From Bacillus marasmi (GTDB lineage: Bacteria; Bacillota; Bacilli; Bacillales; Cytobacillaceae), in assembly GCF_902168435.1 (NCBI RefSeq), contig NZ_LR656164.1, forward strand, positions 248,001-312,000: a stretch of 64,000 nt of DNA, in the 5' to 3' direction. The position numbers were made by a program, and so were the translations under genes. The stretch's first letter is position 1, and each line of letters starts with the position of its first letter. The notes beneath the pieces were generated by a model that was not told where the DNA came from, did no database searches, and saw only the letters and a program-made list of their open reading frames with translations. Shown here piece after piece: positions 1-64,000 of the stretch.

Positions 1-56
1 AGTATCGCTTCATTGAAGAGGAGAATTCGAGGTTTCGTTCTTTCTTTATGTATCAT
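1..56 (-). CDS. Start of an unidentified gene, cut by the window edge
   Basis: On the minus strand an ATG at 56-54 opens a frame that stays open for the 18 codons available before the window ends (MIHKERTKPRILLFNEAI). It is preceded by AAAGGAGG with a six-base spacer, an almost perfect Bacillus ribosome binding site, which is the main reason to believe in it. It diverges from rnhB. In B. subtilis the gene before rnhB (rbgA) is on the same strand, so the organisation differs here. Too little is visible to name a family. Confidence 0.5.
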   Translation of the reverse strand, partial: MIHKERTKPRILLFNEAI

Positions 57-166
57 ATCAGGCCTCCTTTTTCCTAATTTAACAAATTCAATAAAAACTA
101 ATATATCCCTTCTTTTTTTAGTATAATGAAATTTGAATTTTGATTTTTAAGGGTGTGACATGTGGT

Positions 167-940
167 TTGGGGAAATTAACAATCAGTCAAATTGAAAAGC
201 GATTAAAAAATATACAAGAAAATGAACTGAACGATTTTATAAAAATACTAAAAGAGGATGACCGCAAAGGGGTTCAACAACTTTTAGCAAGGTGGCAAAA
301 ACAACAGGATCATGCAAAAATGCTTCAGCAAAAGTTCCAAGAGATGAGCCAGTATGAACAGAAACTCCGGAAACAAGGATTTCAAAACATTGCTGGAATA
401 GATGAAGTTGGACGAGGACCACTGGCTGGTCCAGTCGTGGCTGCAGCAGTCATTTTACCAGAAAATATTTATTTGCCAGGATTGGACGACTCTAAAAAGC
501 TATCTGAGCAAAAACGTGAAGAATTATATGAGCAAATCATCACTGGAGCGGTTGCCTATCAAGTTGGGATTATTTCTGCTGAGGAAATTGACCAAATCAA
601 TATTTATGAAGCAACGAAAAAAGCGATGTTAACAAGTATTGCTGGGCTCTCAACGAAGCCAGATTACTTGCTAATCGATGCGATGAAATTAACGACCCCC
701 TATCCATATGAAGCAATTATTAAGGGTGATGCTAAGAGTATTTCGATTGCCGCAGCTTCCATCGTTGCCAAGGTCACTCGAGATAGAATGATGAAGGAGC
801 TTCATGAACAATACCCAGACTACGGATTTGCGAGTAATATGGGCTATGGCACAAAGGAACACATGGATGCGTTACAGGTAGTTGGAATCACTCCATATCA
901 CCGCAAAAGCTTTGCGCCGATTAAGGACTACATAAGCTAA
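167..940 (+). CDS. rnhB: Ribonuclease HII
   Basis: RNase HII cleaves the RNA strand of RNA-DNA hybrids and removes single ribonucleotides misincorporated in DNA. The catalytic core begins with the family signature [20 protein letters not shown] ([11 protein letters not shown] motif). Further conserved blocks follow: [15 protein letters not shown] and [22 protein letters not shown]. An N-terminal extension of about 70 residues is typical of Bacillus RnhB. The frame is open from a TTG at 140, but a TATAAT at 122-127 would start transcription near 134. The TTG at 167, about 11 bases after AAGGGTG, gives a 257-residue protein, close to the B. subtilis length, so I prefer it; a GTG at 155 is the alternative. 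No strong terminator follows. The next 800 bp are repeats and the sucC control region; the ylqG and ylqH genes that lie here in B. subtilis are absent. Confidence 0.93.
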
Positions 941-1024
941 TTGTTCCCATTTTTTTAATAGAGTGAATGTTGCTGGAACGATAGAATCGCAATCGAACCC
1001 GCACATGGCGATTATGAGTTGAGT

Positions 1025-1446
1025 GGTAACCATACAGGAGCAATGGTTCCCATTGGAGCGGAAAATCGAGTTGAGTGGTAACCATACAAGAGCAATGGTT
1101 ACCACTGGAGCAAATTTTTTAGGTGCACGGTAACCATACAAGAGCAATGGTTACCACTGGAGCAAATTTTTGAGGTGCACGGTAACCATACAAGAGCAAT
1201 TGTTACCATGAGAGCAAATTTTTGAGGTGCGCGGTAACCATACAAGAGCAATGGTTACCATTAGAGCAAATTTTCGAGGTGCACGGTAACCATACAAGAG
1301 CAATGGTTACCATTAGAGCAAATTTTCGAGGTGCACGGTAACCATACAAGAGCTATAGTTACCGATGGAACAAAATATCGAGGTGCAAGGTAACCATACA
1401 AGAGCAATGGTTACCATTGGAGTAAATTTTCGCGTTAAACGGTAAC
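1025..1446. repeat. Tandem array A1: 52-bp units with a palindromic core
   Basis: Eight full units and one partial unit begin with GGTAAC at 1025, 1077, 1129, 1181, 1233, 1285, 1337, 1389 and 1441, an exact 52-bp spacing. Each unit carries a 27-bp inverted repeat, GGTAACCAT, nine bases, then ATGGTTACC, with about 25 bp of spacer ending AATTTTCGAGGTGCAC. The fourth unit (1181) and the seventh unit (1337) have substitutions in one arm. A degraded unit may lie just upstream (GGAACGATA near 975). Short frames over the array are not genes: 52 is not a multiple of three and no ribosome binding sites are seen. The array is related to those at 29.6 and 43.2 kb. Confidence 0.95.
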
Positions 1447-1643
1447 AATACCAAATAGTATCGAATGCTCTAGAAACATCCCTAAGCAACAAAGCCACTA
1501 TTAATAATTCCCACAGATTGTTATTGAAAATGTAGCAATGCCTCGTCTAAAATACTATTTTTAGAAGATAGAGTCAGGCCTCATTTATGTGGAAATTTCC
1601 TATTAACATATTTTTTCAATATTTAAAATATTAATATTATTAA

Positions 1644-1658
1644 AAATTTCAGAAAATT
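1644..1658 (+). promoter_or_regulatory. Candidate CodY box upstream of sucCD
   Basis: AAATTTCAGAAAATT differs at one position from the published CodY consensus AATTTTCWGAAAATT. It lies 34 bp upstream of the predicted sucC -35 element. CodY itself is encoded at 11.9 kb in this window. In an AT-rich intergenic region a one-mismatch site can arise by chance, so the site is plausible but not proven. Confidence 0.5.
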
Positions 1659-1691
1659 ATAACAAATTTATGAACTTTTATGTTATATTGT

Positions 1692-1721
1692 TAGACATGG
1701 GAACACTATTTTAGATAAAAT
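1692..1721 (+). promoter_or_regulatory. Predicted sigma-A promoter of sucCD
   Basis: TAGACA (1692-1697) and TAAAAT (1716-1721) are separated by 18 bp and lie 46 bp upstream of the sucC ATG. No other gene lies between it and sucC. Confidence 0.45.
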
Positions 1722-1767
1722 GGTTTCACGCAGTCTATTTTTTAAGAGTTTGATAGGAGGATGGGAA

Positions 1768-2931
1768 ATGAATATCCATGAGTATCAAGGGAAAGAAATC
1801 CTCAGACAATACGGGGTATCCGTACCGAATGGGAAAGTGGCTTTTTCAGTTGAAGAAGCAGTAGAAGCAGCAAAAACATTAGAGACAAAAGTTTGTGTCG
1901 TAAAAGCACAAATCCATGCTGGCGGCCGCGGTAAAGCAGGTGGCGTTAAGGTAGCAAAGAACCTAGATGAAGTTCGTACATATGCAAACGAAATACTAGG
2001 CAAAACTTTAGTCACACACCAAACTGGACCAGAAGGAAAAGAAGTAAAACGTTTACTTATTGAAGAAGGCTGCGACATTAAGAAAGAATACTATGTAGGT
2101 TTAGTATTAGACCGTGCGACTTCACACGTAGTATTAATGGCATCAGAAGAAGGCGGAACAGAAATTGAAGAGGTTGCAGAAAAAACTCCTGAGAAAATCT
2201 TTAAGGAAGAAATTGATCCAATTGTCGGCTTAACAGCTTTCCAAGCGCGCCGCATTGCGTTCAACATTAATATTCCTAACCAACTCGTAAATCAAGCAGT
2301 GAAATTTATGCTTGGCTTGTACACAGCCTTTATAGAAAAGGATTGCTCTATTGCGGAAATCAATCCTTTAGTTGTGACAGGTGATGGCAAAGTAATGGCT
2401 TTGGATGCCAAATTAAACTTTGATGCAAACGCTTTATTCCGTCAAAAAGACGTATTAGAATATCGTGATCTTGATGAAGAAGATCCAAAAGAAATTGAAG
2501 CTTCTAAATATGACCTTAGCTATGTTTCCTTAGACGGAAATATCGGTTGTATGGTGAATGGAGCAGGTCTTGCGATGTCAACGATGGACATCATCAAATA
2601 TTATGGCGGCGAACCCGCAAACTTCCTTGATGTTGGGGGCGGCGCAACTGCTGAGAAAGTAACAGAAGCGTTTAAAATCATCCTTTCTGATCCGAACGTT
2701 AAAGGTATTTTTGTTAATATCTTTGGTGGAATTATGAAATGTGATGTTATTGCTACAGGTGTCATTGAAGCGGCGAAACAGGTTGGACTTGAAGTACCGC
2801 TTGTTGTTCGCTTGGAAGGAACAAATGTTGACCTTGGCAAGAAAATCCTGAGTGAGTCAGGATTAAATATCATCGCAGCGGAATCGATGGCTGATGGAGC
2901 CCAAAAAATCGTTTCCTTAGTATCGAATTAG
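1768..2931 (+). CDS. sucC: Succinyl-CoA ligase (ADP-forming), beta subunit
   Basis: This subunit pairs with SucD to interconvert succinyl-CoA and succinate with substrate-level formation of ATP in the TCA cycle. The N-terminal ATP-grasp domain opens with [17 protein letters not shown] and has the glycine-rich [12 protein letters not shown] loop. Residues EINPLVV mark the nucleotide/metal site, and the C-terminal half carries [11 protein letters not shown] and [10 protein letters not shown]. The length of 387 residues matches the family. The frame is open from 1720, but ATG 1768 has AGGAGG correctly spaced and gives the conserved N-terminus. sucD starts 27 bp downstream, so the two are co-transcribed from the promoter near 1700. 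Confidence 0.97.
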
Positions 2932-2958
2932 GATTAGGATTAGGAAGGGAGAATTCAC

Positions 2959-3861
2959 GTGAGCGTATATATCAATAAAGATACAAAAGTCATTGTGCAA
3001 GGTATTACAGGTTCAACTGCATTATTCCATACGAAACAAATGCTTGAGTATGGTACAAAAATCGTTGGTGGAACAACACCTGGTAAAGGTGGTACAGAAG
3101 TAGAAGGAGTTCCTGTATTTAATACAGTGAAAGAAGCCGTTGAGGCGACTGGTGCAACCGCTTCCGTAATTTACGTTCCGGCACCATTTGCTGCGGATGC
3201 TATTTTAGAAGCTGTTGAAGCAGAGCTTGACCTTGCTATTTGTATTACTGAACACATTCCTGTATTGGATATGGTAAAAGTAAAACGCTATATGGAAGGC
3301 AAGAAAACTCGCCTAGTCGGTCCAAACTGTCCGGGTGTTATTACTCCAGATGAGTGTAAAATCGGTATCATGCCGGGCTATATCCACAAAAAAGGTCATG
3401 TAGGTGTAGTTTCACGCTCTGGTACACTAACATATGAAGCTGTACACCAATTAACTCAAGCTGGAATTGGTCAATCAACAGCGGTTGGAATTGGTGGAGA
3501 CCCTGTAAACGGGACAAACTTCATCGATGTATTAAGCGCTTTCAATGAAGATTCTGAAACTTATGCGGTCATCATGATTGGTGAAATTGGCGGTACTGCT
3601 GAAGAAGAGGCTGCTGAGTGGATTAAAGCAAACATGACTAAGCCTGTTGTAGGATTCATTGGTGGACGTACAGCTCCTCCAGGTAAACGAATGGGACATG
3701 CTGGTGCGATTATTTCAGGCGGTAAAGGTACGGCTGATGAAAAAATTCGCGTCATGAATGAATGCGGAATTAAAGTAGCAGACACGCCATCTGTAATGGG
3801 TGAAACTTTAATTGAAGTGTTAAAAGAAAAGGATTTATACGAAAAGTGTCGAACTCATTAA
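2959..3861 (+). CDS. sucD: Succinyl-CoA ligase (ADP-forming), alpha subunit
   Basis: This is the CoA-binding and phosphohistidine subunit of succinyl-CoA ligase. The Rossmann-type CoA domain begins [19 protein letters not shown]. The phosphorylated histidine is His247 in [10 protein letters not shown], matching the catalytic histidine of E. coli Suc[10 protein letters not shown] and [10 protein letters not shown] are further family motifs. The protein has 300 residues and starts at GTG 2959 after AAGGGAG. It is directly downstream of sucC, as in nearly all Firmicutes. Confidence 0.97.
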
Positions 3862-3929
3862 AAGAGAGTTAGAGCTTTTAATGGTTTTGTAAGCAATTTG
3901 AACTTACAAGCTTCTATTAATAACAGTTG

Positions 3930-3981
3930 AGAGGATGACTTATTTGGCGAAGATTTCTTCTTCCCTAAGTAAGTCTCCTCT
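3930..3981. repeat. Long imperfect inverted repeat after sucD
   Basis: AGAGGATGACTTA (3930-3942) pairs with TAAGTCTCCTCT (3970-3981), leaving one bulged base, around a 27-base loop. There is no T tract immediately after the stem, so it is a poor intrinsic terminator. It may be an mRNA 3' end or processing structure for sucCD. The remaining sucD-dprA gap (3862-4080) shows nothing else definite. Confidence 0.45.
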
Positions 3982-4080
3982 TATCCTCGTGTTAAAAATC
4001 CTCTACTCCTATCTTTTTTATTCCAGGTCACAATTATATTTTTGAATATTTTGTGAACATTTTCACTTGGAGGTCATGTT

Positions 4081-4956
4081 ATGGATATGGATTTATTTAA
4101 ACGAAAGCTCCTTTTGCTTCATCATTGGAAGGGAGTCGGCTGGAATACTCTATTCCACATATTACAATCAGACCCAACCTTATCAAATGTAAACGATTTC
4201 ACCACCGCTGAATTAAAACAACATTATCATCTCCCAACCCGCTCTATACCCTACAGCAATCTTCAAATTAATCGCACTCTCTCGTTTATTGACAGCTATG
4301 AACAGAATAACATCTTTCCAATTACTATTTTTGACGAAGAATATCCTAAACTCCTTAAGGAAACCTACCAGCCGCCCTGGGTAATATATGCGAAAGGAAA
4401 AATAGATTTATTACATCATCCTAAAAAATTGGCGGTTGTCGGTTCGAGGCAAGCCACGGACTATGGAAGGATGGCAATCCAACTACTATTTCCTGATTTG
4501 ATTCTGTCCGGCTTTGCGATTGTGAGTGGACTTGCCAAAGGAATTGACACGATTAGTCATAAAACGGCAATACACTGTGGAGGAAAAACGATCGCTGTTA
4601 TTGCCGGTGGCTTCCATCATTTATATCCTAAGGAAAATCAAAAATTGGCTGAAACGATGATGAACAGTCATTTGATAATATCTGAGTACCCACCAGACAC
4701 AAGACCAGAACGATGGCATTTTCCGTTAAGAAACCGGATTATTAGCGGAATCACTTGTGGAACATTAATTGTCGAAGCGGAAAAGAAGAGTGGCTCATTA
4801 ATTACGGCAAATTATGCTCTCAACGAAGGTCGAGAGGTTTTCGCAATACCTGGTAGTATCTTAAATCCTGGATCCAATGGGACAAATGAATTGATTCAAC
4901 AGGGTGCGAAGCTTGTCAAAACTGCTGTCGATATCACGGAGGAACTGTCGTTTTGA
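4081..4956 (+). CDS. dprA: DNA processing protein DprA (Smf)
   Basis: DprA binds incoming single-stranded DNA and loads RecA onto it during natural transformation. The Rossmann-like core contains LAVVGSRQATDYG, IVSGLAKGIDTISHKTAI and PLRNRIISGITCGTLIVEA, all family hallmarks. The N-terminal ~70 residues form the helical/HhH-like region. The length of 291 residues is close to the B. subtilis protein (297). ATG 4081 follows GGAGGT at normal spacing. The gene precedes topA, as in B. subtilis. Presence of dprA alone does not show that the organism is transformable, because DprA is widespread. Confidence 0.95.
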   Translation: MDMDLFKRKLLLLHHWKGVGWNTLFHILQSDPTLSNVNDFTTAELKQHYHLPTRSIPYSNLQINRTLSFIDSYEQNNIFPITIFDEEYPKLLKETYQPPWVIYAKGKIDLLHHPKKLAVVGSRQATDYGRMAIQLLFPDLILSGFAIVSGLAKGIDTISHKTAIHCGGKTIAVIAGGFHHLYPKENQKLAETMMNSHLIISEYPPDTRPERWHFPLRNRIISGITCGTLIVEAEKKSGSLITANYALNEGREVFAIPGSILNPGSNGTNELIQQGAKLVKTAVDITEELSF

Positions 4957-5112
4957 TTTAATGGAATGATTTATTTTGAGTGATTGTATAATTCAAAAAA
5001 GTGACTTTTTTAAATTATTTTTATAAAAAAGGTTGAAATTATTGCCAATCTGTTATACATTTTGCAACAGATATTCCTCGTGTGTATCATTAATTTTTTT
5101 TCGTTCTTTACG

Positions 5113-5126
5113 TGAAAACGTTTTCT
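5113..5126 (+). promoter_or_regulatory. Consensus cre (CcpA) site upstream of topA
   Basis: TGAAAACGTTTTCT fits the catabolite-responsive element consensus TGWAARCGYTWWCW at every position, and its core GAAAACGTTTTC is a perfect palindrome. The centre lies about 58 bp upstream of the start site expected from the promoter at 5142-5171. That resembles the placement at CcpA-activated promoters such as B. subtilis ackA. Binding is inferred only. Confidence 0.5.
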
Positions 5127-5141
5127 TTAATTAATTATACA

Positions 5142-5171
5142 TTGACAAATTGATTTTATTTGTTCAATAAT
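5142..5171 (+). promoter_or_regulatory. Predicted sigma-A promoter of topA
   Basis: A perfect -35 TTGACA (5142-5147) is followed after 18 bp by AATAAT (5166-5171). This would start transcription near 5178, 65 bases before the topA ATG. Confidence 0.6.
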
Positions 5172-5242
5172 AGTGATTAATTTATTTAACCTATATCTCG
5201 AAATAAAGATTTACGAATAATCCCTCTAAGGAGGACTACTGG

Positions 5243-7324
5243 ATGTCAGATTATCTTGTAATCGTTGAGTCACCAGCAAAGGCGAAAACGATTGAGCGGT
5301 ATCTTGGAAAAAAATATAAAGTAAAAGCATCTATGGGCCATGTGCGTGATTTACCGAAGAGCCAAATGGGTGTAACGATAGACGAAAACTATAACTATGA
5401 TTTAAAATACATTACCATCCGTGGAAAAGGACCGGTTTTGAAGGAATTAAAGACAGCAGCAAAAAAAGCTAAAAAAATCTATCTCGCAGCCGACCCCGAC
5501 AGAGAAGGGGAAGCGATTGCTTGGCATTTAGCACATACGTTAAATGTTGATGTGAATTCTGAATGTCGCGTGGTTTTTAATGAAATCACCAAGGATGCCA
5601 TTACAGAGTCCTTTAAGCACCCGCGTCCAATCAACATGGATTTGGTAGATGCTCAACAAGCGAGACGTGTTTTAGATCGACTTGTTGGTTATAACATCAG
5701 CCCATTACTTTGGAAAAAGGTCAAAAAAGGTTTAAGTGCTGGGCGGGTACAATCGGTCTCAGTAAAGTTAATTATTGATCGGGAAAAGGAAATCAAGGAT
5801 TTTGTTCCTGAAGAATACTGGACCATTTCAGCTGAATTGTTAAAGGGTAAAGAAACTTTTGTTGCATCATTTTATGGCATTGAAAACGAAAAGGTTGATT
5901 TAAAAACCGAAGATGATGTTAAAGCTGTGCTCGCAAGACTAAAGGGCAATTCTTTCATCGTTGATTCTGTGACGAATAAGGAGCGAAGACGTAATCCTGC
6001 CTTGCCATTTACGACCTCTTCACTTCAACAGGAAGCGGCCAGAAAGTTAAATTTCCGTGCTAAGAAGACAATGATGCTAGCTCAACAGCTCTATGAAGGT
6101 ATTGATCTTGGTGCTGAAGGTACCGTCGGTCTAATTACATATATGAGAACCGATTCAACTAGGGTTTCAGAAGTCGCTCAAACGGAAGCGATCGATTATA
6201 TTAAAACAGCCTTTGGTGATGAGTATTTACAGGCAGAAAAGCGTAAGGAAAAGAAACAAACAAATGCACAAGATGCCCACGAAGCGATTCGCCCGACTAG
6301 TACATTACGTGAACCAAGTAGTCTGAAAGAGTTTTTATCCAGAGATCAACTTCGGTTATACAAATTAATTTGGGAACGTTTCTTAGCAAGTCAAATGGCA
6401 TCGGCTGTTATGGACACGATGAGCGTTGATTTGAAGAATGGTGATGTGATTTTCAGAGCAACAGGCTCGAAAATTAAATTCCCAGGATTCATGAAGGTGT
6501 ATGTTGAAGGAACAGATGATCAGACTGAAGAACGTGAAAAAATGCTGCCTGATCTAAACCCTAAAGATAAAGTATTAAAAAAGGAATTAGAACCAAAACA
6601 GCATTTTACGCAACCACCGCCGCGTTATACCGAAGCAAGATTAGTTAAAACACTTGAGGAATTAGGGATAGGACGACCATCAACCTATGCTCCAACCCTT
6701 GATACGATTCAGAAACGCGGCTATGTGGCGTTAGATAACAAGCGTTTTGTTCCGACCGAATTAGGAGAAATTGTAACGGAACTAATCAGTGAGTTTTTCC
6801 CTGATATTTTAAACGCTGAATTTACCGCGTCTATGGAACAAAACCTCGATAATATCGAAGAAGGAAAAGTAGATTGGGTTAAAATTATCGATGCATTTTA
6901 TCGCAATTTCGAAAAGGATTTAGCAAAAGCTGAAGTGGAAATGCAGAAGGTTGAAATTAAAGATGAGCCTGCTGGCGAAGATTGTGAGCTTTGCAATAGC
7001 CCGATGGTATTTAAGATGGGACGTTACGGTAAGTTTATGGCATGTAGTAATTTTCCAGATTGTCGTAACACAAAGCCGATTGTTAAGGATATCGGGGTGA
7101 AATGTCCAACCTGTAAGGAAGGCAACATCATTGAACGAAAAAGTAAAAAACGCCGCATCTTCTATGGCTGTGATCAATACCCTGGATGCGAGTTTCTATC
7201 TTGGGATAAACCTTTACCACGAAATTGTCCAAAATGTGATAGTATTCTAGTGGAAAAGAAATTAAAAAAAGGTGTTCAAGTTCAGTGTACGAAATGTGAT
7301 TACAAGGAAGAGCAACAAAAGTAA
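5243..7324 (+). CDS. topA: DNA topoisomerase I (type IA)
   Basis: TopA relaxes negative supercoils through a 5'-phosphotyrosyl intermediate. The N-terminal TOPRIM domain starts [19 protein letters not shown] and has the acidic [13 protein letters not shown] motif. The active-site tyrosine is Tyr300 in [12 protein letters not shown]. The C-terminus carries three Cys4 zinc-ribbon repeats: CELC...CSNFPDC, CPTC...CDQYPGC and CPKC...CTKC. The size of 693 residues matches Bacillus TopA. ATG 5243 follows AAGGAGGA. It has its own promoter and an upstream cre, and ends in a strong terminator, so it appears to be a single transcription unit. Confidence 0.97.
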
Positions 7325-7351
7325 GGGTGAGCATCGTGCTCACTCTTTTTT
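7325..7351 (+). terminator. Intrinsic terminator of topA
   Basis: GGGTGAGCA and TGCTCACTC pair around a three-base loop, and a run of T follows immediately. Confidence 0.85.
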
Positions 7352-7503
7352 ATGGAAAAATCATTTTATTATTGCTTTTTTCTTAAATATTAAAGTTTTC
7401 ATTAAAATTTCGTATGAAGAGATGTAAAATGGATAGGATTGTGGGTAAAGTAGTATTGGTTGAAATACCCTCACCTAAATACAAAAATAAGGGGAATAAT
7501 ATA

Positions 7504-8808
7504 ATGGAAGTAATTGTTAATGTAATTGGTGCTGGATTAGCAGGTAGTGAAGCAGCATGGCAAATTGCCCAGCGTGGGATTAAAGTTCGTCTATATGAAA
7601 TGCGACCAGTAAAACAAACACCGGCACACCACACGGATAAATTTGCAGAGCTTGTTTGCAGTAATTCATTACGTGCGAATACTTTGACTAATGCAGTCGG
7701 TGTATTAAAGGAAGAAATGCGGATATTGGATTCTGTTATTATTGGTTCTGCTGATGCATGTGCTGTTCCAGCTGGTGGAGCTTTAGCGGTAGACCGTCAT
7801 GAATTTGCTTCTCGCGTAACAAACTTAGTAAAAGAACATCCGAATGTAACCGTAATTAACGAGGAAGTGACGGAAATTCCTGAGGGACCTACCGTGATAG
7901 CTACAGGACCATTAACTAGTGAGGCTTTATCACAAAAGCTTAAGGAATTGACAGGAGAAGAATATTTTTATTTTTATGATGCAGCTGCGCCTATTATTGA
8001 TAAAGAGAGCATAAATATGGATAAGGTGTACTTGAAATCTCGATACGATAAGGGTGAAGCGGCCTATTTAAATTGCCCTATGAATGAGGAAGAATTCAAT
8101 CGTTTTTACGAGGCATTAATTTCAGCTGAAACGGTTCCATTAAAGGAATTTGAAAAAGAAATCTTTTTTGAAGGCTGCATGCCGATTGAGGTAATGGCAA
8201 GTCGAGGCAAGAAAACGATGCTATTTGGACCAATGAAGCCGGTTGGATTAGAGGATCCTCGTACTGGGAAACGCCCTTTTGCTGTTGTGCAATTACGTCA
8301 AGACGACTCTGCAGGTACGCTTTATAATATCGTTGGTTTCCAAACACATTTAAAATGGGGTCCGCAAAAAGAGGTTATTCAACTGATTCCGGGACTTGAA
8401 CAAGCAGAAATCGTCCGATATGGAGTGATGCATCGCAACACATTTATGAATTCTCCTAAAGTGCTTAAGGCGACCTATCAATTAAAAGCTAGAAATGATC
8501 TTTTCTTTGCTGGACAGATGACTGGAGTGGAAGGTTATGTTGAATCAGCGGCAAGTGGATTGATTGCTGGTTTGAACGCAGCGAGATTAGTTCAGGGGAA
8601 AGAGCCAGTTGAATTTCCGGCAGTTACGGCAATTGGAAGTATGGCGCATTATATTACAACAGCGAATCCAAAAAGATTCCAACCAATGAATGCGAACTTT
8701 GGTTTGCTACCGGAATTACCTGTGAAAATTAGAGGTAAAAAAGAAAGATATGAACAACTTGCGAACAGAGCCTTAGAAACAATTCAGAACTTTGTGAAAA
8801 GTTTGTAA
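7504..8808 (+). CDS. trmFO: Folate/FAD-dependent tRNA U54 methyltransferase
   Basis: TrmFO makes 5-methyluridine at position 54 in the T loop of tRNA, using methylenetetrahydrofolate and FAD. The FAD-binding GxGxxG motif is GAGLAG at residues 9-14. The two conserved cysteines implicated in catalysis are Cys52 (in [11 protein letters not shown]) and Cys225 (in FEGCMPIE). The C-terminal FAD motif is [16 protein letters not shown]. The protein has 434 residues. The frame is open from 7414, but ATG 7504 follows AAGGGGA and gives the family N-terminus. The gene is the former gid/ylyC, and lies between topA and xerC as in B. subtilis. Confidence 0.96.
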
Positions 8809-8814
8809 AGTTTC

Positions 8815-8843
8815 TTGTAAACCCCTTTATATTATGATAATAT
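8815..8843 (+). promoter_or_regulatory. Predicted promoter of the xerC-hslVU-codY operon
   Basis: TTGTAA (8815-8820), a 17-bp spacer and TAATAT (8838-8843), with TGA just before the -10 as an extended -10 element. xerC starts 27 bp downstream. Confidence 0.6.
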
Positions 8844-8869
8844 TTAGAAGCCTTTGTGAGGTGACTAAA

Positions 8870-9775
8870 ATGGCTGTAAATGTGAACGTTTCTTTAAAGT
8901 TATTTATTGAATATTTACAAATTGAAAAGAATTGTTCAGAATATACAATTGAACATTACCAACATGATATTAGAGATTTTGCTATGTTCATGGATGAGCA
9001 AGCGATAATCGGCTTGGAAAATGTAAAGTATTCTGATATCAGACTGTATTTAACAAAGCTATATGAAAAAAAGCTTGCGAGAAAAACAGTTGCTAGAAGA
9101 ATATCATGCCTCCGAAGCTTTTATAAGTTTATGCTTAGAGAAGAGCTTGTTGATGATAATCCGTTTTCGCTAGTGTCGATTCCAAAAATAGAAAAGCATT
9201 TACCATCTTTTTTTTATGCCTCAGAACTGGACGAACTTTTTAAAGGGTGCGACATTTCGACTCCACTTGGACAAAGAAATAAAGCGCTATTAGAACTTTT
9301 GTATGCAACTGGAATCCGTGTAAGTGAATTATGTAAAATTACCTTAAACGATTTGGATATGTTTGTATCGACTGTTCTTGTCAATGGGAAAGGGAAAAAA
9401 CAAAGATATGTTCCGTTTGGAAGCTTTGCATATGATGCATTAGAGTTATACATACAACATGGTCGACATAAACTCCTTACTAATACGAAAGAAGATCATG
9501 GTATTTTATTTGTGAATTTTCGTGGAGGACCACTAACACCACGGGGAGTTCGTAAAATATTGAATTCCATTATGGATAATTCAGCCTTAAACGGTAAAAT
9601 TCATCCGCATATGCTCCGTCATACCTTTGCCACGCATCTATTAAATAATGGTGCAGACATGCGTACTGTCCAAGAACTTCTTGGCCATTCACAGTTGTCA
9701 TCGACTCAGATATACACACATGTTACAAAGGAATTTCTAAAAGATACGTATATGTCTCATCATCCTAGGGCTTAA
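8870..9775 (+). CDS. xerC: Site-specific tyrosine recombinase XerC (CodV)
   Basis: This recombinase resolves chromosome dimers at the dif site together with XerD. The N-terminal SAM-like core-binding domain (about residues 1-90) is followed by the catalytic domain with ATGIRVSEL (Arg), HMLRHTFATHLL (His-x-x-Arg) and the nucleophile region STQIYTHV (Tyr). The 301-residue length matches B. subtilis CodV (304). ATG 8870 follows GAGGTGA. It is the first gene of the operon with hslV, hslU and codY. The chromosomal copy in this place is XerC/CodV rather than XerD, by synteny. Confidence 0.95.
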   Translation: MAVNVNVSLKLFIEYLQIEKNCSEYTIEHYQHDIRDFAMFMDEQAIIGLENVKYSDIRLYLTKLYEKKLARKTVARRISCLRSFYKFMLREELVDDNPFSLVSIPKIEKHLPSFFYASELDELFKGCDISTPLGQRNKALLELLYATGIRVSELCKITLNDLDMFVSTVLVNGKGKKQRYVPFGSFAYDALELYIQHGRHKLLTNTKEDHGILFVNFRGGPLTPRGVRKILNSIMDNSALNGKIHPHMLRHTFATHLLNNGADMRTVQELLGHSQLSSTQIYTHVTKEFLKDTYMSHHPRA

Positions 9776-9798
9776 ACAGGAAGAAAGGGGTTTAGTAC

Positions 9799-10341
9799 AT
9801 GTCTCAATTGCATGCAACGACGATATTTGCTGTTCACCATAATGGGAAATGTGCGATGGCTGGTGACGGTCAAGTTACATTTGGTAATGCCGTTGTGATG
9901 AAACACACAGCAAGAAAAGTTAGAAAATTGTTTAATGGAAAAGTAATTGCTGGTTTTGCTGGTTCAGTCGCAGATGCTTTTACATTGTTTGAAATGTTTG
10001 AAGGAAAGCTAGAAGAATATAATGGCAATCTTCAACGAGCTGCAGTAGAGCTTGCGAAACAATGGCGAAGTGATAAAGTTCTAAGGCGTCTTGAAGCCAT
10101 GCTGATTGTCATGAATCAACAAGACCTGCTTTTAATATCAGGTACTGGTGAAGTGATTGAACCTGACGATGGAATTTTAGCAATTGGTTCAGGTGGAAAT
10201 TATGCACTTGCTGCAGGACGCGCCTTGAAAAAATACTCTGGAGAGCATCTAGACGCTCGAGATATTGCCCGTTCAGCATTAGAAATTGCTTCGGAAATTT
10301 GTGTTTATACAAATGGCAATATTATTGTTGAAGAGCTTTAA
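9799..10341 (+). CDS. hslV: ATP-dependent protease peptidase subunit HslV (ClpQ/CodW)
   Basis: This is the proteolytic core of the two-component HslUV protease. The protein starts [12 protein letters not shown]. In the Bacillus version the mature N-terminal nucleophile is serine (Ser2 after Met removal), not the threonine of E. coli HslV, and that arrangement is kept here. GDGQVTFG and [14 protein letters not shown] are conserved. The length is 180 residues. It lies 23 bp after xerC and 20 bp before hslU, within one operon. Confidence 0.96.
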
Positions 10342-10361
10342 ACGAAAGGAGACTTAATTGT

Positions 10362-11771
10362 ATGGGAAAGATGACTACGTTAACCCCTCGTCAAATCGTT
10401 GAAAGGCTCGATCAATATATTGTCGGCCAAAAAGACGCAAAAAAAGCAGTAGCTGTTGCGCTTCGGAATCGATATCGCAGAAATCTGTTAGCTGAAGAGC
10501 TTCGTGAGGAAATTGTACCGAAGAACATTTTAATGATTGGACCAACAGGGGTAGGTAAAACAGAAATTGCCCGCCGAATGGCTAAAATAGTTGGAGCTCC
10601 ATTTATCAAAGTGGAGGCAACAAAGTTTACCGAGGTAGGTTATGTTGGACGTGACGTAGAATCGATGGTCCGTGATTTGGTTGAGACTTCGGTTCGTCTA
10701 GTCAAAGAGGAAAAAATGCTGAAGGTCAAAGACCGTGCTGAGGAAAATGCAAACCGCCGCTTAGTCGATTTGCTAGTACCGACAAAGAAAAAAACAAATA
10801 ATTACAAAAATCCTCTCGAGATGCTTTTTGGAGGTAACACTACACAAAACGATCAAACAGACCAAGAGACTCAGGAAGAAGCATCCAATTACGAAAAGCG
10901 TAAAGTGGTCCAGGAGAAACTTGTAGCTGGAGCGTTAGAAAATGAAGTCGTTACGGTAGAGGTCGAGGAGCAGCAACCATCTATGTTTGATATGTTGCAA
11001 GGCTCCGGAATGGAACAAATGGGTATGAACATGCAAGATGCTTTGAGCAGCTTTATGCCAAAACGCCGTAAAAAACGGAAGCTGACTGTAAGCGAAGCAA
11101 GAAAAGTTCTGACCAATGAAGAAGCGCAAAAATTAATCGATATGGATGAAGTAACGAGTGATGCTGTAAGAAGAGCTGAGCAATCAGGAATCATCTTTAT
11201 CGATGAAATTGATAAAATTGCGAGTAAGAATTCGGGTGGTTCATCTGCTGACGTTTCACGAGAAGGTGTTCAAAGAGACATCCTTCCAGTTGTAGAAGGG
11301 TCAACGGTTGTTACAAAATACGGCTCGGTAAAGACTGACTACATTCTGTTTATTGCTGCCGGAGCTTTCCATATGGCTAAGCCGTCTGATTTAATTCCGG
11401 AATTACAAGGTCGCTTCCCAATTCGTGTTGAATTAACGAAACTGACAGTTGATGACTTTGTGAAAATATTAATCGAGCCTGATAATGCTTTGATTAAACA
11501 GTATCAAGCATTATTGGAAACTGAAGGTATACAAATTGAATTTTCTGACGATGCTATTCGTAAGATTGCAGAAGTGGCATTTGAGGTAAATCAAGATACT
11601 GATAATATTGGTGCAAGACGATTGCATACCATTCTTGAAAAGCTTCTTGAGGATTTGTCCTTCGAGGCACCGGAAGTTACTTTGGAAAAAATAACGATAA
11701 CACCTCAATATGTAGAAGAGAAACTTGGAGCCATTTCGAGAGATAAAGACTTAAGTCAATTTATCCTCTAA
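10362..11771 (+). CDS. hslU: ATP-dependent protease ATPase subunit HslU (ClpY/CodX)
   Basis: This AAA+ unfoldase feeds substrates to HslV. Walker A is GPTGVGKTE near residue 65, and Walker B is [11 protein letters not shown] in the central region. An I domain rich in charged residues (about 140-240) includes [17 protein letters not shown], nearly identical to B. subtilis ClpY. The C-terminus DKDLSQFIL is the tail that inserts into HslV. It has 469 residues and starts at ATG 10362 after AAAGGAGA. Confidence 0.97.
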
Positions 11772-11875
11772 TCATAGGTAATGAGATTTGGGTGAATAAC
11801 CAATAGGTTTTTTAATAGAGAAAAAAACACAATAAAATATGATGTTTTGTTTGAAGCACATAGGAGGAAGAATTA

Positions 11876-12655
11876 ATGGATTTATTAACTAAAACTAGAA
11901 CGATCAACGCAATGCTGCAAAGAGCGGCAGGGAAACCTGTTAACTTCAAAGAAATGGCCGAAACTCTACGTAATGTAATTGAGGCAAATGTTTTCGTTGT
12001 TAGTCGCCGTGGTAAATTATTAGGATTTGCAATTAAGCAATCTATTGAAAATGAGCGCATGAAAAAAATGCTAGAAGATCGACAATTTCCTGAAGAGTAT
12101 ACTAAGAACCTTTTCAATGTACAAGAAACATCTTCAAATATAGATATCGAAAGCCAATACTCCGCTTTTCCATATGAAAATAAAGCGCTTTTCACTACTG
12201 GATTAACAACTATTGTTCCAATCATCGGTGGTGGAGAACGTTTAGGAACATTGATTCTATCTCGCATGGAAGATAAATTCGAAGATGATGATTTAATTTT
12301 AGCTGAGTACGGTGCAACAGTAGTAGGAATGGAAATTCTTCGCGAAAAATCTGAAGAGATTGAAGAAGAAGCACGTAGTAAGGCTGTTGTACAAATGGCC
12401 ATCAGTTCACTTTCTTATAGCGAATTAGAAGCTATTGAACATATCTTCGAAGAGCTAAACGGTAATGAGGGCTTATTAGTTGCATCAAAAATCGCTGACC
12501 GCGTAGGTATCACTCGCTCGGTTATCGTAAATGCACTTCGTAAACTTGAAAGTGCTGGTGTAATTGAATCACGTTCATTAGGAATGAAAGGAACTTATAT
12601 CAAAGTTCTAAATGACAAATTCCTTGTTGAACTAGATAAATTAAAATCAAACTAA
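11876..12655 (+). CDS. codY: GTP- and branched-chain-amino-acid-responsive repressor CodY
   Basis: CodY is the global stationary-phase regulator of nitrogen, carbon and virulence genes; isoleucine/valine/leucine and GTP increase its DNA binding. The N-terminal GAF domain (about residues 1-155) is followed by a linker and a winged helix-turn-helix near 200-245 ([20 protein letters not shown]). The 259-residue length is that of B. subtilis CodY, and identity appears very high. ATG 11876 follows AGGAGGAAG. It is the last gene of the xerC operon and is closed by a terminator at 12666. A potential target box lies upstream of sucC. Confidence 0.98.
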
Positions 12656-12665
12656 TACACAACCA

Positions 12666-12698
12666 CCCAGGTAGCGAACACGTTACCTGGGTTTCTTT
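12666..12698 (+). terminator. Intrinsic terminator after codY
   Basis: CCCAGGTAGCG pairs with CGTTACCTGGG (11 bp, one G-T) around AACA, followed by TTTCTTT. In B. subtilis a long flagellar operon begins after codY; here the next gene is rpsB. Confidence 0.85.
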
Positions 12699-12742
12699 AT
12701 CAAAAACATCAGGATTTTTTCTGGTTTAGAGTCAGGAATTGC

Positions 12743-12771
12743 TTGATTGTCTAAATGGTTTGTGCTATATT
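12743..12771 (+). promoter_or_regulatory. Predicted sigma-A promoter of rpsB
   Basis: TTGATT (12743-12748), a 17-bp spacer and TATATT (12766-12771). The expected start near 12778 leaves a leader of about 113 bases before rpsB. Confidence 0.65.
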
Positions 12772-12773
12772 AG

Positions 12774-13589
<816 letters not shown>

Positions 13590-13618
13590 TTGATTTTAGG
13601 ACGCTAAGCTTGACAGGA

Positions 13619-13657
13619 AAAGGTGATAAGAGGGAGCACCCTTTATCACCTTTTTTT
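13619..13657 (+). terminator. Terminator or partial terminator between rpsB and tsf
   Basis: AAAGGTGATAA pairs with TTATCACCTTT, continued by AGGG/CCCT, and is followed by seven T. It would reduce tsf transcription relative to rpsB unless tsf has its own promoter. No convincing promoter was found in the remaining 90 bp. Confidence 0.85.
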
Positions 13658-13746
13658 AAAGAAAATCGTCATGTCTTGCTTAAACGTTTAGGTTTACTAA
13701 ATTTTGTAAAAAATAATACATAGTTATAATAAGGAGGAATTTCATT

Positions 13747-14628
13747 ATGGCAATTACCGCTCAAATGGTAAAAGAACTTCGCGAAAAAACTGGTGCCGGC
13801 ATGATGGATTGTAAAAAGGCCCTTACTGAAACTAATGGTGATATGGAAAAAGCAATTGATTTCTTACGTGAAAAAGGGATCGCAAAAGCTGCTAAGAAAT
13901 CTGATCGTATTGCTGCAGAAGGTATCACTTCTATTTTAGTTGGTGGCAACGATGCTGTCATTTTAGAAGTAAACTCTGAAACTGATTTCGTTGCTAAAAA
14001 CGAAGGTTTCCAAACTCTTGTTAAAGAATTAGCTGAGCACTTACTAAAAAATAAACCAGCTACAGTTGAAGAAGCTGAAGCACAAAAAATGGAAAACGGT
14101 GCAACTGTTGCTGAGCACATCAATGCTGCAATCGCTAAAATCGGTGAGAAATTAAGCCTTCGCCGTTTTGCAGTTGTGACTAAAACTGATAACGATGCTT
14201 TCGGTGCATACTTACACATGGGTGGCCGTATCAGCGTATTAACAGTTCTTGAAGGTACTACTGATGCAGATGCTGCTAAGGATATTTCTATGCATATCGC
14301 TGCGTTAAATCCTAAGTATGTTTCTCGTGATGAAGTATCTGCTGAAGAAGTAGAACGTGAGCGCCAAGTATTAACTCAACAAGCTCTTAACGAAGGCAAA
14401 CCAGCTAACATCGTTGAGAAAATGGTTGAAGGACGTCTTGGTAAATATTTCGAAGATGTTTGTGTACTTGATCAAACTTTCGTAAAAAATCCAGATCAAA
14501 AAGTTCGTCAATTTGTTCAATCAAAAGGTGCAACTGTTCGTGAATTCACTCGTTTCGAAGTAGGCGAAGGTTTAGAAAAACGTGAAGACAACTTCGCTGA
14601 AGAAGTAATGAATCAAGTTAAAAAATAA
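13747..14628 (+). CDS. tsf: Translation elongation factor Ts
   Basis: EF-Ts is the guanine-nucleotide exchange factor for EF-Tu. The N-terminal UBA-like domain has [20 protein letters not shown]. The [10 protein letters not shown] motif contacts the EF-Tu nucleotide site. Two-subdomain core and C-terminal module follow, total 293 residues, the same as B. subtilis. ATG 13747 follows AAGGAGGA. It is co-directional with rpsB and pyrH in the universal order. Confidence 0.98.
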
Positions 14629-14690
14629 TGATTAGCGAATTTACTAAGGAATTCTCCTAAGTAAATGAACATACGCTTTTAAAGATTGTT

Positions 14691-14720
14691 ATAGGGGACA
14701 CTTGGTGTTCCCTATTTTTA
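14691..14720 (+). terminator. Terminator after tsf
   Basis: ATAGGGGACAC pairs with GTGTTCCCTAT around a three-base loop, followed by T's. A weaker upstream hairpin (14640-14665) and another T-tailed hairpin (ACCAAG/CTTGGT near 14742-14770) also occur before pyrH, so read-through into pyrH may be limited. Confidence 0.8.
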
Positions 14721-14807
14721 AGAAAACAAATTATTGCATTAGACCAAGTCAATAGAACGGTCTTGGTTTTTAAGAGAAAGCATACAATTGGAGGTTCTTA
14801 AGTTCTT

Positions 14808-15530
14808 ATGAGCAGCCCTAAATATAAACGCGTCGTATTAAAATTAAGTGGTGAAGCATTAGCAGGTGAAGTTGGTTTTGGGATCAACCCTGCTGTGATT
14901 AAGTCAATTGCAAATCAAGTTAAAGAGATTGCAGAATTAGGTGTTGAAGTAGCAGTCGTCGTTGGTGGCGGTAACATTTGGCGCGGTAAAATCGGCAGTG
15001 AGATGGGGATGGACAGAGCAACAGCAGATTATATGGGAATGCTTGCAACAGTGATGAATTCGCTCGCACTCCAAGACAGCTTAGAACAAGGTGGAATTGA
15101 AACTCGCGTTCAAACTTCTATCGAAATGCGTCAGGTTGCTGAGCCATACATTCGTCGCCGCGCAATCCGTCATTTAGAGAAAAAGCGCGTTGTGATTTTT
15201 GCAGCTGGTACAGGAAATCCTTATTTCTCTACAGATACAACAGCAGCTTTACGTGCAGCTGAAATTGAAGCGGACGTAATCTTAATGGCGAAAAATAACG
15301 TTGACGGAGTATATTCCGCAGATCCACGTATTGATAAAAATGCCAAGAAATATGATACTCTTTCATATCTAGATGTAATTAAAGAAGGTCTGGCAGTAAT
15401 GGATTCAACTGCTTCTTCACTTTGTATGGATAACGATATTCCGTTAATTGTCTTCTCCATCATGGAGAGCGGAAATATTAAACGAGTTGTTATGGGTGAA
15501 ACTATCGGAACTATTGTAAGGGGGAAATAA
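14808..15530 (+). CDS. pyrH: Uridylate kinase (UMP kinase)
   Basis: This is the hexameric bacterial UMP kinase of the amino acid kinase fold, UMP + ATP to UDP + ADP, activated by GTP and inhibited by [18 protein letters not shown] is the N-terminal phosphate loop region. [11 protein letters not shown] and [19 protein letters not shown] are family blocks. It has 240 residues as in B. subtilis. ATG 14808 is 13 bases after GGAGG, a rather long spacing. frr follows after two bases, so the pair is translationally linked. Confidence 0.97.
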
Positions 15531-15532
15531 TC

Positions 15533-16090
15533 ATGCCAAAACAAGTTCTTGCAACTGCAAAAGAAAAAATGACAAAAGCAATCTCCGCTTATACGCGTGA
15601 GCTTGCAAGTATTCGTGCCGGCAGAGCAAATGCAGCACTACTTGATCGTCTGTCAATTGATTATTATGGTGCGCCAACTCCTGTAAATCAGCTTGCTGGT
15701 ATTTCTGTTCCTGAAGCACGTCTATTAGTGATTCAGCCCTATGATAAGTCAGTGCTTGGTGAAATTGAGAAAGCGATTTTAAAATCGGATCTTGGTTTAA
15801 CTCCAACGAATGATGGTAGTATTATTCGCTTAACCATTCCTCAATTAACTGAGGAGCGCCGTAAGGAATTAGTTAAGCTTATTAAGAAGGATTCTGAAGA
15901 AGCCAAAGTTGCGGTTCGTAATATTCGTCGTGATGCAAATGATGATTTGAAGAAACTTGAAAAGAATGGTGAAATTACTGAAGATGAACTTCGTGGTTAT
16001 GGCGAAGATATTCAAAAATTAACGGATGATCATATAAGTAAAATTGATCAAATCACAAAAGATAAAGAGAAAGAAGTAATGGAAGTTTAA
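15533..16090 (+). CDS. frr: Ribosome recycling factor
   Basis: RRF dissociates post-termination ribosomes together with EF-G. The 185-residue, mostly helical protein has family motifs [28 protein letters not shown] and [11 protein letters not shown]. The charged C-terminus ([11 protein letters not shown]) is typical. It starts two bases after the pyrH stop and is followed by a strong terminator. Confidence 0.97.
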
Positions 16091-16106
16091 TTGAAAAATT
16101 TTCATT

Positions 16107-16134
16107 AACCCTCTTGTTATAGGGGGTTTTTTTT
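16107..16134 (+). terminator. Intrinsic terminator after frr
   Basis: AACCCTC pairs with GGGGGTT (one G-T) around a seven-base loop, followed by eight T. The next 250 bp before uppS hold no gene. A weak promoter (TTGGTC, 17 bp, TATAGA, near 16215-16245) may drive uppS. Confidence 0.85.
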
Positions 16135-16385
16135 AATAGTTAAGGATTCAGGATTCTTGTTTAAACCGTTGCCAAAGGGTGAATATCGACTCTTTTTTGC
16201 AACTTAAATTCTGAAAGTTGGTCCATTTACATAATCTTTTTATAGAGATATCTTATTCCTTTTTTGGTATGATAAGAGCATGTGAATAATATGGTAAATA
16301 ACTTCGACATAGACTATTTTCTGGAAAATGGTGTTTGAATATGTTCGAAGAAGAAGATTATCTTATTTTTAAGAGGAGCTAACTT

Positions 16386-17162
16386 ATGTTAAATAAAATA
16401 AAGCTGTGGAAGAATCAGCAACAGTCTTCCAGTCTCCACGAGCGGATGCTACAAATTGAGGAGCAGCCGGTTCCTTCACATGTTGCTATTATTATGGATG
16501 GTAATGGAAGATGGGCCAAAAAACGGGCATTACCACGTGTCGCGGGGCATCATGAAGGAATGAAAGTGGTTCGGAAAATCACTCGGCTAGCAAGTAAAAT
16601 GGGGATTAACACGCTGACATTATACGCTTTTTCTACAGAAAATTGGAAACGTCCTAAAACTGAGGTGGATTACTTATTAAAACTGCCTGAGGAGTTTTTA
16701 GGTACCTTTTTACCAGAATTGATTGAAGAAAATGTACGTGTAACGATGATGGGCTATAAGGAAAATTTGCCGAGCTATACGATTAATGCCATTGAAAAAG
16801 CCATTCAAGATACGAAAGATAATACGGGATTAGTATTAAATTTCGCATTAAATTATGGTTCTAGAGCAGAAATCGTGGATGCGGTTAAGCGTGTCTTAAA
16901 CGATTGCCAGAAAGGTATACTAGAGAGTGATGAAGTGAATGAAGATTTATTCTCTTCGTATTTAATGACTTCGGATTTAACTGATCCAGATTTATTAATT
17001 CGCACAAGTGGAGAGATTCGACTAAGTAATTTCATGCTTTGGCAACTTGCCTATTCGGAATTTTGGTTTACAGAAGTACTTTGGCCGGATTTTTCTGAAC
17101 AGCATTTTATTGAGGCAATTGAAGCATATCAAAATCGTCAAAGAAGATTTGGAGGAGTGTAG
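16386..17162 (+). CDS. uppS: Undecaprenyl diphosphate synthase
   Basis: UppS is a cis-prenyltransferase that extends FPP with eight isopentenyl units to make the C55 lipid carrier for peptidoglycan and teichoic acids. The substrate loop IIMDGNGRWAKKR contains the catalytic Asp. LTLYAFSTENWKRP and DLLIRTSGEIRLSNFMLWQ are conserved. The length of 258 residues and the C-terminus RRFGGV match the family. ATG 16386 follows AGAGGAG. It starts a chain of envelope genes: uppS, cdsA, dxr, rseP. Confidence 0.97.
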   Translation: MLNKIKLWKNQQQSSSLHERMLQIEEQPVPSHVAIIMDGNGRWAKKRALPRVAGHHEGMKVVRKITRLASKMGINTLTLYAFSTENWKRPKTEVDYLLKLPEEFLGTFLPELIEENVRVTMMGYKENLPSYTINAIEKAIQDTKDNTGLVLNFALNYGSRAEIVDAVKRVLNDCQKGILESDEVNEDLFSSYLMTSDLTDPDLLIRTSGEIRLSNFMLWQLAYSEFWFTEVLWPDFSEQHFIEAIEAYQNRQRRFGGV

Positions 17163-17198
17163 CTTCACTCCGAACATGAAAAGGTGTTGAAAAACTAA

Positions 17199-17999
17199 AT
17201 GAAGCAACGAATCATTACAGCAGTGATTGCAGCAGCGGTTTTTTTACCGATTGTCATTTATGGTGGAACTCCGTTTATTTTACTAACATATTTACTAGCA
17301 ACTGTTGCACTATACGAATTATTAAAAATGCGAAAGCTTAGCATCACTACGATACCTGGAATTATTTCAGTTATCTTGCTATGGATTTTTCTGCTACCTG
17401 ACGAGTTCAATAGTACACTGGCAGACTTAGATTATTCAAAAATTGAATTAGCATTGTTTGCCGTTTTGTTGTTTATGACCTATACTGTCATCACTAAAAA
17501 TCGATTTACATTTGATGATGTTGCATTTGCGATATTAGCCACATTATATATTGGGATTGGTTTTTATTATTTTATTGAAACTCGTGATGCACAATCAGGC
17601 TTAACGTATATCTTTTATGCCCTGTTTATTATTTGGGCAACTGATTCTGGCGCATATTTTATTGGAAGAGCGTTTGGTAAGAAGAAGCTCTGGCCGGAAA
17701 TTAGTCCGAAAAAGACGGTGGAAGGCTTCTTTGGTGGAATTGCCTCCGCATTAGTTGTTGCACTTCTTTTTGTTATTTTTACCGATATTAGTTCTAGTAC
17801 TGCAGTTTGGAAACTATTCCTCATTACAACAGTACTGTCTGTATCAGGCCAAATTGGCGATTTAGTTGAATCAGCGATTAAACGTCATTATCAAATTAAA
17901 GATTCCGGTCATATTTTACCAGGACATGGTGGGATTTTAGACCGTTTCGATAGCTTATTATTTGTTCTGCCATTTATGCATTTTCTCCATTTGTTGTAA
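17199..17999 (+). CDS. cdsA: Phosphatidate cytidylyltransferase (CDP-diacylglycerol synthase)
   Basis: CdsA makes CDP-diacylglycerol from phosphatidate and CTP, the precursor of phosphatidylglycerol and phosphatidylethanolamine. It is an integral membrane protein with about seven to eight hydrophobic segments. The C-terminal signature QIGDLVESAIKRHYQIKDSG and PGHGGILDRFDS holds the metal-binding aspartates. The length is 266 residues. It starts 36 bp after uppS and 31 bp before dxr, implying one transcript. Confidence 0.96.
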   Translation: MKQRIITAVIAAAVFLPIVIYGGTPFILLTYLLATVALYELLKMRKLSITTIPGIISVILLWIFLLPDEFNSTLADLDYSKIELALFAVLLFMTYTVITKNRFTFDDVAFAILATLYIGIGFYYFIETRDAQSGLTYIFYALFIIWATDSGAYFIGRAFGKKKLWPEISPKKTVEGFFGGIASALVVALLFVIFTDISSSTAVWKLFLITTVLSVSGQIGDLVESAIKRHYQIKDSGHILPGHGGILDRFDSLLFVLPFMHFLHLL

Positions 18000-18030
18000 C
18001 TACAAGGATTGTTTATAGGAGTGGAACTTT

Positions 18031-19173
18031 GTGAAATATATTAGCTTATTAGGCGCAACAGGTTCGATTGGAATGCAAACTCTCGATGTAATAAAAGAAC
18101 ACTCAAACGAATTTACGTTGGTCGCATTTTCAGTTGGAAGGAATATTGATTCTGCTCGTGAAATCATTAACCAATTTAGCCCACAGCTAGTGTCGGTTCA
18201 AGAAAAGCCAGACTACGAAATGTTAAAACTGGAATTTCCTCATGTTGCTTTTACATACGGAAATGATGGTTTAACAGAGGTTGCGGTATTTGAAAAGGCA
18301 GATATTTTAGTTAATGCTGTTATTGGCAGTGTTGGACTACTACCAACGCTTCAAGCGATTGAGGCGAAAAAGACAATTGCCATTGCCAATAAAGAAACAC
18401 TTGTGACAGCGGGACATTTAGTTATGGATGCGGTCAAAAAGCACGGGGTAGCCCTTTTGCCTGTTGACAGTGAGCACTCAGCTATCTACCAAGCATTACA
18501 AGGTGAGCAAACGAAAAATATCGAACGCTTAATTTTAACAGCATCTGGTGGAAGCTTCCGTGATCGCACGAGAGAAGAATTGGAGCATGTAACCCTAAAA
18601 GAAGCTTTAGCACATCCTAACTGGGCGATGGGGGCAAAAATAACGATTGATTCTGCGTCTATGATGAATAAGGGCTTGGAAGTAATTGAAGCCCATTGGT
18701 TATTCTCTATTGGCTACGAGCAAATCGATGTGTTACTTCATAAAGAAAGTATCATCCATTCAATGGTTGAATTTCATGACTCAAGTATCATAGCCCAATT
18801 GGGAACACCTGATATGCGGGTACCAATCCAATATGCATTAACGTATCCTGATCGTTTACCACTTGGTGGGGCTAAAAGACTTAATTTAGCAGAGATTGGG
18901 AAGCTCCATTTTAAGGAAATGGATTTGGAACGGTTTCGTTGTTTGAAATTTGCCTATGAGGCAGGTAAAATTGGCGGTACGATGCCAACCGTTTTAAATG
19001 CGGCGAATGAAGTTGCTGTTGCTGCATTTATTGAAGGACAAATTACGTTTTTACAAATTGAGGATTTAATCGAAAAGGCATTATCCGCACATCAAAGCAT
19101 TAGCAATCCAAGCCTGGCCACAATCCAGGAGGTTGACAAAGAAACAAGACAGTTTGTACAAACGCTAGTATAA
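18031..19173 (+). CDS. dxr: 1-deoxy-D-xylulose 5-phosphate reductoisomerase
   Basis: Dxr performs the first committed step of the MEP isoprenoid pathway, DXP to methylerythritol 4-phosphate with NADPH. The N-terminal Rossmann motif is [15 protein letters not shown]. The metal and substrate loop includes [24 protein letters not shown] and [18 protein letters not shown]. It has 380 residues and begins with GTG 18031 after ATAGGAG. The product supplies isoprenoid units for UppS encoded just upstream. Confidence 0.97.
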
Positions 19174-19279
19174 AAAGTATTAAACGTATGATAGACAAGC
19201 ATTGTTAATCATGGGCTTGGCGCAATCAATAGATTGTTTTCCCTGGTCTCTTATCCAAAAAAAAAGGTGGTTGTAAAGT

Positions 19280-20542
19280 TTGAGCACAGTTATAGCCTTT
19301 ATTGTTATTTTCGGCGCCCTCGTATTCTTTCATGAATTAGGTCATCTCATCTTTGCGAAACGAGCCGGAATTCTTTGTCGAGAATTTGCAATTGGCTTTG
19401 GTCCTAAAATTTTTTCCCACAAAAAGAATGAAACCGTCTATACGATTCGTCTCCTACCGATAGGTGGATTTGTAAGGATGGCTGGGGAAGATCCGGAAAT
19501 GATCGAAATCAAGCCAGGACATAGAATAGGCCTAATGCTAGATGACCAATCAGGACAAGTCACAAAAATCATATTAAATAACAAGGATAAATACCCAAAC
19601 GCTCGTGTGATGGAAGTTGAGAGTGCAGATATCGAATACGCTTTGGTCCTAAAAGGATATGTTGATGGAGAGGATGAGCAGCTTCAATCATTTTCGATTG
19701 CCCGAGATGCGGTAATGGTTGAGGATGGAATTGAAACGCAAATTGCTCCATATGACCGTCAGTTTGCTTCTAAAAAATTAGGACAAAGAACGATGGCGAT
19801 TTTTGCCGGTCCAATGATGAATTTTGTGTTAGCTTTTTTCATTTTTCTAGTCATTGCCTTTTTACAGGGAGTTCCTTCTTCTGAGCCTATCCTTGGTAAG
19901 GTTACTCCAGATGGCACAGCTGTTAAAGCAGGCCTGAAGGAAGGCGATATCGTTCACACGATAGATGGAGATGAGATTACGAGCTGGAATGATGTCGTCG
20001 AAACGATTAGAAAAAATCCAAATAAAGAATTAGAATTTACGATTGAGCGTGATGGAAAAACTCAGGATGTTTCGGTAGTTCCGGAAGAGAAAGAGATTGA
20101 GGGAGAAACGATTGGATTAATTGGTGTATATAGTCCCGTTGAAAAATCACCATTAAAAGCGGTTGCTTATGGATTTGAAGAAACTTATTTTTGGACAAAA
20201 GAGATATTCTTCATGCTAGGAAAGCTAGTATCTGGTGATTTTACAATTGATGCATTATCAGGACCAGTCGGAATATATAAATCAACCGATACTGTTGCAA
20301 AATCTGGAATTTATTATTTAATGAAATGGGCCGGTATTTTAAGTATCAATCTGGGCATTATGAATCTTTTACCAATCCCAGCACTTGATGGAGGAAGGCT
20401 GATGTTTTTTGCTGTTGAATTTTTACGGGGCAAACCAGTCGATCGCCAAAAAGAAGGAATGGTTCACTTTATTGGATTCGCCTTACTGATGTTATTAATG
20501 CTCGTCGTAACGTGGAATGATATCCAAAGATTTTTCTTATAA
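19280..20542 (+). CDS. rseP: Intramembrane site-2 metalloprotease RseP/RasP
   Basis: This zinc protease cuts membrane proteins within the bilayer; B. subtilis RasP processes anti-sigma RsiW, FtsL and signal peptide remnants. The zinc motif HELGH is at residues 18-22 in the first membrane segment. A PDZ domain lies around residues 200-270 (VKAGLKEGDIVHTIDGDEI). The third zinc ligand region NLLPIPALDGG is in a C-terminal membrane segment. It has 420 residues. TTG 19280 follows AAGGTGG with nine-base spacing and gives the conserved N-terminus. proS begins 24 bp downstream. Confidence 0.96.
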   Translation: MSTVIAFIVIFGALVFFHELGHLIFAKRAGILCREFAIGFGPKIFSHKKNETVYTIRLLPIGGFVRMAGEDPEMIEIKPGHRIGLMLDDQSGQVTKIILNNKDKYPNARVMEVESADIEYALVLKGYVDGEDEQLQSFSIARDAVMVEDGIETQIAPYDRQFASKKLGQRTMAIFAGPMMNFVLAFFIFLVIAFLQGVPSSEPILGKVTPDGTAVKAGLKEGDIVHTIDGDEITSWNDVVETIRKNPNKELEFTIERDGKTQDVSVVPEEKEIEGETIGLIGVYSPVEKSPLKAVAYGFEETYFWTKEIFFMLGKLVSGDFTIDALSGPVGIYKSTDTVAKSGIYYLMKWAGILSINLGIMNLLPIPALDGGRLMFFAVEFLRGKPVDRQKEGMVHFIGFALLMLLMLVVTWNDIQRFFL

Positions 20543-22270
<1,728 letters not shown>

Positions 22271-22276
22271 TTTGAG

Positions 22277-22308
22277 AAAACTCGTCAATTTTATTGGCGA
22301 GTTTTTTA
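22277..22308 (+). terminator. Intrinsic terminator after proS
   Basis: AAAACTCGTCAA pairs with TTGGCGAGTTTT around a short T-rich loop, followed by T's. It ends the uppS-proS unit before polC. Confidence 0.85.
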
Positions 22309-22334
22309 AATGCTTTAATGTAAAAATATCCTAC

Positions 22335-22363
22335 GTTTTTCCGTTAAGCTGATATGATATAAT
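22335..22363 (+). promoter_or_regulatory. Predicted extended -10 promoter of polC
   Basis: A perfect TATAAT (22358-22363) is preceded by TGA (extended -10). The -35 position, 17 bp upstream, is a weak GTTTTT. It lies 76 bp before the polC start. Confidence 0.5.
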
Positions 22364-22439
22364 AGCTTTTGTTCTATGTTAATGAATTAGTGAAAAAAGA
22401 ATAATAGATAAATTTTAAACATGAGAGGAGTGAAAGTGA

Positions 22440-25353
22440 TTGATTGATTCAAGTGGGAAAAAAGAACGTTTCCAACTTTTGCTTCAGCAGCTCGAGATGA
22501 CCGAGGATGCAATTGTTCGGTATTTTGAAAATGCCCAGCTGCAAAAGGTTGTTGTTGAACGTGACACAGGTAAATATCATTTCCATTTTTTATTAGAAAA
22601 AATATTACCGGCGACGATTTATCAACTATTGGCTGCGAGATTACAAAGTACTTTTTCGTATATTGCAAAGACATCAACATTCTCTTTGCAAGTATTAGAC
22701 ACACAATACCAACCTGAAATTGCTCAGGAATATTGGAAGTTGTGTGTTCAAGAAATCGACGGTATGTCTCCCCCGATTCAAAAGCTTCTGCATGAGCAAA
22801 TGCCGAATGTCACCGGAAATAAGCTGACGATTAAAGTTCATAATGAGCCACAAGGACTTAGTATTAAGAATAAATATTCAAGTCTTATTTCTACCATCTA
22901 TCAATCCTTTGGTTTCCCCCAGCTAATGCTCGATACTGAGGTATCAAATGATGCATCCAAAGTGGAACAGTTCATGAAGCAAAAAGAAAAGGAAGACCAA
23001 GAAAAAGCATTGCTCGCACTTGTAGAAATGCAGAAAAAGGATAATGACAAGGATAAAGGTGGAGATACAGATCATAGCGGACCGCTTGTGGTAGGTCTAA
23101 CAATTAAACCTGATGCTGACTTCCGCAGGATTGAAGAAATTAACGAAGAAGAGCGCAGGATTGCGATTGAAGGATACGTATTTGCTGCAGAAACGAAGGA
23201 GTTACGCAGTGGAAGAACGCTGCTAACCTTTAAAATCACAGATTATTCTAGCTCGATAATGGTCAAAATGTTCTCCCGCGATAAGGAGGACGCTGCCCTG
23301 TTTGAACGTGTAAAAAAGGGAATGTGGTTAAAGGTACGAGGCAGTGTTCAAAATGATACATTTGTGCGTGACCTAGTCATGATTGGTAATGACCTAAATG
23401 AAATCAAGCCTGTTGAGCGAAAAGATACTTCTCCTGAGGATGAAAAACGGGTGGAGCTCCATCTTCATTCACCTATGAGTCAAATGGATGCCGTTACATC
23501 AGTAAGTGCGCTAGTTGCTCAGGCAAAAAAGTGGGGGCATAAGGCAATTGCTATAACAGACCATGCTGTTGCCCAATCGTTCCCGGAGGCATTCGGAGCT
23601 GGGAAGAAAAACGATGTCAAAATCTTGTATGGAGTTGAAGCGAATTTAGTCGATGATGGTGTACCGATTGCTTATAATCCGGCACATCGCCTGCTTGCTG
23701 AGGATACTTACGTTGTATTTGACGTAGAAACAACGGGACTTTCAGCGGTATATAATACAATTATTGAATTAGCAGCCGTGAAAATTCGGGGTGGAGAAAT
23801 TGTTGATCGGTTCGAATCGTTCGCAAATCCACATCACCCGCTATCTGCTACGACAATTAATCTTACTGGAATTACCGATGATTTGGTCCAAAATGCCCCA
23901 GAGGTAGGAGAGGTCATTCGTGATTTCCATGCATGGACTGAGGATGCAGTTCTAGTTGCACACAATGCATCGTTTGACATGGGCTTTTTAAATGTTGGTT
24001 ATAAAAAGATAGGATACGATAAAGCAACCAACCCTGTCATTGATACATTGGAGTTAGGACGATTCCTATATCCTGAGTTGAAAAACCATCGCTTAAACAC
24101 GCTTGCGAAAAAGTTCGATATTGAACTGACTCAACATCACAGAGCAATTTATGATGCTGAAGCAACTGGATATTTGCTCATAAAAATGTTAAAGGATGCC
24201 GCTGAAAAGGGTATCGAGTATCATGATCAGTTTAACGACAATATGGGGAAAGGGAATGCCTATCAGCGTGCCCGACCTTATCATTGTATTTTACTAGCCC
24301 AGACAGAGCTTGGTTTGAAAAATTTATTTAAGCTTATTTCTATCGCTCATATTGAATACTTTTATCGAGTACCGCGAATCCCAAGATCTGTCCTACAAAA
24401 ATATCGCGAAGGTATTTTAGTAGGGTCCGCTTGTGACAAAGGTGAGGTATTCGAAGGAATGATGCAAAAATCGCCTGACGAAGTGGAAGGAGTAGCAGCA
24501 TTTTACGATTATTTAGAGGTAATGCCAAAACCTGTATACGCTCCATTAATAGAAATGGAATTGGTTCAGGATGAGAAAGCTCTTGAGCAAATTATCGGAA
24601 ATATCGTTGCTTTAGGCGATAAGTTAGATATTCCTGTTGTTGCGACTGGAAATGTCCATTATCTAAATGAGAATGATAAAATTTACCGAAAAATCTTAAT
24701 CAACTCTCAAGGTGGCGCCAATCCGTTAAATCGTCATGAGCTACCAGACGTTCATTTTAGAACGACTAACGAGATGCTTGATGCTTTTTCCTTCCTTGGA
24801 AAAGAGAAAGCAAAAGAAATCGTCGTAACGAATACCAATAAAATCGCCGATATGATTGACGTGATTAAGCCGATTAAAGATGACTTATATACACCGAAAA
24901 TTGAAGGCGCCGATGAAGAAATGCGGGAAATGAGCTATGCGATGGCTCGCAAAATCTATGGTGATGAGCTTCCTGAAATTGTCGAAGCACGCTTAGAGAA
25001 AGAATTGAAAAGTATTATCGGACATGGATTTGCGGTTATTTATTTGATTTCCCATAAGCTTGTAAAGAAATCATTAGACGATGGTTATCTTGTTGGCTCG
25101 CGGGGATCTGTTGGTTCCTCCTTTGTCGCGACAATGACCGAAATTACCGAGGTAAACCCATTGCCGCCGCATTACGTTTGCCCATCATGTAAGCATTCTG
25201 AGTTTTTTAATGATGGTTCGGTTGGTTCTGGTTATGACCTACCAGATAAAGACTGCCCTAATTGTGGAGCAAAATATCGCAAGGATGGACAGGATATCCC
25301 GTTTGAAACCTTCCTAGGCTTCAAAGGAGACAAGGTACCCGATATTGATTTGA
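22440..25353 (+). CDS. polC: DNA polymerase III alpha subunit PolC, exon 1 (intron-split)
   Basis: PolC is the essential replicative DNA polymerase of Firmicutes. Exon 1 encodes the N-terminal domains and OB fold, a split PHP domain starting [15 protein letters not shown], and an inserted DEDDh proofreading exonuclease ([29 protein letters not shown]). A zinc-binding segment follows with CPSC and CPNC about 30 residues apart. It ends at the catalytic motif PDIDL: Asp968 and Asp970, then one base of codon 972. Without splicing, translation runs five codons into the intron (SVTRS) and stops at 25370, giving a 976-residue fragment. The start is TTG 22440, nine bases after GAGAGGAG. Joined to exon 2 the coding length is 4320 nt, 1439 residues, against 1437 in B. 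subtilis. Confidence 0.96.
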
Positions 25354-26083
25354 GTGTGACACGTTCTTAACTGAAAAGGTTAAGCACTAGTATTTGCTAG
25401 GAGAACTGCTATTTCGAAGTGTGGAATGATGGAGTAACGTCCAGAAACGCACTCACTGAAGCTACGGCAAGCGATGGAGATATTGCAAACATTAACATCG
25501 TTTGAAGCCCGTTAAAGTAGGCTGAAGTTCACCCTAACAGTACGGCTGAGGAAAGGGAGGTACAACCTTCTGTGAATGATAGGTCTGGTGTCTATAAAAT
25601 TCCTATGGTTAGAATCAGTAGAATCACTGGGACGAACCCTCGACTGACTTTTCGTGAATGTCACGTAGCAGAAATGTTACGGGGTCCGTATTAGGACTTC
25701 TGAGTGTGGATGAGTAAGCGTTTGGTTATGAAAATCCATATTGTGTTACAGGCACAATCAAGCTCAGCGGAATTTAGGGGGAACCTAAGGGAATATGTAC
25801 AGATAGAAATAGTGGAACGTGTGAAGCTCTCGACATAAGAGGATGTTGCAGTCTGAAGACGATGGTATGTGGAAAGGCAATTTGCTATAACACATTTTAT
25901 GAGAGTGGCAGTAGTGCCGTAGTACCGATGAAGAAATGCCGCTGATGACTGAATACCCAATAGGTCGGAGGATAAAACATTTCAGAGGGAAGGGCACAAG
26001 TCGTTAACGTTGAAATCAAACCTACAATAAGTCAGATTCGTGTATGACTAAAGAGAACGAAAACTTCGTAAAGGAGTGATTAG

Positions 26084-27910
26084 TTGGCTGACTTAATGAT
26101 TCAAAAGCTAAGAAATAACGAATATTTCGGCTTACAACCAATTTTCGATAATCTTTACGAACAGAGCAATAGTAGTCGCTATTTTACAGACATTTATAAG
26201 CTGATTATTTCCGAAGAAAATATTTTATTAGCCTTTCGAAACCTGAAAAGCAATACAGGCAGTAAAACGAAAGGTACAAACGGACATACGATTAAGCATT
26301 TAAATAAACTGGATGCCAATAAATTAGTTAGATTAACAAGGAAAAGACTTGAGAACTACTCACCACATACGGTTAGGAGATTATTCATTCCGAAGCCCAA
26401 TGGCAAGATGAGACCACTTGGGATTCCAACGATTGAAGATAGATTAATACAACAAATGTTCTTACAAGTGCTTGAACCGATTGTGGAAGCGAGGTTTCAT
26501 CCTCAAAGCTATGGATTCAGACCTAAAAGAAGCACACACGATGCATTAGCAAGATGCTATCACATGGTCAATCATAGTCATCAGCATTTCGTGGTTGATG
26601 TAGATATCAAGAGTTTTTTCGACAATGTGAATCACAAAAAACTAATAAGGCAGCTATGGACGATTGGAATAAGGGACAAGAGTGTTTTATCTATTATTAA
26701 AAAGATGCTTAAAGCTGAAATTACAGGTGAAGGCATTCCGAAAAAAGGGACTCCACAAGGCGGCATTTTATCTCCACTACTTGCCAATGTAGTGCTGAAC
26801 GAATTAGATTGGTGGGTTTCTAATCAGTGGGAAACAAAGCCGACTAGAGTACCTTATAAGCTGAAACGAAATAAAACGGATGCACTAAAAAAGACAAGGC
26901 TAAAGCCAATGTATCTGGTTAGATACGCAGATGATTTTAAAATATTCACAAACTCCTATGATAACGCTAGGAAGATTAAAATAGCGGTGGAAAAATGGCT
27001 CAAAGAAAGATTAGGGCTTGAAATAAGTGAAGAAAAAAGTAAAATCACTAATTTGCGAAAAAACGGTACAGATTTTTTAGGTATTCGATTTAGAGCCGTT
27101 CAAAAAGGAAATGCCAAAACAGGTTACATTGTAAATTCAAAAATGGACCCGAAATCAAAACAAAAAGTTCAAGAGGTCATAAGGCATCAGTTAGTAAAAC
27201 TTCGAAAATGTCCTACCCCAGAAAAAGTGATGAATTTCAATGCGAACATTCTTGGGTTGCATAACTATTACAAGATTGCGACAAGGATATCTCAAGACTT
27301 TAATGAGATAAGACACCAAGTTCATCCGAATATTAAATCGTTGATATTTAGAAATATATTCGTGAAAACGAAAGAAACAAACAATGTCATTGATAAATTT
27401 TATGGGGACTACAATTATCCAAGATTTAAAAGCAATGGATTGCTGGTATATCCTATCGAAGCGATTCGTCATGATATACGAGGACAGAGAAAACCTGATA
27501 TTACGATTTACAACGAGAATGACAGGTCCTCAATTCATAAAGATTTAAAACAAATGTCTGTTCGTGAAATTGAAATGTTTCGTAAGGGAATATTTAAAGC
27601 GAAAAGTGTATTGTATGAAAACAACCGCTTAAGCAAGTATGTGGCTCAAAAAGGATGTTGCGGTATAACAGGTGAACGTTTGACACCGCATAATGCAGTC
27701 TGCCACCATATTAAGCCGACAGGACAAGGCGGAAGTGATGAGTATGACAACTTGCTTATTATTAACAAGAAATATCATATGCTCATTCACGGTAAAGACC
27801 CGATTGCGAATAAAGATTACGTAAAACTGTTAGCTAAATTGGAAAAGAAAGCAATAACAAAGCTAAACAGGCTAAGAACGGAAGTAGGAAATCCAAAGCT
27901 TAGCCTATAA
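26084..27910 (+). CDS. Group II intron-encoded reverse transcriptase/maturase with HNH endonuclease
   Basis: The protein helps its own intron fold and splice and copies the spliced-in intron RNA into DNA at new sites. RT domain blocks are visible: RRLFIPKPNGKMRPLGIPT, QSYGFRPKRSTHDAL, VDIKSFFDNV, GTPQGGILSPLLANV and the active site YADD at residues 281-284. A thumb/maturase (X) region follows at about 340-500. The C-terminal HNH domain holds CHH at 540-542 and GGSDEYDNLLIINKKYH. No frameshift or stop interrupts its 608 residues. TTG 26084 follows AAAGGAG at seven bases. It is translated only from the intron RNA, in the same direction as polC. Confidence 0.95.
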   Translation: MADLMIQKLRNNEYFGLQPIFDNLYEQSNSSRYFTDIYKLIISEENILLAFRNLKSNTGSKTKGTNGHTIKHLNKLDANKLVRLTRKRLENYSPHTVRRLFIPKPNGKMRPLGIPTIEDRLIQQMFLQVLEPIVEARFHPQSYGFRPKRSTHDALARCYHMVNHSHQHFVVDVDIKSFFDNVNHKKLIRQLWTIGIRDKSVLSIIKKMLKAEITGEGIPKKGTPQGGILSPLLANVVLNELDWWVSNQWETKPTRVPYKLKRNKTDALKKTRLKPMYLVRYADDFKIFTNSYDNARKIKIAVEKWLKERLGLEISEEKSKITNLRKNGTDFLGIRFRAVQKGNAKTGYIVNSKMDPKSKQKVQEVIRHQLVKLRKCPTPEKVMNFNANILGLHNYYKIATRISQDFNEIRHQVHPNIKSLIFRNIFVKTKETNNVIDKFYGDYNYPRFKSNGLLVYPIEAIRHDIRGQRKPDITIYNENDRSSIHKDLKQMSVREIEMFRKGIFKAKSVLYENNRLSKYVAQKGCCGITGERLTPHNAVCHHIKPTGQGGSDEYDNLLIINKKYHMLIHGKDPIANKDYVKLLAKLEKKAITKLNRLRTEVGNPKLSL

Positions 27911-27933
27911 CCTTCAACAAAGTTAACGATGGA

Positions 27934-27968
27934 ACGCCGTGTGAGTGTGAAAGCCTCATGCACGGTGT
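27934..27968 (+). ncRNA. Group II intron domain V
   Basis: ACGCCGTG (27934-27941) pairs with CACGGTGT (27961-27968). A two-base bulge (TG) follows on the 3' side, then TGAG/CTCA and a GAAA tetraloop. This is the standard two-helix domain V with a CGC catalytic triad near its base. A domain VI stem (GATAG/CTATC, about 27989-28013) lies between it and the 3' splice site at 28017. Confidence 0.85.
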
Positions 27969-28017
27969 GGAGTGGGGGAAAAGCTCGAGATAGCATCAAA
28001 GGCTTACCTATCACTAT

Positions 28018-29423
28018 ACTTTTCCGGGGAGTACCAGCCGCGGGCTCACAATTATACAAAGGTTCTGTTTGGTGAAGAGTATGTATACCGTGCTGGTACG
28101 ATTGGTACGGTCGCAGATAAAACGGCCTTTGGTTATGTGAAAGCTTATCAGCAGGATAATAATCTGCAAATTCGCGGTGCTGAAATTGAACGACTAGCTT
28201 CAGGCTGCACAGGTGTTAAACGAACGACAGGACAACACCCTGGCGGTATCATCGTAATTCCGGATTATATGGATGTTTATGATTTCACACCAATTCAATT
28301 CCCGGCCGATGATCGAAATTCCGAATGGAAAACAACCCATTTTGACTTCCATTCCATCCATGATAACGTGCTTAAGCTAGATATACTCGGGCACGATGAT
28401 CCGACCGTCATTAGGATGCTTCAGGACTTGAGTGGCATCGATCCAAAGACGATACCGACTGACGATCCAGTCGTGATGAAAATCTTTAGCGGTACAGAAT
28501 CCCTTGGTGTAACGGAAGATCAAATCATGTGTAAAACTGGAACACTAGGAATTCCTGAATTCGGAACGCGCTTTGTAAGGCAAATGCTCGAGGACACAAA
28601 GCCAACTACTTTTTCTGAATTAGTTCAAATTTCGGGATTGTCGCATGGTACGGACGTTTGGCTTGGCAATGCCCAGGAATTGATCCATCAAAAAATATGT
28701 AATCTGAGCGAAGTTATTGGTTGTCGTGATGACATCATGGTTTATTTAATCTATCAAGGCTTAGAACCATCCTTCGCGTTTAAAATTATGGAATCGGTTC
28801 GTAAAGGTAAAGGCCTTTCTGATGAAATGGAAGAAGAAATGCGGAAAAATGAAGTGCCGGAATGGTACATCGATTCCTGCAAAAAAATCAAGTATATGTT
28901 CCCTAAGGCCCATGCCTCTGCCTATGTATTAATGGCCGTCAGAATTGCCTATTTTAAAGTTCATCATCCGCTGTTATACTACGCAGCATATTTTACCGTT
29001 CGTGCTGAAGATTTTGATTTGGACGCAATGGTTCGTGGGTCACAATCAATCAAAGCCAAAATAGAAGAAATTAATAATAAAGGTTTAGAAGCTTCAACTA
29101 AAGAAAAGAACTTACTAACAGTAATGGAACTAGCACTTGAAATGTGTGAACGCGGATTCTCATTTGCTAAGGTTGACCTTTATCGTTCAAGCGCCAACGA
29201 ATTTATCATTGATGGTAATAAGTTAATTCCACCATTTAATGCGATTCCAGGTCTTGGAACGAACGTGGCCTTCAATATTGTAAAAGCACGGGCAGATGGT
29301 GAATTTCTGTCCAAGGAAGACCTGCAACAAAGAGGTAAAGTATCAAAAACATTGATTGAATTCCTCGACAACCACGGTTGCTTAGAGGACTTACCTGACC
29401 AAAATCAGCTGTCGCTGTTTTAG
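28018..29423 (+). CDS. polC: DNA polymerase III alpha subunit PolC, exon 2
   Basis: Exon 2 supplies the rest of the PolC polymerase domain. Its first two bases complete codon 972 (Asn) and the protein continues [21 protein letters not shown]. Conserved segments include [75 protein letters not shown] and a helix-hairpin-helix near [15 protein letters not shown]. The C-terminus PDQNQLSLF is the beta-clamp binding motif. The reading frame extends upstream into the intron to 27972 by chance. The third catalytic aspartate is expected in this exon. Confidence 0.95.
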
Positions 29424-29474
29424 AAATACAATGAAGATGCAATACATTTATTTAATCTGAATGTTTGGTTTGCA

Positions 29475-29510
29475 AAAAGCACCCTCTAACTTTGGGGTGC
29501 TTTTGTTTTT
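29475..29510 (+). terminator. Intrinsic terminator of polC
   Basis: AAAAGCACCC pairs with GGGTGCTTTT around a ten-base loop, followed by GTTTTTT. Confidence 0.88.
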
Positions 29511-29570
29511 TATAAAAATAAAGACTGAAAAAAGTGCTGAATTTCTCGTTTATGCCTAGAATATGTCATC

Positions 29571-29985
29571 AATGATTGGAATTGAGTATTTATAAGGAGG
29601 GTAGCTCCGAAACCAAGCAATCAATGAGTGCGATTGAGTATTTAATTTCGAGAGTAGTGCGGAAACCAAGCAATCAATGAGTGCGATTGAGTACTTAATT
29701 TCGAGAGTAGTGCGGAAACCAAGCAATCAATGAGTGCGATTGAGTATTTAATTTCGAGAGTAGTACGAAAACCAAGCAATCAATGAGTGCGATTGAGTAT
29801 TTAATTTCGAGCGTAGTGAGAAAACCAAAGCATCAATAAGTGCTATTGAGTACTTAATTTTGAGCGTAGTGCGGATACCAAAGCATCAATGAGTGCGATT
29901 GAGTACTTAATTTCGAGCGTAGTACGAAAACCAAGCAATCAATCAGAGCTATTGAGTACTTAATTACAAGTGAGGCACCAAAACC
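29571..29985. repeat. Tandem array A2: 53-bp units
   Basis: ATTGAGTA recurs at 29581, 29633, 29686, 29739, 29792, 29845, 29898 and 29951, a spacing of 53 bp (52 for the first). A typical unit runs AACCAAGCAATCAATGAG, TGCGATTGAGTATTTAATTT, CGAGAGTAGTGCGGA. Each unit has an inverted repeat TCAAT, seven bases, ATTGA, preserved even in the divergent units at 29845 and 29951. The ATT-GAG...AATTTCGAG..GTGC part resembles array A1. There is no coding frame. The array sits between the polC terminator and the rimP promoter. Confidence 0.93.
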
Positions 29986-30119
29986 AAATCCTCAACAATG
30001 ATTGCTCCTTTGGGAATTTGTCTCGCTCTTCGCGACTCAACAAACCCTGTTACAGATGTAATTATTAGCAATAATCAGCTCAAATACCTTGACAAATATG
30101 GATTTAGCAATCTTTCCAT

Positions 30120-30148
30120 TTGCATAAAAAAATTGGTTATGGTATAGT
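30120..30148 (+). promoter_or_regulatory. Predicted promoter of the rimP-nusA-infB operon
   Basis: TTGCAT (30120-30125), a 17-bp spacer, and TATAGT (30143-30148) with TGG immediately before it (extended -10). It gives a leader of about 150 bases before rimP. Confidence 0.65.
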
Positions 30149-30183
30149 TTTAGTGGAAATACTTTAGATATACTCTCGCAAAC

Positions 30184-30210
30184 AAGAGTGGGGCAACCTA
30201 CTCTTTTCTT
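30184..30210 (+). promoter_or_regulatory. Terminator-like hairpin in the rimP-nusA leader
   Basis: AAGAGTGGG pairs with CCTACTCTT (nine pairs, one G-U) closing a GCAA tetraloop, followed by TTCTT. It begins about 30 bases after the predicted start site. A short interrupted U tract is what a weak, NusA-dependent terminator looks like. B. subtilis NusA is known to autoregulate by termination in this operon's leader, so the same control is likely here. Confidence 0.5.
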
Positions 30211-30305
30211 GTGTCTATATGTTTATTGATGGAAATTTATAGTTATTTAGGATTTTAATTCAAGTCCTTTTAGCACTTTTTTTCAAAGGAGGGATCATAT
30301 ATTTT

Positions 30306-30776
30306 ATGAGCAAAGTGGCTGAAGTTGTGGAAGCAATGGTTACCCCCATCTTAGCTGAAATCGGTTTAGAATTGGTTGATATTGAATACGTAAAAGAAGG
30401 AAGGGACTATTTCCTCCGCGTATTTATTGATAAAGAAAATGGTGTCGATATCGAGGAATGTGGGATTGTCAGTGAAAAATTAAGCGAAAAGCTCGATGAA
30501 GTTGATCCGATTCCACATAATTATTTTTTAGAGGTTTCTTCACCAGGAGCAGAAAGACCGCTTAAAAAAGATAAGGATTTTTCAAAGGCAATTGGCAAAA
30601 ATGTGTTTATCAAAACCTATGAACCAATCAACGGTGAAAAAGCTTTCGAAGGGCAATTAACTCATTTTGATGGTGAAACGGTAATCGTAGAAGTTAAGAT
30701 TAAAACTAGAAAGAAAAGTATTGAGATACCTTATGCAAAGATCGCAAATGCCCGTCTAGCTGTAACATTCTCCTAA
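30306..30776 (+). CDS. rimP: Ribosome maturation factor RimP
   Basis: RimP assists assembly of the 30S head. The N-terminal alpha/beta domain has [20 protein letters not shown], and [15 protein letters not shown] is the family signature; a C-terminal SH3-like barrel follows from about residue 85. Its length of 156 residues equals B. subtilis YlxS. ATG 30306 follows AAAGGAGG. It is the first gene of the nusA operon, separated from nusA by 225 bp containing a palindromic repeat. Confidence 0.95.
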
Positions 30777-30780
30777 GATG

Positions 30781-30898
30781 TCTAGCTCCGGCGGCTAGCC
30801 CCTCGAGGTCATAAGTCAATCCGTCAAGAAGGTAAAAGACAACCTTCTTGACGGCTCGTCTTATGCTTGTCGGGGCTGAGCGAGCCGCCTCCGCTTTT
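30781..30898. repeat. Palindromic intergenic element, copy 1 (rimP-nusA)
   Basis: The element begins TCTAGCTCCGGCGGCTAG and ends GAGCCGCCTCCGCTTTT. Its halves pair as an extended stem (CCCCTCGAGG... with CTTGTCGGGG; ATAAG with CTTAT). A central hairpin is perfect: CCGTCAAGAAGGT (30821-30833) with ACCTTCTTGACGG (30842-30854). I recall related TCTAGCTCC...CTTATGC...CGCTTTT elements as dispersed intergenic repeats in Bacillus genomes. It lies inside the operon, between rimP and nusA, so it must be transcribed. Confidence 0.85.
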
Positions 30899-31001
30899 CT
30901 AAGAGAAAAAGGGTGCGAACGACCATTTAATTTATAATAGGGTAAAAATTTTAACCGGAAATCAGAGATATTTTTATTAGTTTAAAGGGGGATACGCTCA
31001 A

Positions 31002-32126
31002 ATGAGCAGTGAATTGTTAGATGCTCTAACCTTGCTTGAAAAGGAGAAAGGCATTTCTCGGGATGTTTTGATTGATGCGATTGAAGCAGCCCTAGTATCC
31101 GCTTATCGCCGGAACTTTAATCAAGCACAAAACGTTCGGATTGATTTAAATCTTGAAACAGGCTCTATGCGGGTTTTTGCTCGTAAAGAAGTTGTTGAAG
31201 AAGTATTTGATCCACGCTTGGAAATTTCGATTGAGGAAGCACAACGGATTAATCCAAACTATCGCGAAGAAGACGTAGTTGAAATGGAAGTAACCCCGAA
31301 GGACTTTGGCCGAATTGCTGCCCAAACAGCGAAGCAAGTAGTAACACAACGCGTTCGTGAAGCAGAACGTGGAATTATTTATTCCGAGTTTATTGACCGT
31401 GAAGAAGACATTATGACAGGAATCGTTCAACGTCAAGATGCAAAGTTTATTTATGTTAGTCTTGGGAAAATCGAGGCGATTTTACCAGCCAATGAACAAA
31501 TGCCAAATGAACGCTATAAGCCGCATGATCGCATTAAAGTATTCATTACAAAGGTTGAAAAGACAACAAAAGGTCCGCAAATTTTCGTGTCACGTACACA
31601 TCCTGGTTTATTAAAGCGTCTATTTGAGATTGAAGTGCCAGAAATCTATGACGGAACAGTGGAAATTAAATCGGTTGCTCGTGAAGCAGGAGATCGCTCG
31701 AAAATCTCAGTTCATTCTGATAATACAGAGGTTGACCCAGTCGGTTCATGTGTTGGACCAAAGGGAACACGAGTTCAAGCTATTGTGAATGAGCTTAAGG
31801 GCGAAAAAATTGATATCGTAAAATGGTCCAATGATCCGGTTGTGTTTGTAGCAAATGCATTAAGCCCATCTAAAGTGCTTGACGTTATAGTTAATGAAGC
31901 AGACAAAGCAACTACAGTGGTCGTTCCAGATTATCAGCTTTCATTAGCGATTGGAAAAAGAGGCCAAAATGCTCGACTAGCTGCAAAATTAACCGGCTGG
32001 AAAATCGATATTAAATCCGAGACAGAAGCAAGAGAAAAAGGAATTTATCCGCGTGAAGAGGCGCTATTAACGTATACGCCAGACGACGATGATTCCGATT
32101 TTGATTTTGCGGATGATCTAGATTAA
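31002..32126 (+). CDS. nusA: Transcription termination/antitermination factor NusA
   Basis: NusA binds RNA polymerase and nascent RNA and promotes pausing and intrinsic termination. An N-terminal RNAP-binding domain (about 1-125) is followed by an S1 domain (about 135-200, IMTGIVQRQDAKFIYVSLG) and two KH domains (DPVGSCVGPKGTRVQ; LAIGKRGQNARLAAKLTGW). The acidic C-terminus (DDDDSDFDFADDLD) is short, and the E. coli-type AR repeats are absent, as usual in Firmicutes. It has 374 residues. ATG 31002 follows AAAGGGGG. Confidence 0.97.
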   Translation: MSSELLDALTLLEKEKGISRDVLIDAIEAALVSAYRRNFNQAQNVRIDLNLETGSMRVFARKEVVEEVFDPRLEISIEEAQRINPNYREEDVVEMEVTPKDFGRIAAQTAKQVVTQRVREAERGIIYSEFIDREEDIMTGIVQRQDAKFIYVSLGKIEAILPANEQMPNERYKPHDRIKVFITKVEKTTKGPQIFVSRTHPGLLKRLFEIEVPEIYDGTVEIKSVAREAGDRSKISVHSDNTEVDPVGSCVGPKGTRVQAIVNELKGEKIDIVKWSNDPVVFVANALSPSKVLDVIVNEADKATTVVVPDYQLSLAIGKRGQNARLAAKLTGWKIDIKSETEAREKGIYPREEALLTYTPDDDDSDFDFADDLD

Positions 32127-32143
32127 TAAAGAGGTGAATGATC

Positions 32144-32425
32144 GTGAACAAACCGAAAAAAGTTCCGATGCGAAAATGCATTGCGACTGGTGAAATGAAA
32201 CCAAAAAAAGAACTCGTTCGCATCGTTCGCTCAAAGGAAGGCGAAGTTTCAATTGACCCTACTGGCAAAAAATCAGGTCGGGGAGCTTATCTTTCAAAAG
32301 AAAAAGAAGCTGTATTATTAGCCAAGAAAAAAAATACTTTAGCCAATCATTTACAAGTTTCCATAGATGATTCTTTATATGATGAGTTACTAGATATGAT
32401 CGAGAAGGAGAAACGACTTTCCTAA
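32144..32425 (+). CDS. ylxR: YlxR/RnpM RNA-binding protein
   Basis: This is a small basic protein of the YlxR (DUF448) family, recently described in B. subtilis as a modulator of RNase P (RnpM). The signature is [20 protein letters not shown], followed by [16 protein letters not shown]. Start choice: ATG 32138 is in frame, but GTG 32144 is seven bases after GAGGTG and gives the family start [11 protein letters not shown] (93 residues). The stop overlaps the next ATG (TAATG), so ylxQ is translationally coupled. Confidence 0.92.
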
Positions 32426-32727
32426 TGAACTCAAATATGTGGATGTCATTACTTGGCTTAGCAAATCGAGCCCGGAAAATTACTTCAGGAGAAGAAATGT
32501 CCGTCAAAGAAATTCGTAGTGGTAAAGCAAAACTTGTCTTGTTATCTGCGGATTCGTCCGCGAATACAACTAAAAAAATCACTGATAAATGTAAATCCTA
32601 TCACGTTCCTTTGAAATTGGTAGAAGATCGTTATTTACTGGGGAAAGCTATAGGAAAAGAGGCCCGCGTCGTGGTAACTGTATTAGACGAAGGATTTGCT
32701 AAAAAACTGCTTACATTGCTCGATTAA
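32425..32727 (+). CDS. ylxQ: L7Ae/L30e-like K-turn RNA-binding protein YlxQ
   Basis: This is a 100-residue protein of the L7Ae/L30e/S12e/Gadd45 fold. [19 protein letters not shown] and [16 protein letters not shown] are the characteristic segments; the family binds kink-turn RNA. Its exact cellular partner is unclear. It overlaps ylxR by one base and ends 19 bp before infB, within the nusA-infB operon. Confidence 0.93.
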
Positions 32728-32746
32728 TTTTAGCGGGGGTGAAAGA

Positions 32747-34978
32747 ATGAGTAAAATACGCGTATACGAATATGCAAAAAAGCATAATGTTTCCAGCAAG
32801 GACATTATCGCAAAACTAAAAGAAATGAATATAGAGGTAACAAACCATATGGCCACAATTGAGGACGAAACCGTAAAAAAACTAGAGGGAATTTATAATT
32901 CCAACAAAGACACCAAACCAGCACAAAAAAGCTCGAAACCGCAAAGTTCACAGCAAGTGGGGAACAAACCATCTTCAAAACCACAAGGGAATAAACCACA
33001 GCCACAAGTAGTTTCTAAATCGAAGGCAAGTGCATTTGAAGATGATGATAAAAATGTGGCTCCTTCAAAAGTAGTCAAGGTCCAAAGTGGTCCACCAAAA
33101 CGCGATAACAAGCCACAAGGCTTTCAAGCAAAAAATAAAAACAATAATCGAGGCAGATCAAACCAAAATAGAGGTAAGCAACAAACGCATCAAGCTTACC
33201 AGCAGCCTCCAAGAAAAGAACGTGAACTGCCAGCAAAGATTACTTTTACAGAATCTTTAACAGTAGCAGAGCTTGCTAAAAAGCTACACCGTGAACCATC
33301 TGAAATTATTAAAAAGCTATTTATGCTTGGTGTTATGGCTACCATCAATGTAGAACTTGATAAAGATTCCATTGAGCTAATTTGTACTGATTACGGGGTA
33401 GAAGTTGAAGAAGAAATTAAAATTGACACAACTGACCTCGAAGTCTATTTCACAGAGGACGAAACCGAGAACCTAGTTGAACGTCCATCAGTAGTAACCA
33501 TCATGGGTCACGTAGACCATGGTAAAACAACACTTCTTGATTCGATTCGTCATACAAAGGTAACCGAAGGCGAAGCAGGTGGAATCACTCAGCATATCGG
33601 GGCCTATCAAGTTGTGGAAAATGGGAAGAAAATTACTTTCCTTGATACGCCTGGACATGCTGCCTTCACAACGATGCGTGCGCGTGGTGCGAAAATTACC
33701 GATATCACAATCCTTGTTGTTGCAGCTGATGATGGCGTAATGCCACAAACAGTTGAAGCGATTAATCACGCCAAAGCAGCAGAGGTACCAATCATTGTTG
33801 CTGTTAATAAAATGGATAAACCAGCTGCAAATCCTGACCGCGTTATGCAGGAATTAACTGAACACGGCTTAGTCCCAGAAGCATGGGGTGGAGATACGAT
33901 TTTTGTTCAGTTATCTGCTAAAACTGGTGACGGGATCGACAACTTGCTTGAAATGATTCTACTAGTAAGTGAAGTGGAAGAATGGAAAGCAAACCCAAAT
34001 CGTCTAGCAATTGGTACAGTAATCGAGGCACAGCTTGATAAAGGCCGTGGCTCAGTTGCGACATTATTAGTTCAAAACGGTACGTTAAAAATCGGAGATC
34101 CGATTGTAGTCGGAAACACATTTGGACGTGTACGTGCAATGGTGAATGATAAGGGCCGCCGCGTTAAAGAAGCTGGACCATCAACACCTGTTGAAATTAC
34201 TGGTTTAAATGATGTTCCTCAAGCTGGTGATCGATTTGTTGTCTTCGAGGATGAAAAAACTGCCCGTCAAGTTGGGGAAGCTCGTGCATCATTAGCGTTG
34301 CAAGCTTCACGTGGTGAAAAGACTCGCGTTAGCCTTGACAATTTATTTGAACAAATGAAACAAGGTGAAATGAAAGATCTTAACGTAATCATTAAAGCTG
34401 ACGTTCAAGGTTCAGCTGAAGCTCTTGCTGCATCATTAATGAAAATTGATGTAGAAGGCGTTAATATTAAAATCATCCACCAAGCTGTTGGTGCAATTAA
34501 TGAATCGGATATTACATTAGCAGCTGCATCAAATGCGATTGTAATCGGCTTTAACGTTCGACCTGATGTTAACGCAAAGCGTGCAGCAGACGAAGAAAAA
34601 GTTGATGTTCGCTTACATCGCATCATTTATAAAGTAATTGAAGAAATTGAAGCAGCAATGAAGGGAATGCTTGATCCAGAATATCAAGAAAAAGTCATCG
34701 GACAAGCGACTGTACGTCAAACCTTTAAAGTATCAAAAATTGGTACAATTGCTGGTTCATATATAACTGATGGAAAAATCACTCGTGACAGCGGTGTTCG
34801 TGTTATCAGAAATGGCGTCGTTGTGTTCGAAGGTGAAATTGATGCTTTAAAACGCTTCAAAGATGATGTTAAAGAGGTAAGCGCCGGCTACGAATGTGGT
34901 ATTACCATTAAAAACTATAACGATTTAAAAGAAGAAGACGTTATCGAAGCATACATTATGGAAGAAGTGGAACGTTAA
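32747..34978 (+). CDS. infB: Translation initiation factor IF-2
   Basis: IF-2 is the GTPase that delivers initiator tRNA to the 30S subunit and promotes subunit joining. The N-terminus [19 protein letters not shown] is followed by a low-complexity Lys/Gln/Asn-rich linker (about 55-165) and a second IF2-N helical module. G motifs are GHVDHGKTT (G1), DTPGHAAF (G3) and NKMDKP (G4). C-terminal beta-barrel and tRNA-binding domains complete the 743 residues. The frame is open from 32696, but ATG 32747 follows GGGGTGA. Its stop overlaps ylxP by one base. Confidence 0.97.
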
Positions 34979-35259
34979 TGATAGTTGGCTTGGCCAATTG
35001 TGAATGTTTGATTTATGATGCTCATTCATTAAAGGATAAACGAGCTGTACTTCTTCGAATTCTTACAAGATTAAAACAAAAATACAATGTATCAGTTGCA
35101 GAGGTTGATTTTCAAGATGTATGGCAACGAACGAAAATTTCGATTGCTGTCGTCGCCTCTGCAAGGGTTGCAGCAGAAAGAGAACTGCAACATGCATTGA
35201 AGTTAATTGATTCGTTCCCAGAAATTGAACGGACAATAACGGATATAGAGTGGCTTTAA
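34978..35259 (+). CDS. ylxP: YlxP family protein (DUF503)
   Basis: This is a 93-residue protein of the DUF503 family, almost always encoded between infB and rbfA. The conserved start [20 protein letters not shown] and the segment [20 protein letters not shown] are visible. Its biochemical role is not established; context suggests ribosome biogenesis or translation. It overlaps the infB stop codon (TAATG). Confidence 0.92.
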
Positions 35260-35275
35260 TAACGGGGTGAAAAAC

Positions 35276-35644
35276 ATGAGCCTTAGAGCAAATCGTGTTG
35301 GAGAGCAAATGAAAAAGGAGCTTGGCGATATCATCGGTCGTAAAATCAAGGATCCACGAATTGGTTTTGTTACCGTAACAGATGTCGAGGTTTCTGGAGA
35401 TCTTCAACAGGCAAAGGTATTTATTTCTGTTCTCGGAGATGAAACACAACGAGAAAATACGCTAAAAGGACTGGCGAAGGCAAAGGGATTTATCCGGACT
35501 GAAATCGGTCAACGTATTCGTTTGCGTAAAACTCCTGAGATTATTTTTGAATTTGATGAATCGATTGATTATGGTAATCGGATCGAAACATTATTACATG
35601 AAATCCATGAGGAAGAAAAACAAAAGACAACCGATGGTGAATAA
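35276..35644 (+). CDS. rbfA: 30S ribosome-binding factor RbfA
   Basis: RbfA binds 16S rRNA near helix 1 and is needed for late 30S maturation and cold adaptation. It is a single KH-like domain of 122 residues: [39 protein letters not shown] and [21 protein letters not shown] at 35267 is in frame, but ATG 35276 is properly placed after GGGGTG and gives the family start. A terminator follows. Confidence 0.96.
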
Positions 35645-35668
35645 TTGTTTTTCTTCCTAGCAATTAGT

Positions 35669-35701
35669 AAGGGCTGACTTTGTTTAAGTCAGCCTTTTTT
35701 T
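35669..35701 (+). terminator. Intrinsic terminator after rbfA
   Basis: AAGG-CTGACTT pairs with AAGTCAGCCTT around TGTTT, with a seven-T tail. A short remnant resembling the 5' end of the palindromic element (TCTAGCTC...GCCTAG) follows before truB. Confidence 0.85.
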
Positions 35702-35743
35702 GAGTGTCTAGCTCAAATGCCTAGTGACAAGGAGGTATGATGA

Positions 35744-36667
35744 ATGGAAGGAATTTTACCGCTATATAAACCAAGAGGGTTAACGTCGCATGATTGTATT
35801 TTTAAGCTACGAAAGATTCTTCGGATGAAACGGATTGGTCATACGGGAACACTTGATCCAGAAGTAGATGGTGTACTACCAATTTGTCTTGGACGGGCTA
35901 CAAAAGTAGCAGAGTATATCACGGATGCTGGGAAAACCTATGAGGGTGAAGTAACGATTGGTTTTTCAACGACCACAGAAGACGCAACGGGTGAAATAGT
36001 AACCGAAAAAAAGGTTGATCGCAATTTTAACCGTCAGGAAATTTTGGACGTTCTTAGTTCGTTAACTGGCGATATCATTCAAACTCCACCGATGTACTCA
36101 GCGGTTAAAGTTAATGGTAAAAGATTATATGAATATGCCCGTAAAGGAATTGAAGTGGAACGGCCATCTCGAAAGGTGTCAATCTATTCACTTGATTTAC
36201 TCGATGATCGTCAGGAGTTTGTTGGAGATACAGTATCATTTCGCTTCCGTGTTGCATGTGGCAAAGGAACCTATGTCAGAACATTAGCTGTTATGATTGG
36301 TGAACGTTTAGGATTTCCAGCCCATATGTCCAAGCTTACGAGAACTCAATCTGCTTCTTTTTCACTTGAAGACTGCTACACCTTAACTCAGATTGAGGAA
36401 ATGGCTAAAGAGGGGACCTTCACTGATATGTTGAGACCTTTGGAGGCAGGGATTTCTTATTTGCCGAAACTGGCTATAAATGATAAATTAGCAGAGAAAG
36501 TAAAAAATGGAGCTATTTTGCCGATCCCAGCAAATATGGAGGAAGTAACTGGTCCGATTGTTATTGAAACGGAGCAGGGAAGAGCATTGGCAATCTATAA
36601 ACAACATCCGCTTAAAGTTGGAATGATGAAGCCAGAGAAGGTTCTTCGAAACGATGCTGAGATTTAG
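35744..36667 (+). CDS. truB: tRNA pseudouridine-55 synthase
   Basis: TruB isomerises U55 in the T loop of tRNAs. The catalytic aspartate is Asp38 in HTGTLDPEVDGVLP. TPPMYSAVKVNGKRLYEYAR and CGKGTYVRTLA are further conserved motifs, and a C-terminal PUA-like region ends the 307 residues. ATG 35744 is eight bases after AAGGAGG. It acts on the same loop as TrmFO (U54) encoded at 7.5 kb. Confidence 0.96.
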   Translation: MEGILPLYKPRGLTSHDCIFKLRKILRMKRIGHTGTLDPEVDGVLPICLGRATKVAEYITDAGKTYEGEVTIGFSTTTEDATGEIVTEKKVDRNFNRQEILDVLSSLTGDIIQTPPMYSAVKVNGKRLYEYARKGIEVERPSRKVSIYSLDLLDDRQEFVGDTVSFRFRVACGKGTYVRTLAVMIGERLGFPAHMSKLTRTQSASFSLEDCYTLTQIEEMAKEGTFTDMLRPLEAGISYLPKLAINDKLAEKVKNGAILPIPANMEEVTGPIVIETEQGRALAIYKQHPLKVGMMKPEKVLRNDAEI

Positions 36668-36694
36668 GAAAGTTGTAGAAAAGGTGAGTAATTC

Positions 36695-37642
36695 GTGAAG
36701 GTAATTAAGATTAATCATCCTCATCAGTATAATAAAACAAGTTTTCCAAAAATGGCCATGGCACTTGGTTATTTTGATGGGGTTCATTTAGGACATCAAA
36801 GTGTTATTAATGAAGCAAAGGCAATTGCTAATAATAAGGGATGGAAAAGTGCTGTTATGACCTTTGACCCACATCCATCCGTCGTGCTTGGAAAAAGTGA
36901 TCAAAGAGTATCCTATTTAACACCGCTTGATGATAAGATACAATTAATTGAACAGCTTGGAATTGATTACTTGTTTATTGTTCATTTTACCCCAGAGTTT
37001 GCGAATCTTTTGCCACAGGAATTTATTGATCAATATATAATTGCCTTAAATGTTGGTCATGTTATTGCCGGGTTCGACTATGCATATGGTCGTATGGGTA
37101 AAGGGAATATGGAAACGATTCCGTTCCATTCGCGTGGTCAATTTGAGTCAAGTGTTGTTCCTAAATTTGCACTGGGCGATGAAAAAGTCAGCACAACACT
37201 TATTCGTGCAGAGCTTCAATCTGGTAGTGTAGATAGGCTTCCGGCATTACTAGGTCGCTTCTTTTCGACAACAGGTATTGTAGAACACGGAGAAAAAAGG
37301 GGAAGAACGATTGGGTTTCCAACTGCAAATATAGATGTTAGTGAAGACTATCTGCTTCCACCAACAGGCGTATATGCAGTGCGAATCAAGATTGGACAAG
37401 AGTGGTTTGATGGTGTGTGTAATCGTGGCTTTAAGCCAACCTTTCATCAAAAACTACAAAAGCAAACAATCGAAGTTCACATCTTTGATTTTGCGAGAGA
37501 TATTTATGAGCAAATTGTTACAGTGGAATGGCATCTTCGCCTTCGAAATGAACAAAAATTCTCCGGTTTTGAGGAGCTCGTGACACAAATAGAAAAAGAT
37601 AAGCAAAATGCCCTGTCATATTTTATGCACAATTCTATTTAA
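36695..37642 (+). CDS. ribF: Bifunctional riboflavin kinase / FAD synthetase
   Basis: RibF phosphorylates riboflavin to FMN and adenylates FMN to FAD. The N-terminal nucleotidyltransferase has ALGYFDGVHLGHQSVI and FDPHPS; the C-terminal kinase barrel carries RGRTIGFPTANID and GVYAV. The length is 315 residues. It begins with GTG 36695 after AAGGTGA, 27 bp downstream of truB, so it is probably read from the same transcript. Confidence 0.96.
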   Translation: MKVIKINHPHQYNKTSFPKMAMALGYFDGVHLGHQSVINEAKAIANNKGWKSAVMTFDPHPSVVLGKSDQRVSYLTPLDDKIQLIEQLGIDYLFIVHFTPEFANLLPQEFIDQYIIALNVGHVIAGFDYAYGRMGKGNMETIPFHSRGQFESSVVPKFALGDEKVSTTLIRAELQSGSVDRLPALLGRFFSTTGIVEHGEKRGRTIGFPTANIDVSEDYLLPPTGVYAVRIKIGQEWFDGVCNRGFKPTFHQKLQKQTIEVHIFDFARDIYEQIVTVEWHLRLRNEQKFSGFEELVTQIEKDKQNALSYFMHNSI

Positions 37643-37751
37643 GACCTTGCTTTTTGTCAAAAAAAGATGTATTCTAATATTCGTATGACGAACCTTTGCT
37701 TGGCAATACGACTCACCGACGTTTGCTCAGTAATAGGGGATAATTAACTAG

Positions 37752-38033
<282 letters not shown>

Positions 38034-38040
38034 TCAGCAG

Positions 38041-38066
38041 AAGCGGGATTTTTTCCCGCTTTTTTG
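38041..38066 (+). terminator. Intrinsic terminator of rpsO
   Basis: AAGCGGG pairs with CCCGCTT around a T-rich loop, followed by T's. Confidence 0.88.
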
Positions 38067-38160
38067 TTATGTAAGAACTATTTTTACATTTTTGGAAAAT
38101 GTTATGAATTATACATATTTTTACGACTATTTTAAGGAACAATGATAATGGTCATAATAG

Positions 38161-38340
38161 TAGAAAGGCATAAGAGCTAAACTGAAGCTAATGAGTAGCT
38201 TTTTGATCTAGCTCTTAGTTGCATTTATAAACTCCATGCTCCGGGGCTAATACCTCGGTTCACATAAGCGAATTTGATATTCACCTTTGAAAAAGCAAAG
38301 GTTAATGATAAAAGAAAAGGATAGGTCCTTATCACCATTG
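38161..38340. other. Structured pnp leader / decayed palindromic element
   Basis: The 310-bp gap before pnp holds a long hairpin: TAAGAGCTA near 38171 pairs with TAGCTCTTA near 38210, and inside it AAGCTA pairs with TAGCTT. Next come CTCCGGGGCTAATACCTCGG and CACATAAGCG, recalling the palindromic element seen at 30.8 and 40.5 kb. A second hairpin ACCTTTG/CAAAGGT follows near 38283-38303. It may be a decayed copy of the element that now forms the pnp 5' leader. Confidence 0.4.
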
Positions 38341-38375
38341 GATTGGTGATATTGGTAGAGAGGGGTTAAAAAAGT

Positions 38376-40496
38376 ATGGGTCAAGAAAAACATGTGTTTT
38401 CGATAAATTGGGCTGGCCGGACATTATCAGTTGAAATCGGACAACTAGCAAAACAGGCAAATGGTGCCGCATTAGTGCGTTATGGTGATACGGTGGTAAT
38501 GAGTACAGCAACGGCATCTAAAGAGCCAAAACCATTGGATTTCTTTCCGCTGACAGTTAATTATGAAGAGAGATTGTATGCGGTTGGTAAAATTCCTGGT
38601 GGCTTCATTAAACGGGAAGGTCGTCCGAGTGAAAAGGCGATTTTAGCGAGCCGTTTAATTGACCGTCCAATTCGTCCGTTATTTGCAGATGGATTCCGTA
38701 ATGAAGTTCAAGTCGTTAGCATTGTCATGAGCGTTGATCAGGATTGTTCCTCAGAAATGGCAGCTATGTTTGGATCTTCATTAGCATTAAGCGTTTCAGA
38801 TATTCCGTTTGAAGGCCCGATTGCTGGTGTAGTTGTTGGTCGTGTTGATGGGAAATTCGTGATTAACCCAACTGTCGAAGAATCTGAAAAAAGTGATATG
38901 CACTTATCCGTAGCAGGTACTAAATATGCTATTAACATGGTTGAAGCAGGCGCTAAGGAAGTTCCTGAGCAAGTCATGCTTGAAGCAATTATGTTCGGCC
39001 ATGAAGAAATTAAAAAATTAATCTCTTTCCAAGAGGAAATCGTTGCTCAAATCGGTAAAGAAAAAACAGAAATCACATTATTTGAAGTGGATAAAGAGCT
39101 TGAGACGGAAATTCGTGATGTATGTGAGCAAGAAATGATTGCTGCGATTCAAGTTCAAGAAAAGCATGCTCGCGAAGCTGCGATTAAAGCTGTAAAGGAA
39201 AAAGTCCTTGCAAAGTACGAAGAAGCCGAAGCAGAAGCTGATGTGCTGAAGCAAGTTAAGCAAATCCTTGATAAAATTGTTAAAGGTGAAGTACGCCGTT
39301 TAATTACTGTAGAAAAGGTTCGTCCAGACGGCCGTAAACCAGATGAGATTCGTCCGCTTTCATCTGAAGTAGGCTTATTACCACGTACACATGGGTCAGG
39401 TCTGTTTACCCGTGGACAAACACAAGCGTTAAGTATTTGTACACTTGGTGCTTTAGGTGATGTTCAAATCCTAGATGGACTTGGGATTGAAGAAGAAAAA
39501 CGCTTTATGCATCACTACAATTTCCCTAATTTCAGCGTTGGGGAAACTGGTCCAATGCGCGGACCTGGTCGTCGTGAAATTGGTCACGGTGCTTTAGGTG
39601 AACGTGCGCTTGAACCAATTATTCCAGATGAAAAAGATTTCCCATATACTGTTCGTCTAGTATCAGAGGTGCTTGAATCAAATGGTTCAACATCACAAGC
39701 AAGTATTTGTGCTAGCACTTTGGCAATGATGGATGCTGGTGTTCCGATTAAAGCACCAGTTGCCGGAATCGCAATGGGACTTGTTAAATCAGGAGAACAT
39801 TATACGATTTTAACTGATATCCAAGGTATGGAAGACCACTTAGGTGATATGGACTTTAAAGTAGCTGGAACAGCTAAAGGTGTTACGGCACTTCAAATGG
39901 ATATTAAAATCGATGGACTTTCTCGTGAAATTTTAGAAGAGGCGCTTCAACAAGCCCAAATTGGTCGGATGCACATTTTAGAATCGATGCTTAGTACAAT
40001 TGATCAGCCTAAGCAAGAGCTTTCAAAATATGCACCAAAAATCTTGACTATGCATATTAACCCAGACAAAATCCGAGATGTTATTGGACCAAGCGGAAAA
40101 CAAATCAATAAGATTATTGAAGAAACTGGCGTAAAAATTGATATCGAGCAAGATGGTACAATCTTCATCTCGTCTACAAATGAAGAAATGAACCAAAAAG
40201 CGAAGAAGATTATCGAGGATATTGTGCGCGAGGTTGAAGTTGGTCAAATGTATCTAGGTAAAGTTAAACGAATTGAAAAATTTGGTTGCTTCGTTGAAAT
40301 TTTTGCAGGTAAAGATGGCCTTGTTCACATTTCCGAACTTGCTGAAGAGCGCGTAGGAAAAGTAGAGGACGTCGTTTCAATTGGAGATGAGCTTCTTGTA
40401 AAAGTAACTGAAATTGACAAGCAAGGTCGTGTAAACCTATCTCGCAAGGCAGTTCTAAAAGAGCAACGCGAACAACGCGAACAAGCACAACAATAA
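38376..40496 (+). CDS. pnp: Polyribonucleotide nucleotidyltransferase (PNPase)
   Basis: PNPase degrades RNA 3' to 5' by phosphorolysis and adds 3' tails in reverse. Two RNase PH domains are present: the first near residues 10-140 ([19 protein letters not shown]), the second around 315-550 with TRGQTQAL and [23 protein letters not shown] domain ([15 protein letters not shown]) and S1 domain ([17 protein letters not shown]) close the 706 residues. ATG 38376 follows AGAGGGG. The upstream leader is structured. Confidence 0.97.
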
Positions 40497-40500
40497 CTAA

Positions 40501-40612
40501 AAGCGGTAGCGGCTTGCCCAGGAGCGATATGCATAAGACGAATCACGCAAGAGACGTTAGTCTCTTACGTGAATTGGATTATGCCCCCGAGCTCCTAGCT
40601 GCTGGAGCTAGA
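40501..40612. repeat. Palindromic intergenic element, copy 2 (inverted, after pnp)
   Basis: Read on the minus strand it starts TCTAGCTCCAGCAGCTAGGA and ends GCCGCTACCGCTT, the same frame as copy 1 at 30781 but in the opposite orientation. The shared parts include CTTATGC. The central hairpin differs in sequence: TCACGCAAGAGAC with GTCTCTTACGTGA (12 of 13 pairs). It lies between the pnp stop and the pnp terminator. Confidence 0.85.
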
Positions 40613-40630
40613 TATAAGTGTTATACAGTG

Positions 40631-40657
40631 AAAAGTCAGGGGGCTCCCTGACTTTTT
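40631..40657 (+). terminator. Intrinsic terminator after pnp
   Basis: AAAAGTCAGGG pairs with CCCTGACTTTT around GGCT, with a T tail. Confidence 0.9.
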
Positions 40658-40732
40658 CAAGTTGTATAAGTAAATACCTTTGTTCTACCTTGTCCAGCCC
40701 CCTCATATTTTAATGATGAAGGGGGCATGACA

Positions 40733-41683
40733 ATGAGAAAAATGAATGTATTAATGATCGTTATTATCACGACATTATGTATTGTATACAATCCGATAGC
40801 GGATCAATATGTCGCCTTACTGAAAGGTGAGACAGTTCACGTTGATAAACATAGTAATCCACTATATGAGGAAATAATAAAGAAGAGTAAGCTTTATGAG
40901 GTTAAGGCAATCGATGCCAAAATTGATTCGGTTTGGAAAGCAACCCCAGGTTATAATGGGCGTGAAGTGGACATCGAAGCATCTTTTCAAAAAATGAAGA
41001 AACAAGGTAAATTTACTGAAGATATGCTAATCTTTAAACAAACTAAACCAAAGGTCCACCTCGATGATTTGCAAGCATCACCGATTTATCGGGGGAATCC
41101 AGAAAAACCTATGGTTGCTTTTATCATAAATGTTGCATGGGGAAATGAGTATTTGCCTGATATGTTAGCAACCTTAAAAAAGCATAATATAAAAACGAGC
41201 TTTTTTCTTGAAGGGCGCTGGGCAAAGGAAAATCCAGATTTAACAAAAATGATATATGAGGCAGGCCACGAAATTGGCAATCATTCCTATACTCATCCCG
41301 ATATGAAAAATTTATCAGCGGCTGAAATAAAAAATCAATTGCAAAAAACAAATGATGTGATAGAAGCAACAACTGGCCAAGTACCGAGATGGTTTGGTCC
41401 TCCGAGTGGAAGCTACCGTGACGAAGTAGTAAAAATCGCTGACGTGCTAGGACTTGGGACAATCATTTGGAGCGTTGATACGATCGATTGGCAAAGACCA
41501 GCCCCGGAGACTATCATCCAACGCGTTGAAACTAAGGTTCACCCTGGGGCACTCATTCTCATGCACCCAACAGCTCCGACTGCCAAGGCACTCGACCGCC
41601 TTATTACCATCATGGATCGCAAGAATTTACGAATAGGAACGGTGTCGGAAACGCTAAGTGAAGAGCGAATCCAATCAAATTAA
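40733..41683 (+). CDS. ylxY: YlxY-type polysaccharide deacetylase-like protein
   Basis: This is a membrane-anchored or exported NodB-fold protein between pnp and mlpA, the place of ylxY in B. subtilis. An N-terminal hydrophobic segment (about residues 4-20) is followed by a ~100-residue stalk and a NodB domain. The usual metal/catalytic motif TFDDG is replaced by NVAWG (FIINVAWGNEYLP), so both aspartates are missing. Motif 2 HSYTHPD is kept, and DTIDWQ and ALILMH stand for motifs 4 and 5. Deacetylase activity is therefore doubtful. ATG 40727 is also possible, but ATG 40733 is spaced correctly from AAGGGGG (316 residues). Confidence 0.88.
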   Translation: MRKMNVLMIVIITTLCIVYNPIADQYVALLKGETVHVDKHSNPLYEEIIKKSKLYEVKAIDAKIDSVWKATPGYNGREVDIEASFQKMKKQGKFTEDMLIFKQTKPKVHLDDLQASPIYRGNPEKPMVAFIINVAWGNEYLPDMLATLKKHNIKTSFFLEGRWAKENPDLTKMIYEAGHEIGNHSYTHPDMKNLSAAEIKNQLQKTNDVIEATTGQVPRWFGPPSGSYRDEVVKIADVLGLGTIIWSVDTIDWQRPAPETIIQRVETKVHPGALILMHPTAPTAKALDRLITIMDRKNLRIGTVSETLSEERIQSN

Positions 41684-41701
41684 CTAGAAAAATACATCAT
41701 T

Positions 41702-41731
41702 TTGGAAAAAAAAATCATAATAAGTTATACT
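41702..41731 (+). promoter_or_regulatory. Predicted promoter of mlpA
   Basis: TTGGAA (41702-41707), an 18-bp spacer and TATACT (41726-41731), 80 bp before the mlpA start. Confidence 0.5.
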
Positions 41732-41810
41732 TATTAATTAGTTGGATCGGTTTTTATTTTTCTAACATCAACAATCCGCATCCGCTTTTCGACGACTGGG
41801 AGGAGTTTCT

Positions 41811-43046
41811 TTGATTACAAAATATACTTGTCAAAATGGAATAAGAGTGGTACTAGAAAATATTCCAACTGTACGATCTGTTGCGATTGGCATATGGATT
41901 GGCACAGGATCCAGAAATGAAACCCCCGAATTAAACGGGATCTCACATTTTTTAGAGCATATGTTTTTCAAAGGGACAAAAACAAGATCAGCTAGAGAAA
42001 TAGCTGAGTCATTTGATAGCATCGGCGGTCAAGTAAATGCGTTTACTTCCAAAGAGTATACCTGCTATTATGCGAAGGTGTTGGATACCCATGCACCATT
42101 TGCTTTGGAAGTATTGGCAGATATGTTTTTCAATTCGACGTTTGATGAAGAGGAATTACTGAAAGAGAAAAATGTTGTTTACGAAGAAATTAAAATGTAT
42201 GAGGATACACCGGATGATATCGTTCATGATTTGCTCAGTAAAGCTGTATATCAAAATCATCCGCTTGGCTATCCAATTCTAGGTACAGAGGATACTTTGC
42301 AAACTTTTTCTGGTGAAACATTAAAGCAATACATGAGGGATGCCTACACACCTGAAAATGTTGTCATTTCAATTGCTGGTAACATCTCTGATACCTTCAT
42401 TAAAGAGGTTGAGTCTTACTTTGGTTCCTACGAAGGCCAAAGAGCTGTTCAGTCTGATGTAAAACCGGATTTTAACGTCAACCAAATTACACGTAAAAAG
42501 GAAACCGAACAAGCACATCTTTGCATTGGTTTCAATGGTTTACAAGTAGGGCATGACGATATTTATGAACTAATTGTTTTAAATAATATTTTAGGTGGCA
42601 GCATGAGCAGCCGTTTGTTCCAGGAAGTTCGCGAGCAGCGTGGTTTAGCTTATTCTGTATTTTCCTACCATTCCGCCTATCAGGATAGTGGGATTGTGAC
42701 CATTTACGGTGGTACAGGAGCAAAACAGTTAGATGTATTATTTGAAACGATTCAAGAAACTTTAACGAAACTAAAAGAAACCGGTATTACCGAAAAAGAA
42801 CTTAATAATAGTAAGGAACAGTTAAAGGGGAGCTTAATGCTTAGCCTTGAAAGCACGAATAGCCGTATGAGCCGCAACGGTAAAAATGAGCTATTGTTAA
42901 GCAGACACCGTTCCCTTGACGAAATCATCGAGCAAATCGATAAGGTCGAGAAAAACGCCGTAAATCAAATGGCTAACTCCATTTTTAACGACCAGTATTC
43001 CTTAGCATTAGTAAGTCCAGATGGGGAATTACCGAAAATCAAATAA
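41811..43046 (+). CDS. mlpA: M16 family zinc protease MlpA (YmxG)
   Basis: This is a mitochondrial-processing-peptidase-like protease; in B. subtilis MlpA affects extracellular protease expression. The inverted zinc motif HFLEH (GISHFLEHMFFKGT) is intact, with the downstream glutamate in VVYEEIKMYEDTPDD. A second, non-catalytic M16 lobe contains NNILGGSMSSRLFQEVREQRGLAY split over the usual positions. The length of 411 residues matches (409). TTG 41811 follows GGGAGGAG. A terminator and repeat array A3 follow. Confidence 0.95.
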   Translation: MITKYTCQNGIRVVLENIPTVRSVAIGIWIGTGSRNETPELNGISHFLEHMFFKGTKTRSAREIAESFDSIGGQVNAFTSKEYTCYYAKVLDTHAPFALEVLADMFFNSTFDEEELLKEKNVVYEEIKMYEDTPDDIVHDLLSKAVYQNHPLGYPILGTEDTLQTFSGETLKQYMRDAYTPENVVISIAGNISDTFIKEVESYFGSYEGQRAVQSDVKPDFNVNQITRKKETEQAHLCIGFNGLQVGHDDIYELIVLNNILGGSMSSRLFQEVREQRGLAYSVFSYHSAYQDSGIVTIYGGTGAKQLDVLFETIQETLTKLKETGITEKELNNSKEQLKGSLMLSLESTNSRMSRNGKNELLLSRHRSLDEIIEQIDKVEKNAVNQMANSIFNDQYSLALVSPDGELPKIK

Positions 43047-43057
43047 CTAGTTTTGAT

Positions 43058-43097
43058 AAATGACGTGCCCAGTTTTTATGAGGGCGCGTCATTTTTT
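43058..43097 (+). terminator. Intrinsic terminator after mlpA
   Basis: AAATGACGTGCCC pairs with GGGCGCGTCATTT (one mismatch) around an 11-base loop, followed by T's. Confidence 0.88.
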
Positions 43098-43150
43098 GAT
43101 TTTGGCAAATAGCGTCTACCGTGCCCGATAAGCAGGAAAATCTCGATGAT

Positions 43151-43895
43151 GGTAATCACCATAGGGCGTCAATAATGCCCGATAAGCCTGAAAAAACTTA
43201 ATGGCGGTAACCATAGAGAGTCTATGGTGCCCAAGAAGCATGAAAAAAACCGATGACGGTAACCATAGAGAGTCTATGATGCCCGATAAGCCAGAAAAAA
43301 CTCGATGACGGTAACCATAGGGCGTCAATGATGCCCGATAAGCCAGAAAAAACTCGATGACGGTAACCATAGAGCGTCAATGATGCCCGATAAGCCTGAA
43401 AAAACTTAATGGCGGTAACCATAGAGAGTCTATGGTGCCCAAGAAGCATGAAAAAAACCGATGACGGTAACCATAGAGAGTCTATGATGCCCGATAAGCC
43501 AGAAAAAACTCGATGACGGTAACCATAGGGCGTCAATGATGCCCGATAAGCCAGAAAAAACTCGATGACGGTAACCATAGAGCGTCAATGATGCCCGATA
43601 AGCCAGAAAAAACTCGATGACGGTAACCATAGGGCGTCAATGATGCCCGATAAGCCAGAAAAAACTCGATGACGGTAACCATAGGGCGTCAATAGTGCCC
43701 GATAAGCACGAAAAAAACCGATGATGGTAACGATAGCTCGTCTACCGTGCTTGATAGGTGCCAAAAAAACCAATGACGGTAACGATAGCTCGTCTACCGT
43801 GCCCATAATCCCGAAAAAACCTGATAGCGGTAACGATAGCTGGTCTATCGTGCCCGAGAGGCGCAAGAAAACCCGCTGAGAGTAACGATAGCTCG
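43151..43895. repeat. Tandem array A3: 52-bp units with higher-order duplication
   Basis: GGTAA recurs at 43151, 43206, 43258, 43310, 43362, 43414, 43466, 43518, 43570, 43622, 43674, 43726, 43778 and 43829, with a degenerate AGTAA unit at 43881. The step is 52 bp except 55 at the first (TCA insertion) and 51 once. A four-unit block of 208 bp is duplicated (about 43188-43395 and 43396-43603). Units contain a hairpin whose arms vary together: GGGCGTC/GATGCCC, CCATAGA/TCTATGG, CGATAG/CTATCG. Minus-strand frames over it are artefacts of a 156-bp (3 x 52) open periodicity. It lies between the mlpA terminator and ymxH. Confidence 0.95.
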
Positions 43896-44042
43896 CCAAT
43901 CATTCCCACCCATAAGGCTTTGAAAAACCCACCAAAGGTAACTATATGTAGGTCCTTCGAGATCATAGAGAGTTTTTCTAGTCTAAAACCCCACCTTGTT
44001 CGATACATATATAAAGAGGACATTGAAACGGAGGCAAAGACC

Positions 44043-44291
44043 ATGAAGCTCAGTGATTTAAGCGGAAAAGAAATCGTTGATGTAAAAAGGGCTGAACGCT
44101 TGGGTGTTTTAGGCCAAACAGACCTAGAGATTAATGAGCAAACGGGGCAAATCGAAGCGCTGTTAATTCCAACCCTAAAATGGTTTGGCCTGAGGAAACA
44201 AGGTAACGAAGTTCGCGTCCCGTGGCGGCATATTAAAAAAATCGGCAATGATATGATCATCATTGATATTCCTGAAGAAGAAATTGAATAG
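44043..44291 (+). CDS. ymxH: YlmC/YmxH family PRC-barrel protein
   Basis: This is an 82-residue protein of the YlmC/YmxH family (PRC-barrel fold). Conserved segments are MKLSDLSGKEIVDVKRAERL and GQIEALLIPTLKWFG, then VPWRHIKKIGNDMIIID. Members occur in spore formers, next to mlpA and dpaA; the molecular role is not known. The frame is open from 43920, but ATG 44043 follows ACGGAGG and gives the family start. A terminator follows. Confidence 0.9.
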   Translation: MKLSDLSGKEIVDVKRAERLGVLGQTDLEINEQTGQIEALLIPTLKWFGLRKQGNEVRVPWRHIKKIGNDMIIIDIPEEEIE

Positions 44292-44302
44292 TAAAAGGAA
44301 CG

Positions 44303-44340
44303 GAAGACAGGGCGATCACGAGGCCTTGTCTTCTTTTTTT
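44303..44340 (+). terminator. Intrinsic terminator after ymxH
   Basis: GAAGACAGGG pairs with CCTTGTCTTC (one G-T) around an 11-base loop, followed by eight T. Confidence 0.88.
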
Positions 44341-44437
44341 GACGATTAAAGGCGGTGAATAAAGGGGAATTTAGCTCGTCCACGCCCATTTACATAAAAG
44401 CACATGCTATTTATCCATGTCTTTCAATTAGGAACTC

Positions 44438-44465
44438 ACCGATTCACCTTATCTTTCATAAAATA
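44438..44465 (+). promoter_or_regulatory. Consensus sigma-K promoter of dpaAB
   Basis: AC at 44438-44439 is followed after 17 bp by CATAAAATA (44457-44465). This matches the sigma-K consensus (AC at -35, CATANNNTA at -10). The start would be near 44472, about 50 bases before dpaA. In B. subtilis spoVF (dpaAB) is transcribed by sigma-K in the mother cell. Confidence 0.75.
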
Positions 44466-44520
44466 CTGAAGTTAAACCAATTCCTGTTTGGATTTTTAGA
44501 AAAAGAAGGTGATTATTCTC

Positions 44521-45423
44521 ATGCTGACAGGGTTGCAAATCGCAGTCATTGGCGGCGATGCAAGACAGCTCGAGATCATCAGGAAACTGACGGAAATGGA
44601 TGCAAAGCTCTCGTTAATTGGTTTCGAACAGCTAGACCATGCCTTTACAGGAGCGATTAAAGAAAAAATCGATGATCTGGATTTCTCCACAATGGATGCA
44701 ATCATTTTGCCTGTTCCAGGGACAACACAGGATGGACAAATAGAAACTATATTTTCAAATGAAAAGGTTGTGTTGACTGAAGAGATGCTTTCGGTGACCC
44801 CGGAGCATTGTACGATTTATTCCGGTATCAGCAATGGTTATTTGAATGGAATCGTCAAAGCAGCCGATCGCCGCTTAGTTCAATTGTTTGAACGGGATGA
44901 TGTCGCAATCTACAATTCGATTCCAACCGTGGAAGGTACGATCATGCTTGCGATTCAACACACTGATTTTACGATTCACGGCTCAAATATTGCTGTATTG
45001 GGTTTAGGTAGAGTCGGAATGAGCGTTGCGAGAACATTTCATGCACTCGGAGCAAAAGTTAGTGTAGGAGCAAGAAAAAGTGAACATATTGCTCGAATCA
45101 CAGAAATGGGCCTAACTCCATTTTTATTAAAGGATATTCAACAATATGTTAAAGATACAGATATTTGCATCAATACCATTCCTTATCAAATTGTCACTGC
45201 CTCTGTTATTTCAAAAATGCCGGCTCATACGTTGATTCTAGATTTAGCTTCAAAGCCTGGTGGGACAGATTTTCGCTATGCCGAAAAAAGAGGGATTAAA
45301 GCAATTCTAGCGCCAGGCTTACCTGGTATTGTTGCCCCGAAAACGGCTGGGCAAATCCTTGCAGGTGTTCTGATTCAACTGCTGATGGATGATCTTATGG
45401 AACGGAAGGGGAAAGAAAAATGA
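44521..45423 (+). CDS. dpaA: Dipicolinate synthase subunit A (SpoVFA)
   Basis: DpaA and DpaB oxidise dihydrodipicolinate to dipicolinic acid, the main spore-core solute, in the mother cell. The start MLTGLQIAVIGGDARQLEII is nearly identical to B. subtilis SpoVFA. A C-terminal NAD(P)-binding Rossmann domain has VLGLGRVGMSVARTF. The length is 300 residues. The frame is open from GTG 44509, but ATG 44521 is better spaced after AGAAGGTGA and gives the family start. dpaB overlaps its end by four bases. Confidence 0.96.
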   Translation: MLTGLQIAVIGGDARQLEIIRKLTEMDAKLSLIGFEQLDHAFTGAIKEKIDDLDFSTMDAIILPVPGTTQDGQIETIFSNEKVVLTEEMLSVTPEHCTIYSGISNGYLNGIVKAADRRLVQLFERDDVAIYNSIPTVEGTIMLAIQHTDFTIHGSNIAVLGLGRVGMSVARTFHALGAKVSVGARKSEHIARITEMGLTPFLLKDIQQYVKDTDICINTIPYQIVTASVISKMPAHTLILDLASKPGGTDFRYAEKRGIKAILAPGLPGIVAPKTAGQILAGVLIQLLMDDLMERKGKEK

Positions 45424-46013
45424 GTTTGAAAGGTAAGCGAATTGGTTTTGGGATTACTGGCTCCCATTGCACATATGAGGAAATTTATCCTGAAATAGAA
45501 AAACTGGTGAAAGCAGGTGCAGAAGTGATGCCTGTTGTCACGTTTACCGTTAAGAGTACAGACACACGTTTCGGTAAGGGTGAGGATTGGATTGCAAAAA
45601 TTGAAGCTGTAACGGGGAACAAAGTCATTGATTCTATCGTTAAAGCAGAACCACTGGGACCTAGAACTCCGCTTGATTGCATGGTTATTGCTCCTTTAAC
45701 AGGGAATTCAATGAGTAAATTCGCCAATGCCATGACGGATAGTCCAGTATTAATGGCTGCTAAAGCTACACTCAGAAATGGTAAGCCAGTTGTATTAGGT
45801 ATTTCAACAAATGACGCTTTAGGTTTAAATGGAGTCAATTTGATGAGATTGATGACAACTAAAAATATTTATTTTATCCCATTTGGTCAAGATGACCCGG
45901 TAAAAAAACCAAATTCTATGGTGGCGAGAATGTCACTAACAGATCAAGCGATTTTAGCGGCAATGGAAGGTAGACAGCTCCAACCCGTTTTAGTTGAAAA
46001 ATACCGTGACTAA
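45420..46013 (+). CDS. dpaB: Dipicolinate synthase subunit B (SpoVFB)
   Basis: DpaB is a flavoprotein-family partner of DpaA. The 197 residues begin LKGKRIGFGITGSHCTYEEI and contain VIAPLTGNSMSKFANAMTDS and RNGKPVVLGISTNDALG, family hallmarks. The ATG overlaps the dpaA stop (ATGA), indicating coupled translation. asd, which makes aspartate semialdehyde for the same branch, follows after 195 bp. Confidence 0.96.
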   Translation: MSLKGKRIGFGITGSHCTYEEIYPEIEKLVKAGAEVMPVVTFTVKSTDTRFGKGEDWIAKIEAVTGNKVIDSIVKAEPLGPRTPLDCMVIAPLTGNSMSKFANAMTDSPVLMAAKATLRNGKPVVLGISTNDALGLNGVNLMRLMTTKNIYFIPFGQDDPVKKPNSMVARMSLTDQAILAAMEGRQLQPVLVEKYRD

Positions 46014-46103
46014 ACAGAATCTTCGTGCTTTTTCTAGTAATCATTCAAAAAGATGATACCTTAATGAACTCATTATGTTAAAATAAATGATAATATATTT
46101 GAT

Positions 46104-46137
46104 GACGGCATCCCTTTAAAGAGTTAAAGGCGCCGTC
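46104..46137. repeat. Nested hairpin between dpaB and asd
   Basis: GACGGC (46104-46109) pairs with GCCGTC (46132-46137), and inside it CCTTT pairs with AAAGG. No T tract follows on the plus strand, so it is not a standard terminator. It could shape the 5' end of the asd transcript. Confidence 0.45.
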
Positions 46138-46208
46138 TCACTATTAAACATATTTAATGCTAATGCTAGAAAAATCATACTTATTGACACGGGAAGGGGA
46201 CTCTATCC

Positions 46209-47264
46209 ATGAGCCAAACTAAAGGTTATAATGTCGCAGTTGTTGGTGCAACTGGGGCAGTTGGACAACAAATGATTAAAACTCTTGTAGACAGAAATTT
46301 TCCAATCGCAAATTTAACTCTACTTTCTTCAGCACGTTCTGCTGGGAAAACTGTTACTGTAAATGGTCAAGACATTACGGTTCAAGAAGCGAAGCCTGAG
46401 AGCTTTGAAGGTATCGACATTGCTTTATTCAGTGCAGGTGGTAGCGTTTCATTAGAATTAGCGCCAGAAGCTGCAAAACGTGGTGCTATTTGTGTGGATA
46501 ATACAAGTGCATTCCGTATGGATCCAAACGTACCGCTAGTTGTACCTGAAGTAAATGAAGCCGATCTTCACAAGCATAACGGGATTATTGCGAATCCTAA
46601 CTGCTCCACTATCCAAATGGTTGTTGCATTAGAGCCAGTTAGACAAAAATACGGCCTTAACAAAGTAATCGTTTCAACTTATCAGGCAGTATCAGGATCT
46701 GGTGCAGTTGCGATTGAAGAGTTAAATGATCAAACAAAAGCAATCATCAATGGCGAAGAATTTGAACCACAGGTTCTTCCAGTAAAATCTGACAAAAAAC
46801 ATTATCAAATTGCTTTCAATGCGATTCCGCAAATTGATAAGTTCCAAGACAACGGTTTTACTTATGAAGAAATGAAAATGATCAATGAAACTAAAAAAAT
46901 CATGCACTTGCCAGAGCTTTCTGTAGCAGCAACATGCGTGCGTATTCCAGTTGCAGTTGGTCACTCTGAATCCGTTTATTTTGAAATTGGAGAGACAGGC
47001 GTAAAAGCATCAGACATCAAGGCGTTATTAGAAAACGCACCAGGTGTAGTGCTTCAAGATGATCCAAGTGCGCAAGTATATCCAATGCCTGCGGATTGCG
47101 TTGGTAAAAATGATGTATTCGTAGGTCGTATTCGCAACGATTTAGACGAAGAAAAAGGCTTCCATATGTGGGTCGTATCCGATAACCTTCTTAAAGGTGC
47201 AGCTTGGAACTCAGTTCAAATTGCTGAAAGCTTAATTAAATTAGGATTAGTGGCGGAAAAATAA
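46209..47264 (+). CDS. asd: Aspartate-semialdehyde dehydrogenase
   Basis: Asd reduces aspartyl phosphate to aspartate semialdehyde with NADPH, feeding lysine, diaminopimelate, threonine and methionine synthesis. The NADP motif is [14 protein letters not shown], and the active-site Cys is Cys132 in [10 protein letters not shown]. The C-terminal half has the substrate Arg/His region including [13 protein letters not shown]. The length is 351 residues. It is followed by dapG and dapA, so the three make the diaminopimelate precursor for both peptidoglycan and spore dipicolinate. Confidence 0.96.
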
Positions 47265-47272
47265 TCATTTTG

Positions 47273-47355
47273 TTAAACCAAACCAGCTGCACTGTCGTTT
47301 AAAAGTCGCGATAAATTCGATCGACTAAACTATCCGTGCATGTCGGTTTGGTCTA
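47273..47355 (+). promoter_or_regulatory. Nested stem-loop structure between asd and dapG
   Basis: TTAAACCAAACC (47273-47284) pairs with GGTTTGGTCTAA (47345-47356), 11 of 12. Inside, GCAC pairs with GTGC, then GTTT with AAAC, and AGTCG with CGACT. Nearly the whole 115-bp gap is involved. There is no U tract, so it is more likely an mRNA-processing or translational control structure than a terminator. It does not resemble the lysine riboswitch. Confidence 0.5.
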
Positions 47356-47380
47356 ACTATTACAACTAGAAGGTGTTACG

Positions 47381-48613
47381 ATGAAAATGATTGTACAAAA
47401 ATTTGGCGGTACATCCGTACGAGACGAGAATGGCCGACAAAATGCAAAACGTCATATTGAAGCAGCACTAAAGGATGGCTATAAAGTCGTGGTAGTGGTA
47501 TCAGCAATGGGACGCCTCGGCGATCCATACGCAACTGATACGCTTCTTTCTTTAATCGGAGGAAGTGAAAACAAAATTTCCAAACGGGAGCTAGACTTAT
47601 TACTATCCTGCGGTGAAATGATTTCAAGTGTAGTGTTTACCAATATGCTTTTGGAAAATGGAATCAAAGCTGTTTCTCTTACTGGCGCACAAGCTGGATT
47701 CATCACAAACAACGAACATAATAATGCAAAAATCATTGAAATGAAATGTGACCGCCTCTTAAGAGAGCTTGAGGATGCAGAGGTAGTTGTTGTTGCAGGC
47801 TTCCAAGGGGCTGCTAAAAACGGTGATATTACGACAATTGGTCGTGGTGGCAGTGATACATCTGCTGCCGCTCTTGGTGCTGCGATTAAAGCTGAGGTAA
47901 TCGATATTTTTACGGATGTTAATGGGATTATGACGGCAGACCCGCGTATAGCCAAAAATGCTCGGCCATTATCCGTTGTAACATATACGGAGGTGTGCAA
48001 TATGGCGTATCAGGGTGCGAAGGTCATTCATCCACGTGCAGTAGAAATTGCGATGCAGGCGAAGGTTCCAATTCGGATTCGCTCAACTTACAGCGATAGC
48101 CCAGGTACACTTGTGACTACCGCAAATCGAGACAACCATGGTAGCGATTTACGAGAGCGACCGGTAACGGGGATTGCGCATGTGACGAATGTGACGCAAA
48201 TCAAAGTCTTTGCTAAAAAGGACCAGTACAATCTTCAAGCTGAAGTTTTTAAGGCGATGGCCAATGAAAATATCAGTGTTGATTTTATCAATATTTCTCC
48301 AAACGGAGTGGTCTACACGGTTACAGACGAAATGGCGGACCGTGCCGTTTCTGTGTTAAAGGCGATGGGGCATGAGCCAACAGTTGAAAAAAACTGTGCG
48401 AAGGTTTCCGTGGTAGGTGCAGGGATGGCAGGCGTACCAGGGATTACCGCGAAAATCGTGACCGCGCTTTCTGAACAGGAAATAAGAATTTTGCAATCGG
48501 CAGACAGTCACACTACCATTTGGGTACTTGTGAAGCAAACTGACTTAGAGAAAGCCGTGAATGCATTGCATGATGCATTTGGTTTAGAAAATGAAGTTAC
48601 AGAACATGAATAA
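47381..48613 (+). CDS. dapG: Aspartokinase I (diaminopimelate-sensitive type)
   Basis: DapG phosphorylates aspartate, the first step of the aspartate pathway. The kinase domain starts IVQKFGGTSVRDENGR, with FQGAAKNGDITTIGRGGSDT and DVNGIMTADPRI. Two C-terminal ACT domains (about residues 265-400) are the regulatory part (AEVFKAMANENISVDFINIS). In B. subtilis DapG is the isozyme inhibited by meso-diaminopimelate; assignment here rests on position between asd and dapA. It has 410 residues and starts at ATG 47381 after GAAGGTG. Confidence 0.95.
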   Translation: MKMIVQKFGGTSVRDENGRQNAKRHIEAALKDGYKVVVVVSAMGRLGDPYATDTLLSLIGGSENKISKRELDLLLSCGEMISSVVFTNMLLENGIKAVSLTGAQAGFITNNEHNNAKIIEMKCDRLLRELEDAEVVVVAGFQGAAKNGDITTIGRGGSDTSAAALGAAIKAEVIDIFTDVNGIMTADPRIAKNARPLSVVTYTEVCNMAYQGAKVIHPRAVEIAMQAKVPIRIRSTYSDSPGTLVTTANRDNHGSDLRERPVTGIAHVTNVTQIKVFAKKDQYNLQAEVFKAMANENISVDFINISPNGVVYTVTDEMADRAVSVLKAMGHEPTVEKNCAKVSVVGAGMAGVPGITAKIVTALSEQEIRILQSADSHTTIWVLVKQTDLEKAVNALHDAFGLENEVTEHE

Positions 48614-48675
48614 TTGTTATTTTTACGAGAGAAGGGGCAAAGCTCCGAAATAGATTGTTAAAGAGGAGTGGCAAG

Positions 48676-49542
48676 ATGACTATTTTCGGTCGGGTTTCCA
48701 CCGCAATGGTAACCCCATTTGATAAAAACGGGCATATTGACTTTACAAAAACGACGCAGCTAGTGAATTACTTAATTGAGAACGGAACTGATTCATTGGT
48801 TGTCGCTGGTACAACTGGGGAATCACCAACTCTTTCAAAGGAAGAGAAGGTAGCATTGTTTCAGCATGTTGTTCAGGTTGTTAACAAAAGAGTACCAGTA
48901 ATAGCTGGAACAGGAAGCTATAATACACATGAATCAGTTGAGTTAACTAAAAAGGCAGAGCAAGTTGGTGTGGATGCGATCATGCTTGTTGGCCCATATT
49001 ATAATAAGCCAAATCAAGAGGGCTTGTACCAACATTTTAAAACGATTGCTGAAAGTACGAACCTCCCTGTAATGGTATACAATATTCCTGGCCGCTCAGT
49101 TGTTAATATTTTACCCGAGACGATCATCCGCTTATCTGCCATTCCAAACATTGTTGCAGTAAAAGAAGCCAGTGGAGATTTAAATGCCATGACGAAAATT
49201 ATTGCTGAAACAGCTGACGACTTTCACCTTTACAGTGGCGATGACGGCTTGACGATACCAGTCTTGTCCATTGGCGGAGCTGGTGTCATTTCAGTTGCAT
49301 CCCATGTCATTGGCAAAGAGATGCAAGAGATGGTCCAAGCGTTTTTAAACGGTGAGCGTGAAAAAGCTGCCAAGCTGCATCAGCAATTATTGCCGGTTAT
49401 GGTAGGATTGTTTAAGGCGCCAAACCCTGTCCCTGTGAAAACAGCGTTGCAATTAAAGGGGCTTGATGTTGGGTCTGTCCGCTTACCACTTGTTCCATTA
49501 ACCGAACAAGAACGTCTAGCGGTAGCGAATTTATTGTCATAA
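48676..49542 (+). CDS. dapA: 4-hydroxy-tetrahydrodipicolinate synthase
   Basis: DapA condenses aspartate semialdehyde with pyruvate. The TIM-barrel protein has AGTTGESPTLS and YNIPGRSVVN, and the Schiff-base lysine is in VAVKEASGD. The length is 288 residues. The frame is open from 48655, but ATG 48676 follows AGAGGAG and gives the family start. Its product is also the precursor of dipicolinate, linking it to dpaAB upstream. A strong terminator closes the operon. Confidence 0.96.
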   Translation: MTIFGRVSTAMVTPFDKNGHIDFTKTTQLVNYLIENGTDSLVVAGTTGESPTLSKEEKVALFQHVVQVVNKRVPVIAGTGSYNTHESVELTKKAEQVGVDAIMLVGPYYNKPNQEGLYQHFKTIAESTNLPVMVYNIPGRSVVNILPETIIRLSAIPNIVAVKEASGDLNAMTKIIAETADDFHLYSGDDGLTIPVLSIGGAGVISVASHVIGKEMQEMVQAFLNGEREKAAKLHQQLLPVMVGLFKAPNPVPVKTALQLKGLDVGSVRLPLVPLTEQERLAVANLLS

Positions 49543-49555
49543 TTTTATCTCAAGC

Positions 49556-49586
49556 AAAGAGGCTGTCACCGTGCAGCCTCTTTTTT
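49556..49586 (+). terminator. Intrinsic terminator after dapA
   Basis: AAAGAGGCTG pairs with CAGCCTCTTT around an eight-base loop, with a T tail. Confidence 0.88.
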
Positions 49587-49634
49587 GTGTCGTAAACTAA
49601 ATTGAAATCCTTTCCAAATGCCGAGTAATAAAGG

Positions 49635-49664
49635 TTGTAAAGGCTTTCTTCCTTCAAGTATAAT
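49635..49664 (+). promoter_or_regulatory. Predicted sigma-A promoter of rnjB
   Basis: TTGTAA (49635-49640), an 18-bp spacer and a perfect TATAAT (49659-49664), 49 bp before the rnjB start. Confidence 0.65.
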
Positions 49665-49712
49665 AACGGTAATATATTATGGTCGGGCGATAGACTTTAG
49701 GAGGAAACAGAC

Positions 49713-51380
49713 TTGAATAAAAGCAAAAATGAATTGATTAAGCTCATTGCTCTAGGGGGAGTAGGAGAAATCGGTAAAAATATGTATGTAGTCGAGATTG
49801 ATGAGGATATTTTTATCGTTGATGCGGGGTTAATGTTCCCTGAGGATGAAATGCTTGGAATCGATATCGTAATACCGGAGATAAGCTATCTGATATCGAA
49901 TAAAGAGCGAATTAAAGCTTGCTTTTTAACACATGGTCATGAAGATCATATTGGGGCTTTAGCCTATTTGTTGAATAGTATTTCTGTTCCTGTGTTTGGA
50001 ACGAAGCTTACATTAGCTTTAGCGCAAGCAAAGTTAACTGAGCAAGAATATCGAGGTTCAATCGATTTCAATGAAATTACTTCTGAAACTGTTTTGAAGT
50101 TTGAGACGACTGAAGTTTCGTTTTTTAGGACAAATCATAGTATTCCTGACTCTGTTGGGATTTGCTTTCAGACCTCACAAGGGGCAATAGTCCATACTGG
50201 TGATTTTAAATTTGACCAAGCAGCTACTCAACTTTACAAGCCAGAGATTGGCAAAATGGCGAACATCGGTGAAAATGGCGTTCTTTGTCTTCTATCTGAT
50301 AGCATGGGTGCAGAAAAGCCGGGCTATACTCCAACCGAGGCAAAGGTTGTTCGGGAAATGAATGATGCTTTTTATGCAGCACATGGAAGAATTATTGCGG
50401 CATGCTTTGCATCTGATTTGAATCGGATTCAACATTTATTTGATGCGGCGCATCTGACTAACCGCAAGGTAGCGGTTGTCGGTAAGAGCCTTAAGCGAGT
50501 TTTTGATATTGCCCTTAATCTTGGTTACATTCAAGTACCAGATGATATTATCATTCCGCTTGCCGAGGTAAAGAAGTATTCCGATGAAGAGATTATGGTC
50601 CTTACAACTGGAAGCCAGGGAGAACCGCTTGAGGTGCTTCAAAAAATGGCCAAGCAGGCCCATAAGCATGTAAATATCCAACAAGGTGACACCGTTTTAT
50701 TTGCTGCATCTCCATTACGTGGTAGTGAATTATTGTTGTCCAAAACAATAGATATGTTGTATCGAGCAGGTGCAAACGTGATTTCTGGACGTGAAATTGT
50801 CCAGGTATCTAGCCATGGTAGCCAAGAGGAATTAAAGCTGATGATCAATTTAATGCAACCGAAGTTTTTCATTCCTATTCATGGTGAATATAAAATGCTT
50901 CATGCGCACACTAAGGTGGCAAAAGCGTGCGGAATTCCTGAGGAAAATATTTATATTCCAGAAAAAGGCGAAGTAATTGAGATAAAAAATGGTAAGTTAC
51001 AGCCTGGTGCTAAAGTACCAGCTGGAAATGTTTTAATAGACGGGATTGGTGTTGGCGATGTTGGCAATATTGTTTTACGCGATCGTCGACTGCTTTCACA
51101 GGATGGAATACTCATTGTCGTTGTAACATTAAATAAAGGCGATAAAACGATTGCGGCAGGTCCTGAAATCATTTCAAGAGGCTTTGTCTATGTGCGTGAG
51201 TCGGAAAAGCTGATGGAAGAATCGACTGCTAGAGTTCGCGATGTTGTTGAGAAAACGATTTCTAAGGATTCCTTCGATTGGACGACATTAAAGCAAGAAA
51301 TGCGTGATACGTTAAACCAATATTTATTTGAAAAAACGAAAAGAAGACCAATGATTCTGCCAATTATTATGGAAATCTAA
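49713..51380 (+). CDS. rnjB: Ribonuclease J2
   Basis: RNase J enzymes combine 5'-3' exonuclease and endonuclease activity in mRNA decay and rRNA processing. The protein is a metallo-beta-lactamase with an inserted beta-CASP domain and C-terminal domain, 555 residues like B. subtilis J2. The zinc motif is complete, HGHEDHIG, whereas in B. subtilis J2 I recall HGHDENIG. Further ligands lie in RTNHSIPDS, HTGDFKFDQ and PIHGEYK. Assignment to J2 rests on synteny (after dapA) and the C-terminus FEKTKRRPMILPIIMEI. TTG 49713 follows TTAGGAGG. Confidence 0.93.
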   Translation: MNKSKNELIKLIALGGVGEIGKNMYVVEIDEDIFIVDAGLMFPEDEMLGIDIVIPEISYLISNKERIKACFLTHGHEDHIGALAYLLNSISVPVFGTKLTLALAQAKLTEQEYRGSIDFNEITSETVLKFETTEVSFFRTNHSIPDSVGICFQTSQGAIVHTGDFKFDQAATQLYKPEIGKMANIGENGVLCLLSDSMGAEKPGYTPTEAKVVREMNDAFYAAHGRIIAACFASDLNRIQHLFDAAHLTNRKVAVVGKSLKRVFDIALNLGYIQVPDDIIIPLAEVKKYSDEEIMVLTTGSQGEPLEVLQKMAKQAHKHVNIQQGDTVLFAASPLRGSELLLSKTIDMLYRAGANVISGREIVQVSSHGSQEELKLMINLMQPKFFIPIHGEYKMLHAHTKVAKACGIPEENIYIPEKGEVIEIKNGKLQPGAKVPAGNVLIDGIGVGDVGNIVLRDRRLLSQDGILIVVVTLNKGDKTIAAGPEIISRGFVYVRESEKLMEESTARVRDVVEKTISKDSFDWTTLKQEMRDTLNQYLFEKTKRRPMILPIIMEI

Positions 51381-51384
51381 ACTT

Positions 51385-51422
51385 GAAGTGCCTGATTGCA
51401 AACGTCAATTGGGCACTTTTTT
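51385..51422 (+). terminator. Intrinsic terminator after rnjB
   Basis: AAGTGCC pairs with GGGCACTT, extended by ATTG/CAAT nearer the loop, followed by six T. Confidence 0.85.
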
Positions 51423-51543
51423 AATGCTGACAGAGAGAAAGTGCTAGAAGCGGGCAACTATAGCTATTTTTCATACTCTCAGAATGAAAAAATCTTCCGA
51501 GTTTATACTAACAGTATCACTGTGTGAAGGGAGACTTTTGGAT

Positions 51544-52293
51544 ATGAATCATTTCTTTAATCAATCAGACGATGTTAAGGACGAGCAAGACCAACCAAAT
51601 GAAGAAAAGACATCAGGTCTTTTAGAAAAAATACAGCAGCTAGGTCAAACGAATGTACCACAGCTTTCACAAGATTCTACAATTCATTGCTTAACTATTG
51701 TCGGGCAAATTGAAGGACATTTGCAGCTGCCACCCCAAAATAAAACAACTAAATACGAGCATTTAATTCCTCAAATTGTCGCGATTGAACAAAATCCAAA
51801 AATTGAAGGACTGCTTGTCATTCTCAATACCGTGGGCGGTGACGTTGAAGCAGGTCTAGCTATATCGGAAATGCTAGCTTCCTTATCAAAGCCAACTGTT
51901 TCAATCGTATTAGGTGGAGGACATTCAATAGGTGTGCCAATTGCCGTATCATGCGATTATTCCTATATTGCAGAGACGGCGACGATGACCATTCATCCTA
52001 TCCGCTTAACAGGATTGGTGATAGGTGTCCCAGCGACCTTTGAATATCTGGATAAAATGCAGGAACGAGTGGTGAATTTTGTTAAAAAACATTCGAAAAT
52101 TACCGAAGAGAAGTTTAAAGATTTAATGTTTGCAAAGGGTAATTTGACAAGAGATATCGGCACCAATGTTATCGGCATTGACGCGGTGGAGTACGGATTA
52201 ATCGATGAAGTCGGTGGGATTGGTCAGGCGATGAAGAAGCTAAATGAACTGATCGATTTGAAAAAGAAAGAGGATGAGGGGTTACTACAATGA
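51544..52293 (+). CDS. tepA: ClpP-like serine protease TepA (YmfB)
   Basis: TepA is a cytosolic ClpP-fold protein; B. subtilis TepA was described as a translocation-enhancing protein and is also linked to spores. The acidic N-terminus (~45 residues) precedes the ClpP/crotonase core. The nucleophile is Ser128 in GGGHSIGVP, and the histidine lies in [29 protein letters not shown] is the oxyanion region. The frame is open from 51484, but ATG 51544 (249 residues) is better spaced after GGGAGA; TTG 51538 is too close. ylzJ overlaps by four bases. Confidence 0.92.
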
Positions 52294-52499
52294 TTCTTTA
52301 TACGATGATGCCTCATGAATTAGTGTTTCCGGAACAAGCACAAACCGAACCTGGTCAGATGCTTGTTACATATGAAGGGATTCCGGTAATGGTCGAAAAA
52401 ACCGCAGAGCAGGATTTGCGAGTTGTTCGCATACTCAGCACAGATCCTCAACACTATTTAAATGATAAAATTACTCCTGGTGCAAAAATTTCTTTTTAA
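52290..52499 (+). CDS. ylzJ: YlzJ-like small protein
   Basis: This is a 69-residue protein of the YlzJ family ([16 protein letters not shown]...), found between tepA and spoIIIE in Bacillus. It overlaps the tepA stop (ATGA), so translation is coupled. Its function is unknown; no membrane segment or catalytic motif is visible. Confidence 0.88.
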
Positions 52500-52536
52500 T
52501 CCTTATTGCAAACACCAGTTTGGTTATAAAATATGG

Positions 52537-52580
52537 TATAATAAGGGTCAAATAAGCAGCCAAGACAAGGCTGCTTTCTT
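52537..52580 (+). promoter_or_regulatory. Extended -10 promoter followed at once by a terminator-like hairpin
   Basis: TGGTATAAT (TATAAT 52537-52542) is an ideal extended -10 without a good -35. About seven bases after the expected start, AAGCAGCC (52554-52561) pairs with GGCTGCTT (52569-52576), followed by TCTTTCTTCC. Either the hairpin ends the tepA-ylzJ transcript and the -10 is fortuitous, or a short spoIIIE leader is attenuated. spoIIIE starts at 52626. Confidence 0.5.
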
Positions 52581-52625
52581 TCTTCCGATTTTAGAAATGG
52601 AAAAAATGAACATCAAGGTGATGAA

Positions 52626-55010
52626 ATGGCCAAGACGAAACGGCGAACGAAGAAAAAAGTTGAAATAAAGAAAACGATGAAATATGAGCTTGTTGGATTA
52701 ATCATTATTGCACTTTCGTTAATCACAATGGCAAAGCTGGGGAAAGCTGGAGCGGCATTTATTCTATTTTTCCGTTTTTTTATGGGGGAATGGTATATTT
52801 TAAGCGTCCTCGGATTGTTGGCCTTCAGTGTCTACATGATGATTAAACGGGATTTGCCCGATTTGCTAAATCTTAAACTAATCGGTGCTTATTTGATTAC
52901 AGCTGCTATCCTTTTGTTCGACCACATTAATTTTATTGAGATATTGTCCAATAGCGGTCAATTTAAAAATCCAAGCGTTATTATGAAGACATTTGATATT
53001 TGGTGGAATGGGGAAGTTCAAAATCAGACTAGTACTCGTGAATTAGGCGGAGGAATGATTGGGGCAATTTTATTTGCATTATTTAATTTCCTCTTTGCAG
53101 AAGCTGGCTCAAAAATTGTTGCTTTTGTACTCATTTTAATTGGGGTTACTTTAATTACCGGAAAATCACTAAGTGCAGCACTTGAGAAAATGTTTATTAA
53201 GCTTGGACATTTTAGCGCTGGGCAATGGAATGCATTTGTACATGACATAAAAGAGTGGGGCGAAAACCGGAAGCAAAAGCTGGAAGAGAAAAAACAAAAG
53301 CCTGCTGAAACTCGAACGTCTAGGTCAAGAAAGAAAAGTAAAGCGAAGGAAGAAGATGAAATCACTGTCCCAATCGCCGATGGAGCTGAGCTTAGTGAAG
53401 AAATCATTCCAACTCCGGAGCCGATTATTTCGAGCTTTGCTGAACGTGCCTACCCTGTTAACGAAATGGAACAAGTGGTAAAGCCTACACCAACAACCAA
53501 AGCACCGCTTGAAAAGGATGATCATAGCCAGCAAGAAGAAGTTGTACCTAACATCACCTTTGTTGAAGTAGAGAATGAATCCTATGAATTGCCACCTCTT
53601 GATTTATTAAACTTTCCGCGCCATACAGACCAAAGTGGCGAATATGAATTAATCCATGCCAATGCAGCGAAGCTTGAGAGGACGTTTCATAGTTTCGGTG
53701 TGAAAGCTCGTGTGACTCAGGTTCATTTAGGACCAGCTGTTACTAAGTATGAAGTTCATCCTGATGTAGGGGTGAAAGTGAGTAAAATTGTGAGCCTTAG
53801 TGATGACCTAGCGTTAGCACTAGCTGCAAAAGATATCAGGATTGAAGCTCCAATTCCAGGTAAATCAGCGATTGGAATAGAAGTACCTAATTCAGAAATT
53901 GCCATTGTCTCCTTAAGAGAGGTACTGGAATCGAAACAAAATAATCGCCCAGACTCGAAGCTGTTGATCGGACTTGGTCGTGATATTACCGGCGAAGCAA
54001 AACTAGCCGAACTAAATAAAATGCCGCATTTACTAGTTGCTGGTTCAACCGGTAGCGGTAAAAGTGTTTGTATCAATGGGATTATTACAAGCATTTTAAT
54101 GCGCGCTAAACCGCATGAAGTCAAAATGATGATGATTGACCCTAAGATGGTTGAACTAAATGTATACAACGGTATCCCCCATTTACTTGCACCTGTTGTT
54201 ACGGATGCTAAAAAAGCATCACAGGCATTGAAAAAGGTCGTTAGCGAAATGGAACGTCGCTATGAATTATTTTCTCATACTGGAACGAGAAATATTGAAG
54301 GCTATAACGAGCACGTAAAAAGACACAATGCAGAGGAAGAAGCAAAACAGCCATTGCTACCTTATATTGTCGTCATTGTCGATGAATTAGCAGACTTAAT
54401 GATGGTCGCATCTTCTGATGTAGAGGATTCGATAACCCGATTGGCGCAAATGGCTCGTGCTGCGGGAATTCATTTGATTATTGCGACACAGCGACCATCA
54501 GTTGATGTTATTACCGGGGTAATAAAAGCCAATATTCCATCACGGATTGCCTTTGCGGTTTCATCAGCGACAGACTCGCGAACCATTCTCGATATGGGCG
54601 GTGCTGAAAAGTTACTAGGGCGAGGAGATATGCTATTTTTACCAGTAGGCTCATCTAAGCCGGTACGGGTTCAAGGAGCATTTCTTTCTGACCAAGAGGT
54701 GGAGGATGTGGTTGATTTTGTTATTACACAGCAAAAGGCGCAGTATCAGGAAGAAATGATTCCTGACGACACTCCTTCAAACTTTTCAAAGGTAGAAGAT
54801 GATTTATACGATGAGGCTGTAGAGCTAATTATCGATATGCAGACCGCATCGGTGTCGATGCTGCAACGACGATTTAGAATTGGTTATACGAGAGCAGCTC
54901 GTTTAATTGATGAAATGGAGCTTCGTGGTGTTGTCGGTCCTTACGAGGGTAGTAAACCGCGCGCAGTCTTAATTGGAAAAAATAAAGAAGATGTAGATAA
55001 AGAAGCATGA
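52626..55010 (+). CDS. spoIIIE: DNA translocase FtsK/SpoIIIE
   Basis: SpoIIIE pumps the chromosome through the closing septum, notably into the forespore. Four or so membrane segments lie in residues ~20-190, then a charged linker rich in Lys/Glu/Pro (about 215-320). The motor has Walker [10 protein letters not shown] and Walker [13 protein letters not shown], then [12 protein letters not shown]. The C-terminal gamma winged helix (about 730-790) ends with the family motif [17 protein letters not shown]. The length is 794 against 787 in B. subtilis. ATG 52626 follows AAGGTGATG. It could also serve as the vegetative FtsK; position and topology fit SpoIIIE. Confidence 0.95.
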
Positions 55011-55013
55011 TGA

Positions 55014-55050
55014 AAGAGGCTTGTCTAAACTAAGACAGGCCTCTTTTTTT
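55014..55050 (+). terminator. Intrinsic terminator after spoIIIE
   Basis: AGAGGCTTGTCT pairs with AGACAGGCCTCT around AAACTA (one mismatch), with a seven-T tail. The 270 bp to the next gene hold only regulatory sequence. Confidence 0.88.
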
Positions 55051-55274
55051 CGTATATTAAATTCAAGACACTTGAGCAATACTAAGCATTGCATGGTAAA
55101 AATAATCAATAAATATTTTTTATATTAATATATCGAGATAACTTGAAAATGATTTTGTCAAGTGATTCAATCCAATTAAAAGTTGGTATATTGCTTTTTT
55201 TTCTAAAATGAAAATCATTGTTTATTTATAGTAGAAAAGTATGTTATATTATTTTCGATTAGTAGGAATGTAAT

Positions 55275-55292
55275 ACATCAGAGGTCTGATGT
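55275..55292. promoter_or_regulatory. Candidate operator of the GntR regulator
   Basis: ACATCAGA, GG, TCTGATGT is a perfect 8-2-8 palindrome placed 29 bp before the start of the GntR-family gene, a position expected for autoregulation. I did not find a second perfect copy in the window; the bmp gene upstream region instead has ACTAG-TG-CTAGT near 56069. Confidence 0.5.
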
Positions 55293-55321
55293 CTGAATGA
55301 AGAATTGTCGGAGGAAACAGC

Positions 55322-56047
55322 ATGTCAATTAAATCTGATAGTCGACACTTGTATTTACAGGTTATCGATCGGCTTAAGCAGGATATCGAAAAAGGTATCT
55401 ATCGAGAGAAAGAAAAACTACCTTCTGAATTCGAGCTTGCGAAAAAGCTTGGTGTGAGCAGGGCAACACTTCGTGAAGCGTTACGTATTCTTGAAGAAGA
55501 AAGCGTTATCATTCGGCGTCATGGCGTTGGTACTTTCGTTAGCGCAAAACCGTTGTTCACGTCAGGAATCGAACAGCTCAAGAGTGTCACCAGTATGATT
55601 GAGGATGCAGGAATGACTCCTGGAACCATATTCTTGCACTCGCAGACGTTTGATCCTACTGAAGCTGATTTGCGTCGATTCTCTTGCTCTCTGGATGAAA
55701 AGATTGTGGTTAGTGAGCGAGTAAGGACCGCTAATGAACAACCGGTTGTATATTGTATCGATAAGATACCGGAAAAAATACTTCCTGAATCCTATACAAC
55801 TGGTCAGGAATCTATCTTTTCAGTTTTAGAAGCTGTTTCAAATCGGAGGATCACCTATGCGGTTGCTCAAATTGAACCGCTCGGGTATCATGAAAAAATT
55901 TCGCCGATTTTGAAATGTGACCCTGAAACTGCATTGCTAGTATTAACACAAATGCATTATGACGAATCAGACGAGCCAATCCTATTTTCTGTCAATTATT
56001 TCAAGGCGGATAAGTTTGAATTTAACGTCCTAAGAAAACGAATTTAA
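55322..56047 (+). CDS. ymfC: GntR/HutC-family transcriptional regulator (YmfC-like)
   Basis: This is a winged-helix repressor with a ligand-binding UTRA domain. The DNA-binding domain spans residues ~8-75: [41 protein letters not shown]. The UTRA effector domain occupies about 95-240. It has 241 residues, and ATG 55322 follows CGGAGGA. It follows spoIIIE as ymfC does in B. subtilis. The adjacent importer makes a nucleoside or related ligand plausible as effector; this is inference. Confidence 0.92.
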
Positions 56048-56124
56048 TCCGTTAACTTGACACAAACTAGTGCTAGTACGCTTAAACATTCTTACTAAAT
56101 CAAACAATTTAGGGGGTACAAGCC

Positions 56125-57234
56125 TTGAAAAAGCGAAAGTTTAGTATTGTTTTGTCTTTGCTCTTAGTTATTAGCATGATTCTAGCTGCTTGCGGCGGTG
56201 GTGACGAAGGTGGAGACGATAAAGACGACAAGGGCGGTAAAAAATCCGACCTTAAAGTAGGTATGGTAACTGATGCAGGAACAATCGATGATAAATCGTT
56301 TAATCAAGGTACATGGGAAGGTATTAAGCAAGCACAAGACGAGCTTGGTGTTGAAGCAAAATATTTAAAGCCAGCTGGTACTACAGAAGCTGAATACTTA
56401 AAAGAAATGGGTAACTTGTATGATGCAGGTTATAAATTTATCGTAACTCCTGGATTTAAATTTGAAACTGCTGTATATCAAGCACAGGACAAGTATAAAG
56501 ATGCTAAATTTGTCATTATCGATGGTAACCCGCACAAAGGTGACTTTAAGCCAGTCGTAAACGATAATACTGTAGCAGTTTTCTTTGCGGAGCATGAATC
56601 AGGTTTCTTAGCCGGTGTTGCAACAGCACTTCAATTAAAAGAGGGCGAAGCAGGATTTATCGGTGGTATGGAAATTCCAGCTGTGCAAAAGTTTAACTGG
56701 GGCTTCCAACAAGGTTTAAAATATGCAAATGAAAATTTAGGCACAAATATTACTATCAAAGCAGATAACGTAGTTTACCAAGGGTCATTTGATAACGCAG
56801 CAGCTGGTGGACAAATTGCAGCTCAAATGTATGACCGTGGGGTAGATGTTATTTTCGCAGCAGCTGGCGGAGTAGGCGTTGGTGCAATCAATGAAGCAAA
56901 ACAACGTGTTAAAGCTGGTGAAAAGGTTTGGATGGTCGGAGTTGACGTTGACCAATATGACGATGGTAAATACGAAGGTGATAAATCAGTTGTATTAACA
57001 TCAGCAATCAAGAAGATTGACAAAGTAGCTTTCGACATGGTTCAAGCTGAGTTAGACGGAAAATTCCCTGGTGGCGAAACCTTAACATTTGATGCAACAA
57101 ATGATGGTATTGGCTTACCTGAGAAAAATCCTAACTTAAGTGATGATACTGTTAAAACAGTTGAGGATATTTTCCAAAAGGTTAAAGCTGGTGAAATCAA
57201 GGTTGCTGGGGAACAAGGCGACCTGTTGAAGTAA
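56125..57234 (+). CDS. BMP-family nucleoside-binding lipoprotein
   Basis: This is the extracellular substrate-binding protein of the ABC importer encoded downstream. A lipoprotein signal peptide (MKKRKFSIV..., hydrophobic 8-20) ends in the lipobox LAAC, with acylated Cys23, followed by an acidic Gly/Asp linker. The BMP/PnrA (TmpC) domain starts KVGMVTDAGTIDDKSFNQG, with FIVTPGFKFETAV and FAAAGGVGVGAINEA. Known family members bind purine nucleosides. It has 369 residues and starts at TTG 56125 after AGGGGG. A T-poor terminator separates it from the ATPase gene, which would favour excess binding protein. Confidence 0.93.
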   Translation: MKKRKFSIVLSLLLVISMILAACGGGDEGGDDKDDKGGKKSDLKVGMVTDAGTIDDKSFNQGTWEGIKQAQDELGVEAKYLKPAGTTEAEYLKEMGNLYDAGYKFIVTPGFKFETAVYQAQDKYKDAKFVIIDGNPHKGDFKPVVNDNTVAVFFAEHESGFLAGVATALQLKEGEAGFIGGMEIPAVQKFNWGFQQGLKYANENLGTNITIKADNVVYQGSFDNAAAGGQIAAQMYDRGVDVIFAAAGGVGVGAINEAKQRVKAGEKVWMVGVDVDQYDDGKYEGDKSVVLTSAIKKIDKVAFDMVQAELDGKFPGGETLTFDATNDGIGLPEKNPNLSDDTVKTVEDIFQKVKAGEIKVAGEQGDLLK

Positions 57235-57244
57235 GTTAGAAAAC

Positions 57245-57273
57245 AAAAGAGACGGGTTCGCACCGTCTCTTTT
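57245..57273 (+). terminator. Partial terminator between the binding-protein and ATPase genes
   Basis: AAAAGAGACGG pairs perfectly with CCGTCTCTTTT around a seven-base loop, but only four T follow. It would allow read-through, giving more binding protein mRNA than transporter mRNA. Confidence 0.75.
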
Positions 57274-57389
57274 GAAATTATGATGATATTGGAAAAGAAT
57301 AGCATTCGAAAAGCATCGAGTAATGGAACTTATCGGTGTCAGGATAGGGGATTCCTGTTGTTAATCTAGATAAAAAGGTGAGTGCTACC

Positions 57390-58913
57390 ATGGAATATGT
57401 TGTAGAAATGCTGAATATTCGGAAGGAATTTCCGGGTATTGTTGCAAATGATAATATTACCTTGACGCTCCGAAAAGGGGAAATTCATGCCCTATTAGGT
57501 GAAAATGGTGCAGGTAAATCAACGTTAATGGGTGTATTGTTCGGAATGTATCAGCCTGAAAAGGGCCAGGTGAAAATCAGAGGGAAAGAAGTTAAAATCG
57601 CTAATCCAAACGTAGCGAATCGCTTAGGGATTGGAATGGTGCATCAGCATTTTAAGCTTGTTGATAACTTTACTGTAACTGAAAATATTATTTTAGGCAG
57701 TGAGCCCCTAAAAGGTATCACGTTAGATATTGATAAAGCAGCTAAGAGAATTGCAGAGCTTTCAAAACATTATGGTCTAAACGTAGACCCTCATGCGAAA
57801 ATTGAAGATATTTCTGTTGGTATGCAACAACGGGTTGAAATTATGAAAATGCTTTATCGTGAAGCGGAAGTATTGATTTTTGATGAACCAACTGCGGTGT
57901 TAACACCTAGCGAGATTGAAGAATTAATGAAAATTATGCGTAACCTTATTAAAGAAGGTAAATCGATTATTATTATTACTCATAAATTAAAGGAAATTAA
58001 AGCGGTAGCTGACCGTTGTACGGTCATTAGACGAGGTAAAGGTATTGGAACCGTGAATGTTGCGGAATCGAGTGAAGCGAGCCTTGCAGAAATGATGGTA
58101 GGGCGCCATGTTTCATTCAAAGTGGATAAGAAAGAAAGTACACCTGGTGAAGTCGTACTTAAAATAGATTCTGTTTCTGCCAAAAATAATCGTAAAGTAA
58201 TGGGCCTTAAAAATTTCTCCTTAGAAGTCAAAGCAGGAGAAATTGTAGGAATTGCTGGAGTAGAGGGGAATGGTCAATCAGAATTAGTAGAAACCATTAC
58301 CGGGCTTCGTAAGATGGAATCAGGAAAAATTTTCTTAAAAGGTGATGATATTTCCAATATTCCAATTTATCAAAGAATCGAAAAGGGGATTGGGCACATC
58401 CCTGAAGATCGTCAAAAACGCGGATTAGTATTAGACTATACGCTCGAATCGAATATGGTGCTTGAGGTATATAAAAAACCACCATTTGCGAAATATGGTT
58501 TATTAAATGGTGCAGCGATTCGAAACTATGCAAAGAAAATTCTTGATAACTTTGATGTGCGTTCTGGTGAGGGGGCAGCTTCGATTGCTCGAACCCTGTC
58601 AGGAGGAAATCAACAAAAGGCCATTATCGGTCGGGAAATTGAGTTAAATCCTAAGCTCCTAATCGCTGTCCAACCAACCCGAGGTTTAGACGTTGGATCT
58701 ATAGAGTATATTCATAAAAGATTAATTGAGCATCGGGATAAAGGAAATGCAGTTTTGCTTGTTTCCCTAGAACTCGATGAAGTGCTGCAGCTATCCGATC
58801 GCATTGCGATTGTAAACAATGGGGAACTTATTGGAGTCGTTAATGCAAAAGAAACCAATGAAAATGAAGTAGGTTTAATGATGGCTGGCGTTAGTAAGGA
58901 GAGTAGCGTATGA
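57390..58913 (+). CDS. Nucleoside ABC transporter ATP-binding protein
   Basis: This is a double ABC ATPase of the RbsA/YufO type, 507 residues. Domain 1 has Walker A GENGAGKST, signature ISVGMQQRVEI and Walker B LIFDEPTAVLT. Domain 2 has a degenerate P loop (GVEGNGQSE), the signature LSGGNQQK and LIAVQPTRGLD in place of the usual DEPT, so it probably hydrolyses ATP poorly. That asymmetry is normal in this family. The frame is open from GTG 57378, but ATG 57390 follows AAGGTGA at eight bases. The first permease gene overlaps its end by four bases. Confidence 0.94.
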   Translation: MEYVVEMLNIRKEFPGIVANDNITLTLRKGEIHALLGENGAGKSTLMGVLFGMYQPEKGQVKIRGKEVKIANPNVANRLGIGMVHQHFKLVDNFTVTENIILGSEPLKGITLDIDKAAKRIAELSKHYGLNVDPHAKIEDISVGMQQRVEIMKMLYREAEVLIFDEPTAVLTPSEIEELMKIMRNLIKEGKSIIIITHKLKEIKAVADRCTVIRRGKGIGTVNVAESSEASLAEMMVGRHVSFKVDKKESTPGEVVLKIDSVSAKNNRKVMGLKNFSLEVKAGEIVGIAGVEGNGQSELVETITGLRKMESGKIFLKGDDISNIPIYQRIEKGIGHIPEDRQKRGLVLDYTLESNMVLEVYKKPPFAKYGLLNGAAIRNYAKKILDNFDVRSGEGAASIARTLSGGNQQKAIIGREIELNPKLLIAVQPTRGLDVGSIEYIHKRLIEHRDKGNAVLLVSLELDEVLQLSDRIAIVNNGELIGVVNAKETNENEVGLMMAGVSKESSV

Positions 58914-59986
58914 GAAATTTCATCGTATCATTAATTGCCATTATATTAGGTCTTTTAGCTGGCGGTATTCTAATGCTATTTATCGGAAGCAATCCGATTG
59001 AAGGCTATACGTATTTGTTCCAAGGGGCATTAAAAAACGTACCCCGTATTGGTGACACATTAGCAACTGCGACGCCGTTAGTGTTTACAGGATTGTCAGT
59101 CGCATTTGCCTTTCGAACAGGTCTATTTAATATCGGTGCATCAGGTCAAATGCTCATCGGAGGACTTTGTGCATCGGCGATTGGCTTAACTTTTGACTTT
59201 TCAAGACCCATTTTATTAACTGTAATGATTCTTGCTGGATTTTTAGGTGGTGCTCTATTTGCATTTATTCCTGGCTTATTAAAGGCAAGATTCAATGTTC
59301 ACGAGGTTGTTTCGACAATCATGATGAACTGGATTGCATATTGGACAGTTTATTATGTTGTTCCAAGTTATTTCAAAGGAGAATTCCTAGAAACAGAATC
59401 ACGTAAATTACCTGATGAAGCTACATTGAGAACACCATTCTTAACTGATTTGTTCCAAGGATCTTATATTAACATGGGGATCTTTTTGGCAGTCATTGCG
59501 GTCATTATTATTGCTTTTATCATTAATAAAACAACTTTAGGATTTGAGTTAAAGGCAGTTGGATTTAACCGCCACGCCGCAGAGTATGCGGGTATGCATG
59601 TGAATCGGAATATTATACTATCGATGCTCATCTCAGGAGGACTGGCTGGTCTTGCTGGAGTGGCGTTATATACAGGGAACGCATCGACTATTCAAATTGG
59701 AATCCTGCCGACTGCTGGCTATGATGGAATTGCCGTATCATTATTAGGGGCAAACTCTCCAGTAGGCGTATTTTTTGCCGCGATTCTGTTTGGAGTTTTA
59801 TATTCAGGAACTGGTTTTATGAACGCCATGACGGAAATACCGCCTGAGCTTGCGAATACTATTATCGCGATTATCATTTATTTTGCGGCAACAAGTATTC
59901 TGATTGAACGAGTGATTAAAAGATTTTGGAAAACTCGTTCCAGTAAAGAAGTCGTTGTCCCTGATGTAAAGAAGGGAGAATCATAA
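58910..59986 (+). CDS. Nucleoside ABC transporter permease 1
   Basis: This is an integral membrane permease of the BPD_transp_2 (ribose/branched-chain amino acid) family, 358 residues with about eight to ten hydrophobic segments. The conserved patches AFRTGLFNIGASGQML and VSTIMMNWIAYW are typical, and NRHAAEYAGM is the coupling-helix region. It overlaps the ATPase stop (ATGA). It should pair with permease 2 to form the channel, as in B. subtilis NupP/NupQ. Confidence 0.93.
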   Translation: MRNFIVSLIAIILGLLAGGILMLFIGSNPIEGYTYLFQGALKNVPRIGDTLATATPLVFTGLSVAFAFRTGLFNIGASGQMLIGGLCASAIGLTFDFSRPILLTVMILAGFLGGALFAFIPGLLKARFNVHEVVSTIMMNWIAYWTVYYVVPSYFKGEFLETESRKLPDEATLRTPFLTDLFQGSYINMGIFLAVIAVIIIAFIINKTTLGFELKAVGFNRHAAEYAGMHVNRNIILSMLISGGLAGLAGVALYTGNASTIQIGILPTAGYDGIAVSLLGANSPVGVFFAAILFGVLYSGTGFMNAMTEIPPELANTIIAIIIYFAATSILIERVIKRFWKTRSSKEVVVPDVKKGES

Positions 59987-59987
59987 A

Positions 59988-60941
59988 ATGTGGACAATCA
60001 TTGAACAAATTTTCCCATATGCGATAGTATTTACAATTCCACTACTCATTACTGCTTTAGGTGGTTTGTTTAGTGAACGAAGTGGGGTTGTTAATATTGG
60101 TTTAGAAGGCTTAATGGTCATCGGTGCATTTTCAGGTGCGTTAGCCATTTATTATATGCAACAAACATGGCCTAATGAAACCTGGGTACTTTGGGTGGGC
60201 TTACTGGCTGCGACAGCTGCAGGGATATTGTTTTCTTTGCTACATGCATTTGCCAGTATTAACTTAAGTGCAAATCAAATCATTAGTGGTACAGCGATCA
60301 ACTTAATCGCTTCAGCCTTAACGGTCTTTTTAGCAAGAAATATTACTGGTAGTGGTAACATTCGTTTAACGAGCGGATTTTCGCCAATGGATATCCCACT
60401 ACTTTCAAAAATACCGATTATCGGAGATTTGTTTTTTACAAAAACCTATCCGACAACCTGGTTCATTTTGGTTGTTCTAGTCGTAAGTACGTTTATCTTG
60501 TATAAAACGAAATATGGTTTGCGTTTGCGTTCTTGCGGTGAATTCCCACAAGCGGCAGAAGCAGCTGGCGTAAACGTCCGGGCAATTCGTTATAGTGGTG
60601 TCATCATTTCCGGAGCATTTTCTGGCTTAGGTGGAGCATTAATTATTGTTACGTATGCTGGTGAATTCACTGGAACGGTTTCTGGTCTAGGTTTCTTGGC
60701 ATTAGCGGCATTAATTTTCGGGCAATGGCGTCCTTATGGTGTGCTTGGGGCAACCTTCTTCTTTGGCTTTGCAAGTACAATTGCCAACGTATCACAAGTA
60801 ATCCCGGAGTTTGCTGTTATCCCACCGATTATTCTTAAGACATTCCCGTATGTGGTAACCCTGTTAGCTTTAGTTGTTTTCTCAAAATCGACACAAGCAC
60901 CAAAAGCGGCTGGCGAGCCATTTGATTCTGGTAAAAGATAA
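59988..60941 (+). CDS. Nucleoside ABC transporter permease 2
   Basis: This is the second BPD_transp_2 permease, 317 residues with about eight to ten membrane segments. The motif GLFSERSGVVNIGLEGLMVI is the hallmark of the family, and LRLRSCGEFPQAAEAAGVNV is the coupling-helix segment. It starts one base after the preceding stop codon. A strong terminator follows, ending the importer operon. Confidence 0.93.
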   Translation: MWTIIEQIFPYAIVFTIPLLITALGGLFSERSGVVNIGLEGLMVIGAFSGALAIYYMQQTWPNETWVLWVGLLAATAAGILFSLLHAFASINLSANQIISGTAINLIASALTVFLARNITGSGNIRLTSGFSPMDIPLLSKIPIIGDLFFTKTYPTTWFILVVLVVSTFILYKTKYGLRLRSCGEFPQAAEAAGVNVRAIRYSGVIISGAFSGLGGALIIVTYAGEFTGTVSGLGFLALAALIFGQWRPYGVLGATFFFGFASTIANVSQVIPEFAVIPPIILKTFPYVVTLLALVVFSKSTQAPKAAGEPFDSGKR

Positions 60942-60947
60942 TGAAAT

Positions 60948-60982
60948 AAACCCCTGGCTTAGTTTTAAGCTAGGGGTTTTTG
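60948..60982 (+). terminator. Intrinsic terminator after the importer operon
   Basis: AAACCCCTGGCTTA pairs with TAAGCTAGGGGTTT (one mismatch) around four bases, followed by T's. Confidence 0.9.
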
Positions 60983-60990
60983 CGTAATAC

Positions 60991-61020
60991 TTGTAAAAAA
61001 AAGGCACTGAAAGGTATAGT
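60991..61020 (+). promoter_or_regulatory. Predicted promoter of ymfFHI
   Basis: TTGTAA (60991-60996), 18 bp, TATAGT (61015-61020), giving a ~110-base leader before ymfF. Confidence 0.5.
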
Positions 61021-61136
61021 AGAAATTAACTACTATTGATTCTCGCGAAAATGCTTGAATTATTCCTAATTGGGAAAAATAACACAACATGCAGTTACAT
61101 AAGATAAGACATATGCATTCCGTCAGGAGGATGAAA

Positions 61137-62417
61137 ATGACTGTAATCAGTGAAGCCATTACAGAAATGAAGGGCTATAACCTTCATATTGTAAAAACAG
61201 AAAAATACAAAACAAACACCTTTATTTGGAAAATGAAAGCCCCATTAAATAAAGATGAAGTTACGTTAAGAGCGTTATTACCCTACGTCCTGCAAAGCAA
61301 CTCAAAAAAATTCCCAACGACAACCGCATTACGTTCCTTCTTGGATGATTTATACGGCGCTTCCCTCTATGTCGATTTATCCAAGAAAGGTGAATATCAT
61401 ATTATAAGCTTCTCTCTAGAGGTGGCAAATGAAAAATTCTTAACGGACCCAACCCCTTTATTAAGAAAAGCGATAGAATTTTTCTCTGAAATTTTGACTA
61501 AACCAAATGCATCAGAATCCGCATTTGACGCCACCACGGTCGAAAGCGAGAAAAGGACATTAAAGCAACGGATTCAATCTGTTTATGATGATAAAATGCG
61601 CTATTCCAATTTCCGTTTAGTGGAAGAAATGTGTAAGGATGAGCCTTATGCGCTTCATGTTCATGGACAAATGGAGCAGGTGGATAAGATCACGTCTGAA
61701 AGCCTATTTCAGTACTTTAAACAAGCATTTGCAGAGGATGAATTGGACTTTTATGTAATCGGTGACGTGGATGAAGCAGAAGTTCAAGCAGTAGCTAATG
61801 AACTCTTGCAGTTTACGCCGCGCACACGTATGCAGCAAGAAGTGACCGATACAAAAAAAGTAATCGAGGCAAAAGAAGTAAAAGAGGTGCAGGACGTCAA
61901 GCAAGGAAAGCTAAATATCGGCTTTCGCACCCATGTGCAATATGGTGACGCCGATTACTTCGCGCTTCAGTTGTTCAATGGTATTTATGGTGGTTTTTCA
62001 CACTCTAAGCTATTTATTAATGTCCGCGAAAAAGCAAGCTTAGCTTATTATTGCGCAAGTAGGCTTGAGAGCCATAAAGGGCTGATGATGGTCATGTCCG
62101 GTATTGATAATAAAAATTTCGAACAAGCTGTCACCATCATTAAGGAACAAATGCAAGCGATGAAAAATGGAGATTTCAGTGATTCGGAGCTTGAACAGAC
62201 GAAAGCCGTGATTAAAAATCAATTGTTGGAAACGGTTGATACCTCAAGAGGAATGGTCGAAATTCTTTATCATAATGTAGTTGCAGGTACAAACATAAGC
62301 CTGGATGATTGGCTTGAAAAAATGGAACAAACTTCTCGTGAGGAAATTGTTAAGGTTGCTGAAAAAATTGAACTAGATACCATCTACTTTCTTACAGGAA
62401 CGGAGGCGGGCGAATGA
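61137..62417 (+). CDS. ymfF: M16-like peptidase family protein YmfF (no zinc motif)
   Basis: This is an insulinase-fold (M16) protein of 426 residues, the same size as B. subtilis YmfF. Conserved segments: LRSFLDDLYGASLYVDLSKK, ESEKRTLKQRIQSVYDDKMR and FNGIYGGFSHSKLFINVREK. The HxxEH zinc-binding motif is absent, so it is presumably the non-catalytic partner of YmfH, as in two-subunit M16B peptidases; this is inference. Start: ATG 61131 touches the AGGAGG, whereas ATG 61137 is six bases away and preferred. ymfH overlaps its end by four bases. Confidence 0.92.
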   Translation: MTVISEAITEMKGYNLHIVKTEKYKTNTFIWKMKAPLNKDEVTLRALLPYVLQSNSKKFPTTTALRSFLDDLYGASLYVDLSKKGEYHIISFSLEVANEKFLTDPTPLLRKAIEFFSEILTKPNASESAFDATTVESEKRTLKQRIQSVYDDKMRYSNFRLVEEMCKDEPYALHVHGQMEQVDKITSESLFQYFKQAFAEDELDFYVIGDVDEAEVQAVANELLQFTPRTRMQQEVTDTKKVIEAKEVKEVQDVKQGKLNIGFRTHVQYGDADYFALQLFNGIYGGFSHSKLFINVREKASLAYYCASRLESHKGLMMVMSGIDNKNFEQAVTIIKEQMQAMKNGDFSDSELEQTKAVIKNQLLETVDTSRGMVEILYHNVVAGTNISLDDWLEKMEQTSREEIVKVAEKIELDTIYFLTGTEAGE

Positions 62418-63703
62418 TGGAGAAAATTACTTTTGACCAGCTCCAAGAAGAATTATTTTATCAAAAATTGGATAACGGTTTAGATGTTTATATTTTGCCG
62501 AAAAAAGGATTTAATAAGACGTTCGCAACTTTTACAACGAAGTATGGATCCATTGACAATCATTTTGTTCCGCTTGATAAATCTGATTATGTAAAGGTTC
62601 CAGATGGTATCGCCCATTTTCTTGAGCATAAGCTTTTTGAGAAAGAAGATGGTGATGTGTTCCAACAATTTAGTCGCCAAGGCGCATCCGCAAATGCGTT
62701 TACTTCCTTTACAAGAACTGCTTATTTATTTTCAAGTACATCCGATGTTGAAAAGAACTTAGAAACGTTAATTGATTTCGTGCAAGATCCCTATTTTTCT
62801 GAGCAGACAGTTGAGAAGGAAAAAGGAATCATTGGACAGGAAATCACGATGTATGATGATAATCCAGATTGGCGCCTTTATTTTGGATTAATTGAAAATA
62901 TGTACCAAAATCATCCTGTTAAAATTGATATAGCTGGGACGATTGCTTCGATTACTGATATAACGAAGGATATGCTATATGAATGCTACCATACCTTCTA
63001 TCATCCGAGTAATATGCTGCTATTTGTAGTCGGTCAAGTGAATCCTGATGAAATCATGAAGCAGATTGTCGATAACCAAGCGAAAAAGGAATATAAAGAT
63101 CAACCTGAAATAAAGCGGCAGTTTGCCAAGGAGCCTCAAAGTGTGGCTGAAGCAAGCAAGATTTTACAAATGAATGTGCAAACTTCGAAGTGTCTAGTTG
63201 GTTTAAAGGCTTTAAACACTGAATTACAAGGAGAGAAAATGCTTAAAGCAGAATTAACAGTGAATGTATTGCTCGATTTGTTATTCGGAAAAAGCAGTGA
63301 AAACTATCATAAGCTCTATAGTGCCGGTTTAATTGATGATACTTTCTCATTCGATTATACGCTTGAAAAGGGCTTTGGCTTTGCGATGGCTGGAGGCGAT
63401 ACCAATGATCCGGATAAGCTTGCTGCAACGCTAAAACAGATGTTTTTTGAAGTGAAGGATAGTCATACTTTTAGCGAAGAAGCATTAAGTCGTTCGAAAA
63501 AGAAAAAAATTGGTGCGTTTTTACGAGCAGTCAACTCTCCTGAATATATCGCTAATCAATTCACCCGTTATGCTTTTAATGAGATGGACTTGTTCGCGGT
63601 TGTTCCTACCTTGGAGAAGATTACGCTTGAGGATGTGAAGCAGGCAGCGGCTGAATTAGTCGCCGAGGAGCGCTTCACAGTGTGCAAAGTAATCCCTAAA
63701 TAA
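62414..63703 (+). CDS. ymfH: M16 zinc metallopeptidase YmfH
   Basis: This is a catalytic M16-family protease of 429 residues. The zinc motif HFLEH is intact (GIAHFLEHKLFEKEDGD), and the distal glutamate lies in GIIGQEITMYDDNPDW. The second lobe includes LLFGKSSENYHKLYSAGLID. The ATG overlaps the ymfF stop, suggesting a stoichiometric heterodimer. Homologous pairs occur in peptide-maturation systems such as AlbE/AlbF, but the physiological substrate of YmfFH is not known. A terminator follows. Confidence 0.95.
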   Translation: MMEKITFDQLQEELFYQKLDNGLDVYILPKKGFNKTFATFTTKYGSIDNHFVPLDKSDYVKVPDGIAHFLEHKLFEKEDGDVFQQFSRQGASANAFTSFTRTAYLFSSTSDVEKNLETLIDFVQDPYFSEQTVEKEKGIIGQEITMYDDNPDWRLYFGLIENMYQNHPVKIDIAGTIASITDITKDMLYECYHTFYHPSNMLLFVVGQVNPDEIMKQIVDNQAKKEYKDQPEIKRQFAKEPQSVAEASKILQMNVQTSKCLVGLKALNTELQGEKMLKAELTVNVLLDLLFGKSSENYHKLYSAGLIDDTFSFDYTLEKGFGFAMAGGDTNDPDKLAATLKQMFFEVKDSHTFSEEALSRSKKKKIGAFLRAVNSPEYIANQFTRYAFNEMDLFAVVPTLEKITLEDVKQAAAELVAEERFTVCKVIPK

Positions 63704-63711
63704 AATGGATG

Positions 63712-63737
63712 AAAAGCGTCGCTAGTCGACGCTTTTT
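63712..63737 (+). terminator. Hairpin terminator after ymfH
   Basis: AAAAGCGTCG pairs with CGACGCTTTT around CTAGT with a five-T tail. ymfI starts 35 bp later, so some read-through or another promoter is expected. Confidence 0.8.
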
Positions 63738-63771
63738 CCAATCCGAACATAGTTGTTGGAGGAGAAATATA

Positions 63772-64000
63772 ATGAAAAAATTTGTATTGATTACCGGAGC
63801 TAGCGGTGGTATTGGTCAGGCAATTGCCTTGAAGTTAGCAAATGAGGGATTTTCCTTGTATTTGCATTATCATACTAATGAAAAAGCAATTGAAAAGCTG
63901 TTGTTTCAATTGGAGCCCTTTGGTGGAGAATATATTCCAATTAAAGCCAATTTGGCAGAATCAAATGGAATCGACCATGTTGCAGCTAGTGTTTTTTCAA
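63772..64000 (+). CDS. ymfI: Short-chain dehydrogenase/reductase YmfI, 5' part
   Basis: ATG 63772 follows TTGGAGGAG and opens a frame that continues to the window end (76 codons visible). The N-terminus MKKFVLITGASGGIGQAIAL carries the classic SDR cofactor motif TGxxxGxG. The catalytic Ser-Tyr-Lys part lies beyond the window. Position after ymfH matches ymfI of B. subtilis, a 3-oxoacyl-ACP-reductase-like protein. Confidence 0.9.
   Translation, partial: MKKFVLITGASGGIGQAIALKLANEGFSLYLHYHTNEKAIEKLLFQLEPFGGEYIPIKANLAESNGIDHVAASVFS

Follow-up and report, generated by a model that had tools for sequence, protein, structure and literature searches.

The orientation of the Ter/RTP sites of B. subtilis, and of the KOPS/SRS motifs, is locked to the direction of replication, and the RTP sites are imperfect dyads. 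REP elements, which are associated with RAYT transposases, are intergenic imperfect palindromes that often lie 3′ of genes and are arrayed in BIMEs. Tandem repeats of 52 nt were described in Bacillus by Subirana and Messeguer in 2021, with their function unexplained (PMC8161180). According to that paper, the sequences of the repeats are not conserved from one species to another; the terms hairpin, palindrom, leading, lagging and orientation do not occur in its main text.

We analysed a window of 64,000 nucleotides of Bacillus marasmi (contig NZ_LR656164.1) that holds three tandem arrays, A1, A2 and A3. The first-pass annotation knew of no named Bacillus element with their properties; the arrays, however, belong to the published 52-nt class (PMC8161180). 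As in that class, a unit of 51–53 nt is kept, several families per genome coexist, mostly in non-coding DNA, and there are species-specific short signals and an accompanying 20–21 nt class. In contrast to the published account, we found a scaffold common to many genera, arms with compensatory changes, and a polarity along the replichores. New here are the shared scaffold of one family (alpha), its covarying arms, a period of 52 that is recovered with free spacing, its polarity with respect to replication and the rarity of single copies. An enigmatic satellite class thereby gains a testable anatomy (a multi-genus dyad scaffold, arms that change in step and a five-turn period), and the strict replication orientation of one family makes the purpose of 52-nt repeats experimentally addressable.

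Tandem arrays in the window and in the genome

TRF recovered the three arrays roughly where the first-pass annotation had placed them, with periods of 52, 53 and 52 bp. A1 (8.2 copies) is preceded by a degenerate unit and has rnhB and sucC as neighbours; A2 neighbours polC and rimP, and A3, with about 15 alpha units in the unit list, neighbours an M16 peptidase gene and a PRC-barrel gene (all by Pfam). For A2, TRF reported periods of 53 and its multiples at 29567–29965 (6.7 copies at 29609–29965), the remainder to 29985 being a degenerate unit judged by eye.

Features of the three arrays in the window (positions within the window)
Feature	Position	Strand	Description	Source
Array A1	1025..1451	+	alpha family, symmetric form GGTAACCAT-9-ATGGTTACC	TRF, unit list
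First A1 unit dyad	1025..1051	+	arms 9, loop 9	read from sequence
Terminator-like hairpin	29475..29504	+	3′ of polC 3′ part, immediately before A2	
Array A2	29567..29985	+	gamma family (TCAAT-7-ATTGA), period 53	TRF
A2 unit dyad	29615..29643	+	AAGCAATCAAT-7-ATTGAGTATTT, imperfect	read from sequence
Array A3	43112..43895	+	alpha family, period 52 and multiples	TRF
A3 unit alpha dyad	43310..43336	+	inner arms CAT/ATG	sequence, unit list
A3 3′ block	43726..43895	+	four units with inner arms GAT/ACC (two) or GAT/ATC (two)	

The possibility that the rest of the genome lacks such arrays and has tandem repeats of many other periods was not borne out. TRF reported 75 loci in a sample of 832 kb from the B. 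marasmi genome, 29 of them with a period of 50–54 bp; this sample included contig C23 and pieces of C16 picked since arrays were already known there. Contig C13, examined whole, had 13 such loci among 38. Several families with unlike units of equal length coexist among these 29 arrays, outside genes: 28 are clear of other ORF calls, the exception being A3, which is overlapped by an antisense ORF call. Most arrays lie 3′ of genes, and none of the 25 gaps with arrays on C13 and C16 was divergent, as opposed to 44 of 173 long array-free gaps; the count covers 25 of the 26 arrays on these contigs, A3 being missing because of the antisense call. The whole unit repeats, spacer included, in contrast to the unique spacers of CRISPR.

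The alpha unit consists of GGTAAC-arm-loop-arm-GTGCCC (27 bp) and a 25-bp spacer. In alignments of circular units against 1000 shuffles, A1 resembled both A3 (z 6.0, 0/1000) and A2 (z 5.2, p 0.002), but A2 and A3 showed no similarity (z 0.4, p 0.34). The single diverged family proposed in the first-pass annotation is thus partly confirmed: A1 and A3 both belong to the alpha family, and A2 represents a second one (gamma), tied to A3 only via A1. Across the genome, 24 of the 29 arrays chain into one group (z>4, 60 shuffles per pair), a weak grouping because it was chained over 406 pairs.

Another early claim, that every unit holds a single inverted repeat at a constant relative position, survives as a tendency. 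The best inverted repeat reached p<0.05 singly in 10 of the 29 array consensus units (A1, p 0.010; A2, p 0.095), and combination over nine families, one array each, gave 4e-6; these arrays were hand-chosen, one of them as the best among four of its family, and for the own families 0 in 200 shuffles was taken as p 0.005. One family (C13:16403, C16:129284 and C16:153144) has no dyad (p 0.5–1.0). Table 1 lists 27 consensus units, of which the test also covered 22, those left out being kochii 92_54, oceanisediminis 96_54, thermoamylovorans 5_52, alcalophilus 41_51 and sp. m3-13 20_52.

Arms that covary between species

The alpha scaffold with period 52 was found at no fewer than 115 loci, in at least 62 named species or strains, a set that is neither complete nor random because only listed matches were taken, and in which Chryseobacterium sp. 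ISL-80 and Paenibacillus bovis DE0126 are possibly mislabelled records. By our own arithmetic, about 7.5 chance matches were expected in the whole collection. Among the matches listed, the inner three bases of the arms were paired at 2.40 of 3 positions in 115 arrays, versus 1.06 (s.d. 0.07) after shuffling; when each species was represented by a single array, 3.03 of 4 inner pairs were formed versus 1.48 (s.d. 0.12), although the shuffles overstate independence because the species rows are related. The concerted arm change first seen in A3 therefore extends far beyond the window. Within A3 itself, the GAT/ACC and GAT/ATC units of the 3′ block provide a case of compensatory change within a single array.

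From one species to the next the inner arms vary yet stay complementary; within a species the arms are conserved and it is the loops and spacers that change. Among the matches listed, within-species identity was 0.82 for the left and 0.80 for the right inner arm, 0.52 for the loop and 0.55 for the spacer, versus 0.32–0.36 between species (left inner arm, 0.36). Divergence inside arrays followed the same order, being 0.101 for inner arms, 0.205 for the loop and 0.169 for the spacer. Unit steps equalled 52 in 605 of 656 cases among the matches listed, but constancy of this spacing and of the outer arms comes from the selection of the set, because both were part of the search pattern. When the spacer was left free (10–40), it was exactly 25, giving period 52, in 132 of 150 listed places (from 14 of 23 matching genomes, up to 20 each). 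Free spacing, covariation and the lower divergence of arms than of loop and spacer thus support the early suggestion that conserved length with paired changes is a sign of selection.

Orientation along the replichores

Alpha arrays are polarised along the replichores. On five chromosomes with dnaA located, all 27 alpha loci lay on the leading strand (12/12 in G003 and 15/15 in the four others); two loci of G055 assume that its contig C1 is circular and one of G075 assumes a terminus opposite dnaA, and the count is 24/24 without these three. GC skew placed 99 of 107 loci on the leading strand among the matches listed, after exclusion of eight loci whose |GC skew| was below 0.03. Subject to these assumptions, the arrays resemble Ter/RTP and KOPS/SRS sites in their locked orientation. 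Replichore polarity is established for alpha alone, as the other families are too few or too symmetric; in the B. marasmi genome gamma orientation, which is ill-defined, appeared mixed by eye (5/7).

A candidate duplex-DNA site for a two-fold protein

We tentatively propose, while stopping short of calling it probable, that the palindrome is a duplex-DNA site at which a putative two-fold protein, co-evolving with the arms, has a replication-polar role. Duplex DNA is favoured because arm mismatches are mostly A-A rather than G-T and because folding is weak in A2 and A3. Each palindrome would be bound by a protein that is a dimer or has two-fold symmetry in some other way, and that reads the outer half-sites GGTAAC and GTGCCC together with the species-specific inner 3–4 bp of both arms; as its specificity drifted, both arms would follow. 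Because 52 bp correspond to about five helical turns, the bound proteins would line up along a single face of the double helix. The array would owe its direction to the unequal outer half-sites, with TA in the left one and GC in the right one, and would accordingly act in a process that is polar with respect to replication, for example fork passage, segregation or the organisation of the chromosome. No binding protein was found, and the two families checked, Y1 transposase and RTP, do not fit; the family without a dyad also speaks against the model, as do the restriction of demonstrated polarity to alpha and the turnover of array sites described below. Of the three functions suggested by the first-pass annotation, a protein-binding array fits best. 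It is a more speculative and, in our view, unlikely extension that the many arrays along some Bacillales chromosomes let the replication fork or a DNA translocase pass in one direction only, or show it which way to go; they would then be counterparts of Ter or KOPS spread along the chromosome, built of phased rows of asymmetric palindromes with a putative co-evolving protein.

The main rival, which we consider rather doubtful, is a neutral satellite with orientation-dependent stability: arrays would grow by slippage or unequal recombination, template switching would perfect near-palindromes, and only the fork-stable orientation would survive, harmlessly 3′ of genes. Consistent with this, edge units are more diverged, arrays avoid divergent gaps, and occupancy of array sites turns over among genomes of the genus; G001 has a single alpha place, so no single array is needed. 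The plus strand is also predicted to be more stable than the minus strand as single-stranded DNA in A1, A2 and A3, by 1.4–3.3 kcal/mol, but in RNA folds the sign of this difference varies. Template switching, however, should also remove the TA/GC difference between the outer arms, yet this difference is present in many genera, and the arms are conserved above loop and spacer both within arrays and within species.

Quite unlikely, in our judgement, is that the arrays are transcribed and the arms form stems of a repeated structured RNA. Transcribed satellite repeats are reported for B. coagulans (PMC8625621), and the arrays lie near gene 3′ ends. The hairpin of the first-pass annotation was found in A1 (two-unit stretch 1233–1336), which folds into a 9-bp hairpin with z of about -6 on both strands, as RNA and as DNA. 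A2, in contrast, gave z of -0.15 to -1.75, with the dyad appearing in one of four folds, and A3 gave -0.46 to -2.88 with the alpha dyad absent from the predicted folds; the A3 plus strand as RNA beat 199 of 200 shuffles, but through other pairs. Mismatches counted once per position and array (G-T 21 versus A-C 11) lean slightly to a stem, and thus against a protein site; draws per species gave 6.7 versus 4.3. Distinct units, however, had 29 G-T, 27 A-C and 125 A-A among 1216 cells, and in species-level mismatches A-A was raised (0.54, expected 0.24) and G-T was not (0.11, expected 0.13). Stems do not need an exact period of 52, and a terminator-like hairpin precedes A2. Moreover, alpha orientation holds in 8/8 divergent gene settings with clear skew (flanking genes Pfam-supported at five), and at one locus it is kept against both flanking genes. 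The anatomy of the repeats makes an RNA less likely.

A REP/BIME-like element mobilised by a RAYT transposase is highly improbable: the arrays are intergenic, imperfectly palindromic and mostly 3′ of genes, Y1_Tnp proteins occur in 5/5 genomes of the genus, and two in B. marasmi are RAYT-like by length and sequence (the RAYT label is ours), but both RAYT-like genes are flanked by other palindromes, with no exact alpha site in their loci, and 114 of 116 sites in one sampled genome lie in arrays, leaving two single copies. An RTP fork trap as such was rejected, as the RTP family was found in 0/5 genomes of the genus (B. subtilis control positive) and the arrays are rows of 52-bp units, not single sites. 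Phage or plasmid cargo was likewise rejected: viral contigs gave no alpha tandem match, plasmids no similarity to A1 or A3, and phages none to A3.

A reading as arrays of terminators was rejected as well. Terminator-like sites were not reported for the A3 region. Two terminator-like hairpins were found in the A2 region (mean of 0.5 in shuffles), and three such sites lie inside A1, on the minus strand.

The alpha repeat unit has a scaffold shared across genera

TRF recovered the three tandem arrays where the first-pass annotation had placed them (coordinates and Pfam-assigned neighbours are tabulated below). A1 and A3 belong to the alpha family, GGTAAC-arm-loop-arm-GTGCCC (27 bp) plus a 25-bp spacer, and A2 to another family, gamma. 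Further arrays occur in the source genome (4.64 Mb, 46 contigs): 50-54 bp periods were found by TRF in 29 of 75 tandem-repeat loci in 832 kb, taken as stretches partly chosen for their arrays, and in 13 of 38 on C13, taken whole, the contig whose positions 248001-312000 make up the window. Its statement that no named Bacillus element has such properties does not hold, because Subirana and Messeguer (2021, PMC8161180) had already described 52-nt tandem repeats, constant in size, variable in sequence and, according to them, without sequence conservation, in ~30% of the Bacillus species they examined. That paper proposes a nucleoid protein or small RNA role and finds short signals 'and their reverse' frequent within one repeat; hairpin, palindrom, leading, lagging and orientation are absent from its main text. 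Our literature searches on 52-nt repeats of Bacillus gave only the work of these authors.

Features of the window
Feature	Position	Remark
A1	1025-1451	between rnhB and sucC
polC	22440-29423	interrupted by group II intron
PolC N-terminal part	22440-25370	
Group II intron RNA matches	25401-25598, 27932-28017	in polC
Intron reverse transcriptase ORF	26084-27910	
PolC C-terminal part	27972-29423	
A2	29567-29985	between 3' part of polC and rimP; TRF end 29965, then a degenerate unit seen by eye
rliD Rfam match	38341-38533 (-)	55 bits, cut-off 50
706-aa ORF	38376-40496	rliD match antisense over its start
Inverted repeat and T run	43060-43097	A3 region, visible by eye
A3	43112-43895	between M16 peptidase and PRC-barrel genes

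A search in which GGTAAC, GTGCCC and a period of 52 bp were the sole fixed elements matched at least 115 stretches of named genomes, 62 species or strains by our labels. With the spacer left free (10-40 bases), alpha was matched, among 199 genomes of the order, in 23 that represent 15 of 98 genera, against 1 for a backward control. The spacing at 150 places listed in 14 genomes (our count) was 25 in 132, 26 in 13, 24 in 4 and another value in 1. Allowing up to one outer mismatch, 116 sites were counted in the sampled DNA, 114 of them within arrays, against 1 in the reversed-sequence control. Two records with alpha arrays, titled Chryseobacterium sp. ISL-80 and Paenibacillus bovis DE0126, are possibly mislabelled genomes.

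The arms change in concert

One inverted repeat per unit, as first proposed, stood as a tendency: in the source genome the best inverted repeat reached p<0.05 singly in 10 of 29 array consensus units, and nine families, with one array each picked by us, gave a combined p of 4e-6; three arrays, all of one family, were without such a repeat. Among published consensus units, 14 of the 22 tested had one at p<0.05 (combined 6e-15).

The proposed concerted change of the arms was borne out across species. In the 115 listed arrays 2.40 of the inner three bases were paired, against 1.06 (sd 0.07) with right arms shuffled, and pairing was full in 63; with one array per species, 3.03 of the inner four were paired against 1.48 (sd 0.12), and 16 distinct inner 4-mers were seen with a perfect partner. 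An array of the source genome at C16:207404 shows such a change caught in progress, with 11 GAT/ATC units, 6 CAT/ATG units and 3 mismatched intermediates, followed by 7 CAA units (TTG in 6). A3 has CAT/ATG, then GAT with ACC or ATC. Among four same-genus relatives, G002 has an array at the A3 site with mostly GAT/ATC arms, the counterpart in G003 is displaced by one gene, and G001 and G004 have no array there. Of the 42 places listed for G003, 41 carry GAT as the left inner arm and 40 carry ATC as the right one (our count).

At the species level, mismatched cells were A-A in 0.54 (0.24 expected) and G-T in 0.11 (0.13 expected). Distinct units (1216 cells) gave 29 G-T and 27 A-C; counted once per position and array, there were 21 G-T versus 11 A-C, so there may be a weak lean to G-T. 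The predicted fold was strong for A1 (z about -6), barely beat shuffles for A2 (z -0.15 to -1.75; dyad once, in one of four folds) and gave z of -0.46 to -2.88 for A3, with the alpha dyad absent from the predicted folds. Inside arrays, divergence was 0.101 in the inner arms, 0.205 in the loop and 0.169 in the spacer, and the arms were also preserved from one array to another within a species; this conservation points to recognition in trans. The arms differ among species yet match each other, stay constant within a species, tolerate A/T swaps better than wobble and recur every five helical turns, as would suit duplex DNA recognized by a putative two-fold protein of drifting specificity.

Alpha arrays follow replication

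Judged from the GC skew of the sequence around each locus (loci of up to 8 kb), alpha ran in the leading-strand direction at 99 of 107 listed loci with |GC skew| of at least 0.03, from a set neither complete nor random. Along versus against the leading strand, convergent settings were 32 to 6 and divergent 8 to 0. In G003 (4.60-Mb contig, dnaA at 0.163 Mb), six loci at 1.17-2.32 Mb were all + and six at 2.92-4.33 Mb all -; one of these runs against the genes on either side, and at one the local skew is contrary. The loci listed in four other genomes, G175 (6), G177 (3), G075 (2) and G055 (4), were all consistent with dnaA, if contig C1 of G055 is circular (two loci) and the G075 terminus lies opposite dnaA (one). 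In the source genome, by our reading, 12 alpha or alpha-like arrays of definable direction followed the skew, four assigned by resemblance only and A1 excluded as too symmetric. This strict orientation suggests that the arrays, and the putative protein, would act in a replication-polar role. The principal competing explanation is a neutral satellite with orientation-dependent stability, which would be suited by the plus strand's slightly higher predicted stability as DNA in A1, A2 and A3.

Gene setting and other repeats

On contigs C13 and C16, the 25 array-holding gaps were co-directional in 15 cases, convergent in 10 and divergent in none, versus 106, 23 and 44 for array-free gaps of at least 200 bp. 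In other species ORF calls gave a divergent setting for 9 of the 115 listed alpha loci; at the five scanned, both flanking proteins had Pfam families. A terminator scan found a terminator-like hairpin upstream of A2 and reported none in the A3 region.

Tandem arrays repeating every 19-22 or 40-42 bp also occur on C13 and C16 (nine with neighbours listed: 5 co-directional, 4 convergent, 0 divergent). Tandem repeats with a period of 118-124 bp lie at C13:25105, 216617, 226206, 242777 and 314826, and segments resembling CAGCGGCT are common to some of them. The same genome has two RAYT-like Y1 transposase genes (L222 1306-1899 (-) and L227 1462-2061 (+)), each closely accompanied on either side by a palindrome of its own, GGGGGACTGTCCCCC and GGTGCCTGTCACC, respectively, which differ from the 52-bp arrays; the second copy of GGTGCCTGTCACC lies within the end of the transposase ORF.
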